A stretch of DNA of 64,000 nt from Halalkalicoccus paucihalophilus (lineage in GTDB: Archaea > Halobacteriota > Halobacteria > Halobacteriales > Halalkalicoccaceae): assembly GCF_001593955.1 (NCBI RefSeq), contig NZ_LTAZ01000013.1, positions 62,001-126,000 on the forward strand. Reading direction: 5' to 3'. The notes beneath the pieces are model-generated. The model was not told the origin of the DNA and did no database searches. It worked only from the letters and a program-made list of their open reading frames with translations. Position 1 is the stretch's first letter. Each line of letters opens with the position of its first letter. The position numbers were made by a program, and so were the translations under genes. Shown here one piece after another: positions 1 to 64,000 of this stretch.

Positions 1-1
1 C

Positions 2-997
2 CTCAATATCGATGTCTACGATGAATTAATTGAAGATCCCGAACAGACCAAGCAGACTCTCTCGGATCTCTCGCGTGAAAAGCAGATTGTTACTGTCTGT
101 GCTGCGGGTATTGTCTCACAGACTGCGACGGACACCCTCCGAGAGTTGGGTTACGACGCTGTGACGCTTGCAGATGGAATGAATGGCTGGAGTCGCGTCC
201 ACCGGCACGCAGAAGTGCCAGCCGACCTCGATGGCACGCTCGTTCAGGTCGCACGGCCGGGGAAGGGCTGCCTTTCGCATATTCTTATTTCGGACGGTGA
301 AGCCGCCGTGTTCGACCCGTCACAGTATCTCGATGAGTACGAGGCGATTCTCGATACATACGACGCTGAACTCATCGGCGTTTTCGATACGCACGCCCAC
401 GCCGACCATGTCTCGGGTGGGGTGGAACTCGCTGACCGACACGGCACCCCCTATTATCTCCACTCGAAGGATGCACTCGCAATCGACGCGACGCCGCTTG
501 AAGATGGGCAGATCGTGACAGTCGGCCAGGTCGCTCTTGAGGTCATCCATACGCCGGGGCACAGCGAGGGGAGTGTCTCGTTCGACATCGCCGGTGGGGC
601 GGTGATTACGGGGGACACGCTCTTTCACGAGAGCGTTGGCCGCGTCGAACTCGGCGTCGAAGCCGGCATCGAGGAGTCCGATATCGAGCAAAACGCCGCG
701 ACGCTCTACGAGAGCCTCCAGCGACTGCTGGATCGGCCGAACGATGCGGTTGTGCTACCAGCACATGACCCCGGCTCGCCTGAACCGCCGGTGACCGCGA
801 CCCTTGAGGAAGTCAAAGAACGGAACGGCGATCTCGGTCGTGACCGCCAAGAGTTTGTAACGGAGCTCGCTTCGGACATCCCGAATCATCCCCCGAATTT
901 CGAGCGGGTCAAGCGAACGAACGTTGGTCAAGAGTCGGTCCCTGCTGACGAGTTGGCCGAACTGGAACTGGGTCCCAACAATTGCGCTGCCGAATGA
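2..997 (+). CDS. Rhodanese-MBL fold hydrolase, 5' partial
   Basis: The reading frame is open from the first bases of the window, so the gene begins upstream; the TTG at 146 is internal. The first ~60 visible residues are the end of a rhodanese domain with the active-site loop C-A-A-G-I-V-S (Cys codon at 98-100). The rest is a metallo-beta-lactamase fold with the metal motif THAHADH, the downstream GDTLFHESVGR segment and the C-terminal LPAHDPG segment, as in persulfide dioxygenase/glyoxalase II relatives. Known family role: cytoplasmic sulfane-sulfur or thioester hydrolysis with two metal ions. The rhodanese fusion favours persulfide chemistry (inference). It ends 4 bases before the MFS gene, suggesting one transcript. 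Confidence 0.85.
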   Translation, partial: LNIDVYDELIEDPEQTKQTLSDLSREKQIVTVCAAGIVSQTATDTLRELGYDAVTLADGMNGWSRVHRHAEVPADLDGTLVQVARPGKGCLSHILISDGEAAVFDPSQYLDEYEAILDTYDAELIGVFDTHAHADHVSGGVELADRHGTPYYLHSKDALAIDATPLEDGQIVTVGQVALEVIHTPGHSEGSVSFDIAGGAVITGDTLFHESVGRVELGVEAGIEESDIEQNAATLYESLQRLLDRPNDAVVLPAHDPGSPEPPVTATLEEVKERNGDLGRDRQEFVTELASDIPNHPPNFERVKRTNVGQESVPADELAELELGPNNCAAE

Positions 998-1001
998 ATC
1001 T

Positions 1002-2291
1002 ATGAGTACGGGAACTGAGGTCAACCAAGGAATTCGCGAACACCTCGGGCAGTTCTCACTACACGTCCTACTGGTGTTCGCCACCGGATTGACCATTGGC
1101 TCCGAACGGACTGTCGTCCCCGTTCTAGGAGAAGATATTCTCGGAGTCGAGTCGTTCCTTGTCATCGGCTCGTTCGTCGTTTCTTTTGGCTTCGTGAAAG
1201 CGCTGCTCAACCTCTATGCTGGAAAATGGGGCGAGGAGTACGGCCGGAAACCGGTGCTTGTCCTCGGATGGGCAACGGCGCTTCCCCTCCCGATCATCCT
1301 CATTTTCGCACCCAACTGGGGCTGGATCACTGTCGGAAACATCCTGCTGGGGATCAACCAAGCGTTGACGTGGAGTATGGCGATCAATGCCAAGATCGAC
1401 CTCGCAGGCCCCGATCAACGCGGGCTCGCAGTCGGTATCGATGAAGCATTTGGCTACACTGGTGTCGCTGTCGGGGCCTGGATCACTGGTGTTATCGCTG
1501 GGCAGTGGAACCTCCGGCCCGAACCGTTCTACTTCCTCGCTGTCGTCGTCGTACTAGCGTTCCTCATTTCGATCTTCCTGATCAAGGAAACCGTCCAGTA
1601 CGCGCAGGCCGAAGGTGAGGACGATCACCACGATGCGAATCTCCCGTTCAACGAGGTGCTGAAACGTGCAACCTACGGCGATAAGACGCTGTTCGCCGCT
1701 GCGCAGGCTGGCCATATCGAGAACTTCGTCGACACACTGTTTTGGATCGCCGTTCCGCTCTATCTGGTAAACCAAGGTCTTGGCATTGCGGCAGTCGGGG
1801 TTGTGGTCGGCGTCCACAGTGCGATGTACTTCCTTCAGATTGCAACCGGTGGACTTGCTGACCGTATTGGTCGCCGCCCGCCGGTCATCTGGGGGATGTT
1901 CATCGCAGGTGCGGGTGTCCTCGGAATGATATTTGTCGAGGGATACCTCCCGTGGGCTGTGCTGGCTGCCATTTCCGGATTGGGGATGGCGTTACTGTAT
2001 CCGAACTTGATGACTGTGCCGAGCGACGCTGCCCATCCGACGTGGCGGTCGGCAGGGATGGGCGTCTACCGGATGTGGCGCGACGCCGGTTATGGGGTCG
2101 GCGCGATTCTGATCGGCCTCTCGATGGAGTTCGTGAACACCGAGGCCGCCTTCTATATGACGGCACTCCTGATGTTCATCTCCGGTGCTGTTGTCTACGT
2201 TTGGATGGAGGAGACGCATCCAGACTTCGGGACACACGAACCGCCTGCACCTGCTTCAGAGCAACTAACCCAAACAGTCTCTCGAGACTAG
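1002..2291 (+). CDS. MFS transporter
   Basis: A 429-residue membrane protein with about 12 hydrophobic segments. The inter-helix loop motifs GEEYGRKPV (after TM2) and GGLADRIGRRPPV (after TM8) are the MFS loop 2-3 signature and its pseudo-repeat, with an acidic/histidine loop (EGEDDHHDAN) in the middle. The ATG at 1002 is chosen because it follows the upstream stop by 4 bases; an in-frame extension to 924 would overlap the preceding gene. Substrate is not readable from sequence; co-transcription with a rhodanese/MBL enzyme makes a sulfur compound or a thiol-stress product possible, which is inference only. Confidence 0.85.
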   Translation: MSTGTEVNQGIREHLGQFSLHVLLVFATGLTIGSERTVVPVLGEDILGVESFLVIGSFVVSFGFVKALLNLYAGKWGEEYGRKPVLVLGWATALPLPIILIFAPNWGWITVGNILLGINQALTWSMAINAKIDLAGPDQRGLAVGIDEAFGYTGVAVGAWITGVIAGQWNLRPEPFYFLAVVVVLAFLISIFLIKETVQYAQAEGEDDHHDANLPFNEVLKRATYGDKTLFAAAQAGHIENFVDTLFWIAVPLYLVNQGLGIAAVGVVVGVHSAMYFLQIATGGLADRIGRRPPVIWGMFIAGAGVLGMIFVEGYLPWAVLAAISGLGMALLYPNLMTVPSDAAHPTWRSAGMGVYRMWRDAGYGVGAILIGLSMEFVNTEAAFYMTALLMFISGAVVYVWMEETHPDFGTHEPPAPASEQLTQTVSRD

Positions 2292-2545
2292 GCCAGCAGA
2301 ACGTTCTTTCTAAGGATTACCAATGTTCTCTTGAATTCGATACGGAAAACTAGAGGCTTACTATCTGCTGAATATGCGCTGTGTATTCAGCACGACTCCT
2401 GAGACTCAGTAGTGATTTAGGGTTTTGACAAGGCTACTAATTTCATGGAGCGCTAACGAAGCGGATACCGGCACGGATCGAACGCTCCGTTATTCGATTC
2501 GTTAAAGCAGACTGATGCTCGATGTACTATCTGTACCTGAGTGAG

Positions 2546-3205
2546 ATGAGCGATCCATTTACGGTCGAGTCGAGAGACGACCCACACCAGGGACAGCCAC
2601 TCGCAACTGCGGGTGCGCCGCCGGAAGCGGCAGACGCAGTTGTCATACTGCTTCACGGTCGTAGTTCGACAGCGAAGAATATCCTTCGACTCGCCGACGA
2701 ATTCTACCACCATGGGGTGATGTATCTCGCCCCGCAGGCAGCCCGGCGCATGTGGTATCCTCGATCGGGCTATGCACCGTTTGAAGATAACGAACCGTGG
2801 TTCTCATCCGCGCTTGACCGCATTTCGAAGGCGCTCAACGTGGCCGCCGCCGCTGGCGTCCCGCCCGAACGCACGCTTTTGCTCGGCTTTTCACAAGGCG
2901 GCTGTCTTGCCAGCGAGTTCGTTGCACGAAACCCCCGCCGCTACGGCGGACTCGTGGTACTGTCGGGAAGCTTGCTCGGCCCAGAAGTGAGAGAGGAGTA
3001 TGCCGGCTCCATCGATGGTACACCGGTCTTTCTTGGGTGCAGCAGTGACGACCCCTACATCACCGCCGCTCGTCTTCACGAGACAGCACGCGTGTTTGAA
3101 CGGCTTGATGGTGAGGTGACGAGCCGACTCTACAAGGGATTAGGGCACGCTATCAACGACGATGAAATCCAGACGATCGATACATTCGTCGACCAACTCG
3201 TCTGA
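2546..3205 (+). CDS. MhqD-like alpha/beta hydrolase (carboxylesterase)
   Basis: A 219-residue phospholipase/carboxylesterase-family alpha/beta hydrolase. Oxyanion region VILLHGRSS near residue 35, nucleophile elbow LLGFSQGG (Ser of GFSQG), Asp in CSSDDPYI and catalytic His in GLGHAIND fit the Ser-Asp-His triad. In Bacillus the related MhqD accompanies the dioxygenase MhqO in quinone detoxification. ATG 2546 is chosen over the codon at 2522 because the paralogue at 26328 begins at exactly this residue. The central part is nearly identical to that paralogue, which is frameshifted, so this is the intact copy. Cytoplasmic; substrate unknown. Confidence 0.85.
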   Translation: MSDPFTVESRDDPHQGQPLATAGAPPEAADAVVILLHGRSSTAKNILRLADEFYHHGVMYLAPQAARRMWYPRSGYAPFEDNEPWFSSALDRISKALNVAAAAGVPPERTLLLGFSQGGCLASEFVARNPRRYGGLVVLSGSLLGPEVREEYAGSIDGTPVFLGCSSDDPYITAARLHETARVFERLDGEVTSRLYKGLGHAINDDEIQTIDTFVDQLV

Positions 3206-3411
3206 GTAGCGGGCACGAAGGTGTTGAGATCGTCCTAGACACGGAGCGGTAGTACCGATCGTGAACTCCTCAATTTTGCCCAGTTTAACGACCCTATCGA
3301 GGATGAGTGAGAGAGATCAACAGTAGCTTGAGTTATGAAACGATCTGGACGTAAAGCGAAAAAAATCTCCGGCGATACGCTGATTTACTGGTCCGTAGTA
3401 GTTCGTGTATA

Positions 3412-3545
3412 CCAATCGAGGACAACGACGAACTTCGGCGGATTCTCGGCTACAGCCGAGTGGAAGTCATCGGTGCATCGACGTCCTACGAGAAGACAGC
3501 ACACATCCTACCAGCGTACCTTCAGCGGCATGGCTACGAAATCAC
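3412..3545 (+). pseudogene. Fragment of CoA-binding-domain protein
   Basis: Translation gives PIEDNDELRRILGYSRVEV followed by IGASTSYEKTAHILPAYLQR, matching the N-terminal Rossmann start of YccU-type CoA-binding proteins (hydrophobic strand, GxS loop, then PxYLQRHGY). There is no start codon in place and the similarity stops at about 3545, just before the small zinc-protein gene on the other strand. A truncated relic. The remainder of 3206-3560 holds no gene I can recognise. Confidence 0.5.
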
Positions 3546-3560
3546 TAACCAAGGAGCAGT

Positions 3561-3701
3561 TCAGCGGCCAGTTGCTTTCCCGTTTTTGATCGCTGTCGCA
3601 CTCAGACAGTTGGGACAGCCATAGAGCGTCCCGTCGTTGTCAGCGAAGACGCGGTGGAAATCGGCAGTTACGTGCTGGCCACATTCGTCGCACTGAGGCA
3701 T
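3561..3701 (-). CDS. Small CxxC zinc-ribbon protein, copy 1 (DUF7563-like)
   Basis: A 46-residue protein, MPQCDECGQHVTADFHRVFA at the start and GCPNCLSATAIKN near the end. Two CxxC knuckles (CDEC and CPNC) separated by about 22 residues form a four-Cys zinc ribbon. Such tiny proteins are common in haloarchaea; the DUF7563 assignment is from memory and tentative. Near-identical copies lie at 18775-18915 and, in altered form, at 11196-11333. Function unknown; nucleic-acid or protein binding is plausible. Confidence 0.75.
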   Translation of the reverse strand: MPQCDECGQHVTADFHRVFADNDGTLYGCPNCLSATAIKNGKATGR

Positions 3702-3870
3702 ACTCGCTTATTGTGTAGAATAGTTATTGATATGGGGTCGATATACGTAAGATGCAACAGTAGAGTAGGGAGTGGTGCATCCTGCAGAGGATCCACCGAG
3801 CCGTGCAGCGGTCGGTTCGGCTACGCTAGCAGCGAGTACCGCCCGAACAGAACCAGACGGTGTATCGATT

Positions 3871-3912
3871 CTTGTGCAACAGTCCCGACTGGAGAGCCAC
3901 GATGTTGCACAA
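3871..3912. repeat. TTGTGCAAC stem-loop, copy 1
   Basis: CTTGTGCAAC at 3871-3880 is the exact reverse complement of GTTGCACAAG at 3903-3912, separated by 22 bases. The same stem with a 22-26 base spacer occurs at 4824, 35735, 36649 and 57714. Confidence 0.8.
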
Positions 3913-4066
3913 GGCAATGTCTGACTGGTTACATCGTGTGTGGCGTACAATTACGATTAGTACATAACTCCGAGATACTGCTTGGGCCGGTTTTCAATGG
4001 GAACCCTATGAAACGCAGCTACAGTGGGAGTTCCACTACAATCCGTAGTTGGCGGAGCGGTCCGTC

Positions 4067-4234
4067 TTAGAGGTCGCGGGGCTGAACGGTCTTGCGGTCG
4101 TTGTCAGCTGCTCGCTGGGCTGCCGCCTCGAGGAGCTCCTCGACTTCCTCGTCGAGTGCGTCGTAGAAATCCGACGATACATTATGATCAGTGAGCGTCT
4201 CCTTGACTGCCGATTGAACGATGAGATCTGCCAT
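4067..4234 (-). CDS. DUF1931-like histone-fold small protein
   Basis: A 55-residue acidic protein beginning MADLIVQSAVKETLTDHNVS and ending AADNDRKTVQPRDL. The helix-rich pattern and terminal TVQPRDL resemble the single histone-fold unit of DUF1931-type haloarchaeal proteins, in which a final Arg-Asp loop caps the fold. DNA binding is known for histone folds in general but not shown here. The ATG at 4234 is the only start that preserves the MADLIV opening. No operon partner is visible. Confidence 0.7.
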   Translation of the reverse strand: MADLIVQSAVKETLTDHNVSSDFYDALDEEVEELLEAAAQRAADNDRKTVQPRDL

Positions 4235-4309
4235 CAGCTATCGTTACAGAGGGTGCTCTTGTATGTTTTCTGTTTGGACTGTGAGACACCAGTGTGCTGA
4301 TGACGCGCT

Positions 4310-4400
4310 AGAGATGCTCGGTGTATAGTCAATCGAACGCGCTTCCTCCCGCCTTTAGACGCGGGTTTCCGCGCTGTGGTATCTATAAGCCAGGGACGAG
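4310..4400. mobile_element. Possible IS200/IS605-type end remnant
   Basis: CCCGC-CTTTAGAC-GCGGG (about 4347-4365) has the hairpin with a CTTTAG loop seen at other tnpB-element ends in this window (33391, 43045, 51798). No transposase remains attached. Confidence 0.35.
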
Positions 4401-4478
4401 CCGTTTCTGATCGCTTGAATGGATCGACCCCATAGACGACGTCCCCTGACTCATAAATAGGAGACGAGGGTGACCCAG

Positions 4479-4787
4479 TCACGAGGCGTTCGTATCGGTA
4501 TTATCGTCTGATTCGACGCTTGGATGTGGCTCAGTCGGTGCATGTGCTTCCCAATCAGCTTTCTCTTCTACTCCGAGTTGCTCGTTGAAGAGTTGGGTTG
4601 CACGCTCATAGTCCGCTGAGTGCTGCAAGCGATTGGAGTCGCTCGTCAGTGCCCAGTAGGTGGATTTGTGTTCGACGAAATCGCGGGATTTGAGTCGAGT
4701 CAGCGCTGTGCTTACCGTATCCGGTTCGAGATCGAGTTGTCTGGCGATCTCTGTGGCCTTAAACGCTCGATCTGTTAGGAGGGTTGA
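4479..4787 (-). pseudogene. 5'-truncated winged-helix regulator
   Basis: The frame reads STLLTDRAFKATEIARQLDL then EPDTVSTALTRLKSRDFVEH and a tail rich in acidic residues, ending at the stop at 4479-4481. This is the helix-turn-helix of a MarR-like/ArsR-like wHTH protein. The frame opens directly after an in-frame stop at about 4790 and has no start codon, so the N-terminus is lost. The break lies 35 bases from the stem-loop at 4824. Confidence 0.55.
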
Positions 4788-4823
4788 CTATGAAGGCGTT
4801 GATGGGAATTGACTGGTAGATAG

Positions 4824-4868
4824 CCTTGTGCAACTTTCGAGTGTGTCAAGAGGATTTGTTGCACAAGG
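4824..4868. repeat. TTGTGCAAC stem-loop, copy 2
   Basis: Perfect 11-bp inverted repeat CCTTGTGCAAC (4824-4834) and GTTGCACAAGG (4858-4868) with a 23-base loop. Directly followed by the composite repeat that starts at 4869. Confidence 0.85.
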
Positions 4869-5230
4869 TACTGTCTGACTAATCACTCCGTGGTGTGATA
4901 TGCGTCCGAAGGTAGAACCTACAAAACCGTTTCTACTACCGACACTACTACTATACTATTCTAGATTTGTTCTAGTTGTAACTAAAAAAGGAGAGCGTGC
5001 GTAGGGTGGTTGGTTCGAACTATGAGCCTTCCTCTTAGTCCGTTGTTAGGACATCACGCTTCCTTCGGGGGCTTGCTCACTTGCTCCATCACAACAATCG
5101 TGATACCGGTCAGCTGCCTCCTCATCGATGACGATGAGTTTCTTCCCACGACGTTTCGTCTGCTCAATCTCGTCTGTCCCGAGTTTTGCGAGGAAGTCCA
5201 TAACACGGGCCACAGTTTGGGTGTGCTAGA
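4869..5230. repeat. Composite dispersed repeat, copy 1
   Basis: Blocks such as GTGGTGTGATATG, GTCCGAAGGTAGAAC, CGTTGTTAGGACATCACGCT and GATGACGATGAGTTTCTTCC recur in the same order at 22500-22870; the first blocks also appear near 12885 and 19160, the last near 27290. The minus-strand coding fragment at 5046-5228 is part of the repeat. Confidence 0.75.
5046..5228 (-). pseudogene. C-terminal fragment of a regulator-like protein, copy 1
   Basis: Minus-strand translation reads TQTVARVMDFLAKLGTDEIE then QTKRRGKKLIVIDEEAADR, ending at a TAA at 5046-5048; upstream it is closed by an in-frame TAG. The same peptide is encoded at 22740-22925 and 27284-27470 with different lesions. The basic KRRGKK stretch followed by an acidic tail is all that can be said; the family is not recognised. 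Confidence 0.45.
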
Positions 5231-5294
5231 GCAGAACTCGTATCGAAATGAACGCAACGAAATAAATCAAAATCCCCGTCTGAGGTAGTAGTCT

Positions 5295-8200
5295 TTACCC
5301 GTTATTTGTGAACTCCGTAGTCGAACCGCTAGACCACTCAAGAGTGATCATTCCCTCCTCCATCGTCATGTCCTCAACGAGCGGACCGAGGTTCTCGGGT
5401 TCGTCCATTTCGGGAGTTTCGACCATTAGATCGGTCTCTACAAAGACGTTTAGTTGCTCTCCATCCAATGGGGGAGAAGTCATCTCAGAGAGAGACTCAT
5501 CGACGTCGATCTCATCAGGATCCTCAGACGCATCAATATCGACGCCCTCTTCGACGGCCTCAACTGGTTCGATGATCTCCGCGTTGACGACCTCAATGGT
5601 CGTATCGCTCAGCATCTCGACGAGGTTGGCGGGTTCCATATCGCTCGGCTGATGGACCGTAGCGTTGAGCCGGCCATTGTCCTCGTCGGCGTGGAAGACG
5701 ACCTGCATGTCGGGATCGGCAAGATCAGGGATCGACGCGTCTTCGAGCGGCTCGGCGAAGCAATGTAGGGCCATTGATCCGGCCGGTCCCATGTCGCTGT
5801 CGGGGACGATAATCGCGGTATCCTCGCCCTCGGAGTCGGTCATGTCTGTTCGACCAACGATCCAGCCAGGCCGCTCTTCGATAGGTACCCCATTGGCACG
5901 GTCAGGCAATGGATGACATCGGTTGGCAAATTTCTGTGGCTGATCGCGAACACGGAAGATTCCCCAGAGGCCAGCCTCGAGTTGACGACGCTGAAGTGTC
6001 TCTTGGTAGATGAAGTCGCCCGTGCTTTGAGCAAGACCACCTGCCCCCCCGAGCATGTCGAACCGAAGACCGAGTCCGACGCCGAAGCGGTCGTCGACCC
6101 CGATGGTCGGTGATCCTTCGATAGGCGGATTGGCTAGTACTTCACCTGGCGGGTTTCGCTCTGGACCGACGAACCGTGGCCACTGATGATCCGAGAGGTG
6201 AAATCGCATGCCACGGGATTTTCCGGTCGATGTCTGGACTTGAAACGCAACTGGATCGCCTTGGAACGCATTCAACACGGGGGTCGCGGGGTCGCCATGG
6301 ACCTCGGAGTTGAACACGAGATGCTGTTCGTCGCTATTGCGCTCGAAACGTCGAATGAACGGCTCTGCACGGTTGTTGATCGCTCCATAGCCCTGATCCT
6401 CAGCATCACCGATCTGATTGCACGGGGCATCAGGATCCTGATCAGGATCATCGGGATTCACCGGAACAACGCAGTTATCTGGATCCTCCCGGTTGATGAT
6501 ATAGCGACCGCTGCTAAACGAGAGGGTAAACTCGCGGAAGTCCGAGGTTGGCTGGACGGTAGTGTCTCCAGTCTGATTCCCAGTGGCTCCACCGGTAGCG
6601 TTTCCGGGCGTCTTGATCATTGCATCAGGGAGAGATGCTGCCGGCGTGCCATCAGAGCCATCCGAGTACGGTTCGGCAGTGCGCGGCGAAAGCCACTCGG
6701 TGTCCGCAGGGCTGACGATAAGCGTGCCGAACGAGCCGTGGTGGCGGTTGCTCCGGACGTCCGCCATGTCCCAGAGTACACAGTTATCTAGCAGTTCGTC
6801 AGCGAACCATCTGTAGGTGATCGAATCGCCCGGTTCGATCGTCTGATCGAAGTTGAACCCGACCGTTGCCCCATCCGATCCGTTGATGTCATAGGTAATC
6901 CGCTGGGGGTGCAAGGAGATACGTTTCGAACGATCCCAATCGCGAGTGATCCGCATCTGGGGGTGGTCGTGGTCCCCGTCGAACTCGTCGAGATCGTTGG
7001 TAAGTTCGACCTCAATGCATTCGCCTTGGTTCGCCCGCAAGACAAGCGGCGTCGGTGGCCGGCGCCCGCATTTGATATCCTCGACATGTTCATCGAGCGC
7101 GAAGATGATCCCGTGGGGATCGTGATCACCGTACTCGTTGAATTTGATATCTGAATTGAATGCTGTGACCTTGTACTTGCGCACAGGCGCATCCATTTCA
7201 CATGGTTCACCTGGATCCGGCGCCTTCGGAGGTATCTCACCAACGTTCTTGTTTTGGCGGAATTGTTTGTCCGCTGGGAAGTCCCGATCGGCGCCCTTGG
7301 GATAGATCAACCGCCACTTCTGGCCCAGTTCCTTCCACCGATCGGTGAACCCGGCCCAGTGACCCATCTCGCGGAGCTCTTCTTTCGTGATCCGTTCGTC
7401 TGGCACGCCTTGATCGGGGAGCGGTTGCAGATGATCGACTTTCGCATCGAAGAGGCGATGCATCCCCCACATTCCGGTCCAGAGGTCGTCGTCGATAGCC
7501 GACCCGAAGAGGTGGTCATGGACCGGAAGGTCACTCGGGTTGTGCAGCATCTCGAAGTTCTCCTGTTCGGCGAGATCCAACTCGAAGGTGAACACCTCGG
7601 AGGTGCCGATGACCTGTGAGACAGTGAACTCGGGGTTCAAGTTTCGCGCGTTGAACCGGTGCATGTGGTGGAAGAAGTCGTGCTGTTCCTCGTAGGCACC
7701 TTGGAACAGCCGAATCCTGACCGTGTCCTCAGGGTATGTCTCAAGGACAGGTGTCTCGGGGTCACCGTGAACGGATGAACTGTGGACGTATGCTGGATCG
7801 GGATCGTTGCGGTTGTAGTATGGGGAGTTGCGGTAGTTGATCGCCATCGTCCCCTGGTTTTCATTGTGCTGTTCCTGATTGGTGATGAAATCACCGTCCC
7901 GATCACGGAGTTGCGCGAAGTCATGGTAGTGCAGGCACTGCTCGCGGAAGTCTTCGCCATCGGGTCGTTCGATAATCGCCTGCGCGCCGGCCTTGATCTT
8001 GTTTCCGGTGTAGGGATCACGCCAGACTGAGCCTTCAGGTTCGACGATGAGGCCTGCGAACGAACCGTTCATCACGTCGTCGATGCCCGAGATATGGTCG
8101 TGGAAGAAAATCGGGCCTTCTTCGTCGGCGTACCAGCGGTAGGTGCGTTTTTCACCAGCAGGAGTCTGCTGATCGTAGTTGTATCCGGTCGCAAGCGAAT

Positions 8201-10112
8201 CCGAGCCAAGCAGGTCGAACCCGACGAAGTGGGTGTGGATGGAGATCCCGCGCTCGGTCTCGTTTTTGAGGTTCAGCTCGACGCAGTCGCCGACGTTCGC
8301 GCGGATGAACAGCGGCTCGGGGTTCATCTTCCCCTCGCGGACGAGATCGGCGTGCTTCTCGAGCACGTAGACGACGCCCTCCGGGTCGTGTTCGCCGGCG
8401 TCGTTGTAGACGACGTCGGTGTTGAGGGCGACAATGTTGTACGTCCGCTTCGGCGCGTCTTTGTCAACACACGGGTCGGCGTACGGGGCGACCGGGAACA
8501 CCCCGTCGAGGACCTCCTCCTCGGTAGGAGTCGGCTCGCGGTCGTCGGGGCGTTCAGGCGGCCTAACGCCCTGCTCGCCGGGGATGAACTCGGGGAACCC
8601 AACTCCGTCAGGCGGAACGAGGTCCCCGGTGTTCGGCAGGGGCTGGAGGTCCTTCTGTTCCTTGTCGTGGATACGCATGATGCCCCACATCCCCTCGCCG
8701 TAGTGCGGGAAGAGGTGACAGTGGAACAGTGTGTCGCCCGCGCTCCCGTGGACGTACCCGGCGCCGACCTCGAACGCCTCTTCGAACGTCATCTCGGGGC
8801 GGACCGTAGTCGCGCCTTCAACGTCACCATGGCCGGCAAGGAAGTACGCCTCGTAGGTGGCGCCCAACCCCACCGTTTGGGCATCGACCGTGTCTGCGTC
8901 GGTCCGCGGCGGAATCTCCTTCCAGCGGTGCTGGTGAAGGTGATGGACGTGGTTCTCCTCGACGGAGGCGCCGACAATGGTGAACTTGATCGGGTCGCCC
9001 TTGTAGGTCTCGTAGACGTTATCGCCGCCACCGGGGTCGCCGTTCGTCCACGAGTTGTAGAAGAACTCCTCAAGGTCGCAATCAGGACAGCGATCCTCGA
9101 TTCGGATCCCGGTCTGGTCGGAGCGGTAGTTGATCGCGTGGGTCGTCTGTTCGACGTCGCTGTCCGGGAAGTCGATATCGGGTTTGATTCCCTCGGGTGT
9201 GTGATAGAAGGTCACGAACTCTCGATAGCTCGTCTCGAGCACCTCGGGGTCGTGGATATCCGCACGCACGCCGCTGTTCAACTCGCCGCCCGTCTTCGGG
9301 TCGGTCCACGTGACGCCCTGGTCGTAGACGACGGCCGCGCCAAACAGCGACCGGCTCAGCAGGTTCGCCTTTTGTGGGGGTTCGTCGGCGCTGTCGTAGG
9401 CCTGGTTAGCGCCGTCGTAAAAGAAGTGTGAGCCCGTGTTGCTCGCGAACCACCGATAGGTGATCGAGTCACCCGGCGCGACGGTCGTGTCCTCGTTGAA
9501 TCCGACCGACATGCCATCCGAGTCCTGGACGTCGTAGGGCAGGGCGGTCTGGTGGATCGACGCGCGCCGGTCGAGGTCGTTATGGAACTCGATCTCGATG
9601 ACGTCGCCGACGTTCGCGCGGATCGTGAGCGGCTGAATCACTGACGTATCGACCCCGCTCGGCTTCTCCCTGTCACGCTTCTCGTGACAGTCACAGTCGT
9701 CCTCGTGGTCGTGATCTCCGTCGCACTCCCGATGGATGGAATGATCGATGTCGTGAGTGTCCTCGATGTCGTCGAATGCCCGACCGGGTATCTCGCCGGA
9801 GGCTTTCCGGACGGCCTCCTTGTTCTCCTTGAGGACGTACATCGCGCCGTTGGGCTGGTGGACACCGAAGGCGTTGTAGACGATGTCGACCTCGACCGCG
9901 TGGACGTCGAAGTGCCGGACCTTGCCACCCTTCGTGGGTTCGTCGCGCATCGCCGCGCGCAGATCTTCTTGAGCGGCGTACCCGCCACCCATCATGGTGG
10001 CAGCTGTCCCAGCGCCGATCATAAAATTCCGTCGCGATGTAGACGGATGCTCGAAGGCCTCTTCGTTGGCTTCAACCGATTGTTGCTCATTTCCAGAATT
10101 CGAATCTGTCAT
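5295..10112 (-). CDS. Giant Tat-exported multicopper oxidase
   Basis: 1605 residues with three consecutive cupredoxin-pair modules (about 65-485, 555-950 and 1000-1450) and an acidic tail of ~150 residues. The N-terminus has a Tat signal (TSRRNFMIGAGTAATMMGGG), so it acts outside the cytoplasm. Module 1 ends with HVHHLHQHRW (~387) and HCHLFPHYGEGM (~464), the latter matching the type-1/type-3 copper motif HCHxxxHxxxxM; module 2 begins with HTH (~626) and HDH (~671). Module 3 keeps the fold pattern but few ligands. A Cys/His/Asp-rich insert lies at ~130-145. Typical laccases have 450-600 residues; ceruloplasmin and the Mn oxidase MnxG are six-cupredoxin analogues. ATG 10112 is preferred over the TTG at 10124. 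Substrate (Mn, Fe, Cu or phenol) is not known. Confidence 0.85.
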   Translation of the reverse strand: MTDSNSGNEQQSVEANEEAFEHPSTSRRNFMIGAGTAATMMGGGYAAQEDLRAAMRDEPTKGGKVRHFDVHAVEVDIVYNAFGVHQPNGAMYVLKENKEAVRKASGEIPGRAFDDIEDTHDIDHSIHRECDGDHDHEDDCDCHEKRDREKPSGVDTSVIQPLTIRANVGDVIEIEFHNDLDRRASIHQTALPYDVQDSDGMSVGFNEDTTVAPGDSITYRWFASNTGSHFFYDGANQAYDSADEPPQKANLLSRSLFGAAVVYDQGVTWTDPKTGGELNSGVRADIHDPEVLETSYREFVTFYHTPEGIKPDIDFPDSDVEQTTHAINYRSDQTGIRIEDRCPDCDLEEFFYNSWTNGDPGGGDNVYETYKGDPIKFTIVGASVEENHVHHLHQHRWKEIPPRTDADTVDAQTVGLGATYEAYFLAGHGDVEGATTVRPEMTFEEAFEVGAGYVHGSAGDTLFHCHLFPHYGEGMWGIMRIHDKEQKDLQPLPNTGDLVPPDGVGFPEFIPGEQGVRPPERPDDREPTPTEEEVLDGVFPVAPYADPCVDKDAPKRTYNIVALNTDVVYNDAGEHDPEGVVYVLEKHADLVREGKMNPEPLFIRANVGDCVELNLKNETERGISIHTHFVGFDLLGSDSLATGYNYDQQTPAGEKRTYRWYADEEGPIFFHDHISGIDDVMNGSFAGLIVEPEGSVWRDPYTGNKIKAGAQAIIERPDGEDFREQCLHYHDFAQLRDRDGDFITNQEQHNENQGTMAINYRNSPYYNRNDPDPAYVHSSSVHGDPETPVLETYPEDTVRIRLFQGAYEEQHDFFHHMHRFNARNLNPEFTVSQVIGTSEVFTFELDLAEQENFEMLHNPSDLPVHDHLFGSAIDDDLWTGMWGMHRLFDAKVDHLQPLPDQGVPDERITKEELREMGHWAGFTDRWKELGQKWRLIYPKGADRDFPADKQFRQNKNVGEIPPKAPDPGEPCEMDAPVRKYKVTAFNSDIKFNEYGDHDPHGIIFALDEHVEDIKCGRRPPTPLVLRANQGECIEVELTNDLDEFDGDHDHPQMRITRDWDRSKRISLHPQRITYDINGSDGATVGFNFDQTIEPGDSITYRWFADELLDNCVLWDMADVRSNRHHGSFGTLIVSPADTEWLSPRTAEPYSDGSDGTPAASLPDAMIKTPGNATGGATGNQTGDTTVQPTSDFREFTLSFSSGRYIINREDPDNCVVPVNPDDPDQDPDAPCNQIGDAEDQGYGAINNRAEPFIRRFERNSDEQHLVFNSEVHGDPATPVLNAFQGDPVAFQVQTSTGKSRGMRFHLSDHQWPRFVGPERNPPGEVLANPPIEGSPTIGVDDRFGVGLGLRFDMLGGAGGLAQSTGDFIYQETLQRRQLEAGLWGIFRVRDQPQKFANRCHPLPDRANGVPIEERPGWIVGRTDMTDSEGEDTAIIVPDSDMGPAGSMALHCFAEPLEDASIPDLADPDMQVVFHADEDNGRLNATVHQPSDMEPANLVEMLSDTTIEVVNAEIIEPVEAVEEGVDIDASEDPDEIDVDESLSEMTSPPLDGEQLNVFVETDLMVETPEMDEPENLGPLVEDMTMEEGMITLEWSSGSTTEFTNNG

Positions 10113-10370
10113 GCTATAATGCAAATCATCTATCTAGAGAGAGTATTATAGTTATACAGTTACATATTGGATTAGAGACCATATAATAAAGTAGTCAAAA
10201 AAGTCCCTAAAAGACGCAGCATTTCCTAAGCGACGAACCTGCTACTGAGACGGAAAATGAGTGCTGAAAAGAGGATACATTTCTAGATCCGTCTACAATA
10301 AGCGAGGTCTAAAAGGAGAGTGTTGAACAAGAGATCCAGTGACGGTCTCTAATTAGAAGGCGTAATCTGA

Positions 10371-10859
10371 TCACACCCTGAGGAGGTTCTTGGCGACGGA
10401 CAGGCAAATATCAATGCACTCGCCGACCTTCCGTATACGGACGCTGTGATCAACGAATCACTCCGTCTCTATCCTCCAGTATATGGTCTGTTTCGTAAGC
10501 CGCAAGAACCGACAGAGATCGATGGGTATGACATTCCTACCAACGCGACAGTTATTCTTCCTGTGTCTGCCGTTCAGCGTGATGAGCGGTGGTATGAAAA
10601 CCCAAATACGTTTGATCCAAATAGATGGAAAGGCGAATCGGAGATCGAATCGGAAAACCCGAACTTCGCGTACTACCCGTTCGGTGGTGGACTGAACGTG
10701 TGTATTCGTGAAACCCTCGCGAAAGCCGAACTCAAAACGGCGCTTGCGATAATTCTTCGTAAGTGGGAGTTCCGACCAGTGACGAAAGAGTTCGAGCGAG
10801 CAATTGCGATCACTGCTCAACCTCGCGAAGAGCTGCTTGTTGAAATTGTCGAGAGGTAA
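10371..10859 (+). pseudogene. Cytochrome P450, C-terminal remnant
   Basis: Open frame without a start codon from 10371, beginning HPEEVLGDGQ. It contains the K-helix ExxR (ESLRLYPPV), the meander FDPNRW and the heme loop YPFGGGLNVCIRETLAKAE with the thiolate Cys. The invariant Gly after CI is replaced (CIR instead of CIG) and the usual Arg before Cys is Asn-Val. About two thirds of a normal ~450-residue P450 is missing and an in-frame stop lies at 10368, so this is a truncated relic; an automatic start at 10446 would be artificial. Confidence 0.8.
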
Positions 10860-10870
10860 TACTTAAGGGA

Positions 10871-11113
10871 TTGCAGCAATTCTCTCCTCTGAGACAGAAC
10901 GTATGGTTTTCTCAGGAATCTAGAAGAGCTATATGTCCCACCAAGAGGGGTGTCGATCTCGTCCTTGGATTCGGCGAGCGGAACACGCCGTGCCCATGTG
11001 CGACCGATGACTGTAAGCATGATGCCGACTACTACGTCCTAACCGATACGGTGCTCTCGGAGTACGTCTGCGAACAGCACCGTGAGCGGATTGTCGAGCG
11101 AGCGCAGGCCTGA
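10871..11113 (+). CDS. Small Cys/His-rich protein
   Basis: The C-terminal half, TPCPCATDDCKHDADYYVL followed by VCEQHRERIVERAQA, has a CxC...C pattern and a CxxH that could bind zinc. The first ~35 residues look non-coding in character, so the true start may be further in. Not recognised; sits just after the P450 remnant. Confidence 0.4.
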   Translation: MQQFSPLRQNVWFSQESRRAICPTKRGVDLVLGFGERNTPCPCATDDCKHDADYYVLTDTVLSEYVCEQHRERIVERAQA

Positions 11114-11195
11114 ATCCCTTCTTGTTCAATAACGGAGTCCTATTCACTCCGGTTAGCTGCAAGAGGCCGATAGCTGCTAAACGATCAACGATCGG

Positions 11196-11333
11196 TTAGT
11201 TTCTCGTCATGATTGCCGTCGCACTCAAACAGTCGGGACAGCCATACTGCGTCTCGTCGTTATCGGCGAATACGCGGTGGAAATCGGCGGTTACGTGCTG
11301 GCCACACTCATCCCACCAAGACAGACTCCTCAT
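11196..11333 (-). CDS. Zinc-ribbon protein paralogue lacking first cysteine
   Basis: 45 residues, MRSLSWWDECGQHVTADFHR at the start and GCPDCLSATAIMTRN at the end. It aligns with the proteins at 3561 and 18775 from DECGQHV onward, but the residue equivalent to the first Cys is Trp (WWDEC instead of QCDEC), so the four-Cys site is incomplete. Either a decaying copy or a variant that no longer binds zinc in the same way. Confidence 0.5.
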   Translation of the reverse strand: MRSLSWWDECGQHVTADFHRVFADNDETQYGCPDCLSATAIMTRN

Positions 11334-11346
11334 TGGATCGGTCGTA

Positions 11347-11535
11347 CTATCGGTTCGACTGCTGTGTGTCTTTCAGTGTAGCCCATTGAGCGAGGAGCTC
11401 GTCGACTGACTCATCCCCGATGTATTCGAGATGGCCTTTGAAGATCGGTCGTTGATCGTCGGAATCAGTTCGGATACGGCTTAGTCTCTTCTCGCGGCGC
11501 TCATATTCTTCTGCATCAAATCTTCCAATTGACAT
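11347..11535 (-). CDS. Small conserved haloarchaeal protein (DUF5786-like)
   Basis: 62 residues, beginning MSIGRFDAEEYERREKRLSR and continuing with a DDQRPIFKGHLEYIGDESVD segment before a short amphipathic helix. The pattern (charged helix, beta hairpin, acidic helix) fits a small haloarchaeal family I recall as DUF5786; assignment tentative. Function unknown. ATG at 11535 is the natural start. Confidence 0.6.
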   Translation of the reverse strand: MSIGRFDAEEYERREKRLSRIRTDSDDQRPIFKGHLEYIGDESVDELLAQWATLKDTQQSNR

Positions 11536-11905
11536 GAAAATTTCCTCTGTGGTACTTATTAGAGCCGTGAGGAGATAGCGATATCGTGCGATTCAGATTC
11601 CAACAATCATACAAACCTCAGTGGGGATACCACGGTCTGTAGCCCGTGGAGGAGCGCGCAATCCCCGTTAGTCAGTTGTCATTCGGTGGCTCGCTGGAAT
11701 CCAGACGTTTCGCTACTTCAAGCATCATCCCAGTCCTGGTACACCACAGTGACGACACCGGTCTGTGTCCGTGCATGTATCTCTCGCGGGCATAACGAAC
11801 AGAGCTTCTACTGCTCAAAATCACGGAGCCAAATGCGTATGACAGTTCAGCCTCTACATGAGACGGTATCAGTACTGCTTTGCCATACGATGAAATAGAT
11901 GCTTC
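11536..11905. other. Intergenic, no gene recognised
   Basis: Contains a small hairpin CCACGG-TCTGTAG-CCCGTGG near 11632-11650 resembling tnpB-element ends. Open frames on both strands lack family resemblance. Confidence 0.4.
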
Positions 11906-12193
11906 ATGGCCCAGATTCGGCGCTTGGTTGTCGATGTGCTGAAACCCCACGAGCCACCGGTATTGGCATTCACCCAGCAGGTAGGGGATGCTGAAAGCAT
12001 CGCGGGAATCAATGCGACACTTCTCGAGCTCGACAAGGAGGTCCAAAACGTAAAACTCACGATCGAGGGTGAGGCTATTGACTACGACGCTATCGAGGCT
12101 CTTATTGAGGATGCAGGCGGCACGATTCATTCAGTTGATCAAGTTGTATGTGGAGAATACATCGTCGAGAACGCGCCGACCCCACAGGACTGA
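11906..12193 (+). CDS. DUF211 family protein
   Basis: 95 residues, MAQIRRLVVDVLKPHEPPVL then a ferredoxin-like alternating beta/alpha pattern ending in AGGTIHSVDQVVCGEYIV. This is the archaeal DUF211 family (small ferredoxin-like fold, biochemical role unknown). The stop overlaps the start of the next gene (TGATG at 12191-12195), so the pair is translationally coupled; DUF211 genes next to VIT1/TIGR00267 transporters recur in archaea, suggesting a regulatory or metal-sensing partner role (inference). Confidence 0.85.
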   Translation: MAQIRRLVVDVLKPHEPPVLAFTQQVGDAESIAGINATLLELDKEVQNVKLTIEGEAIDYDAIEALIEDAGGTIHSVDQVVCGEYIVENAPTPQD

Positions 12194-12768
12194 TGGCCTC
12201 GAATTCGATTCGAGAACGTATCGGGATTGACAAGATTGGGCCGATTGCACGGCGATACTTCGTTTCAAACGGATTCGACGGTGCACTCACGGGCGTCGGG
12301 ATCACCGTCGGCGCGTACCTTTCAGGGGTGCCGGATGGCTTTACAGTTATCAAGATTGGTCTCGGTGGGGCTGTCGGTCTTACGACTTCCGGCGTCTGGA
12401 GTGTTTGGGAGATCGAACGTGCTGAGATGCAAGCAGAACTGCATGATATCGAAGAGGCGATGCTCACCGATTTGAGTGAGACGCAAGTCGAGCGTGACAA
12501 AACCAGTACGCAGGTCGTCAACGCGCTCATGAGCGGTCTTGGGCCGTTAGTCGGACTCTTGTTACCACTTATTCCATTTCTCTTTGAGGGGGCACCTCTC
12601 TCATTGTTTCAGGCCACCCTCCTCTCAGTCGCCGTGACAGTCGGAGTATTGTTCACCTTCGGAGCCTACATGTCGATGATTTCGCGCCAGCGCTGGTACA
12701 TTGCTGGCATTCGGATGGGGCTTGCGGGCATCGTCGTAGCAGTCATCAGTATCTTCCTTCCCGGATAG
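12193..12768 (+). CDS. VIT1/CCC1-like (TIGR00267) membrane transporter
   Basis: 191 residues. The first helix region RYFVSNGFDGALTGVGITVG carries the NGFDGALT motif of the VIT1/CCC1 Fe/Mn transporter family; five hydrophobic segments follow, with a central acidic cytoplasmic helix (EIERAEMQAELHDIEEAM) corresponding to the metal-binding domain. Start ATG 12193 overlaps the DUF211 stop; the upstream in-frame codon at 12148 lies inside DUF211. Likely moves divalent iron or manganese out of the cytoplasm. Confidence 0.8.
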   Translation: MASNSIRERIGIDKIGPIARRYFVSNGFDGALTGVGITVGAYLSGVPDGFTVIKIGLGGAVGLTTSGVWSVWEIERAEMQAELHDIEEAMLTDLSETQVERDKTSTQVVNALMSGLGPLVGLLLPLIPFLFEGAPLSLFQATLLSVAVTVGVLFTFGAYMSMISRQRWYIAGIRMGLAGIVVAVISIFLPG

Positions 12769-13255
12769 CAGTCCTCAGCGAGTCGGGAAGAGCAAAGGGG
12801 TGAGCGAAATCGATTGTTAGACTGCTTTTCGGTACTGCAGACTCCTTTGAGACACTACTGTTTCACACGGTAAGATCCAATTAATTATACCGTGTGTAAT
12901 ATGTGTCCGAAGGCAGAACCAACGAATTCGTGTCGCCTTTCTCTGCTATCACTAAACCAGAAGGATATTCGGAGCTATCACTAGGAGAGAAGGGTTACGT
13001 GAAGTACCACGGGTCGGGTGACCCGTGGAACTCTCGCTGCTTTCTTCTTTAGAGGGGTCTCGTTAACTGTTCTCTTTCTCTTATTTGGGCATTAGATTAT
13101 CGTATTTACTATTAAAAATGATGTTATGATATGATGAATGTCGATAAAAATAGCAATGAATTAGATCGTCCTCTAATAGAGTATGATTAATATTTCAATA
13201 TTAGTATTTAGATGATGATAATTAAGTGTCACTATAGTGTCTGGTATATCGTAGC
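12769..13255. other. Intergenic with repeat piece and hairpin
   Basis: Holds part of the composite repeat (GTGTAATATGTGTCCGAAGG near 12892), a 9-bp hairpin CCACGGGTC/GACCCGTGG with a GGGT loop at 13007-13028, and a very AT-rich leader (13080-13250). Confidence 0.6.
13230..13239. promoter_or_regulatory. Palindrome upstream of surface protein
   Basis: CACTATAGTG is a perfect 10-bp palindrome 16 bases before the ATG at 13256, in an AT-rich leader. Possible operator or start-site element; inference only. Confidence 0.3.
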
Positions 13256-14764
13256 ATGGACGAAAATAGGACGAACCACAGTGAAATGAAACGCAGAGGC
13301 TATCTCAAAGGACTCGCAGCAACTGGGCTTGGTACCAGTGCACTAGCTACGGCTACTCGCCGTTCAGATGCACATGCTGAAAACCACAATACAGATACTG
13401 CTGATGGAGGCGACCTCTACCTCGTTTTCGGTGCCGATTCCTCTGCAGACGAGCTTGATTCGTGGGTTGAAGACCACAGAGACGAAATCCACACCAACTC
13501 GCAGCAAGCGTCTGCACAAGTCATCCAGTATCAGGATGTCACGCAGATCAGTGTTAATCAGCAGAACAATGCTGTTGCCATCTCAGTTGATGGTGGTGAA
13601 GCAGAAGCGATTCAAGCGGCTGAACAAACCAATTCTAATAACCAATCTGGAAGCGCCGAATCAATTAATATAGAACAGGAAACGAACAACCATACTTTCA
13701 GCGATATTAACGACGCATATGTTGTTTTCGCTGAAGAGACTGAGTGTCGTGAATATTCCGGCTGGGTCGTTAGTGACGAAAGCTATCAGCCGGATCAATC
13801 TGCTCAGGCAACGATCGAGCAAACCCAAGAAGTCAATCAATTCAATTTCAACAGTCAGAATACGGCTGTTGCGATCGCTGAGGGCGGAAGTTGTTCACAG
13901 GCATCACAGCTGAGCTATCAGGAAAACGAAAACCTGCAAGCTGCTGAGGCTGTTGCAGTCAATATCGGCGAGAGCGACAGTCAGAGCGCCGAATCCTCAG
14001 TCGAGCAGACTCAAGAAGTCACACAACTGAACGTCAATGAACAAGGTATTGCCATTGCGATCGCGGTTGGAGAAAACAGCGTTGCAGAGGCCCAACAACT
14101 CAGTTTCCAGTCAAACCGAAACGAACAACTCGCCAGTGCAACTGCACTCAACTTCGATTCGATGTCAGTCGACAGCGTTGTCGCAAAGGCCGATATGAGT
14201 GGAGAGTTCCTAAGCGAGAAGCTGTCATACTCGACGGACGGGTCGAGCCAATCCAATACACAGGAGGCCGCAGCCGATATTTCGCAGGTTCAAAGTGTTG
14301 GACAGGAGAATATTAATCTCCAAAATGCGGCGATCGCTGTTGGGCTTGAAAACAGTGAGGCAACAGCCCGACAAGCAAGCTACCAAGGGAATTTCAACGC
14401 CCAAGTCGCATCAGCGACTGCCGTAAACAGTAATGACGGAACTCATAGCGCAAATGCAGTGCTCAATGGCGCAGATATGACTGGTGATGAGTCGTGGGCG
14501 ATTGCGTATGAGAATGGAGATGATGAGATTGAACAGCAAGTGGCTGAGATCGAGATCGATCAGTTGCAGATCGTCCAGCAGTTGAACGTCAACGAACAGT
14601 TTGGAGCAATCGCATTTGCGACGGACTGTGGAGAGGCAGTGGCTGAGCAGTTGAATTTCCAGCTGAATGAGAACGTCCAGGTAACCGAAGCGACGGCGGT
14701 TAATGAAGGTGATGAGAACACCACCGAGAAGGACAACAAGGAAAGCAGATGTGAGAAGAACTAA
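13256..14764 (+). CDS. Secreted Gln/Asn ladder-repeat protein
   Basis: 502 residues. Signal region MKRRGYLKGLAATGLGTSAL (11-30) looks Tat-type. Five repeats of about 57 residues (83-138, 181-237, 244-300, 335-391, 427-483) share the scheme Q-x-Q-x-V-x-Q-x-N-x-N-x-Q followed by AIAIA, then Q-x-S-x-Q-x-N-x-N-x-Q and ATAVN. Alternating Gln/Asn with small hydrophobics suggests a beta-solenoid or amyloid-like strand ladder. Between repeats lie homologous inserts of 30-45 residues (DAYVVFAEETECREYSGW resembles DLYLVFGADSSADELDSW; NGADMTGDESWAIAYEN resembles the segment at ~311). A charged tail follows. No known domain recognised. Probably an extracellular matrix or surface protein. Confidence 0.75.
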   Translation: MDENRTNHSEMKRRGYLKGLAATGLGTSALATATRRSDAHAENHNTDTADGGDLYLVFGADSSADELDSWVEDHRDEIHTNSQQASAQVIQYQDVTQISVNQQNNAVAISVDGGEAEAIQAAEQTNSNNQSGSAESINIEQETNNHTFSDINDAYVVFAEETECREYSGWVVSDESYQPDQSAQATIEQTQEVNQFNFNSQNTAVAIAEGGSCSQASQLSYQENENLQAAEAVAVNIGESDSQSAESSVEQTQEVTQLNVNEQGIAIAIAVGENSVAEAQQLSFQSNRNEQLASATALNFDSMSVDSVVAKADMSGEFLSEKLSYSTDGSSQSNTQEAAADISQVQSVGQENINLQNAAIAVGLENSEATARQASYQGNFNAQVASATAVNSNDGTHSANAVLNGADMTGDESWAIAYENGDDEIEQQVAEIEIDQLQIVQQLNVNEQFGAIAFATDCGEAVAEQLNFQLNENVQVTEATAVNEGDENTTEKDNKESRCEKN

Positions 14765-14890
14765 GTAGTACAGAAAAATCGTATAGTAGACATATATCAA
14801 TTCCATATCAACTATTGTTTACCGGTAGTGTTATGTTCGACGTAGATTTACGAGAAGAAAAATAAGTAGTTCTATTCCATGTATCAGGAT

Positions 14891-17497
14891 TTAGTTATCT
14901 GTGGCTTGTGGAGTTAATTCGATTTTCTTCGTGCAGGCGTCTTCAACAGCATTGCGAGTATAGAGTAATGGGAAGTACTCACCGTTGACAAACATTTCGA
15001 GTAGGTTATCGTAGAACGGACTCTCGGGATCACCGGATTGACCGGGTACGCTCATCGCCAGTGAATTATCCCATCCACCGACATCGATAACCATCCGCCA
15101 CGATGCACCGGAGGTCAACTGGAACTCATCATTGTAGTTTGCATTCCACACCGTGTACCCGCTTCCTCCCATCGGTTCTGGTCCAACGTTTAACGCTTCA
15201 GTGGCGTCTTCATCGACACCGGATGACATTGCATGCTCGAAGAAGGCCTTCTTCAAATCGCCCCACGCCCACTCATCTCGATCCTCGCCAAGTAACTCTT
15301 CAACCTCGTCAAGTGCATCAGCGAGCGTTGAGAGCAGCAACTCATTACGAGTGGCAACAGGATCTTTTCCAAAGCGTTGCTGGGGTTCTTCGATTGCTTC
15401 AAGGATGACACGGACATCACCCGTCCCGATGTGATTAAACGCCTCCTTCCCGACAAGTTCAATGGTAACTGCTTCTTGCAGATGCTTCTCAAACCATACT
15501 TCTGCCAAAGCTGCTTCGCCCGAATCAGCATCGAGAACAGCATCCCACTCGGTGAGCCAGTCGCGAGCTTTGATCAACCGATCCTCATCTGGATCGGTTT
15601 CAGCAAGCGCCTCGGTGAGAATCCGAATAGGAATTGAAAGGAAATCTGTCTGGAGGTCAGTGGAATCCTCAAGCGAGTGTTTATTCTCTTCGTCAAATTC
15701 GCTGAGAACTTCTGCGATCCGCTGGTACCGATATGGCGCTACCCACTCGAAGCCGATTGGCGGATCGTCTACTGAATAATCATCAGGGAGATTGAAGTGG
15801 TTCGCTGTTGCAATCCAACCTCGATCAGGATTGACCTCCCGTGGCAGATTGGACTGATGTTGATAGCCATCCCATTCATAGCGGCCGTCCCCGGGGACTG
15901 GAAGTAACCCATCCCAGTTGGGCCGAATAGGTGTTCTTCCGCCTGGGAACCATCCAATATTTCCGTCCGTGTCGGCTGCGACTTGGTTCTCCGGTGGCGC
16001 GCCCCACCCCTGCATGTCCGGTGTGAGTTCGCCCTCCATTGCGTCTTGGAACTCATCGATATTCTCAGCACGCATATATCCGATCCCGCCGAAGTAGGCC
16101 GTGGTTCCGGGATCTGTCCAGACAGTCCGGACTGCGAATGCGATGTTCTCGTCGGGATCCTCGTAAATCACCGGCCCGTGCTGAGTAAACTTCAGTTCGA
16201 CTTCTTGATTGTCGCCGTCTCTGATCTCGAAGGTGTCCGTTTCCACGTCCATGGACTCCCAGTCGTCCTCGTAGCGGTACTCGTTTGGATTATTTGGGTT
16301 CGTCTCATAAACATACAGATCTTGTTGGTCAATATAGAAAATCGTGAGTCCAAATGCTGTGTTCCCATTGTGGCCAATCGAGATCCCCGGAAGCCCCGGC
16401 TCGCCTGCTCCAATGACGTCGAACTCAGGGGAACTGATATGCGCGATATATCGTAGTGAGGGAACGTTGTGAGCGCGGTGTGGGTCATTCGCGAGAATCG
16501 GTCGCCCTGTTTCGGTGAGTTCAGGCCCGACCACCCAGTTGTTACTTGCAGATGGTATTTCTTCTTTCTCGTTCATCTGATCCGATTCGTTAGACAGATC
16601 CTTACCAATCGAACCGTCACCGTTCGTGAGGACCGAGAGATCGTCAAGTACCTCGGGATTCCGAATGTCGTCCTCGTTGAATGAAACACTCGTATGTGAC
16701 ATGGTTGCCGCCTCGAAGACATCAAGAACATCTTCGGGGATCAGATCGAGATCGAGTCCGTCCGGAATTTCGATTTCCCAATCGTCGGGATTAAGCCACT
16801 GACGGACCCGTTCGACATCCTCGTCGAACTCCCGGAATGTGATCGCGCGCTCGACTTCACTTGAGACGTTGAGCGTGATCGCATGGACACGCATCCGAAC
16901 GATATCTTCTGGTTCCCAGCGTCGTGGTTCGTAATCGAGTGCCTTGAACTCGACCGGTAGTAGATCAGAATTCTCTTCGGTTTGATCGATGAACGCGTTC
17001 ACGCCGTTGGCAAACCCGGTGGCGATAGTTTCCGCATCGGGTCCGTAGGCTTCCCACTCCTCATCGATATCGCCACGATAACTGAAGAGGCGCGCACCAC
17101 GATCGTGCTTGATCCATTCATCACCAAACACCTCGGACAGTTCGCCTGATGAGCGCCGACGCCAGAGGTCAATCTGCCAGAGGCGATCGCGTGCGGCGTT
17201 GAAGCCCTGCACAAACGCGATATCCTCTACATCATCAGCGTACATATGGGGCACACCCCACTGATCGACGAGGATCTCTGCAGATTCTTTTAGTCCCGCA
17301 ACTTCATACGAGCTCGATTCTCGTTGGTCTGGTGTGTTTTTGGTAGCGGCAGCAGCTAATCCACTGAGTTGAATCGCTCCCAAGGTACTGGCGGTAAGTC
17401 CCCCGAATGCACGCCGTGTGAGTGGCCATGTCCCGAGTTGATCTGTTTCTTTTCTCTGATGGGATGAGTTATCATCTACCATGTTCATGGAAAACAT
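14891..17497 (-). CDS. Penicillin acylase family hydrolase (Tat precursor)
   Basis: 868 residues. Tat-like signal at 28-50 (TRRAFGGLTASTLGAIQLSG), an alpha-subunit region, then the autoproteolysis site at SASNNWVVGP where Ser318 would become the N-terminal nucleophile of the beta subunit, followed by NDPHRAHNVPS and GISIGHNGNTAFGLT, all typical of the N-terminal-nucleophile penicillin amidase/quorum-quenching acylase family. Extracellular amide hydrolysis, for example of N-acyl homoserine lactones or acylated amines, is the family role; substrate unknown. Three possible ATG starts (17497, 17488, 17482). It converges with the repeat protein gene. Confidence 0.88.
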   Translation of the reverse strand: MFSMNMVDDNSSHQRKETDQLGTWPLTRRAFGGLTASTLGAIQLSGLAAAATKNTPDQRESSSYEVAGLKESAEILVDQWGVPHMYADDVEDIAFVQGFNAARDRLWQIDLWRRRSSGELSEVFGDEWIKHDRGARLFSYRGDIDEEWEAYGPDAETIATGFANGVNAFIDQTEENSDLLPVEFKALDYEPRRWEPEDIVRMRVHAITLNVSSEVERAITFREFDEDVERVRQWLNPDDWEIEIPDGLDLDLIPEDVLDVFEAATMSHTSVSFNEDDIRNPEVLDDLSVLTNGDGSIGKDLSNESDQMNEKEEIPSASNNWVVGPELTETGRPILANDPHRAHNVPSLRYIAHISSPEFDVIGAGEPGLPGISIGHNGNTAFGLTIFYIDQQDLYVYETNPNNPNEYRYEDDWESMDVETDTFEIRDGDNQEVELKFTQHGPVIYEDPDENIAFAVRTVWTDPGTTAYFGGIGYMRAENIDEFQDAMEGELTPDMQGWGAPPENQVAADTDGNIGWFPGGRTPIRPNWDGLLPVPGDGRYEWDGYQHQSNLPREVNPDRGWIATANHFNLPDDYSVDDPPIGFEWVAPYRYQRIAEVLSEFDEENKHSLEDSTDLQTDFLSIPIRILTEALAETDPDEDRLIKARDWLTEWDAVLDADSGEAALAEVWFEKHLQEAVTIELVGKEAFNHIGTGDVRVILEAIEEPQQRFGKDPVATRNELLLSTLADALDEVEELLGEDRDEWAWGDLKKAFFEHAMSSGVDEDATEALNVGPEPMGGSGYTVWNANYNDEFQLTSGASWRMVIDVGGWDNSLAMSVPGQSGDPESPFYDNLLEMFVNGEYFPLLYTRNAVEDACTKKIELTPQATDN

Positions 17498-18516
17498 CTT
17501 ACGCTATCTATAAGTAGATTTTCCGTATTTCTTTTAGATTGTAAAAGAGTAAAAAATACATTCGTAAATTTCTATCTGTATATACTAAAATCCATACTTG
17601 ACTATATATTCTATTAATAACAAATTGTCGTCGTTGTTGATCCGTATGAACTGATTTGACACCGAGGTGGCTGCTCAGGAGCTACGGAATTCACGGCCAA
17701 CGCCGACGCTTCGCCCTGTTGAGGGTGTTACGACCACGATCGAACCGCTTAGCCGAGTGGAAAGCGATTGTTCGACTTGATTTGTCTAGCTGGTGTAGAC
17801 AGCTGAGGCAGAACATATTTTTTCGTTTGTATTGAATTCGGTTACAATAAAACTCGAGACCGTCTACGAGAGTATACTAAACTCGAGGAAACATGAACGG
17901 GACGTGTTCGGGCCAGACAATACGGATTAAAAAAAGCCCCGAAAAGGCGTTTATAGGACGTGAGACCGAAGTATTGGGCGGTCAGTCTTCCGCTATAAAA
18001 ACAACAGACAGAGTAGATGACCTCAGAACGATTGACACTGGCACAATCGACCACTGCAGATCCCCGTCCCACCCCATTGGAATGAACGACTAGACTCAAC
18101 TTACGTTTTACGAAGTCTTCCGAAAAAGCCTTGGGGGAGGGGAGTGGTCGGCAGTCAGCGGCCGACACTCACTGAGACGAGACAAACCCCGTTAAGTCTT
18201 ACCCCTACAGTTATTTTATTTATATAATAATTACAACTAGTAAAGGATGTGGTTCTGGGAAGAGAACTACCTCGAGGAACGTTCTCAATGACTGTGAGTA
18301 CTACTAGGGTCACTACAATCGTGAAGTTATATTCTTTACAATCAATTTCAACGACAAACTATCTATTGGCTTGCTATCAAAAACCTCTCCGAAGTGGAGA
18401 GGTTCGAACATGACCGAAGGGTGGGTTTCCTTCAGTGGCGGTTTTCAGGGAGCAACCGCCATCAGTTGGTACTATGTCAATGCACTTAATTTTTGTGGAT
18501 TTACATTTTAAATGCT
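17498..18516. other. Gene-free stretch
   Basis: AT-rich leader of the acylase gene (17500-17640), then about 850 bases without a recognisable product on either strand. Contains the hairpin listed at 18384. Confidence 0.5.
18384..18402. terminator. CCTCTCC hairpin, copy 1
   Basis: CCTCTCC (18384-18390) and GGAGAGG (18396-18402) pair around a 5-base loop. Related hairpins with T runs lie at 35902, 42891 and 57881; no gene ends immediately upstream here. Confidence 0.35.
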
Positions 18517-18699
18517 GGGCGATTCTATCCAGGTCGCAACTCGCTCGTCAAGAAAGGATTAGTGCAAAAAGACAAGGTTGATGGACGAACGAAGGCGTAC
18601 ACGCTAACCGATCGTAATCGGCGCGAACTCACAGCTCGCTGTGAATGGATGGATCAGTCTCTCGGCGGGATTGCCGGCGAATGGACTGAAAGCGCCTGA
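18517..18699 (+). pseudogene. PadR-family regulator fragment
   Basis: GRFYPGRNSLVKKGLVQKDK then VDGRTKAYTLTDRNRRELTA matches the wing and C-terminal part of PadR proteins (compare GRLYPNLDTLVNKGLVEKG in the full copies at 35380, 57359 and 61568). The N-terminal helices are missing, so it is a truncated copy. Confidence 0.65.
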
Positions 18700-18774
18700 T
18701 TACTGCTCGGAGTCGGAGCAAATGGACTCGAACTCTGTTGTGAGAAGTATACCAGTCGGCAGCCAGTAATTGGT

Positions 18775-18915
18775 TCAGTAGCCAGTTGCTTTCCCGTTCT
18801 TGATTGCCGTCGCACTCAGACAGTTGGGACAGCCATAGAGCGTCCCATCGTTGTCAGCGAAGACGCGGTGGAAATCGGCCGTCACGTGCTGACCACACTC
18901 GTCACATTGGGGCAT
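18775..18915 (-). CDS. Small CxxC zinc-ribbon protein, copy 2 (DUF7563-like)
   Basis: 46 residues, differing from the copy at 3561 only at the last position (Tyr for Arg); both CxxC pairs are intact. Like copy 1 it is embedded in a longer duplicated segment. Confidence 0.75.
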   Translation of the reverse strand: MPQCDECGQHVTADFHRVFADNDGTLYGCPNCLSATAIKNGKATGY

Positions 18916-19190
18916 ACTCGCTTATTGTGTAGGATGGTTATCAATATTGGGTCGATATACGTGAGATGCGACAGCAGCGTCCCGGGACTGCTGGGCCCCA
19001 GAAGGTCCACTAAACCGTACAGCGGTCAGTCCGGCTACGTTAGCAGCGAGTACCGCCCGAACGGAATCAGACGAGCCAGACGGAGTATCGATTCTTGTAC
19101 AACAGTCCCTACTGGAGAGTCACAATGTTCAGAAGGCACTGTCTGCCTGATCACGCCGTGGTGTGACATATTTTCCAAGACAGAACTGAC
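18775..19190. repeat. Long dispersed repeat, copy 2
   Basis: Diverged copy of 3561-3960: same order of zinc gene, GTCGATATACGT block and AGCGAGTACCGCCCGAACG block. Its TTGTGCAAC stem is broken (TTGTACAAC at 19094 against AATGTTCAGAAGG at 19123). It runs into a piece of the composite repeat (GTGGTGTGACATA, ~19160). No other gene up to 19335. Confidence 0.7.
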
Positions 19191-19335
19191 GAATTAGTTT
19201 CTATACCGCCATTGCTACAATAGAAGAAGGTTGCTCGGAGCTGTAATCAGAACGGGGGCGTTCATAAAGTAGTTGTAAGTACCACGCTTGTGATGGAGAC
19301 ACATTGAAGTAAGTACCTAAAAAAGACATTCGAGA

Positions 19336-19767
19336 ATGGGAACTATTCTTGTGCCATACGGGAAGGACCCCCATCGAAACACAGTCCTCAAGTTCGCCGT
19401 TGAGCGCGCGGCGGCTGCAAACGATGACCTCTTCGTGTACCATATCAATGAACCCGAGGATACGTCTCCAGATCAAATACAGGCTGAAATCGAACAAACA
19501 ATACAGCAAACGAACTCTGCTGTCGAATTCGAGATAGCAATTGAGGATCTTGGGACAGTACAAGAGAAATTCGAGCAATCGACAATCTCAAAACAGAAAC
19601 AACTGGCCGATATGATCGATTCGCCTGATCGGGACTATGAGTACATTGTTATGGGCAACATCGAACGCGGACCGATTGAGGGGTTTTTCTTATCGAGTAT
19701 GTCTGAAGCCGTTCTTAATACACATGCACTTCCAGTGATGCTCGTTCCAATCAGTAAGACTTCGTAG
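19336..19767 (+). CDS. Universal stress protein (UspA family)
   Basis: 143 residues with the Rossmann-like UspA pattern: opening strand GTILVPYGKDPHRN, acidic middle, and a C-terminal YIVMGNIERGPIEGFFLSSM then SEAVLNTHALPVMLVP. The nucleotide-binding Gly motif is changed (GxxxRGxxxGFFLSSM in place of GxxGxxxxxxxxGS), so ATP binding is uncertain. Single gene; related proteins act in cytoplasmic stress responses. Confidence 0.8.
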   Translation: MGTILVPYGKDPHRNTVLKFAVERAAAANDDLFVYHINEPEDTSPDQIQAEIEQTIQQTNSAVEFEIAIEDLGTVQEKFEQSTISKQKQLADMIDSPDRDYEYIVMGNIERGPIEGFFLSSMSEAVLNTHALPVMLVPISKTS

Positions 19768-20272
19768 AGAGAAACAACGGAGCGGAGAGCGCTATTGAGC
19801 CGTGAACTACCCCCACCTACCGCGCTCGGGGTTGCTCACCACTCATTTGTTGAGGTGGGGGCTTCCTCGTTCAACAACGTTGTCAGACTGGAGAGTCTGA
19901 CAGCCAATCAGATTCCGGAGGAATCTGATGAACGCGACTTGCAGATTCGCAGGGAATCCACAGCGGTCGCAGTCTCCAGAGGCGTGAATTCGGCCCGTCC
20001 CATGCCTATCTGACCGCACTGCGCAGTGTGTGAAACGGTTTGGGGGTTCCAACCCGTTCTACTATCACGCACGAAAACCACTCCAGTGGGATAGTACATC
20101 ACGCTATCGCACACGTCAGAAATACGATTACTGCGAGCGTATCCCCTCCCTACTCGCGGCTTCGCCGCTCGTTGAAGAAGGGGCATTACTCGCCTGTGGT
20201 TCCGGTAATTGGGTTCGGCCTCCCCAGTCGAGTACCAGCGGTAAGTTGTTAGTAGTGACAAAGAGTACTTTG
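19768..20272. mobile_element. Degraded IS200/IS605-type remnant
   Basis: The motif CTCCCTACTCGCGGCTTCGC at ~20146-20165, continuing into a GCGGCTTCGCCGC hairpin and CGCTCGTTGA, recurs at 53202 and, reversed, near 34395, and looks like a transposon end. No intact frame remains. Inferred, since the transposase itself is not readable. Confidence 0.4.
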
Positions 20273-20623
20273 TCACCACTCGGTTTTGTCCTCTTTAAAT
20301 GCTGCATGCTCGACCCATTCCTCAAGCGATGGGTTTTGCCAGTAATGGATCGCCTCTGTTCGCGGATCATAGTCGACAAGATTCACATCAACGAGAGTGG
20401 GAAGACACTGCTCTTGGAGATACGTCTTAGCTGAATCCTCGTACGTCTCGTCGTCTGTCGCCTCAAGCTGTGCTAACTGGGTAGCGAGAGTGTCAAGATA
20501 GATTCCCTCTTCGTCCAGTTGAGTAAGAACGTAGAGTGTATACCGGCGTCGCCGCTCACTCATTAGCTCGAAAATCGTCTCCAGTGAGAGTGTGACAGGA
20601 CAAACAGTGTTCTCCTCACTCAC
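20273..20623 (-). CDS. DUF7344-type HTH protein
   Basis: 116 residues. LETIFELMSERRRRYTLYVL then LDTLATQLAQLEATDDETY, and a C-terminal LPTLVDVNLVDYDPRTEAIH, follow the haloarchaeal DUF7344 winged-helix pattern (leading helix with an RRRxxLxxL core, closing strand DYDxRTxxI). Probable transcription regulator. A related gene is at 56467. No partner gene is linked. Confidence 0.75.
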   Translation of the reverse strand: MSEENTVCPVTLSLETIFELMSERRRRYTLYVLTQLDEEGIYLDTLATQLAQLEATDDETYEDSAKTYLQEQCLPTLVDVNLVDYDPRTEAIHYWQNPSLEEWVEHAAFKEDKTEW

Positions 20624-21059
20624 GCAACCACCTCCTTGCTTTCGGGTGTGCCTGTCGTTCGATGCTGTCCGTGATCATATTATTACCCACAATGCAATAT
20701 AGGCATCACGAAGAGAGATAACGATGTTCCTGGCAAACCCACAGACAGGCCTGTTATCACGGTGGAACATGTTTGGAGACACGTACTAAGAGACGCCGCT
20801 CCTTCTCTTCCGCTGACTTGACACTCTCGCTCAGCAGTCACAGTGTTGTGACGGGTGAACCAGCCGTTTCCCGTGGAATTCCATACGAAACACGACGAAA
20901 CTGAAACGGACCCGTTAGTAATAGACCGCTAGAAGAAGCGGGTGAGAAGCCGATTTAGTGGCTTCTCTCGCGGTGAACGCTCAAAGAGCGTCTCGAGTCG
21001 GCGTCAGGTCACACTCGCACCTCCCGCAGGCGCCACAACAGTGTGATGGGTGAGGAGGT
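20624..21059. other. Intergenic containing a dispersed repeat
   Basis: No gene recognised; 20837-20990 is a repeat also found at 29392-29545. Confidence 0.5.
20837..20990. repeat. 154-base repeat, copy 1
   Basis: Nearly identical to 29392-29545, starting GTCACAGTGTTGTGACGGG (itself a GTCACA/TGTGAC inverted repeat) and ending CGGTGAACGCTC-AAGAGCG. The second copy leads into an HTH_10 fragment, this one does not. Confidence 0.8.
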
Positions 21060-21370
21060 TCATTCGGCCACCTCCTGATGTGGCTGGGTTGTCTCAATGG
21101 TCGCTTGGAGTTCGTCGCTGAACTCCTGGAAGCGCTCACGATCGATGGCCAGCGTCTTGCGGTCTTTGCGGGTCAGTTCTTCGACGAGTGTCTCTCCCAG
21201 ATCGTCCACGAGTCGATCACGCGGTGGACTGTCTCGTTGTGCGGGCGGGATTCCTCTTCGGTCGCGAGAATATCCCGCACGGAACTCGATGGGAGCACGA
21301 ACTTCGAGGGCGTGCGCTTGTACGTCTCAAGGACGAATGAAGTACGAAGGCTCCACCGTCCTTGTCTCGC
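21060..21370 (-). pseudogene. Frameshifted small acidic protein, unknown
   Basis: Two overlapping minus frames join into one plausible protein: PSKFVLPSSSVRDILATEEE then HNETVHRVID, shifting near 21225 to VDDLGETLVEELTRKDRKTL and ending with a TGA at 21060-21062. Reads like a small ribbon-helix-helix or antitoxin-like protein, but the family is not recognised. Confidence 0.35.
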
Positions 21371-21468
21371 TGAACGGTCTTCGATTGTTCGGCTTTCGTA
21401 GATAAGGACGTGCAGGGCGAGACGGATGCAGCAACGTCGCCGACTCCTGGTTTCAGTTCGGAGGTTCC

Positions 21469-22338
21469 ATGACGGCGGAAGATGGTAGTTCCACAACGCC
21501 TTTCTCGACGCTGGGAGTCAACGAACCCATGTCCCCGACTACGAACGGGTGGTCCTTTGGCAAGCGGTTCGGTGTAGCCCTGCTGTTGGGCATACCCGGA
21601 ATCGTGGCGCTCATTGGCTACATTTACTTCACGACGCCAGAGACAGCTGTCCCGTTCGGGCTGTCCCTCCCACTCCTCGCTGTCCTCTCAGCTGTCAACC
21701 CCTTGTTGCTGCTCGGCGTCGCGTGTCTGTTCGGAGCCTACGCAGCGCCGCGAGTGGGCCTGCAGTCGTATGTCATCGACCGGAAGGGGACTGGTGATGG
21801 AATCTGGCAACGCCTCCGAAGCGACATCGGACTGGCCATTGGAATCGGTATCATCGCGGGCGTCCTAATCGTCGTTCTCGATGCGGTGATGATGCCCTTT
21901 GTCGCCCAGGACCTACCCCAATCAGTAATTGGAGCAACGAGGCCGACCGTGCTTGACGTCTTCGCGTACGTACCCGTCCGATTCCTCTACGGAGGGATCA
22001 CCGAGGAACTCATGCTTCGGTTCGGACTCATGTCCGTGCTCGTGTTCGCCGGGTGGCGCATTACTGGTACCCGGGTGGATGGTCCACAACCGGCCGTTGT
22101 CTGGGCTGCAATCGTCATCGCTGCCGTGCTGTTCGGCCTAGGCCACCTTCCCGCACTCGCCCAATCAGTCGATCTCACTCCGGCACTGATCGCGCGGACG
22201 GTCCTCCTGAACGCGGTCGCTGGCGTCCTCTTTGGCTGGCTCTATTGGCGGCGTAGCCTTGAGGCCGCGATGGTGGCTCACGCTTCGTTTCACGTCCCGC
22301 TCGTTGTCCTTTCGCTCGTCCAGGTCGCACTGCTCTGA
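21469..22338 (+). CDS. CPBP family intramembrane metalloprotease
   Basis: 289 residues with about eight hydrophobic segments. The signature YGGITEELMLRFGLMSVLVF contains the EE pair and R, followed by FGLGHLPALAQ with its His and a final AHASFH, the three CPBP/Abi (CAAX-protease-like) motifs. The family cleaves peptides within the membrane; some members protect against bacteriocins. Start at 21469 or the Met at 21529. Stands alone. Confidence 0.88.
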   Translation: MTAEDGSSTTPFSTLGVNEPMSPTTNGWSFGKRFGVALLLGIPGIVALIGYIYFTTPETAVPFGLSLPLLAVLSAVNPLLLLGVACLFGAYAAPRVGLQSYVIDRKGTGDGIWQRLRSDIGLAIGIGIIAGVLIVVLDAVMMPFVAQDLPQSVIGATRPTVLDVFAYVPVRFLYGGITEELMLRFGLMSVLVFAGWRITGTRVDGPQPAVVWAAIVIAAVLFGLGHLPALAQSVDLTPALIARTVLLNAVAGVLFGWLYWRRSLEAAMVAHASFHVPLVVLSLVQVALL

Positions 22339-22499
22339 CTATCTCTGCAGACATTGATACGAGAGGACTCGAGTTTTCCTGGCTAAAACGGCGTTTCTGC
22401 CATCTATCGAGTACTGTACCAACAAATATCCTAAATATTCCAGCGTGGCCGTTACTGTGGTCGTGTTCGTTTTTGTAGCGGAGCAACTCAAGGAGGAAC

Positions 22500-22870
22500 T
22501 CCGAAATACTGACTGATCACACTGTGGTGTGATATGCCTCCGAAGGTCGAATCGACGAAATCGTATCTACTCCCACTACTAAATCGGGAGGAGGTTGCTC
22601 GGAGTTGTGACTATGAGAGGAAGGCGTGCCCGGGGTGGTTATCGTGAGCTATGCGTCTTCGTATTGTCCCGTTGTTAGGACATCACGCTCTCTGCGGGGG
22701 GTGCTCGTTTGCCCGATCACAATGATCGGGCTAGCGATCGGCTGCCTCCTCGTCGATAACGACGAGTTTCTTCCCACGACGCTTCGTCTGCTCGACGTCG
22801 TCTTTGCCCAACTTCTCGAGGAAATCCATGACACGGGCCACAGTTTGTATGTGAGGCTTTGAACCCTCGA
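22500..22870. repeat. Composite dispersed repeat, copy 2
   Basis: Same block order as 4869-5230 (GTGGTGTGATATG, CCGAAGG, GGAGGTTGCTCGGAG, CCCGTTGTTAGGACATCACG, GTTTCTTCCCACGACG), with many substitutions. Confidence 0.75.
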
Positions 22871-22925
22871 CAGCGGCGGATGACTTCGTGATGATTCTAG
22901 TATTGAGCACGAGGCCAGCAGGCAG
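22740..22925 (-). pseudogene. C-terminal regulator fragment, copy 2
   Basis: Minus-strand PAGLVLNTRIITKSSAAVEG then QTVARVMDFLEKLGKDDVEQ and KRRGKKLVVIDEEAADR. It is the longest of three copies (others at 5046 and 27284). Its upstream side runs antisense into the MetRS remnant, so the original N-terminus is gone. Confidence 0.45.
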
Positions 22926-23569
22926 CACGCGGTCTGGATCGATGACTATCTCGATGCCGGACTCGATTCCGATCTGTACCGCTACGATATCACGGCAGGC
23001 ACTGGCTTTCAGCACGACCTCGACTTCTCGTGGGAGTACTTCCAGGAACCGATGAGCTGATCGGGACGATCGGCAACTTATGCTACCGAACGCTTCTATT
23101 TGCTGCTCGGAATTACGATGGGACACCTAACGAGACCCTTGGGAGCGAAGTCCGTGATCGGATCGACGAGGCCTGCACGGCATTTCAAGATGGCATCAAT
23201 GCGTATTCGACGCGCGAAGCAACAAACGCAGGTATCAGGCTCGCTCGATTCGGCAATCAGTATCTCCAACGCCACGAACCATGGTCGCTCACTGACAGCG
23301 ATCCTAAGCGAGCAAGGCAGATCATCCGTGAGTGTGTCCAGCTCGTCAAGACCATCGCAGTTCTTCTTGAGCCAGTGATGCCAAGGAAGTCGGCCCAGAT
23401 CTGGGAGCAGTTAGGTGAGACCAGTTCTGTTCAGACGGCAACGCTCGACACCATGGTCAAACCACCCTCCGTTGAATTTGGAGAACCAAGCGAACTGTTC
23501 GAGCCAATCAGTGACGAGCAGAGAGACGTCCTCAATGAACAGCTCCGAGCGCAACGCACTGAGGAATAA
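22897..23569 (+). pseudogene. metG: Methionyl-tRNA synthetase, C-terminal remnant
   Basis: Before about 23045 the frame gives AVWIDDYLDAGLDSDLYRYD and DFSWEYFQE, then in a shifted frame DELIGTIGNLCYRTLLFAAR, NYDGTP and the helical anticodon-binding domain to EPVMPRKSAQIWEQLG. This matches archaeal MetRS from just after the catalytic core to the C-terminus. A short deletion near 23048 breaks the frame and the Rossmann core with HIGH and KMSKS is absent. The domain alone could still be translated from 23030 (179 residues), but as a synthetase it is dead. Confidence 0.75.
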
Positions 23570-23581
23570 TAGAATCTGGTT

Positions 23582-24745
23582 TCAGCTTGTCCGGAATTTG
23601 TGTCGGTGTTCATTCCGCACTGTCTCATACGCCGCAAGCCCGATGAACAACATCGTGATGCCTCCAAGGGCGACGATGGCGGGCACCTGCACTGCGAGAG
23701 GAGTTAACATGAGGGCGATGATCGTCACGATGAGCCGTTCGAGGCTAATATTCCTGTGATCACGATATCGGAAGGCGTTATGCCCGAGCAGATAGAGGGC
23801 AGCGCCCCCAAAGAGAGCGGCCGCAGCGACTGTCCCAAGCGGCTCACTGACATGAGCGAGCGTCTGCTCGATGCCGAGCGCGATGAAAATGATACTCCCC
23901 ACCATCAAGAGGTGAATGTAACTGTATGAATCGCGTGCCATCCGTGTTTGGTCATGGCCGCTGGCCGCGGCGAGGGTTTGCTCTGCAGCGAGGACGACGT
24001 AGTCGAAGTAAAGCCACCAGAGCGCGATAATGAGGGCGATACCAAACAGGGCTGCGAGGACCACATCGGTGCTGAGGGGGAGCCCTTCCGCGCCGACGCC
24101 GATCGCTATAAGCGACTCGCCCAGGGCGATAATCAGGACGAGCCGATGTCGCTCGACGAAATGACCCACATTGACGTGAAATCCCTCGACACCCCGAACG
24201 AGCACAATCCCATAGTCGATCGCGAGTGCTGCGATCCAGAGACCGCCTGCAAGAGGACCATCGAACAAACCAGCAACGACGAGAAACGCCGGCCCGCCGA
24301 GAAATCCGGGTGCGGCCCGAAGGACGGCGTCATGCGTTTCGGGCGGGGTTGCAACGGCATAGAGAACGACGTGTAGCGCCCGAACGACAAAGTAGGCGAC
24401 GCCGAAGAGTACGCCATCATCACCGAACGCATCAGGAACGGCAAGTGCGACGATAAGCATCGCACTCATTGCAGTGAGGATCACTAGCCGCGCGGGGAGT
24501 CGTTCTTCAGCAGGAACGGCACCAGTGAGCCATGAATAGGTGACCCATGCCCACCACAACGCCGCGAACAACGCCGCACCGCGTATCATACCGGTCCAGG
24601 TGAGATGGTCGACGAGAAATCCTGTGACCTGCGTAAATGCAAACACGAATACCAGATCGAAAAACAGCTCTATTGGGGTGACGTCCTGCTCTGGCATCGG
24701 AGTCGCATCACCCGAATCACCTGCTACTGCTTCCTTTGTGCTCAT
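23582..24745 (-). CDS. LtrA family membrane protein
   Basis: 387 residues, about 10-12 hydrophobic segments. TPIELFFDLVFVFAFTQVTG near the N-terminus is the LtrA (low temperature requirement A) signature, followed by FVERHRLVLIIALGESLIAI, the second conserved block. Family function is poorly defined. The ATG at 24745 is preferred over the preceding TTG. Separated by 93 bases from the HxlR gene upstream on the same strand, so possible co-transcription. Confidence 0.88.
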   Translation of the reverse strand: MSTKEAVAGDSGDATPMPEQDVTPIELFFDLVFVFAFTQVTGFLVDHLTWTGMIRGAALFAALWWAWVTYSWLTGAVPAEERLPARLVILTAMSAMLIVALAVPDAFGDDGVLFGVAYFVVRALHVVLYAVATPPETHDAVLRAAPGFLGGPAFLVVAGLFDGPLAGGLWIAALAIDYGIVLVRGVEGFHVNVGHFVERHRLVLIIALGESLIAIGVGAEGLPLSTDVVLAALFGIALIIALWWLYFDYVVLAAEQTLAAASGHDQTRMARDSYSYIHLLMVGSIIFIALGIEQTLAHVSEPLGTVAAAALFGGAALYLLGHNAFRYRDHRNISLERLIVTIIALMLTPLAVQVPAIVALGGITMLFIGLAAYETVRNEHRHKFRTS

Positions 24746-24838
24746 CAATCTCAGTCAGTGTTACCTGTCATTGCGGCCTAATAATCGCTAATTGCTATCG
24801 CTCTTGAGAGTGAACTCACGCGACTATCCGAGAGGAGT

Positions 24839-25186
24839 CTACTTGTCTCCCCATTCTTTTGTCCACTTCTCTAGTTCGTCGAACACCGGACAAAGCGATT
24901 TCCCCTTTGCTGTGAGGCTATAATAGGTTGCCACGGGTGAACCTTCTTCGAGGCGTCGACTAACGTAGCCTAGCTCTTGGAGATCGTCCACGATACGCGA
25001 CAGAGTTCGGCTAGACGTTCCCGTTGAACGCTTGAGCTCATTAAAACGCTTCTCGCCCTGCTGGAGATCATAAAGGACGACCAGTCGCCACTGCGATCCA
25101 AGCTGACTGATCGGTTCAACGACGTTGCACGCATCTTTGCCGAGGTTTTGCTCGTCTCCTGAAGCGGGCTGGGGTGCTGGCATCAT
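24839..25186 (-). CDS. HxlR family winged-helix regulator
   Basis: About 115 residues. CNVVEPISQLGSQWRLVVLY is the HxlR N-terminal signature with the redox-relevant Cys, then FNELKRSTGTSSRTLSRIVD as recognition helix and SLTAKGKSLCPVFDELEKWT at the end. In bacteria such regulators (YodB, CatR) use this Cys to sense quinones and control glyoxalase/dioxygenase genes. Divergent from an MhqO-like gene across a 200-base gap with a palindrome at 25201. Start at ATG 25186 or 25183; a GTG at 25192 is also possible. Confidence 0.85.
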   Translation of the reverse strand: MMPAPQPASGDEQNLGKDACNVVEPISQLGSQWRLVVLYDLQQGEKRFNELKRSTGTSSRTLSRIVDDLQELGYVSRRLEEGSPVATYYSLTAKGKSLCPVFDELEKWTKEWGDK

Positions 25187-25200
25187 TGTCACCTAGTATT

Positions 25201-25218
25201 GTACTTGTCCACAAGTAC
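25201..25218. promoter_or_regulatory. Candidate HxlR operator
   Basis: GTACTTG (25201-25207) and CAAGTAC (25212-25218) form a 7-bp inverted repeat around TCCA, 15 bases upstream of the HxlR start and between the divergent genes; an ACTTATAG TATA-like stretch follows. Position and symmetry suggest autoregulation and control of the quinone module (inference). Confidence 0.5.
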
Positions 25219-25387
25219 TTATAGTGGTTCGCGGGCGAACATAGTAACATAGCGTAACTATGGTCGCCACCTGTCTATTGAACAGAAATCACTCTCCGAG
25301 ACACAGTCCAGTACAGGCAGACTCAATCAACTCTCGCGGAATCAAAGAGCGATTTTCTTCGACAAGGTAGTTCCCTGTTCATTAGTC

Positions 25388-26331
25388 ATGCTTTCAGATA
25401 CGCCCGGAATTCACCACATTACAGGCATCGTTCGCGACGCCCAGCAGAACGTCGACTTCTACACGGGCGTTCTCGGCCTACGTCTCGTCAAACAGACGGT
25501 AAACTTCAACGAGAAGTTCACGCGCCACCTCTTCTACGGCGACGAAACCGGTTCACCCGGCACGGATCTCACGTTCTTCCCCTATCCTGCAGAGGACGAC
25601 GGCCGGATCGGGAAACCGCAGATCACGCCTCATTGGTAATCCCACCTAATTCGGTGTCCTACTGGCGAGACCGACTCACTCAGTGCGACATCACCGTTGA
25701 GAGGCCGTCCAAACGGTTTGGTGAGGCAGTGGTTCGATGTTCCGATCCAGACGGCACGCAACTCGAACTCGTCACCGGCGAGTCGCCCGTTGAGCCGTGG
25801 GCAGACGGACCGATTCCGGTCCAACACGCGATTCGCGGCATTCATAGCGTGACGCTGCTCTCGACGAACGTCTTTGTTACTGCAAGCGTGCTGGAGACGC
25901 TAGGATTCGAACTCATCGATCAAGAGGGCGACCGCGTTCGGTATCAGGCCCCGGGTGACCGGGCAACTGTCGTGGATCTTCTCGACCACGACAGCGACTT
26001 CGGGCGGGAGGGCGCAGGGTCGATCCACCACGTCGCTGTGCGTGTCCCGGAGGAGGAACAGCTCTATGAGTGGCACGATCTCTTCCGAGAGCGCGGCTAC
26101 GACGTGTCGCGGGTCAAAGATCGGCACTTCTTCTACTCGTTATATGTCCGTGAGCCCGGCGGCATCCTCTTCGAACTCGCAACGGAACAACCGGGACTTA
26201 CAGTCGAAGGTGACCTCGACACACTCGGACAGTCGCTGTTTCTCCCGCCGTGGCTCGAGGAAGACCGAGAAATGATCGAAGGACAGCTCCAACCGCTCGA
26301 CGTTTCATCTACACTTGATCTGAGAGGATGA
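25388..26331 (+). pseudogene. MhqO-like glyoxalase/dioxygenase, frameshifted
   Basis: The first part (25388-25639) reads GIHHITGIVRDAQQNVDFYT and LGLRLVKQTVNFNEK, the second, in another frame from about 25633, VIPPNSVSYWRDRLTQCDIT through GSIHHVAVRVPEEEQLYEWH to LATEQPGLTV. Together they make a ~313-residue ring-cleaving dioxygenase-like protein of two vicinal-oxygen-chelate repeats with metal ligands H (GIHHIT), H (GSIHHVAV) and E (ILFELATEQP). One frameshift near 25630 (equivalent to loss of one base) separates them. The stop overlaps the next gene (ATGA). Confidence 0.8.
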
Positions 26332-26986
26332 GTGACCCATTCACGGTCGAGTCGAGAGACGACCCACACCAGGGACAGCCACTCGAAACTGCGGGTGCGC
26401 CGCCGGAAGCGGCAGACGCAGTTGTCATACTGCTTTACGGTCGCAGCTCGACCGCGAAGAACATCCTCCGACTCATCGATGAGTTCCATCATCACGGGGT
26501 GATGTACCTCGCTCCGCAGGCCGCCCGGCGCATGTGGTATCCTCGATCGGGCTATGCACCGTTTGAAGATAACGAACCGTGGTTCTCATCCGCGCTTGAC
26601 CGCATTTCGAAGGCGCTCAACGTGGCCGCCGCCGCTGGCGTCCCGCCCGAACGCACGCTTTTGCTCGGCTTTTCACAAGGCGGCTGTCTTGCCAGCGAGT
26701 TCGTTGCACGAAACCCCCGCCGCTACGGCGGACTCGTGGTACTGTCGGGAAGCTTGCTCGGCCCAGAAGTGAGAGAGGAGTATGCCGGCTCCATCGATGA
26801 CACTCCGATCTTTCTTGGGTGCAGCAGTGACGACCCTATATCACCGCCGCTCGTCTTCACGAGACAGCACGCGTGTTTGAACGGCTTGGTGGTGAGGTAA
26901 CGAGCCGACTCTACGAGGGATTAGGGCACGCCATCAACGACGATGAAATCCGGACCATCGATACATTCGTCGACCAACTCGTCTGA
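26328..26986 (+). pseudogene. MhqD-like hydrolase paralogue, frameshifted
   Basis: Second copy of the hydrolase at 2546. It starts 4 bases inside the preceding gene and is collinear with the intact copy until CSSDDP, where one C is missing (GACCCTATATC against GACCCCTACATC), so the catalytic-His segment GLGHAINDDE follows out of frame up to the original stop at 26984-26986. The oxyanion His is also changed (VILLYGRSS against VILLHGRSS). A ~270-base tract starting near 26525 is indistinguishable from the other copy. Confidence 0.85.
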
Positions 26987-27636
26987 GTAGTCGGTCCGAG
27001 GGTGTTGAGACCATCCCAGACACAAGAGCGGCGGCAGCCATGGTTACTCACAGGCCATGTTTGAGTGTCTCTTCCTCCCTGTTAACTCACAAGCATTTGC
27101 CGACTCAAGACGTTCACTGATGGGGCGTCTCCTTGCGCTTGGGCACCAACTATCGCGCGCTCATGGTCGACGTGCGGGTGCCCACAAGGGAAGAGGGACG
27201 CAGGACGCTCTGACATCAACCCTGCGTCTCACTCGTGGATGAGCTCCGTAGCCTCTGACGAGCTACTATCCCCTTGTGATCTGTTGCACCATGACGAGCT
27301 TCTTTCCGCGACGTTTCGTCTGTTCGACCTCGTCTTTCCCGAGTTTTTCGAGGAAGTCTGACGCGAGCCACAGTCTACGTGTGTGGTTTTGTTCCTTTGA
27401 CGGAGGTGATGACCTTCGCAATCGCCTGACGATTGAGCACGAGCCCAGCAGGCGCTCTCTCGACGTAGTTGAACATATCTTAGTCGATATTCAAATAGAT
27501 ATAACTAACCAAGTGTTTTGTGGATTCGTTCTTGCAAATAGAGACGCCAAGGCCGGTTTTCTCTTGTCTAAGAACCTCTGAAGACGGCGAGGAATCGATA
27601 TCCTCCACCACACAACTATCGACATCACGGAGTCAG
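26987..27636. other. Intergenic with fragment of composite repeat
   Basis: First ~40 bases resemble the sequence after the first hydrolase copy (GGTGTTGAGA). Otherwise no gene; the fragment at 27284-27470 is listed separately. Confidence 0.4.
27284..27470 (-). pseudogene. C-terminal regulator fragment, copy 3
   Basis: Minus-strand ERAPAGLVLNRQAIAKVITS then VKGTKPHT, an in-frame stop, TVARV, a one-base slip and EKLGKDEVEQTKRRGKKLV when reading frames are combined. Same peptide family as 5046 and 22740, here with both a nonsense codon and a frameshift. Confidence 0.45.
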
Positions 27637-28086
27637 TCACGCCTCGCCGGTATCATCGGGGACGACCGTAAATTCAAGCGTCCGAAAGTCGTCGGGGTCG
27701 AACGTGAAAACGTGGCCGATATCGTATTCTCGAGCAAGAGAGCCCCCCAGGTGGTCAACGAACGCGATCTCTTGGTCACTGTACTGAGCGAACTGGTCGT
27801 ATGCCGCGTCAAACGTCCGTTCGGTGACCGGAAGAATATTGATCGTCTCGGACGACCGTATCTCGTTGATCGTTGAAACGGCCCGTCGGTGGCTCTTATG
27901 GTAGAGAATCACGGTTGCGAGTTCGGCAAGAACATACCGACTTGTGAAAATTGGCCCGTACCGTTCGCCAGCTTGAACGGCTTTGAATACGGCTGCTGCT
28001 CGGTCGTGGTTGGTGTCATCCTCAACGTAGGCCGCGTAGAATCCACCTGTATCGATAAACAACGGGACTGGCGTGTCCCGATTCAT
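27637..28086 (-). CDS. PIN-domain toxin (VapC-like), module 1
   Basis: 149 residues. Acidic nuclease residues are in place: D in LFIDTGGFYAAY, E in YVLAELATVIL, D in IAFVDHLGGS and D in FTFDPDDF. PIN proteins cleave RNA. The gene overlaps the upstream HTH gene by ATGA (28083-28086), a typical antitoxin-toxin arrangement. Confidence 0.85.
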   Translation of the reverse strand: MNRDTPVPLFIDTGGFYAAYVEDDTNHDRAAAVFKAVQAGERYGPIFTSRYVLAELATVILYHKSHRRAVSTINEIRSSETINILPVTERTFDAAYDQFAQYSDQEIAFVDHLGGSLAREYDIGHVFTFDPDDFRTLEFTVVPDDTGEA

Positions 28087-28454
28087 ACAGCTCCGGACGT
28101 CCCGTCACCATAGAGAACTTCGTCGATCTTTTCAGAGGTGTCGTCCGGCTCTCCCGCTTGGAAGGTATCGCGGTCGAATATGGGGTCGTCTGGATTCACC
28201 TCATGGGGCTTGCTGGTCGGTTCGTCGTTATCTGAAATCCACCAAACAACGGCACGGCCGCCGACTTTTGCCTTTTCGAGTGCATCCTCGTCGGCGAGCT
28301 GTTGCAGTCGGCGGTATGCTTGCGATCTGTCTACATCAAATTGTTCTGCAACTGACTGTGCTGTTTGAAAGGGCCGCCCAGCCTGTGAGAAGTGGGCTAG
28401 GATGTCCTCGTCTGTTATTCTGGTGGTGTACTCGCCCTGATCATTTCGGCTCAT
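28083..28454 (-). CDS. HTH antitoxin-like protein, module 1
   Basis: 123 residues. The N-terminal half is a winged helix (RPFQTAQSVAEQFDVDRSQA then YRRLQQLADEDALEKAKVGG), ending in VVWWISD, the strand seen in related haloarchaeal antitoxins (compare SRVWWLPP at 40804). The acidic C-terminal tail (PDDPIFDRDTFQAG) probably binds the toxin. Two similar palindromic boxes lie just upstream (28460-28501). Confidence 0.75.
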   Translation of the reverse strand: MSRNDQGEYTTRITDEDILAHFSQAGRPFQTAQSVAEQFDVDRSQAYRRLQQLADEDALEKAKVGGRAVVWWISDNDEPTSKPHEVNPDDPIFDRDTFQAGEPDDTSEKIDEVLYGDGTSGAV

Positions 28455-28459
28455 ACTTG

Positions 28460-28501
28460 CACTACGTAGTGTATCGCTATAAGCGTATGCACTTCAAAGT
28501 G
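28460..28501. promoter_or_regulatory. Two operator-like boxes before PIN module 1
   Basis: Box 1 CACTACGTAGTG (28460-28471) and box 2 CACTTCAAAGTG (28490-28501), in contexts TTGCACT...AGTGTAT and ATGCACT...AGTGTAC, have centres exactly 30 bp apart, about three helical turns, directly upstream of the antitoxin start. Probable autoregulatory sites. Confidence 0.55.
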
Positions 28502-28869
28502 TACCGATAGGGTTAGCGCAGCACACCACGGAGAGTCTGAGAGACAGACTCGTTCTTCGGAGGGATTTGGAATAGAAATGCATCGTCTCGCCCGCTAGAA
28601 CAGGCGAGTGGGGTTGTCAAGGGCGAGAGAACCCATGGTGTACTACGGTGTATCTCTTGACCAAGCGTCAGAAGGACTTCCTCCGATGACCGACGTTTCT
28701 GGAATCGATACACTCGTTCTATCTGGGAATGACATGGACACTCCAGGTAGTCCCGCTCACTTTCGGTGTATGACGGGATAGAGGGAGTGAATTATTTCGA
28801 AGAGGCTGGTTCGGTTTCTGTCGCAATCTCGAAGAACAGCGTCCCCTGCTCGTTCGAGTTGAGGTCATC
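28502..28869. other. Gene-free stretch
   Basis: No recognisable gene. The frame downstream of the 28870 stop continues for ~27 codons (DDLNSNEQGTLFFEIATETE), possibly more of the decayed gene described next. Confidence 0.35.
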
Positions 28870-29370
28870 TCAGGCGGCCTCCTGGCTGGTTCGATTATTC
28901 CCAGCATGAACGAGCGTCTCATCGTTCACAGCCCCAGTATCGACGCGAACCACTTTTCCAGTCCCGTTCGAGTCGGCGTACTCGAAACCCTCCTCTGCAC
29001 CGGCAAGTGTCAGCAGCTTGTACGCATACCCATCGGAAGGATGATTGTCGAACAGCCGGAGAATTTCCTTGTAGGTCATCTGGGATTTCCCACTGTGGCG
29101 ATGCTGGGCATCCTCGAAAAGGGTTGTCCGGATCTTGTGTACGCGCTCGTCGCGACTCATCGACTCGTACTCCTTGCCGTTCGGATCCGGATCGAGTTGG
29201 GCCTCGAGTTCGGCGACGCGTTCGGTGAGCCGGTCGTTGTCTTCCTCAAGGATTGCAATCTATTGGTTCATCCGCGCGTGGTGCTGGCCAACGTATTCTT
29301 TGTAATCACTGAGATCTTCATGGATGAAGTCCTTCGATACGAAACCGGTTTCCAAATCCAGACTCGATTA
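28870..29370 (-). pseudogene. Coiled-coil plus winged-helix protein, broken
   Basis: Reading from 29370: LETGFVSKDFIHEDLSDYKE, YVGQHHARMNQ, an in-frame TAG, then IAILEEDNDRLTERVAELEA (a coiled coil) and MSRDERVHKIRTTLFEDAQH with MTYKEILRLFDNHPSDGYAY and the YADSNGTGKVVRVD strand. The last 96 residues could be made from ATG 29160, but the in-frame stop and loss of a start at the junction with the repeat at 29392 argue for a pseudogene. Resembles plasmid/virus-borne haloarchaeal HTH proteins; family not named. Confidence 0.5.
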
Positions 29371-29391
29371 TAGGAGATACCCTGCTTAGCG

Positions 29392-29545
29392 GTCACAGTG
29401 TTGTGACGGGTGAACCAGCCGTTTCCCGTGGAATTCCATACGAAACACGACGAAACTGAAACAGACCCGCTAGTAATAGACCACTGTATGTGATGGGTGA
29501 GAAGCCAATTTAGTGGCTTCTCTCGCGGTGAACGCTCCAAGAGCG
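29392..29545. repeat. 154-base repeat, copy 2
   Basis: Near-identical to 20837-20990. Lies exactly between the truncated coiled-coil gene and the truncated HTH_10 gene, both of which break at its edges. Confidence 0.8.
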
Positions 29546-29781
29546 GTCCGTGGTTCGGCCTGACGCCAATCCAGCGTGAGACGCTCTTACTGGCGATTGA
29601 GCGGGGTTATTACGAGATTCCACGCCAGTGTACGACGCTTAAGTTAGCGGAGGAACTCGGGGTGTCGGATCAGGCGATCACTGAGCGACTTCGGCGGGCG
29701 ATCGTGACCCTCGTCTCGAATACGGTCCAGTTTTCTACGACACGCCGAAGACGTAGCGTCGGCGGCTCTGAGCGGTCGTAG
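29545..29781 (+). pseudogene. HTH_10 (Bat-like) regulator fragment
   Basis: FGLTPIQRETLLLAIERGYY, EIPRQCTTLKLAEELGVSDQ and ITERLRRAIVTLV form the complete HTH_10 DNA-binding domain found at the C-terminus of bacterioopsin-activator-like proteins (compare the full gene at 55353). The sensor part is missing, replaced upstream by the repeat. Confidence 0.7.
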
Positions 29782-30207
29782 TCACGGGTGTACAATGGGA
29801 TGATGAGAGCGGTGTGTATAGCGACGGTGTCGCTCCAGTGGCTGTCAGAGGCCCGGACAACAGGTCTCAGGTCCGTCTCTCACTGTAGTCCGCTTCTGAA
29901 GATGATGTCCACCTCGTGTTACTCCGCCTATAATTATGATCGAAGGGCTTGGTCTACCAACGGGACTATATGGTATACCAGTTATCTATTTTGAAGAGAC
30001 GTGGTATCCATGATGTCCTCTACTGCAGAGGATTCGATTCGGGGGACTTCCTCTGCCTGATATAGCTAGATGGGGTGGTGTACCAAGAATTCATATATTG
30101 GTGCCCTATACTAGCCTGCCGGTAGGGACCGGTTGTCAGAGACACAAAGATCCCCCTCTCGAGTAAGCAATTGCCAGCAGAGGGAGGATGAGACCATCCA
30201 CAAGCCG

Positions 30208-30258
30208 TCTCAGGGTGAAGTCAGAGGCAGTCTGACTCGCACTCCCTTCCCCCTGGGA
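30208..30258 (+). repeat. GTCAGAGGCA stem-loop, copy A
   Basis: TCTCAGGG (30208-30215) pairs with CCCTGGGA (30251-30258), one G-T pair; the loop holds 4 bases, GTCAGAGGCA (30220-30229) and 21 bases. Confidence 0.6.
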
Positions 30259-30429
30259 TCCGTCGTGCCATGAGCGCACAGTGTGGCGGTCCATCAGTCA
30301 CTTGGAACCGACACTATGGCAATCCCTCACTTTGTCACCAAGGTATACTAATCAAACAGCCAGTAACTGTCGTAGAATTTATTCCTTCCGTCGCACTTGC
30401 GGCGCGTCTGGACACGAGCGTCTGCGGCG

Positions 30430-30603
30430 TTACTTCAAGACATGCTGGATTCGATAGTCGTTATCGCAGGAATCCGAGCACTGTCTGTCAGAGGCAATAG
30501 AATGGCCGGTAGCGAGGAAGTGCTCAATTGCTGGATGCCCCTGCTGTGACTCTTTGCTCTGTGGACTGGCTGACCACTCACACACTACGCAATAGTTACG
30601 CAT
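30430..30603 (-). CDS. Possible small zinc-finger protein
   Basis: About 57 residues, MRNYCVVCEWSASPQSKESQ then GHPAIEHFLATGHSIASDRQ. The CxxC followed by H...H spacing (EHFLATGH) is a plausible zinc finger. It overlaps the stem-loop at 30476-30525 on the other strand, so one of the two calls may be wrong. Confidence 0.35.
   Translation of the reverse strand: MRNYCVVCEWSASPQSKESQQGHPAIEHFLATGHSIASDRQCSDSCDNDYRIQHVLK
30476..30525 (+). repeat. GTCAGAGGCA stem-loop, copy B
   Basis: GAGCACT (30476-30482) pairs perfectly with AGTGCTC (30519-30525); the loop has 4 bases, GTCAGAGGCA (30487-30496) and 22 bases. Confidence 0.6.
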
Positions 30604-31045
30604 CTGATTGTTCAACCCGTATCCAACGAGCTACAAAAGAGATTGACTGTGCTCCAGCAAGCACATTATTTACCCCCAAAATCGGGTGTATCCCACAACC
30701 ATCCCACCATGTCGTTCCATTTTATACTAACCCGTCGTATTCCTCTAGAATCCTCGAAATTCCTCGGCCCGTCCTCAAGCCGTTCGTTCGCAGTTTGGAG
30801 ATCATCAATAGTGTCCGCGAGCCATTGCCCACGTGTTTCGTAGCCGTCGGGGCAATCGTCTTGTTCCGGCGAGCTACCCGTCGGTGAACTCGCTTGTCAA
30901 GTCCTTTCGGCGTAGACGATAAGAGAGTAGTAGACCGGGAGTTGAATTTTATCTCCATTCCACATCTATATCATCTTATCAAGTCATTAATTGGTTGTAA
31001 TTATGTATATAGTTAGGTACATGACTTATCATTGTTATATTGCGT

Positions 31046-32422
31046 ATGTCGCAAGAAAAACCCAACGAAATGGACAACGAGGAAAGGAGTGTCAAACGGA
31101 GACACTATTTGCAAGGAGTAGCAGCGCTTGGCATCGGGATGAGTGGGCTCGCAACGAGTACGCTCGCCCAGAATGGTGATCCGCTCCCGGCGCCGCTCTG
31201 CGGTGAAGCGAGCACACCGCCAGAGCGGCCGCCAGGCGGGCAGGCAGGCCAGTGTATCAACTGTGTGCGTAATGTGTGTGAGAATGAGCCGATTGCCGTA
31301 GCCCTCTATAGTGATCTTTCCGGAACCTGCTTCACGATTTCAGCGGAAGAGATCCCGGAGAATGCTGACTACATTACGTTTAAAGCAGGTCAGAATTGCT
31401 TCCTGGGAGAAGTCCCCGAGGATCCAGAAGGCGACGTTACGTGGTGCCTACCAGAAGGATCGCAGGACATTAGCAACGCAACGTTCTACACGTGCGGCGA
31501 CGAGGACCCCCCGGCAGTTGACGACGTGATGGCTTCCTGTGAAGAGATCGTTATTACTACTTCGAACATTCCCGACGATGATACGCTCGACGTGACGGTC
31601 GATTTCGCGGATGGGTCGACGGAGACCTATGAGGATGTACCGGTCCAGAACGGACAGGCAACGGTTGAGTTGCCCGGTGACGTGAACCCGGTACATGTTA
31701 CGATTACGTATCAGGATAACCTGATACTGTTCGACGCGGGTGTGATGGCAGACCCGCCATGTGAGGACGAGCCGGCCGTCACCGATGTCCGGGTCACATG
31801 TGCGCAGATCATCATCCAGACCGCAAACATTGACGAAGACGAGCCGCTGGATGTGACGGTGGACTTTACGGACGGCTCCACGGAAACGTACACGCCAACG
31901 GTCGATGCGACCGGTGTTGCAGTGGTCGAACTCCCAGGGGATCGCGATCCGGAACATCTCACTGTGGAGTACAATGATTTAGTACTGTTTGAGCAGTTCG
32001 TGGCAGCAGAGGATGCACCGTGTAGGAGACCGCCGGAGTGCCCACCGGGTCTCGACATCGTGTACAAATACAACAAGAAGAAGGGAATATGGTGCCCGAA
32101 GGTCGAAACCGGAGGCGATCCGGATGCATTCTCGGTTGAGGGTGACAGAGAGGAGGTGACGATCTGTGCACCCTTCCCGTTCGCTGTCAGCTATGCCGTG
32201 CAGGAAAAGAATCACAAGCACTGCAAGAAAGATGACAAGCACCACGACGATCAGACGTATAAGAACCACGAGAATTGTAAGGAGCAGGACCCTGTGCTGG
32301 CCGAGCCAGTTGACAGTCAATACTGTGTAACAATCTCGTGTAACTTGAAAAAGAAGGTCTGCTGGTTCCGTGTCTTCTGTCCAGAGAACAACAATGGACC
32401 AGGGAACAACTCAGGTGACTAG
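31046..32422 (+). CDS. Secreted Cys-rich protein with two Ig-like repeats
   Basis: 458 residues. Tat-type signal KRRHYLQGVAALGIGMSGLA then an A-x-A-like site. A Cys-rich N-terminal section follows (CGEAS, CINCVRNVCEN), then two homologous beta domains of ~85 residues beginning VDDVMASCEEIVITTSNI and VTDVRVTCAQIIIQTANI, each with LDVTVDF-DGSTETY and VELPGD. The C-terminal third is Cys/His/Lys-rich (HKHCKKDDKHHDDQTYKNHE). ATG 31046 preferred over TTG 31040. No known family; the layout suggests an extracellular, possibly metal-binding, structural protein. The signal region resembles that of the 13256 protein. Confidence 0.75.
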   Translation: MSQEKPNEMDNEERSVKRRHYLQGVAALGIGMSGLATSTLAQNGDPLPAPLCGEASTPPERPPGGQAGQCINCVRNVCENEPIAVALYSDLSGTCFTISAEEIPENADYITFKAGQNCFLGEVPEDPEGDVTWCLPEGSQDISNATFYTCGDEDPPAVDDVMASCEEIVITTSNIPDDDTLDVTVDFADGSTETYEDVPVQNGQATVELPGDVNPVHVTITYQDNLILFDAGVMADPPCEDEPAVTDVRVTCAQIIIQTANIDEDEPLDVTVDFTDGSTETYTPTVDATGVAVVELPGDRDPEHLTVEYNDLVLFEQFVAAEDAPCRRPPECPPGLDIVYKYNKKKGIWCPKVETGGDPDAFSVEGDREEVTICAPFPFAVSYAVQEKNHKHCKKDDKHHDDQTYKNHENCKEQDPVLAEPVDSQYCVTISCNLKKKVCWFRVFCPENNNGPGNNSGD

Positions 32423-32519
32423 CTGAACGCACCGAAAACACGTTCGTCAAACGTACCATAGTTATCTGATTACTCTTAATATCGTCAATTAGGAGCTTCG
32501 AGAGGGTGTCATCTGGCTA

Positions 32520-33010
32520 CTCGACAGTCCGGAGAATTTGAACGGCTCGGGATCAATTCAGTCTGAATTCTTTCGCTACTTGCTCTCAGTCGTCTTGAGG
32601 ACTCAGCGGAGCGCGCACCCTTTGATGTGGAATTCAGAGCGCTCGGCGTCTCCGCGTCGGAGCGACTCCTGGCCACAGTCAACCGACCCCGAAAGACAGA
32701 CCGACGAAGCGAACGTGACGCCCTGTGCCTCTCCGTCGCCCGTGACCGAGCGGGCGTAGAGTGTAGGACACGTCTAATTTAATTGTCTCTGGCGTCTGGC
32801 CCTGCGCTACAAGCGTCTTTCGTCGGCATGGAACTCATGCCGAGAAGACACACGCAAGCCCCCGTCCTACTCGCGCTGACGCGCTCGTTGGGGACCGGGT
32901 AGTTGACCAAGCGATAGCGCAACCAACAGTGAGAGAGACGGAAGTGGTTGGTTACAGGAGGCACAGCGCAATGCCACGGTCTTTAGGCCGTGGATACGCG
33001 CGTAAGGTTG
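32520..33010. mobile_element. Degraded tnpB-type element remnant 1
   Basis: GC-richer segment without an intact frame ending in CCACGGTCTTTAGGCCGTGG (32972-32991), a hairpin with the CTTTAG loop seen at other element ends here. Confidence 0.45.
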
Positions 33011-33424
33011 ATGACACCTCCCACCGTCAATTACAGTACCGGAGTTCCCACGTCGGCGAACGCGGTCGTTGACCGCACCGATGCTTTGCATCGACTCGTT
33101 CCGTGGTAAGAAATCCAGTGTCGACACTGAACCAGTCCGCCACGTCCCGGCCCACGGGTCGGACGCGAATGGCGGTACCCAAGAGGCTGAATACCCTCTC
33201 GCGGAGGGACGGTCGGTATTCCGTTCCGGTGAAACGCCCGGCGCGTCCGGGTGGGAAGGCCGCTTTGACACGGCTATACGCACTGCAACGCACTCCCTCG
33301 GTAATAATTGGGAGGCAACCCATGACGGGACCACGCGAAAGCGTCCTTGCGTCCTGAGGAAACGTGCAACCTTGAACTCCCCTTCGGGGATTCCCGCGAC
33401 TTTAGGCGCGGGAGACTGTCAATC
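33011..33424. mobile_element. Degraded tnpB-type element remnant 2
   Basis: Second gene-less GC-rich segment, closed by the hairpin CCCGCG (33393-33398)/CGCGGG (33407-33412) and a GTCAA-like terminus, the end structure expected of IS200/IS605 (IS1341) elements. Confidence 0.5.
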
Positions 33425-33520
33425 ACGGTACACTCTCCATTCTCGTTTTCTCGTTCGTTTCTCGCGACTGGGAAACTAAAGAACGCTAACATATTTCACT
33501 CGAGCCGTGCAGCCGACCAT

Positions 33521-34063
33521 ATGGTCAAAGAACAGGATGGTAACGTCGTTTTGGACGACCTCGATCGAAAAATCCTCTATGAATTACAGCAAGATGCGCG
33601 GAAAACGACCCACGAAGAGATCAGTGCCACAGTCGATGTCTCCCCGAGTACGGTCCGCAATCGGATTACCGCACTCGAAGATGCGGGTGTCATCAAAACG
33701 TATTCTCCAGAACTCGACTACGAACGAGCGGGGTTCTCGCTTCACGTGCAGTTCGTCTGCACAGCCCCAATGGATCAGCGTCATCAAACGGCACACGACG
33801 CATTAGACATCGGCGGTGTCATCACAGTCCAAGGGATGGTGACGAGTGAGCGCAACCTCCGTATTGAAGTGATTGCAACGAGCTCGCAGGATCTGACCGA
33901 GATCACGCGTGAACTCGGGAATCTTAACCTGGATATTCATACCTCCCAGATCATCACGAATACGTTCAATCAGCCGTTCAATTATTTCGAGCATAGTCAG
34001 TCCCGACCTGACGTCTCAGAAGACGCCACAATCGAGCACACTCCACATACTGATCAAGAGTGA
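33521..34063 (+). CDS. Lrp/AsnC family regulator
   Basis: 180 residues. LDDLDRKILYELQQDARKTT, HEEISATVDVSPSTVRNRIT and ALEDAGVIKTYSPELDYERA form the AsnC-type HTH and linker; the remainder is a RAM-like alpha/beta domain (VITVQGMVTSERNLRIEVIA) with an extra acidic tail. The ATG at 33521 is used because the upstream extension to 33347 runs through transposon-end sequence. Probable DNA-binding regulator that senses an amino acid or small effector. Confidence 0.85.
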   Translation: MVKEQDGNVVLDDLDRKILYELQQDARKTTHEEISATVDVSPSTVRNRITALEDAGVIKTYSPELDYERAGFSLHVQFVCTAPMDQRHQTAHDALDIGGVITVQGMVTSERNLRIEVIATSSQDLTEITRELGNLNLDIHTSQIITNTFNQPFNYFEHSQSRPDVSEDATIEHTPHTDQE

Positions 34064-34147
34064 ATTTCGTCACAATCAATGCGAATTTCGCAGGGAACAG
34101 ATAGTACTGCAGTAAACTAATAGGGATTGACTACGATAGTGTACGCT

Positions 34148-34204
34148 GAGAGGGGAACGATAACGCCGAAGAAGTAGTGCCTCTGACGGCCTCGTTCCCC
34201 TCTC
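34148..34204 (-). repeat. GTCAGAGGCA stem-loop, copy C
   Basis: Perfect 13-bp stem GAGAGGGGAACGA (34148-34160) with TCGTTCCCCTCTC (34192-34204). On the minus strand the loop reads 4 bases, GTCAGAGGCA (34187-34178) and 17 bases. Confidence 0.7.
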
Positions 34205-34369
34205 TCGCCCTGGAAAGGGCAACAAAGCAGTAGTTAGTACGGGATAATATTGTTCAAATATCACTATCACGTCCTAGATCTGCGATTTTCGCAGAATAAC
34301 CGCGCCCCGTCGTTTCGAGAAATGATTGGGGTGGCGATACGCGTCGATCCATCCTTCGTCTGGCTTGGC

Positions 34370-34690
34370 TAAGGCGGATAGCGCGGAGCCCTCTTCCTCA
34401 ATCGCGAGCGAAGCGAGCGGTAGGGAGGAGAGGAGCACGTGGTGAAGCAGGGCGCAACTAGTACGGTAGCCCGACCCGTACTGTCACGGAGTGCTGTGCT
34501 GGCATACGTCCCGCGCAGTACGGGCCGCAGTAGCCCGGCCCGAAATGGTGGGACTGTAGACCCCGGACGGGCGTTCGGGAGGCGGGGCGCACACAACGCT
34601 CCGTCGCGCCACTTGACGGCGAGGTCCACATCAAAGTCCCACTCTCAACAAGCGAGCCCGTATGGGCGAACGAAGGAGGGTGGGGTCGGT
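34370..34690. mobile_element. Transposon remnant (GC-rich)
   Basis: Contains, in reverse orientation, the GCTCGCTTCGCTCGC hairpin and GAGGAAGAGG end-like pattern also seen at 20146 and 53202. No intact transposase frame. Confidence 0.35.
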
Positions 34691-35345
34691 TACTTTTTAC
34701 AGCGGTTTGCACGAGCAGATATGATGGATTTCTGGCAGACTTCTCAGGAAATCGGAGCACTGCCATACTGATTATGAGGCTGCATGCACATATTCATCAG
34801 GGGTCCCGGTATTGTCTTTACATTTTCGGCGTCAGAAAGCCGTGAGCGCCGAGGCACCACTCAACTACTAACTATCACCCCCATCTATAAACGTCTAACA
34901 ACTGGTATGGCGTTCTTACTACCCCGTACCTCCTTCATACTAATACACATCCGTCTCCGAGTAGTCCTACGGCATTCCGGAGGAAAAACCAACCTGCTCG
35001 GTCATGTTACGACCCTCCGTGATGCCGTCAAACCGAGAGAGAGGAGTGCACTCACCGCCCACCTGCGTTCGCGGTGTGCTGGGGACCGTTCCCATTTCCC
35101 CTCTCCTCTCATCGCTCAATCTTGTTGAGTGATCACCTAGTCAGCGGAGCTGCCGTCATCCTTCTTTCGTGCTGGATCGGGATCGTCAGAGACAGCATGG
35201 TTTGTCACACTACGAGACACGGTCTGGAAAGCGGGAGAGCGGAGAGAGCACACTGCTTGCAACTCTACTAATAGCCAGTCCACCGGTGGACTGTGAGTCG
35301 GTTGTTCCAGCATCCTACCACGGCCCTGTCGATTGCTATGGTCTG

Positions 35346-35362
35346 AATACTAGTATGTCTGG
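35346..35362 (+). promoter_or_regulatory. PadR leader box, copy 1
   Basis: AATACTAGTATGTCTGG, ending 17 bases before the PadR start codon. The same ACTAGT-centred box stands at the same distance from the PadR genes at 57359 and 61568. Confidence 0.55.
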
Positions 35363-35379
35363 AAGGTGATAGTGAGATC

Positions 35380-35667
35380 ATGTACGATTTGACTGGCTTC
35401 CAACGCGACGCCCTGTATGTAATCGCTGGCGGAGACCAGCTCAACGGCCTCGCAATCAAAGCCGAACTCGACGATTATTATGAGACAGAGGTTCATCACG
35501 GTCGACTCTATCCGAATCTCGATACACTCGAGAACAAGGGACTGATTGAGAAAGGTGAGGTCGATCGTCGGTCAAACTACTATGCATTGACGGCCCGGGG
35601 CCAGCGTGAGATCGAGGCTCGTCGAGAGTGGGAAGAGCAGTATATCGCCGTCTCCGCCGGCGAATAG
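35380..35667 (+). CDS. PadR family regulator, paralogue 1
   Basis: 95 residues: MYDLTGFQRDALYVIAGGDQ, GLAIKAELDDYYETEVHHGR, LYPNLDTLENKGLIEKGEVD and RRSNYYALTARGQREIEARR. This is the haloarchaeal PadR-like winged helix; the C-terminal dimerisation helix is short. Likely repressor. Paralogues are at 57359, 61568 and 53453, with a fragment at 18517. Preceded by an ACTAGT box and followed by a TTGTGCAAC stem-loop. Confidence 0.88.
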   Translation: MYDLTGFQRDALYVIAGGDQLNGLAIKAELDDYYETEVHHGRLYPNLDTLENKGLIEKGEVDRRSNYYALTARGQREIEARREWEEQYIAVSAGE

Positions 35668-35734
35668 CCGCTTACTCATTGGATCCGAGAATAAGCGATT
35701 CGCATTCTTCGATATTCGCTATTCGATAAGCAAT

Positions 35735-35779
35735 CCTTGTGCAACATCGGCGGCCACGGAAGGTAAGCGTTGCACAAGG
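35735..35779. repeat. TTGTGCAAC stem-loop, copy 3
   Basis: CCTTGTGCAAC (35735-35745) and GTTGCACAAGG (35769-35779), 23-base loop, 68 bases after the PadR stop; could act as its terminator. Confidence 0.85.
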
Positions 35780-35901
35780 CTGGCCGATTCTATATGCTAC
35801 CGATAAAAACCTATTAATTAATATAGTTGAAGTTCTAAGAGTTAGTGCAGCCTGATTGGTTCCTGGCTGCACGCAAACCCACCCCTACCCGTTCATGAGA
35901 A

Positions 35902-35924
35902 CCTCTCCGAATCGGAGGGGTTTT
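35902..35924. terminator. CCTCTCCGA hairpin with T run
   Basis: CCTCTCCGA pairs with TCGGAGGGG (one G-T pair) followed by TTTTC. Copies at 57881 and 42891. Confidence 0.45.
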
Positions 35925-36192
35925 CGACGCACGACCAACAGGCGAATCGACTACGAACACCTTGTCATGATTGGAACCACAAGACACCGCCGGAGTCGGT
36001 GAGTGGTTCCGGCTCCGAATCGGGCAGTCACTACTGTTTACTCAAATCACCCGAAGGTGTCCCCCTCTCGCTTCCGTGATAATACTGCTCTCTGTCGGGT
36101 CACTCACGAGAGTAGTCATGGACATCCTGGAACGAATCGCACTCTTAGCAGACAGCTCCTCGATCGAACTGAAGTCAAGCAGTTTCGAGAAT

Positions 36193-36402
36193 TCACCAAT
36201 CACATTGCCTACAAAGATCTTCTCTTGTCTGATACAGCCGTTCATTGAGACAACGAGCGAGGTCTGGTACCCCTTCCGCGGTGAGGGTATCATATCCTGA
36301 ATCGTTTTCTCGGAGTTTATGACCGGTCGTACAGCTCTTTCTCATTGGTATAGCGATATGCCAACGACCATCCGGATCTACCTGAGCCTCAGCCTGAACC
36401 AT
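36193..36402 (-). CDS. Small hypothetical protein
   Basis: 69 residues, MVQAEAQVDPDGRWHIAIPM then HKLRENDSGYDTLTAEGVPD and a Cys-containing end (DLCRQCDW). Reasonable composition and a good ATG, but no family recognised; it overlaps no other candidate of higher quality. Confidence 0.4.
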   Translation of the reverse strand: MVQAEAQVDPDGRWHIAIPMRKSCTTGHKLRENDSGYDTLTAEGVPDLARCLNERLYQTREDLCRQCDW

Positions 36403-36536
36403 GATGTGCTAGTATAGTTCTGTACGGTACTATTTCAATAGGTTGAGATTTCATCGGCTACATACGGCGTTAGGGAAGAATACCGTCTCATTACGTCACT
36501 TGAGGATGAGTGACGACAGTCTGTCTTGGGGCTAGT

Positions 36537-36567
36537 TGAGCACCATCGGCCATATTGATGGTGCTCA
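36537..36567. repeat. 11-bp hairpin
   Basis: TGAGCACCATC (36537-36547) and GATGGTGCTCA (36557-36567) pair perfectly around a 9-base loop. No gene or T run is attached. Confidence 0.6.
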
Positions 36568-36648
36568 CGTAGCCGATCTCGGCAACAGATGGTGGAACGC
36601 CTACCTCATATTCCCACTAGTCAGCTGCTGGAATCGTAATTCCGGTAT

Positions 36649-36696
36649 CCTTGTGCAACACTCACCCGCTCTTACATAGACGAGTGTTGCACAAGG
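36649..36696. repeat. TTGTGCAAC stem-loop, copy 4 (extended stem)
   Basis: CCTTGTGCAACACTC (36649-36663) pairs with GAGTGTTGCACAAGG (36682-36696), 15 bp, 18-base loop. The extra four pairs beyond the common core are unique to this copy. Confidence 0.85.
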
Positions 36697-36958
36697 CAAG
36701 GTCGAGAGGGGGTTCAGCCGGCGATTCAGAAAACAACTCACCCCCATGATCAACAAGTCGCCACGATTCCTATTTCTATTCCCTCAAGCAATGAACCTCA
36801 CTGCAGCAAGAACATCGGAGACGCGGGATGTGAGACGAGAGTAATGGCACTCCGATAGGCGGCGAGACCTCTCTCTGTTCTCTGCACTAGTTTGTGGCTT
36901 CTCACAATCCATATAGACCGGATATCAATTGACACGTCCAGTGATTATAGTGTTGGCT

Positions 36959-37237
36959 ATGCCATACGACTCAGACCGGCACAGCACTCGCCGAACGTAC
37001 TTTGCTCGTACTGGCGCCCTGGTCGGCACCACTAGCCTCGGTATGAGCGCGCTCGGCAGCGCAAATGTACATGACGAGAAAGACGACAACGACCTCGAGA
37101 AAAAAGAGCCCAAAGACGGGGGAGAGAGAAAGAAAGAACACAACCTGTTCCTGACGCATTTCGCGGAACTCAACGGGAAGAATGAGGTTCTCCCCGTCAC
37201 GACCGTCTCTAACTTGCTCTGTTCTATTGCTGGGTGA
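36959..37237 (+). pseudogene. Truncated CHRD-domain secreted protein
   Basis: 92 residues. Tat-like leader STRRTYFARTGALVGTTSLG, a charged Lys/Glu linker, and the first strand of a CHRD domain (FLTHFAELNGKNEVLPV, compare the family start F-x-A-x-L-x-G-x-NEVPPV). The frame then enters unrelated sequence and stops, so about 90% of the domain is missing. A 3'-truncated gene. Confidence 0.6.
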
Positions 37238-37421
37238 CTGAACCATTCGTCTATGGTGAATCCCCCCCTTCTGCCGGTGATCATCCCGTGTTTGCGGATG
37301 CACTACTGTCCCGAGCGAGCGAGGAACTCCCGTCTCGGAGCGACCGAAGCGGAGTGAGAAATACACGACCCATTTGCCCCATGCTTTTTGCCTCAACGCT
37401 GTATTGGTGAAGCTATACTGA

Positions 37422-38528
37422 ATGCAAGCACCTGAAATACTCCTCCGTCTCGTTGCGGGTGCCGCGTTGATTCTCGCTAACGGGTTTTTCGTCACCATCG
37501 AGTTCGCGCTGACCCGCGCCCGTCAGTATCCCGAATCGGAGTTCATGGAACCCGGTCTCGAACGCGCCTGGGAAATGACCGAGGAACTCGAAATCTATCT
37601 CACCGGGTGTCAGGTCGGCATCACCGCCGCTAGCATCGCACTGGGTATCGTCGCCGAACCCGCGCTCGCAGCGCTGTTCGAGCCGTTGTTCGGCGGGACG
37701 ATTTTTGCATCGATTGGCGCGGGCGTGATCCTGGCGTACATCATCGTGAGCCTGGTACACAAGATCTATGGCGAACAGGCCCCCACCTACCTCGGCGTCG
37801 AGCGCTCGAAACAGGTCTGCCGCTACGCCGCGACGCCGCTGTATTGGTTCACGTGGGTCATTCGACCGATTCTCCGCGTCGGTGACTGGGTGGCGAAATG
37901 GACGCTTTCGCTGTTCGGCGTCGAGATGACCGGCGCGTGGCTCGAATCCGACGACGAGGACATCGAGGGACGGACAGACCTCCACCGTCAGCTCGGGTCG
38001 ATGCTCAATGACAGCGAGGTCCCCGAAGAGCGTCGTCAGGAAGTGATGAACGCACTGGTAGTCGAGGAAATCCCCATCCGTAACTGCATGGTGCCGCGCG
38101 AGGAGATCGCCGCACTCTCGACCGAGAACACCCCCGAGGAAAACCTCGCAGTCATCGATGAGCATCCACATCTCCGCTTTCCACTGGTCGGCGAGGACAT
38201 CGACGATTTCCGAGGGGTCGTCTACCTCGCGGCGGTCATGAACCAGTTCGAGGCGTTCAAAAACGGCGACGTCGACATCGAAGACCTCGCCGAGCCGCCG
38301 ATGACGCTGCCGGCCGACGAGGAAATCAGCGACGCCATCGACCGCTTCCAGACAGAAAATCGGGAGCTCGCGCTCGTCACTGAGGAGGGACAGGTCGTCG
38401 GTCTGCTAACCTCGACGGACGCCTTCGAAGAAGTGATGGGTGAGCTCGAAGACCCCATCGACGTCTACCAGCGTGAACAACGCGAGGACGACGAATCGGG
38501 ACTGGACTCTCGAAGTGACTCGGCTTGA
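37422..38528 (+). CDS. CNNM/CorC family membrane protein with CBS pair, copy 1
   Basis: 368 residues. N-terminal DUF21/CNNM membrane domain (LILANGFFVTIEFALTRARQ, LTGCQVGITAASIALGIVAE, GEQAPTYLGVERSKQV), then an acidic linker and a CBS-domain pair (IRNCMVPREEIAALSTENTP; LALVTEEGQVVGLLTSTDAF). Family members (CorC, CNNM, HlyC-like) bind Mg-ATP through CBS and export or regulate Mg/Co. Followed after 89 bases by a paralogue on the same strand. Confidence 0.9.
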   Translation: MQAPEILLRLVAGAALILANGFFVTIEFALTRARQYPESEFMEPGLERAWEMTEELEIYLTGCQVGITAASIALGIVAEPALAALFEPLFGGTIFASIGAGVILAYIIVSLVHKIYGEQAPTYLGVERSKQVCRYAATPLYWFTWVIRPILRVGDWVAKWTLSLFGVEMTGAWLESDDEDIEGRTDLHRQLGSMLNDSEVPEERRQEVMNALVVEEIPIRNCMVPREEIAALSTENTPEENLAVIDEHPHLRFPLVGEDIDDFRGVVYLAAVMNQFEAFKNGDVDIEDLAEPPMTLPADEEISDAIDRFQTENRELALVTEEGQVVGLLTSTDAFEEVMGELEDPIDVYQREQREDDESGLDSRSDSA

Positions 38529-38617
38529 GACCTCCCGTAGGAACAGTACTCGTCGTAGCGCGAAGAATCAGCTCGCGGACAAACAGTTTTTGTGTGTTGC
38601 CATTCGAATAACTTACT

Positions 38618-39712
38618 ATGGCGATGACTGGGCTCGAAGTCTCGATCAGGCTTATTGCTGGTCTATTACTCATCCTCGCCAACGGGTTTTTCGTCGCCAT
38701 CGAGTTCGCGCTGACCCGCGCCCGGCAGTATTCCGAAGCGGAGTTCGTTGAACCCGGTCTCGAACGCGCCTGGGAGATGACGCAGAACCTGGAGATCTAC
38801 TTGACTAGCTGTCAGATAGGTATCACGTTCTCGAGTATCGCGGTCGGTATCGTCGCCGAACCCGCACTCACGGCCATCTTCGAGCCGCTGTTCGGTGGGA
38901 CAGTTCTCGCATCGGTCGGCGCAGGGGCAATCCTCGCGTTTCTCATCGTCAACCTCGTCCATCTCACTCACGGCGAGCAGACCCCTACCTATCTCGGCGT
39001 CGAGCGTTCGAAACTGGTCTCTCGGTACTGTGCGACGCCGCTGTACTGGTGGACGCGGGCGATCTGGCCGGTTATCAAGTTTGGGGATGGGGCAGCGAAA
39101 TGGACGCTTTCGCTGTTCGGCGTCGAGATGACCGGCGCGTGGCTCGAAACCGAACAGGACGTCATGCAGGGGCGTGCGGGCCTCTACAAGCGCTTCGGCT
39201 CGGCCCTTGAAGCGGGAGACGTTCCCGCAGAGCGCCGACAGGAAGTGATGAACGCGCTGGCCGTTGGCGACATCCCGGTTAAAGGGATTATGGTTCCGCG
39301 CGAGGAGATCGTCGCACTCTCGACCGAGAACACCCCCGAGGAAAACCTCGCGCTCGTCGAAGAACACTCCCATTCTCGCTACCCAGTGGTCGGTGGGGAT
39401 ATAGACGACTTCCGCGGCATTGTCTATCTCCCGACGATCACGAACCATTTTGAGGACCTCATGAGCGGCGAAGTCGACATCACGGATATCGCTGCGTCGC
39501 CGATGACGCTCCCGGCCAAGGAGGAAATCAGCGACGCCATCGACCGTTTCCAGACGGAAAATCAGGAGCTTGCCCTTGTCACTGAGGAGGGGCAGGTCGT
39601 TGGTCTCCTGACCTCGACGGACGCCTTCGAAGAGGTCATGGGTGACCTTGAAGACCCGATAGACGAGCGGACCGGACGTGCGCACCGTAGAGGAGAACCG
39701 ACCGGGACCTGA
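38618..39712 (+). CDS. CNNM/CorC family membrane protein with CBS pair, copy 2
   Basis: 364 residues, collinear with copy 1 (LILANGFFVAIEFALTRARQ, LTSCQIGITFSSIAVGIVAE, GEQTPTYLGVERSKLV, VKGIMVPREEIVALSTENTP, VTEEGQVVGLLTSTDAFEEV). Several stretches, such as TLSLFGVEMTGAWLE, are identical. Likely tandem duplication; the two may form a heteromeric transporter, as CNNM domains dimerise (inference). Confidence 0.9.
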   Translation: MAMTGLEVSIRLIAGLLLILANGFFVAIEFALTRARQYSEAEFVEPGLERAWEMTQNLEIYLTSCQIGITFSSIAVGIVAEPALTAIFEPLFGGTVLASVGAGAILAFLIVNLVHLTHGEQTPTYLGVERSKLVSRYCATPLYWWTRAIWPVIKFGDGAAKWTLSLFGVEMTGAWLETEQDVMQGRAGLYKRFGSALEAGDVPAERRQEVMNALAVGDIPVKGIMVPREEIVALSTENTPEENLALVEEHSHSRYPVVGGDIDDFRGIVYLPTITNHFEDLMSGEVDITDIAASPMTLPAKEEISDAIDRFQTENQELALVTEEGQVVGLLTSTDAFEEVMGDLEDPIDERTGRAHRRGEPTGT

Positions 39713-40043
39713 AGATGCCCTAAAGTTTTGTTTGGGCGGTCGTAGTGGGTTCTGTACGGACATTGGTGTCTTGTGGGGTGAAAAGATGGTCCTGCAGAAT
39801 ATTTCCACTGTGGACGAACTAGCCGAAACAACCGGCCAGTCCAAAAAGGTAACTTCTGAAGGACTGTGATGCTGCAGCGAAGCTATCGAGTGTTTCTGAC
39901 GACGAATAGCGATATATTTGATGGGCACGTCAGGTTCGACGAATACAAAACTGGATCAAACGTCGAGAGCACAAGAGATACACATCGGAATGGCAGGAGC
40001 CTGCACTACCTATTGGTAGAGGCTCTGCGTAGAAGAGTACGAT
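39713..40043. other. Intergenic, nothing recognised
   Basis: About 330 bases without gene, repeat or clear hairpin. Confidence 0.4.
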
Positions 40044-40277
40044 ATGGCAACCATTGATGAAAGTGCTGAAGGCAAAACCGTCGTTACTGCCGATGGCTCG
40101 AAAGTAGGAACTGTCGTTGATGCTGATAACTCGACGGCGCATGTCGAGCCAGATCCTAGCTTGACAGATGAAATTGCAGCCGAACTCGGCTGGGGGGACG
40201 GTGACGAAGAAACCTACGAGTTGGATAACGACGCAGTTGAAGCTGTCACGGACGACGAAATCAGACTCGAAGAGTAA
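40044..40277 (+). CDS. PRC-barrel-like small protein
   Basis: 77 residues, very acidic: MATIDESAEGKTVVTADGSK, VGTVVDADNSTAHVEPDPSL, ELGWGDGDEETYELDNDAVE. The GxxVxxxxGxxVGxV opening and DPDPxxTDxIxxxLGWGD pattern are those of haloarchaeal PRC-barrel-type proteins. Function unknown; free-standing. Confidence 0.8.
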   Translation: MATIDESAEGKTVVTADGSKVGTVVDADNSTAHVEPDPSLTDEIAAELGWGDGDEETYELDNDAVEAVTDDEIRLEE

Positions 40278-40306
40278 CAACTGGCACTCGCTTTCCGATC
40301 AGTATC

Positions 40307-40344
40307 TTGACATTCTCCACGCCAAACGACGTGGAGAATGTCAA
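40307..40344. repeat. Solo 15-bp hairpin, IS200/IS605 end type
   Basis: TTGACATTCTCCACG (40307-40321) is perfectly inverted in CGTGGAGAATGTCAA (40330-40344), loop CCAAACGA. It closely matches the TTGACATCCTCCACG end of the tnpB element at 41273, but here both arms are preserved and nothing lies between. Confidence 0.75.
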
Positions 40345-40421
40345 TAGATTTATTTGACATCCTGCTAGAGAATATCGCTGAGCACGAGCTATTCCCCGGC
40401 GAGCTTGTTTCCCTACTATGC

Positions 40422-40817
40422 TTAGTACCGTTTGATGTACAGACCGTCGACATTCTCGAAGTGGCTATCACGAGTAACGATCGTCCCGCTTGCCTCGCGA
40501 ACGGTGCCAGCGATCAAGACGTCCCCGAGGTTGATCTTCTGGCCGGACGTTTCAAGCTCGCCGTCGATAAGCGCGGCCTCACGAGCAGCAGGCGGAGTGA
40601 GTGGAAGGTGATCAGCCCAATTCAGTTGCTCGATTAGATCGGCGACACCAGCCGCGCCACGGAGACGAGCACCACCCCGTAGGACCTCGAACAAAGCGAC
40701 CGAGGGGATTCGATACTCTCGATCTGGATTCGATTCGAGGAGCGCTTTCGCGTCCGCTGACGCTTCGCGCTCTCTGTCGAGATAGTCGATAAGGAAATTC
40801 GTATCAGGACAGTACAC
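40422..40817 (-). CDS. PIN-domain toxin (VapC-like), module 2
   Basis: 131 residues from a GTG start at 40817. Catalytic acidic set: D in CPDTNFLIDYL, E in ALFEVLRGGA, D in LGDVLIAGTV, D in IVTRDSHFENVDGL. Classic VapC layout. Its 5' end overlaps the HTH gene by 14 bases. Confidence 0.88.
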   Translation of the reverse strand: MYCPDTNFLIDYLDREREASADAKALLESNPDREYRIPSVALFEVLRGGARLRGAAGVADLIEQLNWADHLPLTPPAAREAALIDGELETSGQKINLGDVLIAGTVREASGTIVTRDSHFENVDGLYIKRY

Positions 40818-41154
40818 GCTCGTCCTCTCGCAGATCCTCGTCTAGCTGCTCGCGTGTCTCCTCGACAGCTGCCCCAAGGCCGGTTCCCGTCCATGACCCG
40901 TAGCCTTTCAGCAAGTCACGGTCGGACTCGGTCGGTGGGAGCCACCACACTCGGGATCTGCCGCCGACCTTCTTCGAGGTGACGTCACCTCTCTCAGCAA
41001 GTTCGCGAAGTCTGTTGAGGGCGGTTGTTCGCGAACAGCCGAGCCGGTCGGCGATCTCAGGAGCGGTGAGCGGCTCGTTAGGATCATCTCGCGAGCGAAA
41101 CTCCTCGAGGACGTCCTCGGGTGTTACCGTCGGTGAGGGACCGGGTTTTGCCAT
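40804..41154 (-). CDS. HTH antitoxin-like protein, module 2
   Basis: 116 residues. PLTAPEIADRLGCSRTTALN then RLRELAERGDVTSKKVGGRS and RVWWLPP give a winged helix with the same VGGRxxVWW strand as the antitoxin at 28083, so the two modules are paralogous on the antitoxin side although their PIN proteins differ. A C-terminal helix (EETREQLDEDLRED) likely contacts the toxin. Confidence 0.8.
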   Translation of the reverse strand: MAKPGPSPTVTPEDVLEEFRSRDDPNEPLTAPEIADRLGCSRTTALNRLRELAERGDVTSKKVGGRSRVWWLPPTESDRDLLKGYGSWTGTGLGAAVEETREQLDEDLREDERVLS

Positions 41155-41271
41155 ACTTCTCTATGACACGAGAAACGCCATAACCCTTTCCACGTGTATT
41201 GAGATATAGCATATATCACTCCATTATGGAGTTAGACTGCTATTATCCATACCCACGTAAGCACTGATAGA

Positions 41272-42610
41272 GTTGACATCCTCCACGCCGTAAACGACGT
41301 GGAATCCCGATCGCCGTTGGGATATTACGGTTTACAGTCCACGACCTGTTCTCGCGGGGCGAAACTGCCCTCGCTACGATCGAACAGATGGACTGAAGGC
41401 TGTGCCAACCAGCCGTTACTCCTATCCTTCGCGGGACTCGGAGTTACTTTTCGCCGAATGTTCTCCGCACCATTCACGTCCGCGTTCGCCACGGTATCAC
41501 ACTCCTCGCAGACGTACAACCCGCGTTCGACCCGCTGGTTGCCGTCTTTCGTCCCACAGGCGGAACACATCTTTGAGGTATCTCGTTCGGATTCTACCGT
41601 TACGTCGATCCCTTCGACTTCCGCCTTGTAGTCGAGTATCGACGTGAAACGGTCGAACGCCCATCCGTGAAGGTCAAGGTTGCCGTGCTTCCCCCTGTTT
41701 CGAGGATCGCCGTTCTCGTCGTCGCGGATACCACCGAGATCCCCGATGACAATCGTCCCGACGCCTCTCTCTACGCACTCCGAAACGATATGTTTCGAGA
41801 GAGTGTGCAAGAAGTGGCTTCGGCGTTCCGTGCGCTTCCGATCCAGCCGAAGCCGCTCGTTGGATCGGCTATCGTCGCACTTCGCTTTCTTCCGTCCGAA
41901 GTAGTATTCGTCCTCTTTCAGTGCGTTGCCGGGAATGAGGATCGATTCACCGCCGAACGAAAGCGCGGCGACGTTCGAGATACCGAGGTCGACCCCGGCA
42001 GTCTCGTCTCCCGGCGGTTCGGGATCAATCACCTTTCGACAAACGAAGTGAAGCCGCCACTCGTCGTACTTGTGGATGGCCCGAACCTGTTGGATGTCCC
42101 ATTCGGAGAGGTCTACGTCGGGGCGCATCTCGTATTCGCACAACACGAAGTCCGAGCGGTGTTCCTTCAGGTTACGTCCTTTCGAGAGGCGAACGCGGGT
42201 GAACTGTGCGTCGTGCTTGAAGCCAGCCGCTTTGAACGACACGGTAGAACGTGGGTGCGAATCTCCGTTCTTACGGTAGCCGGGCGGTCGGGCACGGCTA
42301 TCGCCGTTCCGACGCTTTGCGAACCAACCGTTGAACGCTTCAGCGAGTTCTTCGAGAACGCGCTGACTGGATTGAGAATGGAGATCCGTATAGCGTTCGT
42401 GGCCTTTGAGTTCGGATTTGAGTTCCCCATCATCAGGGATCTCGCCCGTTTCGTCCCACTGTTCTTGTGCGTAGTAGCGACCGACGTTCCAGAGCTTCGA
42501 TGCAGCCCGTCCGAGTTGATCGAGGTCGTCACTCACCTGCTGTGGGTTGGTGATCGACGCCTCGAATGTTCGGTGGGTTCGCATCGGATTCTGACTCCAT
42601 AACCAGTTAT
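41272..42610 (-). mobile_element. IS1341-type (tnpB-only) element
   Basis: One full-length tnpB without tnpA. The 3' end of the element is marked by the TTGACATC terminus at 41273 and a TCCACG/CGTGGA hairpin (41282-41303); the other end is not sharply defined and is set near the tnpB start. The 50 bases between the tnpB stop and the terminus are where the guide (omega) RNA scaffold of such elements is expected. Confidence 0.75.
41325..42584 (-). CDS. tnpB: TnpB, RNA-guided nuclease of IS200/IS605 family
   Basis: 419 residues. N-terminal OrfB region with helix-turn-helix-like segment, a RuvC-like nuclease (first Asp in GVDLGISNVAALS, acidic block IVIGDLGGIRDDE, last Asp in ANADVNGAENI) and the CxxC...CxxC zinc finger MCSACGTKDG/YVCEECDT. 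All catalytic residues are present, so the protein may be active. TnpB proteins cut DNA guided by an RNA from the element's 3' end. The long antisense frame at 41667-42602 is a shadow. Confidence 0.92.
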   Translation of the reverse strand: MRTHRTFEASITNPQQVSDDLDQLGRAASKLWNVGRYYAQEQWDETGEIPDDGELKSELKGHERYTDLHSQSSQRVLEELAEAFNGWFAKRRNGDSRARPPGYRKNGDSHPRSTVSFKAAGFKHDAQFTRVRLSKGRNLKEHRSDFVLCEYEMRPDVDLSEWDIQQVRAIHKYDEWRLHFVCRKVIDPEPPGDETAGVDLGISNVAALSFGGESILIPGNALKEDEYYFGRKKAKCDDSRSNERLRLDRKRTERRSHFLHTLSKHIVSECVERGVGTIVIGDLGGIRDDENGDPRNRGKHGNLDLHGWAFDRFTSILDYKAEVEGIDVTVESERDTSKMCSACGTKDGNQRVERGLYVCEECDTVANADVNGAENIRRKVTPSPAKDRSNGWLAQPSVHLFDRSEGSFAPREQVVDCKP

Positions 42611-42890
42611 GAAGCCCGAAAATCTAATACTACCGATCCAGCATAGAATATCCGGCCATGCAACAGGCGGTGGATTGTTGCATCAATTGACGGCGCGTAT
42701 CCACCCCTGAAGGGCGTGATATTGTGCCTGTTCAGCGTATAATCCACCCTTCAGGTGTACCCTTGGATGTCGCCTCGTTCAAATATCACAGTCTTGATCC
42801 ATCCTTAAAATTAAGTCATTTGACTGTGTAGCACTTGGTGGCGATTGATCCCCTCCGACAGTCGCCAATCCGTTGTCGAACTCTCGTCAA

Positions 42891-42914
42891 GCCTCTCCGA
42901 TTCGGAGGGGCTTT
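42891..42914. terminator. CCTCTCCG hairpin, copy 3
   Basis: GCCTCTCCG pairs with CGGAGGGGC (one G-T pair), loop ATT, followed by TTT. Confidence 0.4.
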
Positions 42915-43044
42915 GGTGGCAAATTAACAGGTATTTACGTATACAAAGCTCTCTCGTTGTGATCGACGACCTTGGCGAGCTCTCACTCCTTGAAGACCCC
43001 AGAGATACTGGTTCTTGCGTCCCTGATACAGTTGCGAGCGCATA

Positions 43045-43074
43045 CCCTCGTCTTTAGGCGCGGGAGGAGGTCAA
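43045..43074. mobile_element. Degenerate tnpB-element end
   Basis: CCCTCGTCTTTAGGCGCGGG followed by AGGAGGTCAA. Same layout as the end at 33391, with one arm mutated. Confidence 0.45.
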
Positions 43075-43216
43075 TGCATCTGACCGCCCGGTAGACGGTT
43101 CACTGCCGGATCCAGATACTCGAAGAGTAGACTATTAGGGTCGACGGTCTGCTTCTAATTTGTTCACATCTGTATTACAATTAAATTTAAATAGATGCAA
43201 ACTAATACGTGAATAG

Positions 43217-43306
43217 CGCACAGCGACACACCGAACTCCTGGATGGAGGAATGCGTGTGTTGATTGGTCATGATACGGAGGTCTCACCCCTCTTTGTCGC
43301 TGTGCG
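43217..43306. repeat. 90-base inverted-repeat element
   Basis: CGCACAGCGACA (43217-43228) is perfectly inverted in TGTCGCTGTGCG (43295-43306) with 66 bases between. It ends 89 bases downstream of an asparagine-synthetase-like gene. Could be a MITE-like insertion or a structured 3' region. Confidence 0.6.
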
Positions 43307-43394
43307 TACCTTAACGCTTGAAGCAACCGCTGAGTGCTTCCCTCCAGTCATGTCTATCAAAATGAATATTTCTTAGGAACAGCTATTCGTTGTC

Positions 43395-45149
43395 CTATAT
43401 AATTTCTATAAATTCACCCCAATGCTTTGCATCGCGGATTCGCAGCTTTGATCGTGTTGAGAGGCCCTGTAGGTCTGGACGAAGCATAAACTCACGATCG
43501 AGATTTGCTTCGGCATAAATCTCATCGCGATCCGGCCATGGCGTCCCAAATGTAGAAATTCCTGGTATAATCTTCCGTACAAACTTCTCAACTTGATTCG
43601 CCTGATACGTTCGATGAGGACGATCTGGCGGCCGATAGCGAAAAATATCTGAATCAATTCGCTTGAGCGCTTCTTGATATGTACGGTCCGTCCGATACTC
43701 TGGTGGGGTTTGCAGATGCCACTCAAGTAATCCTGCATCAGCAGCGATCAAAGTTTCAGTATACTGATCAGATAACTGTGATCGGAAGGGCAACGATGAT
43801 TTACATTTGATACCTAACAATGCCGCTGCGTTGTGTGGCGAATCGGTTCGTGTAAACCCTGCTTGATACTCACGTTCAATTGTTTCGTGAAGATACTGTT
43901 CAGGGTCAATTGGCTTCCCACTTCTTTCGCTATATTGCTTATTGCCTGAACTAAAAACATCAAATTCATCGAGAATTCGGTCACCAGATTCAAACCCGAA
44001 AGTCTGTTCGAACAATGCAGGAATATCTGGATTCTTGGCAAGGTCTGAGAGGGGGAACTTACGATTGAGGAGTGGTATCGTGAGCGTTTCACGTGGTATA
44101 TAGCGATTGCGAAGTAGTGTATCCAAAAACAAGCCATGAAACATCTGATCGACAGCTATTGACTCTCTATGACCACGGTGGTGAATATGGAGTGATTCGC
44201 GAAGTCCATTCGTGTATTGCGTGACTTCTGGAGAGATATCAAGATAGGCTGTTGTCACAGGGAGCGTTACATGTTCGGCCCCATACTGAGCTGCCACCTT
44301 TTGAGCAACACGTACTTCAGGTGTCTCTGGTGATCCTATTGTATAACAAATATCAATAGTACCCTCTGGAAGGGCAGCAAGAATCACTCGCGAATCGAAA
44401 CCAGCACTTAGCAATAATCCGGTTTTGGTATCCGGAGCAGTAGTTGCCTGCTCTTGGGATAGCTGTCCGCGGTATTTAATTGCGTGTTCGAGACGAGTAG
44501 CAAGTTCTGTAACGTAATCGAACGCCTGGGGCTCATACACGAAACGTGCCAAGGTGCCCGTTGTTGTTGCGGTGAGATAGCCATCAAATGGAATCCGGTT
44601 GACTCCCTTGAGAGTCGTTTGATCTCCAAAGACGACACCGAACTGTAGAAATTCCCGTAACCCTTGTTCATTACACTGAAGTTCATCTCTAAAGACGTTC
44701 TGGACTCGGACTAGTTGAGACAAATCTGTTCCAAAAACACGACCCACCGGCGTCTCCGTATAGAAACACTCACGCGAGCTAATTGGATCAGTTGCGATAA
44801 TCGCTTTGTCTTCCGTATCAAGAACAGCAAGATACGATCCATTTAGTTGATCAAGTCCAAGCGCATCGAAATCCCAATCCAGAAAGGTGTTGTAGAGAGT
44901 TGCTGCAGTCGTTTGGTGGGAGTTTACCGCAACTGATTCTCCGCGAAGAAATACGTCTCCGTAGACAACACACAGCCCTGACGAAGATTGATCAACATGT
45001 GTGCTCGTTCGACCTGGGGAGTCAAGAGTTGGATCGCGAATCCCCACGACAACTGAGTTACCAGTTATAATACGATCAAAGTCTGCCGAGGAGCGTAACT
45101 GATCGAAATCAGATTTCGTACCGAAGACTCCAAATAATTCCGATTTCAT
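43395..45149 (-). CDS. Asparagine-synthetase-like protein 1
   Basis: 584 residues. N-terminal Ntn-hydrolase-like domain (LNGSYLAVLDTEDKAIIATD, SSRECFYTETPVGRVFGTDL) and C-terminal ATP-pyrophosphatase domain with the P-loop LLLSAGFDSRVILAAL (canonical S-G-G-x-D-S, here S-A-G-F-D-S). The protein starts MKSELFG, so the Cys2 nucleophile for glutamine hydrolysis is absent. The family therefore would activate a carboxylate with ATP and use ammonia or an internal amine. A paralogue lies 157 bases upstream on the same strand. Role unknown: surface-glycan amidation or a peptide/lactam-forming step are alternatives. Confidence 0.85.
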   Translation of the reverse strand: MKSELFGVFGTKSDFDQLRSSADFDRIITGNSVVVGIRDPTLDSPGRTSTHVDQSSSGLCVVYGDVFLRGESVAVNSHQTTAATLYNTFLDWDFDALGLDQLNGSYLAVLDTEDKAIIATDPISSRECFYTETPVGRVFGTDLSQLVRVQNVFRDELQCNEQGLREFLQFGVVFGDQTTLKGVNRIPFDGYLTATTTGTLARFVYEPQAFDYVTELATRLEHAIKYRGQLSQEQATTAPDTKTGLLLSAGFDSRVILAALPEGTIDICYTIGSPETPEVRVAQKVAAQYGAEHVTLPVTTAYLDISPEVTQYTNGLRESLHIHHRGHRESIAVDQMFHGLFLDTLLRNRYIPRETLTIPLLNRKFPLSDLAKNPDIPALFEQTFGFESGDRILDEFDVFSSGNKQYSERSGKPIDPEQYLHETIEREYQAGFTRTDSPHNAAALLGIKCKSSLPFRSQLSDQYTETLIAADAGLLEWHLQTPPEYRTDRTYQEALKRIDSDIFRYRPPDRPHRTYQANQVEKFVRKIIPGISTFGTPWPDRDEIYAEANLDREFMLRPDLQGLSTRSKLRIRDAKHWGEFIEII

Positions 45150-45306
45150 GTATCGTTAATAACACCTCGATTTACGTTATTATATAGAAAACCAGTAGTG
45201 TGTGTAAATCAAGTTTCAGGTTGGGGAGAGTCACGATCAAGTAGAGAATTCAGAGGGACGGTTGTAAATCAACCGGTACGGGGCTTCTATGGGCTATTTT
45301 TTGCTT

Positions 45307-47181
45307 TCACTCAGAGTTTAGTTCAGATCTCAGTTCTTCTCGTGAAAAATCACCAGAAGCGAGATACGCAGTAAGTGGCATTGAAAGGACAGTCATTATG
45401 GTATATAATTCCGTTAGGTGGGTCTGACCATTGCAGTGTTCTTGATAGTATGTTTCAAGTATTTCCTGATCCAAACCTGGAAGAGAATCAGCTAAGTGAC
45501 CATACTTCTCAATGGCCTGTCGAAAGAACGGATGGTGACGGAGTAATTCCGCGTCGTCGATCCACGATCCATTCGTCATGTATGGCTCCGGCGGCGATTC
45601 ATCCATAAGACGTGTCCGATACAGGGCTGTAAGGTTGCGAGTGAGGTACTCGATAGGAAATGATCGAGTAAGAGGTGCCCCCGTATTCGAATGCGGAATA
45701 GCTGCAAGTGCGGGATTCAGTCGTTCAACCGCTTGACTGATGATGTTTCTTCGAAGTCGGTAGCGAATCGGCATTGATAGGGACAGGTCAATCAGTCGAT
45801 TATCAAGGAACGGCGAGCGATACGGAAGCATCTTCTGGATGCCCTTATGGAAGATCAAATCATCATCATTCGAGAGTGGGTAACAAGCACTATAATAGAC
45901 AAGATCATCAAGTGACCTATAGGCAACGCCATGGTGTATAATTTGGTCTCCGTCACGATAGATATTGGTTTCAAGAACTGACCGAAGATCAGTTGGCATC
46001 TCCCCTATATCTGAGACAAACGCACTATCAAGGAGCCAATCAATATACTCATCAATAGTCTCAACGCGCTGTTCAAGCGGGAGTGTGACCGTTCCAAGTG
46101 GCCCTATCGATAGATCCGGTGATGGGATCGGAAAACGTTTAAAGAGGGTATCACCGTACAACCCAGAAAGGAGAGCATCAACAGTAGTGGTGATCTCATC
46201 CTCGAAACCACTTGTATATGGTTGTGTGAACCATCCGTTGAAAGTCGCTATTGAACGATTGCGCTCAAGTGATCCAGCCTGATAGTCTGCCCCACGATAG
46301 AGCACTGTAAACTCGGCTCCAGATATTGACGCTACACGTTCAGCAGTCCGCGCTTCGCGATTCATCCAGTCAGCCATATGGAACGCAGTCGCATTCCCAT
46401 TCAATGCTGCAAGAATAAGCCGCGAATCACTCCCTCCACTGGTCAATACTCCATATTCTTGATCTGAATCTATCCACTCGTTAATGACGGTTGTAAATCG
46501 GTGAACAAACTCATCAACAAACCATCCAAATGGCTTATCAATTGGCGCGAATTCTGGTGTCCAGTACTGGTTAACAGTAGTTGTTTGATCAGCAAGGTCA
46601 AATCTCGTGATTGAACCAGGTGGTAGCTCCTCGATTCCACTCAGAGGAGTTTTCACACCGAATGTTCGTTTATAGGCGAAGTACTCGTGTAGATAGGCCG
46701 AATCGTAAGATGTCTCAACTGACGGAAAGAGAGGAATTCGCTGAATATTCGACGAGAAAACGACCGGATCGCTTGATTGTGTTGGCGTAGTATAGTAGAT
46801 CGGGACTGTTGCAAGCCGATCGGTGACTGCGAAAACCTGCTGCTGCGATGGATCATATCCGAGTAGAAAGAAATTGCCGTTTAAGCCACGAACAAACTCG
46901 ATGCCATACTGGTTATACAGGCGTGCACAGTACTGCGCTGGATCAGTAGCTAGTGGTCGTCGTGCATACCCGCGCTGGCCATCAAGGACAGTTGCATCGA
47001 ATCCATATAGTTCACCGAGTACCCACCAAACTGGTTCATTTGTATCTCGCGTAGAGCATGTAGTCGAGATATTTTTGTGGCTTGTAGTCGCGACCGTAAG
47101 TGTATCTTCGTGGTGAAAGACGTTCGCTCCACCTGTAATCGCTGGGTCTTTTCTCCCGAAGATAGATCCTTCAATATACAT
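45307..47181 (-). CDS. Asparagine-synthetase-like protein 2
   Basis: 624 residues. Ntn-like domain (LNGNFFLLGYDPSQQQVFAV) without Cys at position 2 (start MYIEGSIFGR) and an ATP-pyrophosphatase domain with intact GVLTSGGSDSRLILAAL. It keeps the YRSPFLDNRLIDLSLSMP segment that precedes the C-terminal helices in AsnB. Overall only distantly like protein 1, so this is an old pair rather than a recent duplication. Same strand, probable operon with protein 1. Confidence 0.87.
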   Translation of the reverse strand: MYIEGSIFGRKDPAITGGANVFHHEDTLTVATTSHKNISTTCSTRDTNEPVWWVLGELYGFDATVLDGQRGYARRPLATDPAQYCARLYNQYGIEFVRGLNGNFFLLGYDPSQQQVFAVTDRLATVPIYYTTPTQSSDPVVFSSNIQRIPLFPSVETSYDSAYLHEYFAYKRTFGVKTPLSGIEELPPGSITRFDLADQTTTVNQYWTPEFAPIDKPFGWFVDEFVHRFTTVINEWIDSDQEYGVLTSGGSDSRLILAALNGNATAFHMADWMNREARTAERVASISGAEFTVLYRGADYQAGSLERNRSIATFNGWFTQPYTSGFEDEITTTVDALLSGLYGDTLFKRFPIPSPDLSIGPLGTVTLPLEQRVETIDEYIDWLLDSAFVSDIGEMPTDLRSVLETNIYRDGDQIIHHGVAYRSLDDLVYYSACYPLSNDDDLIFHKGIQKMLPYRSPFLDNRLIDLSLSMPIRYRLRRNIISQAVERLNPALAAIPHSNTGAPLTRSFPIEYLTRNLTALYRTRLMDESPPEPYMTNGSWIDDAELLRHHPFFRQAIEKYGHLADSLPGLDQEILETYYQEHCNGQTHLTELYTIMTVLSMPLTAYLASGDFSREELRSELNSE

Positions 47182-47671
47182 TATGGTATTCAGCAGTCAC
47201 GTTATCTAGCTACTATTGACTAATTACCCAGAATACATCTATTGATATGTGTGTTACTCTTTCTACGTACACTGGCTCTGAGGAACAAGAGTATCTAGTA
47301 ACCTCCTGGTACACAGGAAGGAGGGGAGTCGATGTGCATCAGTCGGAGCCGTGATTTCTTTAAATGGAGCTGCTCGGAGATGGGTATCAGCTTAGATACG
47401 AGCGCTTTTTTTAACACCTACGGTGGCTACCGAGTCGAATTTGAAGCGAACTGGTTGGCTCAGGTGAGCACGAAAACATACCTGCCAACCCGATTTTGAT
47501 GTTCCGCCCCAGTATACAGTACAGGATTGAGCTGGCCGTTATTTCGTTTAGTGAGTTGGTTTGGTCAGGGTCATACGACGATTTGGCGTGGCTGGGATCC
47601 TTCAATTGGTGATGGATTCCAGAAGTCGTGCTGAAGACAGAGTGCATATCTCGCAATCATTCCCGAGTGTT
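47182..47671. other. Intergenic, nothing convincing
   Basis: A minus-strand frame at 47411-47656 has no family resemblance. No precursor-peptide gene is evident next to the two synthetase-like genes. Confidence 0.4.
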
Positions 47672-48472
47672 CTACACTATCGAGACTACGATGAAGCCAA
47701 CTCCACCGACGCCAGCGACGACGCCGACTGCCCTGGCCAGCTGTGGCCCCCACGACACCGTTCGTTCCAGTGAGATCACGAGCGCGATAATCGCCATCCA
47801 AAGGATGTTCATTGAGCCGACAGCGACCATAAGCGCGAACAGCGCCCAACAGCATCCGACACAGAACAGGCTGAAACGCAGGCCCATGTCCGCGGCTCCG
47901 CGAATTCCGGGCCGGTGGTAAGTCATTAGAAACCCAAATGGCGATCGACACTTATCCAGACATTGATATTTATACGGCGACAATTGGTATCCTCCCAGAA
48001 CTACCAGTACACCTCCGAAGAGGAGCAGTCCACGATCGTTGACGAGTGCTGCGATCGGGACTACGGAGTTAACTACGAGTGGAACCAGACCCGTAAGTGT
48101 CCAGACGAGCGTGTATACTCCAAGCAGTGCGCCCAATCGGGCGGCTTTTGCGGTTTTCGAGAGGTCCTGAAGTGTCCCGTTATAGAGCCGAAACAGCGGG
48201 ACTGTTGACGGGTACATCATAGCAATCATCATCGTCCCCCACATTAACAGATAGAGACCCACGCCAGCAGCACCGTGTCCGATCGCCATCGCTTCCGGAA
48301 CACCAGGATCGGACATCTGCATGCCCATCTCACTCATCTCGTCTCCCGGCATCGGTACCCATTGCCAGAGTATCAATGTCCACGCAACGAGCGCGATGGC
48401 GTACATGACGATCGCAATGAGTGGGAGCTGGCGAATGAAAAGACCCCGACCTTCGGATTCTCGTATAGTCAT
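47672..48472 (-). CDS. DUF2182 integral membrane protein
   Basis: 266 residues, about seven hydrophobic segments. MWGTMMIAMMYPSTVPLFRL and GGYQLSPYKYQCLDKCRSPF then LFCVGCCWALFALMVAVGSM are the family's Met-rich and Cys-rich motifs, suggesting metal (copper) contact. The gene follows the DUF1326 gene at 48499 by 26 bases on the same strand; the pair recurs in many genomes. Function not established. Confidence 0.88.
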   Translation of the reverse strand: MTIRESEGRGLFIRQLPLIAIVMYAIALVAWTLILWQWVPMPGDEMSEMGMQMSDPGVPEAMAIGHGAAGVGLYLLMWGTMMIAMMYPSTVPLFRLYNGTLQDLSKTAKAARLGALLGVYTLVWTLTGLVPLVVNSVVPIAALVNDRGLLLFGGVLVVLGGYQLSPYKYQCLDKCRSPFGFLMTYHRPGIRGAADMGLRFSLFCVGCCWALFALMVAVGSMNILWMAIIALVISLERTVSWGPQLARAVGVVAGVGGVGFIVVSIV

Positions 48473-48498
48473 CTTCAGGAGATATAGCAGCTGTGAAT

Positions 48499-49104
48499 TC
48501 AGGAATTCGCCATTTCGAACTCTCCGAAGTATGAGTTATTGCCGCTTACATCCCACGAAAAGTCGTCATCGAAGGCGACAGTCGCTTTGGTCGTCTTGCC
48601 GGTGTTTGCTCGTTCATCCGGTTGAATGAACGGATGAGGGTATACCGACCCCTGCTCGTCTCCGAAGCCAACGGCGCTGTCAGTCTCAATGGTGACGATG
48701 TCGCCAGCACTGAACGAGAGGTGGTCGTCTTTCGTTGCGTAGGAGAAAGGTACCACCACACTATCTTCGACCGTATCAATAAGCGGCGCAGCAGCTTCGA
48801 ACAATCCGCCGGCTTGCCCAGAGAAGATGTTTTCGAGTGCCTCTGCTTGCGTCTCGTCAGCGGCTTCGTCGATCACGAGGACGACGCGCCACCCACCTTC
48901 AAAGAGGATGCCTTCGTCAAAGACGAGCATCCCTGCTCCTAACCCATCTAAGGATACGTCTCCATACGTTCCCTCTTCGATATTCCAGAATCCGGCGAAG
49001 GTACAACCACCGTCATCTGCTGGTTCGTACCAAAGACACTGGCATGGGACCGAACAGTTGCACGCTTCGACGAAGTTCCCTTTGAGGTTCCAGTCTTGTG
49101 TCAT
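48499..49104 (-). CDS. DUF1326 family protein
   Basis: 201 residues. The N-terminal GNFVEACNCSVPCQCLW contains four closely spaced Cys (C-x-C-x4-C-x-C), the family signature, followed by a beta-rich domain. It is soluble, without signal peptide, and lies directly upstream of the DUF2182 gene. A metal-handling role for the pair is inferred from the Cys/Met motifs. Confidence 0.88.
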   Translation of the reverse strand: MTQDWNLKGNFVEACNCSVPCQCLWYEPADDGGCTFAGFWNIEEGTYGDVSLDGLGAGMLVFDEGILFEGGWRVVLVIDEAADETQAEALENIFSGQAGGLFEAAAPLIDTVEDSVVVPFSYATKDDHLSFSAGDIVTIETDSAVGFGDEQGSVYPHPFIQPDERANTGKTTKATVAFDDDFSWDVSGNNSYFGEFEMANS

Positions 49105-49410
49105 TGGCGGTCACCACTTCCTTCCACGAGAAATTACAAGTAGTCACCTAGTGAAGTCACTTGGTGATATTTTTGCAGTTGCTGGCATTCATGCGGTGAC
49201 TGAAATGGATCTCCAAGCCTACCGATGACGGTAATCACTCAGCTCCCTGACTGAATGAATCGTTTCATATAGATATCAGATGATTGAACTCAACTGTGAC
49301 TCCGATCACAGAGTGGCTATGCCTTCAAGACAGATCAATTATCTCGTGTGTTATGAGCCGTGATCTGCCTTGTTAGCAGTGAGTGGCTTCTGCGTTCTCT
49401 CGCACGTTCC
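49105..49410. other. Intergenic, nothing recognised
   Basis: About 300 bases; the inverted TAAGTAGTCACCTAGTG / CACTTGGTGATAT-like AT-rich segment near 49140-49175 probably contains the promoter of the DUF1326 operon. Confidence 0.3.
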
Positions 49411-51336
49411 TTACTGAGGGAGCGTGGCCTCCATACAGGTGTAGCCATCCGGCTCGCCACATGCCGGCTCGGGTGGTAACGGTGAGGTTCGGTTCCCTCG
49501 TTTCGATCCCCATTCGAGCATCGGCAAGAGGACGCTTGAAGGCGTATCCCCACCATAGGACAGGATATTCTCACTGCCGCTATCAAGTGGATCATACTCC
49601 CAATAACGGGCCGGGTCCGGACCTTCTTCCTGAGGTGGAGCATGGATATTGACCAGTAGCCGATGACCCGGGTAGACGATATGGCCCAGTGGGAAAACTT
49701 CGATATCATAGCGATAGCGCTCTCCAGAGATGATTGGTGTTGGATCGACCATCGTATGATATGGGCGAATGATCTCCCCCGCTTCGTTCCGGAGTGTCTT
49801 TGCCTCATTGAGTTCGCGATGACTTGCGCGCAACATCCCTCGCTGGAGATACGTTACTGCTTCATCTCCCGGCTCGACATCGGCCAGTGAGACATACATC
49901 TCAGTATTCTCTGCCGATGACTGCAAATAGAGGGTTGCAGTAATCGGGCCAGCGATTACACGTGGCTTCTCGAATGGGGCTGACCAGTAACTGAGGAGTG
50001 TTTTATCGGTCAGATCATCGATGTACCAGTAGTCCGGACTCGAACTCGTGTACGTTTCCTTTCCTGCAGTTGTCGGTCGTTCGGTCGTCAACTCGTGGTT
50101 GCCACCGATGTAATAGCGCGTCCAGTCCGTGTTTGATGCTGGGAAGCCATCAAGACTCATCGTGCCGTGACTGTCCTTGGTATCCATACCGAAATCCAAC
50201 CGAACAGGCGCTTCCTGCATGATACCGGTATTTTCCCCGCGAAGCCAGTAGTCGAACCAACGCCGACCATCCCGATCGCGGCCGAGTGCCCGCCACGCAG
50301 TGCCGTGAACTCCGTTCGTTGCCCGCAAGAGCTTGGGTGACTCACGGAGCTCGGGGCTTGGTGGGCGTCGGCCCGGGAAATCTCCAGGATGAATCGGATC
50401 CGGATCGAGAGCGTTGTACACTGCGGGACCGCCGCGTTGACCGACTTGGCCATCCTGCCAGCCGACGCTAATGTAGGTCGGTACTTCGATCTGCTTTGCC
50501 ATCTCAATGAAATTGATTCGTCGATAGCCATCGTTCTCCGTTCGCTTCCGATACCAGGTAGGATGTTGATCGATGATCGTCTGTGGATCACGGTTCGCCC
50601 GATGCTGTCTGCAGAACGGATCCTCCTGTTCTGGGATGATATCTTGTGACTCCTCATCCCACCACAGTGTTGGGAGGTTATTGAGCCAGTTGTCGAACGC
50701 GAGATTGTCGACGCCGCCGGGGAACGTGCGGCCTCGGAGTAGATCACCCATGATCACGTTCGCAGAGACACACGCTAACGACGGTGGCTGGGTGGATGCG
50801 ACCCGAATAGACGTCATTCCTGAATACGAGAGTCCGAACAATCCGATCCGATCGAGCGACCACGGACGAGCCGCAAGCCACTCGATAATCTCGTGACCAT
50901 CCAATCCGTGACTCCGTTTATCATAAACTTCACCGAAATCTGATGCATCGCCAGCTGAGCACGCCGTTGCTCGAACACTCGATTGTACGTGGACATATTC
51001 GTCACCGAGATCCGGTGATGGGATCGCGCTGTACACGCCAACGCTCGTCGCGATGAGTGTGTCGTCCGGCATCCGAATATAGTGGGTCGGGCCGTTGGCT
51101 GCGAAACTCGCGCCCATATACCCATCGTGTGTGTACACGACAGGTCGATCGGTACCGGTTGGCGGGTCCCAATCGTGGCGGACGTATCCCCATTCTTTTT
51201 TCGCGAACGTGTCGTCGTAGTCGATGTCTCCATCCGCTTGCGAATAGAGTCGCTCTTTGGTAGCGCCTACACAACCGCTACTTGCGATCCCAGCAGTCCC
51301 GATGACGATTGATTTGAGAAGCTGTCTACGTCTCAT
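49411..51336 (-). CDS. CocE/NonD family hydrolase, Tat lipoprotein
   Basis: 641 residues. Start chosen at 51336 because MRRRQLLKSIVIGTAGIASS followed by GC is a Tat signal with lipobox (ASSGC). Alpha/beta hydrolase with nucleophile elbow IGLFGLSYSGMTS, Asp in SVGWQDGQVGQ and His in TNGVHGTAW, then the C-terminal jelly-roll domain (PITATLYLQSSAENTEMYVS; HRLLVNIHAPP) typical of CocE and X-Pro dipeptidyl peptidases. Likely a membrane-anchored extracellular esterase or peptidase; substrate unknown. Confidence 0.88.
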   Translation of the reverse strand: MRRRQLLKSIVIGTAGIASSGCVGATKERLYSQADGDIDYDDTFAKKEWGYVRHDWDPPTGTDRPVVYTHDGYMGASFAANGPTHYIRMPDDTLIATSVGVYSAIPSPDLGDEYVHVQSSVRATACSAGDASDFGEVYDKRSHGLDGHEIIEWLAARPWSLDRIGLFGLSYSGMTSIRVASTQPPSLACVSANVIMGDLLRGRTFPGGVDNLAFDNWLNNLPTLWWDEESQDIIPEQEDPFCRQHRANRDPQTIIDQHPTWYRKRTENDGYRRINFIEMAKQIEVPTYISVGWQDGQVGQRGGPAVYNALDPDPIHPGDFPGRRPPSPELRESPKLLRATNGVHGTAWRALGRDRDGRRWFDYWLRGENTGIMQEAPVRLDFGMDTKDSHGTMSLDGFPASNTDWTRYYIGGNHELTTERPTTAGKETYTSSSPDYWYIDDLTDKTLLSYWSAPFEKPRVIAGPITATLYLQSSAENTEMYVSLADVEPGDEAVTYLQRGMLRASHRELNEAKTLRNEAGEIIRPYHTMVDPTPIISGERYRYDIEVFPLGHIVYPGHRLLVNIHAPPQEEGPDPARYWEYDPLDSGSENILSYGGDTPSSVLLPMLEWGSKRGNRTSPLPPEPACGEPDGYTCMEATLPQ

Positions 51337-51853
51337 GAGACCAATACCCACGTTAAGACATAAGTATTTTATTATATTGTATAATAATATAATTTTAGAT
51401 AGCATGAATTTATCTGATTGCGGGCGGGTACGGTTCTCACCCCAATGAGTGGCCGAAAGCACGAGTAAGGAACGGGTATGCCCGCTGTTGTCGTCTGAAA
51501 CCGCGACATTCTACTACATCGGGACGGTGGGTGACGTTTCAGCCGATATACTGAGAAGTATCTCGAGCAACGGAACACGTTTAGCGGAGTATGCAGCCTT
51601 CATTCTCGAGATCAAACCTTGAAGCACTCTGTCGACATCGTTTGTAGAAGGCAATCTCTCAGGGCATATTGAAACTCAGGTGAGTAGAGCCACCTAAGTT
51701 GGCTTTCATGAGTTGGAAGAAAGCCATATAGACAAATTCACTCAGGGTAGTTGAATTTAACGATCGAATCGAGCATAACTATCTTTAAACAGCGAGAGAA
51801 TCCCGCCCTTTAGGGCGGACGTGAATCGCGTACGGTCCGTTACACAGCCGCCG
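51337..51853. other. Intergenic with transposon-end hairpin
   Basis: No gene. GAATCCCGCCCTTTAGGGCGG at about 51794-51814 is a hairpin of the tnpB-end type. Confidence 0.4.
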
Positions 51854-51979
51854 TTAATCGGCTGAACTGGATTCCATACGTTCGTCAATACACTCTCTAA
51901 CGAGACTTGATAGGTTGATATGGTTCTCACGGATCCATTCGTCCTGTTCTTCTCGGATTGTGACGTTTCGTCGGTCCAC
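51854..51979 (-). CDS. Short ribbon-helix-helix protein
   Basis: 41 residues from a GTG: VDRRNVTIREEQDEWIRENH then INLSSLVRECIDERMESSSA. One basic strand followed by two helices is the RHH DNA-binding fold. It lies 54 bases from, and divergent to, a tnpB remnant; small RHH genes of this kind often sit next to haloarchaeal tnpB elements, so it may be part of that element. Confidence 0.55.
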   Translation of the reverse strand: MDRRNVTIREEQDEWIRENHINLSSLVRECIDERMESSSAD

Positions 51980-52032
51980 AATCCTACTATGGGATAGGTA
52001 CAGTTCCGTGTGTATGGTGTGTAGCGTGTAGT

Positions 52033-52340
52033 ATGGCAAAGATGGTGACGAAGACGCTTGAAGCCACCCTCGCCTCACCGACGCAGGGGAAAGGAGTTTC
52101 GCCTTCGTCATCTTCTCGCCACCTACCGCGAGGCGTTAGACGATGCGTTCGATTCGGGGGCGGATACGATGGTGGCGTCAGCGACGTAGTGACGCCGTTT
52201 GACCTTCCGTATCAAGCGAAGGCGCCCCTCTGTAGTTACGTTCCGAAGCTACGGAAAACGTACAACGCCGCAAGATAGACGATGAACACCCGTTCGGAAA
52301 GGAGGGGATACAGCGTTCACGAGACGCTTCGCGTCTCGTT
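52033..52340 (+). pseudogene. TnpB N-terminal fragment, multiply frameshifted
   Basis: MAKMVTKTLEATLASPTQGK, then in other frames RLRHLLATYREALDDAFDSG, VVTPFDLPYQAKAP and YVPKLRKTYNA. This is the N-terminal domain of the second TnpB subfamily common in haloarchaea. At least three frame changes and two stops, then the similarity ends. Confidence 0.65.
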
Positions 52341-52468
52341 AGCTAACCAGTACGTTCCGCGTTCTGATAACGCCGTTATCGTCTGTCTTGCTTGGAACAA
52401 TGACTAGCAAAGTACAGACAATTAGAATCGGGTAATTTATAACTGGAAGTGACGATAACGATTCGCAT

Positions 52469-52617
52469 GGGTGTATAGTTCAGACTGGAAGAACACCTAC
52501 TTAGTAACCTTCCGTTGAAATGATGGTGAGGGGTGATACGCGCGACATCTCCTGATTTCATACGAGAGACGAGGTGACTAAGATAGGAGGCCCGGGGTTC
52601 AAGTCCTCGTGCACCCA
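52469..52617 (+). tRNA. tRNA-like sequence with 75-base insertion (possible pseudo-tRNA)
   Basis: Acceptor GGGTGTA (52469-52475) pairs with TGCACCC (52610-52616) plus discriminator A. D arm GTTC-AGACTGGAA-GAAC keeps A14, GG and A21; the T arm CGGGG-TTCAAGT-CCTCG has the invariant TTC and closing G-C pair. The anticodon stem CCTAC/ATAGG has one mismatch, and the would-be loop TTAGTA is interrupted after position 37 by 75 bases (52507-52581), the usual archaeal intron site. The anticodon would be AGT, not expected in archaea, so a decayed tRNA or integration-site relic is more likely than a working gene. Confidence 0.45.
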
Positions 52618-52699
52618 TTGCAGTTACAATCCAGAGAAAGCAGTAGAACAGTTGCTCCGCGGCCGATTCGTGAGGACGATGAATACTGTCGACTATTAG

Positions 52700-53260
52700 T
52701 TACTGGAACAGCATTGGTTGGTATGTCAACTACCCAGCCCTGAACGCCTTCGGCGTCATCAGAACGCGGGGCGTTCTGATTGGCTAACAAGACGCTTCGC
52801 GTCTCATGAACGTTCTGCGGACAGGGCTTGCGTGGTTTCGGCCGAGAGTTGTGGTCCCGGACCGACTTGTTTGCCGGTGCGGTCGGTCGGCAGAGGCAAT
52901 GTAATTGGACGTGACCTCGGCGACTTCGCGGCACGTCAAGCGTGCTCGGAGTGGTCGCGTCCCCAGAATGCGTTGCATTCTGGTGTGCGAACGAGACGCG
53001 AAGCGTCTCGTCAACGTCGTCGGTCCGTCCTTCGGGGTCGGTTGACTGCGGCCCGTCCCAAGCGAGGAATCAAACCGTCCCCGCACCGCAATATTGGTTC
53101 GGCACCCATTGCTGGGCTGTCTGAAGCCCGCCACAGGACTACATACGACGACGGGGCGGGCGATACTACCTGTTTCGCCCAGCTTCGCCACGTGATTCCT
53201 CCCCTCCCTACTCGCGGCTTCGCCGCTCGTTGAGGACGGGGATTCCTCGCTACCGCCTGT
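52700..53260. mobile_element. Degraded tnpB-type element remnant 3
   Basis: GC-rich, no intact frame, full of short hairpins (GACGCTTCGCGTC type), ending at 53202-53250 in CTCCCTACTCGCGGCTTCGC and GGGGATTCCTCGC as in 19768-20272. Confidence 0.45.
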
Positions 53261-53452
53261 TGAAATTCGTCAGCGGTGACAGTGAGAAGAGCTACTCTTC
53301 ATCTTGGATTTCACGGAGCCAATGCGAAACGAGCTTCTCAGCAAATCGCACGGCTGCACGAGGGTTTCAACAGAGCCTGTGAGAGGGAATTGGAGGGACC
53401 AACGGCTACTGAGCCACTGTGCAAAAAGCGGTTACGAGTAGTTGCGGGTTTG

Positions 53453-53809
53453 TTAGCTGATGAGTGTCTGAAGGTCCCCAGCACGCTCTTCATCAGTGAC
53501 GAGCTTCGAAAACTGCCAGTTGAGCTCGCCCAGAAGGAGCTCATATCCCTTGTCAGTGAGCTCGTATTGGTTGGTGCGCTTGTCGAGTTTACTTTTTTCA
53601 ACGAAGCCTTCCGAGACGAGCTCATCGAGATTCGGGTAGAGTCGCCCGTGATTGACCTCGTTGTTGTAGTACGCCTCAAGCTCAGCCTTGATCGCCAATC
53701 CGTACAGGGGTTCCTTTGCGAGGATCGTAAGGATGTTTCGCTGGAAGGCGGTCAACTCGGATGCGGTGTGCTGTTCGGTGCCCTGGTGAACTGCTTGTGC
53801 CTCTGACAT
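53453..53809 (-). CDS. PadR family regulator, paralogue 4
   Basis: 118 residues with an N-terminal extension: HTASELTAFQRNILTILAKE, YGLAIKAELEAYYNNEVNHG, RLYPNLDELVSEGFVEKSKL, RTNQYELTDKGYELLLGELN. Typical haloarchaeal PadR wHTH, more distant from the three ACTAGT-linked copies, and without that box upstream. Confidence 0.87.
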   Translation of the reverse strand: MSEAQAVHQGTEQHTASELTAFQRNILTILAKEPLYGLAIKAELEAYYNNEVNHGRLYPNLDELVSEGFVEKSKLDKRTNQYELTDKGYELLLGELNWQFSKLVTDEERAGDLQTLIS

Positions 53810-54105
53810 CCCTTGTCTCTACGACATGCACTCTGTTAAATCTGTGGATAATTATATCAGAATGACAAATGATGGTAGATGGGTAAATTGATGATTCAGA
53901 GACAATATTCCCCGGTAATCAGAGATACTCTGTCAGTCACATCGGTGGTAAACGGTGTTCTGTCTGTATAACTGTAGCCGATCTAGCTATATCTGTTAGG
54001 TTTTATATACCCTATCCGAATGTATTCTCTTTAACTGTTAATGATAGAGATATTAATAGAACAACGACACAGTGGTTTTAACCGAGAAGCTGGTAATGGA
54101 GACTG

Positions 54106-54639
54106 ATGTCAGCCATAGAACTCACACCAAACCAGAAAACCATTCTCACGGCGCTCGTAAACCTACACCGAGACGCAGAACACGCCGTGAAAGGGGAAAC
54201 GATCGCCGAGGAGGTCGACCGAAACCCAGGAACGATCCGCAATCAGATGCAGAGTCTCAAAGCCCTCCAGTTAGCCGAAGGCGTCCCCGGTCCAAAAGGC
54301 GGGTACAAACCAACGGTCACCGCCTTTGAGGCGCTGGATATCGATCAACTGGATGAACCGGCAGCAGTTCCGCTCACGCACAACGGCGAGTCCGTCGACG
54401 AGGCCAATATCCAGGAAATCGATCTCTCAAGTGTTCACCACCCCGAGCAGTGTCGCGCGGAAATCCATATTCAGGGATCCATCCGCGAGTATAAAGAAGG
54501 TGACCGCATGACCGTCGGTCCAACACCAGTCGCGAAACTCGCGATCGAGGGATTAGTCGATGGAGTCGACGAGACGAGCAACATTCTCGTCTTGCAGATC
54601 GATCAAATCGAAGCACCCAGTACTGAACCAACTCACTAA
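54106..54639 (+). CDS. HTH regulator with C-terminal beta domain
   Basis: 177 residues. IELTPNQKTILTALVNLHRD, VKGETIAEEVDRNPGTIRNQ and MQSLKALQLAEGVPGPKGGY form a winged helix whose KGGY wing resembles Rrf2 proteins. The C-terminal part (CRAEIHIQGSIREYKEGDRM, TVGPTPVAKLAIEGLVDGVD) is a beta-barrel-like effector domain. A conserved haloarchaeal regulator whose ligand is unknown. ATG at 54106. Confidence 0.8.
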   Translation: MSAIELTPNQKTILTALVNLHRDAEHAVKGETIAEEVDRNPGTIRNQMQSLKALQLAEGVPGPKGGYKPTVTAFEALDIDQLDEPAAVPLTHNGESVDEANIQEIDLSSVHHPEQCRAEIHIQGSIREYKEGDRMTVGPTPVAKLAIEGLVDGVDETSNILVLQIDQIEAPSTEPTH

Positions 54640-55352
54640 CTGCTTTGTGGGCCGCCGACACCGGTGTCTCCAATCGTCATCTGGAGATCGTGCTGATCAG
54701 TGCGTAACCAGAATGAAGAATGGGACCCATCACTCCAACCGTGGTACTATCAAGAGTACATCCATGACAGACCAGCGGTTAACTAACTAAGACCTTATCA
54801 ACGAGAAAGAACGCAGGGACCATCCCTTTCCCATGGAGTGCCTCTGACAATGGGTGACGGCACTGAAAAATACAGCAGTCACCTACTTGTCTCTTTTGTC
54901 TGAGTGACATATGTAAGTCAGCCATGCGTCTGACGTGTAGATGACGAACGACTGACGCGGGGACTACCCCTGTGTGCACCCCTCAGTTAATTTATTCATC
55001 CGACTATTGTTAACTAGTATTACATAACAGTTAAATAACAATAGTACGTATCTACAGGAGAGAGCGACCCTGTCAGAGGCACCCTATCATAGGAACCGTC
55101 ATCGCTCTCACCACTGGCCTGTCAAACCGCATTACTAGAGTTCTATATAAAAAACCCGCGAACCTATTTAAACGACCCTGACTAGTCATCCTGATCGCAG
55201 CCGCGAATCCCAATAAACCCTCCTCACGTCAGGGTCCCTCTTTTTAGATCCCTCTCGTAAGAACGTGACACATAGGTATGAGTAGCATAATTCATGAATT
55301 ATCTAACTAATAAATTACTTGTGACGATTAGAAGGAAGTGGTAGATGAGACG
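54640..55352. other. Gene-free stretch with structured repeats
   Basis: Holds one GTCAGAGGCA motif on the minus strand (54848-54839, inside a CCCAT/ATGGG stem) and the stem-loop at 55060-55109; AT-rich around 55000-55050 and 55290-55320. Confidence 0.5.
55060..55109 (+). repeat. GTCAGAGGCA stem-loop, copy D
   Basis: GAGAGCGA (55060-55067) pairs perfectly with TCGCTCTC (55102-55109); loop is CCCT, GTCAGAGGCA (55072-55081) and 20 bases. Confidence 0.65.
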
Positions 55353-56006
55353 ATGAGTGTTCTCGTTGAAGTGGAGGTCGGCGCAGATGAATTCGAATTG
55401 GGACGCGTATTTGCAGGACTTGAGTCGGGGGCACGTATCGAGCTTGAGTCCCTTGTTCCACTGCCGGGAGCGATGACTCCACTCGTTTGGATTGAAAGTG
55501 GTACCCATGATTCGCTTGAAAGCAGGATTGGTGATCACCCAACAGTGACAGCAGTCGAGCGACTGGAACGATTGAGTGAGCGGTCACTCTACGCAATCGA
55601 GTGGGCACTCGACTATGATCATCTGTTCCGGTATTTTCGCGATAACGCCGTTCATCTTCTCTCTGTAACTGGATCACCAGAAACATGGCAATTCACAGTA
55701 CGGTTTCAAACCCACCATGCACTCTCCACGTTTGATGATTATTGTGAGAACAGTCGAATCTCGATTGAGGTTCTGCGCGTCTATAACCACCCAGAGCAGC
55801 AACCCGACCAGGCTTTCGGAATTACACAACCCCAACAAGAAGCGCTCATGTTAGCCGTTCGTGAGGGGTACTATGATATTCCCCGCCAGTGTGATACGAA
55901 GGGGTTGGCTGAGCAACTGGGGATTTCCGATCAGGCGGTGTCGGAACGATTACGCCGAGCGATTGCAACGCTTACCCGAAATGCACTCATGGGTGAGCAG
56001 CTATGA
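55353..56006 (+). CDS. HTH_10 (Bat-like) transcription regulator
   Basis: 217 residues. N-terminal ~150-residue beta/alpha sensor-like domain as in bacterioopsin-activator proteins (SVLVEVEVGADEFELGRVFA; AIEWALDYDHLFRYFRDNAV), then the HTH_10 domain FGITQPQQEALMLAVREGYY, DIPRQCDTKGLAEQLGISDQ, AVSERLRRAIATLTRN. The full counterpart of the fragment at 29545. GTCAGAGGCA stem-loops lie on both sides. ATG 55353 is preferred to GTG/ATG at 55338. Confidence 0.87.
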   Translation: MSVLVEVEVGADEFELGRVFAGLESGARIELESLVPLPGAMTPLVWIESGTHDSLESRIGDHPTVTAVERLERLSERSLYAIEWALDYDHLFRYFRDNAVHLLSVTGSPETWQFTVRFQTHHALSTFDDYCENSRISIEVLRVYNHPEQQPDQAFGITQPQQEALMLAVREGYYDIPRQCDTKGLAEQLGISDQAVSERLRRAIATLTRNALMGEQL

Positions 56007-56466
56007 GTGAATGTATCCAGTCGAATGAACACGCGAATTAGGCTTGGTGAGGCTAAATCATGGCTCACCAAGTCAACTATTATGCATATAGCGTTGATAA
56101 TTAGAGTCGTCTGCCGCTGAGACAGGCCACTCACCCTGAGGGTGTGCCCACACCTTGCGGGGTGCCTCTGACAATCGGATGGGGCCAGTCGGGCCAACTC
56201 CTGCCCGGAGTGCCTCTGACACATCACGGCCCGGCTGGTCTGACTTTCCTCTCTGTGTTTGGCCATCAGACAGCTGAGTCTGAGAGCGACTTCGATCGAC
56301 AGAGCGATATGAAACATCGGGTTAAAGTGGGCGTCATTACAGGAGAACCACATCTTGTAACCAGGAGTCCACATCTCTCTCGATGCGCAACAGATCCCTG
56401 CTGTAGGCACGGTAGTGATAGAACGGAAGGCTACAGTGAGGCAGCAGCGATTCTTCTGGCTGTCTC
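56007..56466. other. Gene-free stretch with tandem stem-loops
   Basis: No protein recognised; carries the two elements at 56146-56247. Confidence 0.5.
56146..56247 (-). repeat. Tandem GTCAGAGGCA stem-loops, copies E and F
   Basis: On the minus strand, copy F: CCAG-C-CGGGCC pairs with GGCCCG-A-CTGG around GTCAGAGGCA (56220-56211). Copy E follows directly: GCCCCA pairs with TG-T-GGGC (one bulge) around GTCAGAGGCA (56172-56163). Confidence 0.55.
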
Positions 56467-56868
56467 CTAGAGAGCGTCTCGAACGAAATCCGCCGACAGC
56501 TCTTGATACGCCGCATGTTCGGCGTACTCTTCAACGAAGGGCTGCTGGTGATATCGAACACTCTCACTTCGGGAATCGTATTCGATGACATCAAGCCCCT
56601 CAAGTCGGGGAAGCGATTCCTCTATCAAGAGCGATTTGAGCTGGTTACTCTCAACTACTGCTGATTGCTTACTCTCCTGGCTTGCAAGTGTTTGAATTCC
56701 TGTGACTAACTGCTCAACTGAGCTACTGGAGGCAGATGTCGCTAAGAAATAGTAGATGACATAGCGGCATGATCGCGATGCGAGTGTCTTGAAGACAGCC
56801 GTATGAGCGGTTGTCCCGCCAAAGACATCCGTTTCAGCGGGCACAATTGACTCAATGTTGCTACTCAT
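56467..56868 (-). CDS. DUF7344-type HTH protein 2
   Basis: 133 residues. AVFKTLASRSCRYVIYYFLA then VEQLVTGIQTLASQESKQSA, and LPRLEGLDVIEYDSRSESVR with YHQQPFVEEYAEHAAYQEL. Same layout as the protein at 20273, including the shared EEYAEHAA-like ending (EEWVEHAA there). Probable regulator. Confidence 0.75.
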   Translation of the reverse strand: MSSNIESIVPAETDVFGGTTAHTAVFKTLASRSCRYVIYYFLATSASSSSVEQLVTGIQTLASQESKQSAVVESNQLKSLLIEESLPRLEGLDVIEYDSRSESVRYHQQPFVEEYAEHAAYQELSADFVRDAL

Positions 56869-57358
56869 CGTTGCTACTCCGTGTTTGCCGGTGTTCGACT
56901 GATGAATACTGGTTCATTGTGTCAGAGGCAACCCGTTAGGGGCGCCCACCTCTGAGTGGTGATAAACGCAGTGGGTTTCAATCGTATTCCTCGTTCCCCT
57001 TTCCCCCTCAGATGGCAGACGCTGAATCATACCTATACTATCAATAGGTAAAACCAGAAGGGATGGCATACCAACCCACGTATGGCCCTCTCTGCTTGAC
57101 TGTGCGGTGCACCCTCATTGTGACCAAATATGTACCTAGAACGGTACTATGGAGAGGTCATGACCGAACACCGGCTCTCCTCTAATGCCGCACTAGCAAT
57201 ACGGTCGCTATGCGCATTGGTATGTGGATATTGACAGAAATTAGAGGGGGGATTTTATTGATTGCGAGATATTTACACCCGATCTGGTAACTGTGAATAT
57301 TTAACTTTTGACTGGTATGTTCCGAGTACTAGTGAGTCTGGCGTCGAACAGAGTACCT
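56869..57358. other. Intergenic; one GTCAGAGGCA motif and PadR leader
   Basis: GTCAGAGGCA occurs at 56922-56931 without an obvious enclosing stem. Otherwise no gene. Confidence 0.45.
57324..57341 (+). promoter_or_regulatory. PadR leader box, copy 2
   Basis: GAGTACTAGTGAGTCTGG, ending 17 bases before the ATG at 57359. Confidence 0.55.
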
Positions 57359-57646
57359 ATGTACGATTTGACTGGCTTCCAACGCGACGCCCTGTATGTA
57401 ATCGCTGGTGGAGACAAGCTCAATGGCCTCGCAATCAAGGCTGAACTCGAAGAATATTATGGAAAAGAGGTTCATTACGGTCGGCTCTACCCTAGTCTTG
57501 ATACACTCGGGGACAAGGGGCTAGTTGAGAAAGGCGACATTGATCGCCGGACGAACTACTATGAACTGACAGGCCGGGGCCAGCGTGAGATCGAGGCTCG
57601 TCAAGAGTGGGAAGAGCAGTACGTCGCCCTCTCCGCCGGTGAATAG
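57359..57646 (+). CDS. PadR family regulator, paralogue 2
   Basis: 95 residues, about 85% identical by eye to the protein at 35380 (MYDLTGFQRDALYVIAGGDK, LYPSLDTLGDKGLVEKGDID, RRTNYYELTGRGQREIEARQ). The start is placed at 57359, matching the paralogue, rather than at 57308 upstream. Duplicated with ~400 bases of 3' flank. Confidence 0.88.
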   Translation: MYDLTGFQRDALYVIAGGDKLNGLAIKAELEEYYGKEVHYGRLYPSLDTLGDKGLVEKGDIDRRTNYYELTGRGQREIEARQEWEEQYVALSAGE

Positions 57647-57713
57647 CCACTTACTCATTGGATCCGAGAATAAGCGATTCTCGTTCTTCGCTATTCGCTA
57701 TTCGATAAGCAAT

Positions 57714-57758
57714 CCTTGTGCAACATCGACGTCCACGGATGGTAAGCGTTGCACAAGG
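57714..57758. repeat. TTGTGCAAC stem-loop, copy 5
   Basis: CCTTGTGCAAC (57714-57724) and GTTGCACAAGG (57748-57758), 23-base loop, 68 bases after the PadR stop. Confidence 0.85.
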
Positions 57759-57880
57759 CTACCCAATTCTATATACTATCGATAAACACCTATTAATTAA
57801 TATAGTTAAAGTTCTAAGAGTTAGTGCAGCCTGACTGGTTCCCGGCTGCACGCACACCCACCCCTACCCGTTCATGAGAC

Positions 57881-57903
57881 CCTCTCCGACTCGGAGGGAT
57901 TTT
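57881..57903. terminator. CCTCTCCGA hairpin, copy 4
   Basis: CCTCTCCGA pairs with TCGGAGGGA (imperfect at the base), followed by TTTT. Confidence 0.4.
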
Positions 57904-58201
57904 CGACGCACAACCAACAGACAAATCGATTACGAATACCTTGCCAGGATTAGAACCGCAAGACACCGCCGGAGTCGGTGAGTGGTTCCGGCTTCGAATC
58001 GGGCAGTCACTGCTGCTTACTCACATCATCCGAAGGTGTCGCCCTTTCGCCCCGTAACAGCTGATAATTTATAAATAAATGCTATATTACAGAAACATTA
58101 ACAAGGCGTCAGTATGTGGCTGTACCTGTCGCGGACGGCCCCAACCCCTATCCCGACCGCGGCAGCGCCCACATCTGGGTGAAGCGGCTCCCCATTACCT
58201 G

Positions 58202-58390
58202 TCATCGGTTTCGCTTAGACTCGTATCTCGATTGCCCCAAGAATAGTGTTCCAGTATTCCCGGGCAGCCTACCGGTGAGGTCCTCGATCGTGCTCTCGTC
58301 GACCTTCCAGTTTCGCAACTCCTCAATCTGGTCCTCCAAGCGCTCGTTTTCGGTCCGGAGATAGGGTATCCGCGAAACGCGTTCGAACAC
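58202..58390 (-). CDS. Short coiled-coil protein or fragment
   Basis: 62 residues, RIPYLRTENERLEDQIEELR with clear heptads, then NWKVDESTIEDLTGRLPGNT. Resembles the coiled-coil part of the broken gene at 28870; probably a fragment. Family unknown. Confidence 0.35.
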   Translation of the reverse strand: MFERVSRIPYLRTENERLEDQIEELRNWKVDESTIEDLTGRLPGNTGTLFLGQSRYESKRNR

Positions 58391-58896
58391 TCCTCTCCTC
58401 GGAAAAACCGCTCTGAGCTAGAGCGGTTGGGTCGGCAGTCAGCAACCGACGCACCATGAGTTGGTGTGAACCGCACTAATTCGTACAGTGTCAACTGTAT
58501 TGTTTATTTAGATATTTATCACCATAGTGGAATGAATAGTACTGACATAAAAGACGAGCTCGTTCGCTATTAGCCCCATCATGTCCTCGAAATGTGGGTC
58601 GCTCGCATGAGACAGGACGAACTAGCACACTAAGAGTACCTCTCAAATACATATGAATCGACCTTCACAGAGACGGTTGTTCGAGCGGTACGATTACTAG
58701 CGCGGGTACGTCCCGTGAACGGCTGGTGACGGCTCTAGCCACGGACCTCTCTGAGAGGTTCCACTCTCGACAACGGCTGTCCATGGAAGATTCGGGAAGA
58801 GGGAGAGCGACACTCAAGGACAGGGAGAACCAGTCGAGCGGTGACAACAATCAACTGCTCCTCGCTTCCAACAGCTCAAAAGAATCCTCAGTAACA
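58391..58896. other. Intergenic, nothing recognised
   Basis: Includes an AGAGCGGTT-rich patch (58410-58430) and AT-rich DNA around 58500-58560; no gene supported. Confidence 0.4.
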
Positions 58897-60354
58897 TCAA
58901 TTATCGTCCAGCGAATTGCTAGTGTTCGATTCCGTCTGAGCCGGAGGAATATAGGTAGCGACTCCCGCAGCAGTGAGACACACCGCCGCAGCCACGGTGA
59001 AAACGATGGTAAGCCCGTCGGCCATGATAGCCGCTATTCCTGCGGGCGTCTCGCCGCCTCCCAACAAGAGACGCTGGAGATCTCCGAGGTCCGAAATGCC
59101 GGGAACTGAACCGAGGCGATCACGCATAGAGGCATTCAGGACAACACCAAGCACGGCGACGCCAACGGTTCCCCCGAGATTCCGGAAGAACTGCTGGGAG
59201 GAAGTCGCGAGTCCCATCTGCTCAGTACCGAAGTGGTTCTGGATGGCAACGAGCAGCGGCGGGGTAAGCGTCCCCATCCCGACACCAGTGACGAACACTG
59301 TCACCATCATCGCCCACAGCGGCGTAGTGGCGCTCCAAAACGCCGCCACTGCGAAACTCACGGCCATAAGGAGCGGCCCAACCGTGGCGAGACGCCGCTC
59401 GCCGAACCGGTTGATCAGCCGCCCCGAGACAAAGCTAGTCCCCGACCACCCGATCGAGATCGGGAAAACGATCAACGCGGCGCTTGCCGCACTGCCACGA
59501 ACGCTCTGAACGAACAGGGGATCGTAGGTAAGTGCGGCAAAGACGGCGAAACTCGTGAGAAAGCCTGCCGCATTCGTGACAACGAACGTTGTATCATCGA
59601 ACAACGATAGCGGGAGGATTGGCACGCGAGCGCGTTGCTCGATAAGGTAGAATGCACCGAGACATGTGACACCGAGGACAAGGAGTCCTGCGGCGACCGT
59701 CGGCATGGTGTCGAACGCCTCTAGGGCGGTCAGAAACGCTCCCACGCCAACGGAGAGCGTCGCAGCACCCGCGAAGTCAACGTGCTGTTCAGTCGTCCCT
59801 GTCGTTTCCTCGAGCGATCGAGCAGTCACGAGCACGGCTGCAACGCCGACTGGCACGCTGAGATAGAAGACCCACCGCCACGAGAGTATCGTTACGATCA
59901 AATAGCCTAGCAAGGGACCAATGACGCTTGAGACACCCCAGACGGCGCTCCCGTACCCAATCGCCTTTCCACGTTGGTCTGGCGGATAGATCACGCCGAG
60001 CACCGTATAGGGAATCGAGAACATCGCACCCGCGCCAATCCCCTGTAGCGCCCGAAAGGCAATGAGCTGGGACATACTCTGGGCTGCACCAGCAAGTACA
60101 CTGCCGATCACGAAGATGCCAATCCCGATGTAAAAGAGGCGTCTGCGGCCATAGATATCTGCGAGCCGGCCGAATAGCGGCATCGTGATCGCCGCAAACA
60201 GCATGTAGATTGCGAACACCCACGAATAGAGTTCGAGGCCACCGAGTGATGAGACGACTGTCGGCATGGCTGTACTGACGATCGTCCCGTCGATGCCCGC
60301 GAGAAAGATCCCGAGCATCATCCCTAGGGTTGTAAGCCGCCGATCTGTCGTCAT
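58897..60354 (-). CDS. MFS drug exporter, DHA2 (EmrB/QacA) family
   Basis: 485 residues with about 14 hydrophobic segments. LGIFLAGIDGTIVSTAMPTV (motif D1, with the D-x-T-I-V-x-x-A-x-P pattern), GRLADIYGRRRLFYIG (motif A), GSAVWGVSSVIGPLLGYLIV (motif C-like, export type) and WRWVFYLSVPVG are diagnostic of the 14-TM proton/drug antiporters. Stand-alone; substrates unknown. Confidence 0.92.
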   Translation of the reverse strand: MTTDRRLTTLGMMLGIFLAGIDGTIVSTAMPTVVSSLGGLELYSWVFAIYMLFAAITMPLFGRLADIYGRRRLFYIGIGIFVIGSVLAGAAQSMSQLIAFRALQGIGAGAMFSIPYTVLGVIYPPDQRGKAIGYGSAVWGVSSVIGPLLGYLIVTILSWRWVFYLSVPVGVAAVLVTARSLEETTGTTEQHVDFAGAATLSVGVGAFLTALEAFDTMPTVAAGLLVLGVTCLGAFYLIEQRARVPILPLSLFDDTTFVVTNAAGFLTSFAVFAALTYDPLFVQSVRGSAASAALIVFPISIGWSGTSFVSGRLINRFGERRLATVGPLLMAVSFAVAAFWSATTPLWAMMVTVFVTGVGMGTLTPPLLVAIQNHFGTEQMGLATSSQQFFRNLGGTVGVAVLGVVLNASMRDRLGSVPGISDLGDLQRLLLGGGETPAGIAAIMADGLTIVFTVAAAVCLTAAGVATYIPPAQTESNTSNSLDDN

Positions 60355-60528
60355 ACTCGTTCTCTTATAGAGTGGGGTATCTGTGACTTTGCCGGTTTTC
60401 GACAGTCGCTGCAGTGCCTACCAGTTAGAGACTTACCCAGAACTTGGCTGGAATCGGAGTCAAACAGCTATGGTGCCAGCGTAAAGGAGCTAAAGAACCG
60501 TTTCTACCAGTATTAGGAGAGGGGCGTC

Positions 60529-61053
60529 TTACTCGCCGTTTCGCTGCTGTTGGAGCGTAGCTTTCGCACGTGCGACGTAGGTGTTCGCTGACCAACTCTT
60601 GGCGTCGCTCATCTCGTCCAAGAATGCCTCGGCAGTGTCCGCGGCGAGCACGTCGTTTCGAACGAGCGCCGTGAGAACGATCGGTGTCGTTACGAGGCGT
60701 GTATCGATCAGCGATGCATGCACCAGCGCTAAGCGGTTAAACTCGTCACAGAGCAGTTGGACTCCATCAATCGTGTTCGCCAGTGTGACCGCTGCGTTCT
60801 CTCCATCATCGAGCGGGAACGTCTCGTCAAGTTCGACACTGCGAACGTCGAATGCGGCCTGCCGGTCAAGGACGGCCTGTGCCGCTTCCCCCGAGGCATC
60901 GTTGTAGGAGGCCGTCTCGGTGAGTTCGTCGATGACCTGCTCGGGGAGAATGACGTCATGTGAGTCAAGTAGGAGGTCGAGTGGGTTTGGTGTGGTATTC
61001 GCAACGGTCCCTAAACTAACGAGGACAGACATATCAGCAACGATGCGTCCCAT
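60529..61053 (-). CDS. PIN-like toxin (DUF3368 type), module 3
   Basis: 174 residues. RIVADMSVLVSLGTVANTTP (first Asp), ILPEQVIDELTET (Glu) and DDGENAAVTLANTIDGVQLL then CDEFNRLALVHASLID follow the DUF3368 subgroup of PIN nucleases. The ATG directly follows the stop of the RHH gene (TAG ATG, zero spacing), so translation is coupled. Confidence 0.82.
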   Translation of the reverse strand: MGRIVADMSVLVSLGTVANTTPNPLDLLLDSHDVILPEQVIDELTETASYNDASGEAAQAVLDRQAAFDVRSVELDETFPLDDGENAAVTLANTIDGVQLLCDEFNRLALVHASLIDTRLVTTPIVLTALVRNDVLAADTAEAFLDEMSDAKSWSANTYVARAKATLQQQRNGE

Positions 61054-61374
61054 CTATCCGTCAGCCAGCTCCTCGGCTACGTCGTCGACGAACGCTTCGC
61101 TCAATTGCTGCTTCAAGAGACGAAAGTTCGCCGCCTCCTCGTGACCGACGAGGGCTTTCAACTCCTCGAAGGAGATGTCGTCATCGTAGTAGGCTTCCGC
61201 AATCTCCTGTTTTATCTCGTCGGAGTGGGCCGCGTCCCGCAGGTACTCTTGGAGCGCAGAGATGAGAATATCCGTCCGGTCCGTCTCGAATACCGCTGCG
61301 AGGGTGTCGGCCCGATCGACCAATCCTCGGGGTGCGCGAAACTGAACGCGCTTTTTCTCCACGTCGGAACTCAT
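61054..61374 (-). CDS. Ribbon-helix-helix antitoxin-like protein, module 3
   Basis: 106 residues. KKRVQFRAPRGLVDRADTLA then VFETDRTDILISALQEYLRD is an RHH DNA-binding domain; the C-terminal EEAANFRLLKQQLSEAFVDD helix resembles UPF0175/antitoxin tails that bind the PIN partner. Start at ATG 61374; the upstream extension to 61569 overlaps the PadR leader on the other strand. Confidence 0.8.
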   Translation of the reverse strand: MSSDVEKKRVQFRAPRGLVDRADTLAAVFETDRTDILISALQEYLRDAAHSDEIKQEIAEAYYDDDISFEELKALVGHEEAANFRLLKQQLSEAFVDDVAEELADG

Positions 61375-61532
61375 GTGTGTACATTGTGAGCGCAGTAGTA
61401 AAACACTTCCCTCGCACGGCTCACCGAGAATGACAGAAATACTTGTTCTACCACCCCGTATTGGGGTGGTCACACAGCTGGTCCTCGTGCTCCAATAACC
61501 ACTGCTTACTCGTTTATCGTGTGGTATGTTCC

Positions 61533-61550
61533 AAATACTAGTAGGTTTGG
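61533..61550 (+). promoter_or_regulatory. PadR leader box, copy 3
   Basis: AAATACTAGTAGGTTTGG, ending 17 bases before the ATG at 61568. Confidence 0.55.
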
Positions 61551-61567
61551 CGACGAACAAGATCTTC

Positions 61568-61855
61568 ATGCATGATTTAACCGGCTTCCAACGTGACCTG
61601 CTCTATGTCATTGCTGGGCGAGATAATCCAAGTGGCCTCGCACTCAAAGACACACTCGAAACGTACTATGAAAAAGAGATCCATCACGGGCGACTGTATC
61701 CGAATCTCGATACGCTTGTCAATAAGGGGCTGGTTGAGAAGGGCGAGGCCGATCGGCGGGCGAACTATTATCGACTGACTGCCCGAGGCCAGCGTGAGAT
61801 CGAAGCACGACGGGAGTGGGAACAACAGTATCTCTCTGCCGCTATAACTACATAA
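61568..61855 (+). CDS. PadR family regulator, paralogue 3
   Basis: 95 residues: MHDLTGFQRDLLYVIAGRDN, GLALKDTLETYYEKEIHHGR, LYPNLDTLVNKGLVEKGEAD, RRANYYRLTARGQREIEARR. Diverged from paralogues 1 and 2 but with the same start context and box. No TTGTGCAAC stem-loop follows. Confidence 0.87.
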   Translation: MHDLTGFQRDLLYVIAGRDNPSGLALKDTLETYYEKEIHHGRLYPNLDTLVNKGLVEKGEADRRANYYRLTARGQREIEARREWEQQYLSAAITT

Positions 61856-62094
61856 CAGCCGTGGACGTCGTGTTACTCCATTGTTCCACCACGGTTCTCG
61901 ATATTGGGAAAAGAGCAACCACAACGGGACGATAAGAATAGTTAATTGTAGCCAAAAAGTAATAAATAAAAGAATACATCAGGGGAAGCGATCATAGACC
62001 CAGCACGAATAATTGATTCGCTCTACTCAATAACGGAATCAATCTCCCCTATCCAAAGTTCTATATTTCCGACATTCTATCGAAGAACGAACAG

Positions 62095-62511
62095 ATGATG
62101 GGGAATAAAACGGATAATTCGAACTTGCCTATAGAGAAGGGAGAGCAGTTGGATGGAAATGAGGACGAGGTGAAAGACGACAGCTATTCGATTAACAGGC
62201 GGTCCACGCTGGGACTTCTGGCAGCACTCAGCAGTGCCGGGTTATTTGCTAGCTCCGGGGCTGCACAGGCAGGACAAGAGGATGATGTAGACGATGCCGT
62301 TTCGGTCAGTTCTGACCAACCAGCGGGCACTGAGGCCTTACTCCAATTAATCGTGGCTGAGTACGGCGAGTTGCCTAACTGCTTATCAACCTGCGTGAGT
62401 TGCTCTTCAAGTGTCGTGACCTTCTCAGTGAGCGCATCTACCTCGGCCTGCAACTGGTCAACAAGACCGGGTAGATCCTTGAGAGTACTGTCTCCATCGC
62501 GGTTGTTCTGA
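62095..62511 (+). pseudogene. Truncated Tat-exported protein
   Basis: The first ~85 residues are a real N-terminus: acidic leader, Tat signal INRRSTLGLLAALSSAGLFA then SSGAAQA, and QEDDVDDAVSVSSDQPAGTE. From about 62370 the frame is antisense to the HTH gene on the other strand (peptide CLSTCVSCSSSVVTFSVSAS is low-complexity shadow). So the 3' part has been lost by a deletion that joined it to the neighbouring convergent gene. Confidence 0.6.
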
Positions 62512-62771
62512 ATCGACTGTGTAGCCTCTTGTCCCTGCTCAGTGAGTGTGACTTTCTTTGGAGGAATGGTTGTGCCATCTCGATTAGGCTGCGTCGTTAT
62601 GACTAGCCCGGCTGGTTCTAAATGCTCAGTTATACGATATAAGATTCTGCGGTTGTCTTCAACCGCTGTCGACTCTCGTATCGTGGATGTTTCGAGCGAT
62701 CCGTCAGCTTGTGCGAGTGCCTGCAGGATTTCGATTGATCGCCAATCGAGATCAAGTTCATCCGACGTCAT
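62184..62771 (-). CDS. HTH plus coiled-coil regulator, C-terminus replaced
   Basis: ATG 62771 opens TSDELDLDWRSIEILQALAQ, then winged-helix ADGSLETSTIRESTAVEDNR and RILYRITEHLEPAGLVITTQ, a wing with IPPKKVTLTEQGQ, and a coiled coil (LVDQLQAEVDALTEKVTTLE). After about 62385 the frame reads antisense of the secreted-protein gene (SPYSATINWSKASVPAGWSE). The DNA-binding and coiled-coil parts look functional. TTCTAC boxes lie upstream. Confidence 0.7.
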   Translation of the reverse strand: MTSDELDLDWRSIEILQALAQADGSLETSTIRESTAVEDNRRILYRITEHLEPAGLVITTQPNRDGTTIPPKKVTLTEQGQEATQSIQNNRDGDSTLKDLPGLVDQLQAEVDALTEKVTTLEEQLTQVDKQLGNSPYSATINWSKASVPAGWSELTETASSTSSSCPACAAPELANNPALLSAARSPSVDRLLIE

Positions 62772-62828
62772 AGTCACATCAAGAAAAGACTATCAGAAAA
62801 AGATTACCGTAAAGAAATGCCGTTAATA

Positions 62829-62890
62829 TTCTACAGTAAACTATCTACAAGCGAATTTAACGGTATATTCTACAGCGATGTACCGTAGAA
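62829..62890. promoter_or_regulatory. TTCTAC box cluster upstream of HTH gene
   Basis: TTCTACAGTA (62829-62838), TTCTACAG (62868-62875) and TACCGTAGAA (62881-62890, inverse of TTCTACGGTA) lie within 60 bases in the AT-rich leader of the minus-strand HTH gene. Candidate binding sites. Confidence 0.4.
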
Positions 62891-64000
62891 AATCGGCGCG
62901 TTAGTGTATAGTAGGGAAAGTACCCAGTTCCGAAGTGAGTCTGATACCCCCAAGGGCTGGTGCACAAGCGAGCCAACAGACCCTCAGGAAAAGTAGATGA
63001 ATCAGCGAACAGGGCTCACTGGGAGTCCACCTCGAGACAGCAAAACTGGGAGTCAAACCAAGCTCAAACAAGGGGGAGTCCCAAGAGCGAGAGCACCGAA
63101 ACAAGACAGACCTCACAACACTGAACTAGCCAATGAAGAAAAATACCTACTCAATTCGAGAAAAATAAATGGCTCTGAAAAGGCGATAAAACAGGGCCGA
63201 TGACATGGAAGGCGATACAGCAGCAATGGGGAGTCGATCAGCGCGAGGCAAAGAGATCTTCATCTTGGGAGAGGCGTGTCTTAGAAACTATCGGAATAGG
63301 TAGTTATTCATCGGAAGTCCCGTGTCTAAAAAAACAAGAGCAAGCCGAGTCCAGTACTCCGGACAATCAGTGATTCCGCTGGCAAAGAAGACTCTAGAAT
63401 AGACGATGGAGGAGACACCACGAGCTCTACACTGCTTAGTAGGTGAGCGAGCATCGGCAGGGGTCCAAGAAGAGCGAAGCAAGTGTGGGGTCCCCACGAG
63501 CAAAGACAGAAGAACAGGAGGTGCCTCAACCCAAGAGATCTAAGTAGGTTTCAGTAGAGCCTGGGTATCCATCTATCTTCGAAGCGGGGTACCCCATCAA
63601 CGAGAGGGTACAAGCGATTACCGGTAGACAGCAGCGTCAGCGACACTAAGTACACTGACAGCCGAATCGCCGACTCTGCAGTCAGCTAAGCTGCTCACAA
63701 GAAGGTGGTGGTGAGAGACTCCCTGCTTCGACAGTACCGGCACAAGACTGGACAATACCGCCAGTAGAGCAAGACACCGCTACAGGACAGCTATCCGACT
63801 CCCAAGAGCTAGTTCTACCGACGTCAAGAAGGCTGATAAGAGCGTTACTACCAACAGGGGCAGAGAGTACCAATCCGTCAGTGAGAACTAAAGTGGGATG
63901 TGGGACTCCCAGCGGGCAATAGCTCGCTGACTCCCCCAGCGAGAAGAAGACAAGATAACTCCCGTCCCTACTCTCCCTGATTAATAATCGCACGGTTCGA
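62891..64000. other. T-poor gene-free region with inverted heptamer clusters
   Basis: No convincing gene. The plus strand is visibly poor in T. GGGAGTC stands at 63021, 63048, 63074 and 63229; its inverse GACTCCC at 63717, 63797, 63904 and 63929. Runs to the window edge. Confidence 0.6.

Follow-up and report, generated by a model that had tools for sequence, protein, structure and literature searches.

A haloarchaeal family of intergenic decamer stem-loops marks candidate small-RNA genes with a loop complementary to the start of a PadR-type regulator gene

What is the decamer GTCAGAGGCA of Halalkalicoccus paucihalophilus, which recurs between genes inside stem-loops of dissimilar sequence? 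The window analyzed here, i.e., the whole stretch of 64,000 nucleotides, had given rise to an original prediction of eight copies, always between genes, that might reflect a selected RNA or an attC-like recombination site. The repeated word is real, and the chance expectation stated at that time, about 0.1 copies in 64 kb, agrees with the 0.12 obtained from 100 dinucleotide shuffles, but the exact copies number nine (Table 1). The copy at 53798 (-) had been overlooked, and the last copy had been placed one base off, at 56922 instead of 56921. The overlooked copy also shows that the decamer is not confined to intergenic DNA, as it is contained in the first codons (ATG TCA GAG GCA CAA) of a PadR gene. 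The other eight copies are located outside the genes predicted by a simple gene caller, whose set lacks some real genes, and none falls within a window gene that matched Pfam; the one at 56921 lies upstream of a DUF7344 gene (56467-56868, -). The decamers at 54839 and 55072 are each retained in four of four aligned sequences, including H. jeotgali plasmid 1 in the former case, with both stem arms kept in three of four in the latter. The sites homologous to the one-base variant at 30135 (L017:2671, L041:2417, and L041:5373) carry the exact decamer.

Table 1. Positions of decamer sites, variants and associated features in the window (for the eight decamers other than 53798, with or without a stem-loop, the strand is the inferred RNA strand)
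Feature	Position	Strand	Basis or remark
PadR-family regulator gene, 118 aa, MSEAQ...	53453..53809	-	PF03551, E=3e-17; proposed target
Decamer at PadR start codon, coding, sense	53798..53807	-	exact word count
Stem-loop around decamer 30220	30208..30258	-	decamer complement
Stem-loop around decamer 30487	30476..30525	-	
13-bp stem-loop around decamer 34178	34148..34204	+	
Short 5-bp stem-loop around decamer 54839	54830..54854	+	
Stem-loop around decamer 55072	55060..55109	-	
Decamer 56163, without strong stem	56163..56172	+	
Stem-loop around decamer 56211, 12 positions	56185..56238	+	
Decamer 56921, without strong stem	56921..56930	-	
One-base variant GTCAGAGACA	30135..30144	-	variant search
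One-base variant GTCAGAGGCT, then loop-like word GAGCTCATCC	27250..27259	+	
One-base variant GTCAGAGGCC	29844..29853	-	
One-base variant GTCAGAGACA, upstream of PadR gene 35380-35667	35185..35194	-	
Second-family inverted repeats	35735-35779, 36649-36696, 57714-57758, 4824-4868		
Loop-like words GAGCTCATCCA/CCATGAGCGCA	window 27237; L017, L021, L024, L028, L036, L041, L066, L087, L088, L095		

The enrichment is not a peculiarity of the window. The complete Halalkalicoccus genome holds 62 decamers against 7 copies of the reversed word, and their stem pairing exceeds that of controls, so that the further copies sought by the original prediction do exist. In a survey of 40 genomes (the own genome included, with the reversed word as control), enrichment was evident in five genomes of the same genus (decamer/reversed word, 30/6 in G004, 21/4 in G002, 17/5 in G001, 11/6 in G003, and 9/4 in G005) and lacking in a sixth (G006, 6 versus 5), while the counts in genomes of other families were mostly near the control. 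Pooled sites gave an extended consensus, T-GTCAGAGGCA-CC, with the T present in 95 and the first C in 94 of 120. The resulting 13-mer TGTCAGAGGCACC was detected in 63 of the 243 genomes of the order and, as counted from the table of hits, at 87 places outside the genus versus 12 for its reverse.

All four stems reported earlier were found in the sequence, although loci homologous to 30220 (L017 and L041) form another, tighter stem (CGACTCAGG/TCTGAGTCG). Partner-swapped controls demonstrate that pairing around the decamer is better than expected of its flanks: the mean best-stem score of the own 62 sites was 16.8, compared with 14.0 (sd 0.55) in 20 such controls. A pooled set was compiled from five genomes (131 distinct sites, reduced to 120 by dropping 11 PadR starts); it still includes a few coding sites of other kinds and counts related copies more than once. 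Perfect helices of at least 7 bp occurred there 26 times versus 5.5 (sd 2.3, maximum 10) in 30 controls, and those of at least 8 bp 15 times versus 1.5; at the level of sites, only 25 of the 120 carry a helix of this first class, i.e., 7 bp or more (5.7 in controls). The fixed spacing of exactly 4 bases between stem and decamer was too narrow a description, given that it is one of several and that, on the 5' side, gaps of 4 and 6 are the most enriched. Four genomes share one place, following homologous gene ends, at which the stems are wholly different in sequence, comprising 12 positions with one mismatch in L020, 13 with two in L064, 9 with none in L099, and a shorter stem, judged by eye, in L053. 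Folding energy indicated no strand preference in Halalkalicoccus, the complement being lower in 52 of 120 sites.

Other repeats were observed in these regions. Two loop-like words lie near decamers, namely, GAGCTCATCCA, found 12 times in the genome versus once for its reversed control, and CCATGAGCGCA, of which the GCTCAT and ATGAGC parts are complementary. A second intergenic family consists of an inverted repeat (CCTTGTGCAAC, ∼25 bases, GTTGCACAAGG), whose word TTGCACAAGG is present 30 times in the own-genome loci examined. Separately, window positions 32952-33425, where an incomplete gene table lists no gene, are ∼70% alike in two Natrarchaeobaculum plasmids, and parts of them are 71-81% alike in Haladaptatus and Natrinema plasmids.

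Outside the genus, part of the decamer sites belong to a larger element. We took 60 regions around 13-mer places (6 from Halalkalicoccus), containing 62 sites, and 18 of the 60, picked by eye, shared a common architecture. Read in decamer sense, this canonical order comprises one to three hairpins with CCGGGCA-like loops, then GCCGG...TGTCAGAGGCACC..CCGGC, and then an AT-rich stretch. The pattern GCCGG-N0-8-TGTCAGAGGCACCCCGGC matched 55 stretches in a collection of 84,980 species, 53 of them titled as haloarchaea and the others as "Halophilic archaeon SHRA6" and "uncultured archaeon A07HN63". In the 18 canonical regions, the nearest gene in the 3' direction resembled one family of HTH regulators in 9 cases and a PRC-barrel protein in 4, as does the neighbor of L019 in the own genome; Pfam searches on one neighbor of each type returned HVO_A0261_N and PRC. 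An element of 3' or 5' untranslated regions was considered and rejected because orientation to the adjacent genes is mixed. In the window, Rfam 15 recognized only sot0042 and a tRNA, both away from the element, and with 20 element loci at E values up to 2 it produced one weak match, off the element. As for those two window matches, the former (sense overlapping transcript RNA, 41282-41449, -) scored 107 bits, and the latter extends over 149 bases (52469-52617, +) and perhaps contains an intron.

The hairpins adjacent to the decamer hairpin carry a signature of selection on structure. A pairing score was passed by 73 hairpins, of which 44 shared one register; after removal of near-copies, 35 with UGCCCG loops were compared. 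In this preselected set, the covariation score was 0.931, against 0.277 in shuffled sets and at most 0.178 in slid versions. Paired positions accounted for 90.8% of 315 cells versus 56.7% after shuffling, a percentage inflated by the preselection for pairing, and all 9 pairs change on both sides, a count that is uninformative since shuffles give nearly as many (8.3); the covariation score is the informative measure. With the MAFFT alignment A2, RNAalifold predicted 7 pairs, none with changes on both sides, and this approach failed because hairpin geometry varies.

Stem mismatches then identify the strand. In 80 CGGGCA-loop hairpins from 32 clusters, with the two pairs nearest the loop left out, there were 41 A.C, 4 G.T, and 16 other mismatches (binomial p ∼1e-8); with no pairs omitted, the counts were 44, 13, and 19. 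Because A.C on one strand equals G.U on the other, the RNA of the canonical class is the complement of the decamer strand, and the decamer strand itself was rejected as the RNA strand for this class. Conserved secondary structure on one strand is thus found for the UGCCCG-loop hairpins, and in RNA sense the first loop reads GGUGCCUCUGACA (also given as UGCCUCUGAC) and the second UGCCCGG. The idea of a selected RNA structure is therefore supported for the canonical UGCCCG hairpins, by covariation and strand-specific wobble, with the amendment that the RNA would carry the decamer complement; its support is stronger outside the own genome than within it.

The same evidence bears on a DNA-level element, namely, an operator for a regulator or an attC-like exchange site whose stems form cruciforms, which we consider very unlikely. 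The decamer hairpins themselves are without wobble excess (10 G.T, 10 A.C, and 30 other mismatches over all sites at threshold 7), as such an element would allow, and two AT boxes precede the loop in the named canonical class. Moreover, L032:2042 (-), which provides the principal hint of recombination, is a chimera with its junction at the decamer: the left flank belongs to group B (87% over 320 bp to window 55072) and the right flank to L031/L035 (91% over 231 bp to L031). Against a DNA-level element stands the strand-specific A.C excess in the adjacent hairpins, and the many other homology ends at the decamer are explicable by its being the last conserved word. A recombination hot spot was likewise rejected, since of the numerous homology ends at the decamer only that in L032 represents a clear chimera; where flanks have diverged, the decamer is the last word still conserved. 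Integron attC sites are built of variable stems around conserved short boxes, a likeness to the present sites, although here the structure signal lies on an RNA strand, and the sites that were read have a single decamer 5' of the loop instead of two complementary boxes flanking the fold. Wobble bias and a promoter-like box both point to RNA, leaving the earlier recombination reading unsupported.

That box was revealed by TATA-like words, which peak 36 to 40 nt before the first loop (35 matches in 54 canonical sequences). A box ∼38 nt before the loop, combined with the usual archaeal box-to-start spacing, would put the RNA start at the first hairpin, which suggests an independent small RNA carrying a hairpin at its 5' end. 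Two further AT-rich boxes, TATATAAA...TTTATATA, ∼18 nt apart, lie 80-105 nt before the loop (L194-L248) and are stronger than the TATA-like box. Few Halalkalicoccus sites have TATA-like words at -40 to -36 (5 matches in 117 sequences), and in this genus the second loop is scarcely enriched on the expected side (11 versus 8). T-runs follow on the complement side at 45 of 120 Halalkalicoccus sites versus 15 on the other strand, meaningless placements giving 21 and 16. The asymmetry is modest in the named canonical class (22 versus 14 of 55) and absent from other 13-mer sites (15 versus 15 of 56). These data touch on the alternative that, for many Halalkalicoccus copies, it is the decamer strand that is transcribed, yielding decoys (target mimics) of the canonical antisense RNA. 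Such decoys would account for a sense strand that repeats the PadR start, and the strand evidence in this genus is weak; the T-run asymmetry nevertheless favors the complement strand, and we think it very unlikely that the copies are decoys.

The coding copy of the decamer leads to the proposed target of an antisense RNA. Within the order, 106 of 146 genomes contain the start word ATGTCAGAGGCAC, usually in one to three copies, compared with 4 occurrences in total of the reversed word, and 18 of 20 sampled places correspond to the beginning of this one PadR gene. Among 30 orthologues, the best protein matches and hence chosen independently of the start word, codon 2 is TCA and codon 3 is GAG in all 30, codon 4 is GCA in 27 (TCA in the other 3), and codon 5 is CAA in 28; the effective number is below 30, as 5 of the proteins are 99-100% identical to the query. 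The codons of many other fixed residues of this protein vary, with entropies up to 2.2 bits, and elsewhere, among the matches listed for the synonymous pattern ATGTCNGARGCNCAR, TCC, TCG, TCT, GCC, and other codons are used. The PadR start is thus conserved at the nucleotide level. A TTAAAT was read by eye ∼29-34 nt before the ATG in 25 of the 30, the spacing expected for leaderless genes. Twenty aligned PadR-family starts from Halalkalicoccus comprise 14 with the exact word, 3 with TCT, 2 with ACA, and 1 unrelated; the apparent nucleotide-level constraint is clear only in the order-wide set and not from this genus alone. PadR-family matches number 29 in the own genome and 28 in G123, and since other genomes also have many PadR genes, co-amplification of decamer and PadR genes is a suggestion only.

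The RNA loop can pair with the PadR start over 12 bases, a conserved complementarity to a distant mRNA. The isolated loop pairs with the PadR start at -24.0 kcal/mol, versus a mean of -9.6 (sd 4.5) over 128 called gene starts, and the six starts at -24.0 kcal/mol are PadR starts. The start word occurs in every one of the 38 genomes that carry the RNA 13-mer, versus 68 of the 108 that lack it (Fisher p 9e-7), and outside the own family in 29 of 29 versus 67 of 107, a co-occurrence that was scored by word from presence lists compared by eye and is confounded by descent. A variant start, ATGTCAGAGTCACAA, occurs in G012, G097, and G136, for which the matching loop word would be TGTCAGAGTCACC; the codon-4 TCA of the 3 orthologues breaks one loop-start pair, and no matching loop was found in the 400 kb (15%) of the 2.72-Mb G012 that were searched. 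Whole-RNA cofolding, in which the hairpin must be opened, left a net gain of only 3.0 to 5.7 kcal/mol for three RNAs. This small gain would also suit a real RNA family whose loops bind a protein, with the PadR start conserved for another reason, e.g., protein binding to the mRNA. Loop conservation stricter than pairing alone requires, and a second conserved loop, UGCCCGG, without known target, are in keeping with protein-binding loops. We nonetheless regard them as unlikely, considering that, on the strands thought to be transcribed, loop and PadR start complement each other instead of being identical, while a single protein reading both RNAs would be expected to find identical sequence.

The literature offers partial parallels to the proposed pairing. 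The sRNA162 of Methanosarcina mazei pairs with a transcription-factor mRNA and masks its ribosome binding site, according to the parts of PMC3510493 consulted. It is likewise an archaeal small RNA that base pairs with a regulator mRNA, as is proposed here, whereas its single-stranded linker pairs inside a two-gene mRNA and here a hairpin loop would cover a leaderless 5' end; as described in those parts, it also differs from the present family, which is widespread and multicopy. In Haloferax volcanii, s479 is an intergenic trans-acting small RNA with a short interaction sequence common to its predicted targets (PMC8155600, in part). The present family would be of the same haloarchaeal trans-acting type, although the s479 sites reported in the same portions lie in the znuC1 transcript. 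Haloarchaeal mRNAs are mostly leaderless, and in those portions the authors consider the mechanism of translation start on them unresolved and call for more work on small-RNA control of leaderless transcripts. In H. mediterranei, deletion of Lsm upregulates the PadR-family gene HFX_0688 under carbon deficit (log2FC 2.37), according to the available part of PMC10779274. Literature searches with the decamer or its complement gave no haloarchaeal title among the matches listed; the seven occurrences of TGCCTCTGAC in the accessible text of PMC5792436 are parts of PCR oligonucleotides and were taken as unrelated. The haloarchaeal small-RNA literature searched does not describe the family, which may have an unnamed entry in supplementary lists. 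The earlier statement that no such haloarchaeal element has been described agrees with this literature and with Rfam at the tested loci.

Considering these results, we favor, as somewhat probable, a small-RNA family that masks the start of a leaderless regulator mRNA and has multiplied in Halalkalicoccus. The intergenic decamers would mark haloarchaeal small-RNA genes whose transcripts have the sense of the decamer complement. The canonical RNA would begin just ahead of the hairpin with loop GGUGCCUCUGACA, by a few bases, and continue through one to three hairpins with UGCCCGG loops; a T-run comes next in some copies. Over 12 bases, the first loop is complementary to UGUCAGAGGCAC; this sequence and the A before it would form the 5' end of the conserved PadR-type regulator's mRNA, which appears to be leaderless. 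If expressed, the RNA may pair with this end in the cell, cover the start codon, and prevent initiation, the sign of regulation presumably being repression; the Halalkalicoccus copies would work like the canonical ones.

A broader circuit can be envisaged, to which we give slightly less than an even chance. Throughout the haloarchaea, the loop of the 5' hairpin would be kept complementary, in many families, to the initial 13 bases of a leaderless mRNA encoding a regulator, so that a small RNA caps the mRNA at its start codon. Halalkalicoccus would have amplified this circuit until dozens of RNAs faced several copies of PadR, and some of these RNAs would bear further loops opposite other start-codon-like words (CCATGAGCGCA). 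The family would thus add to haloarchaeal biology an RNA that Rfam does not recognize in the tested loci, and its conserved pair of loop and mRNA start would provide a genetically testable case in Haloferax.
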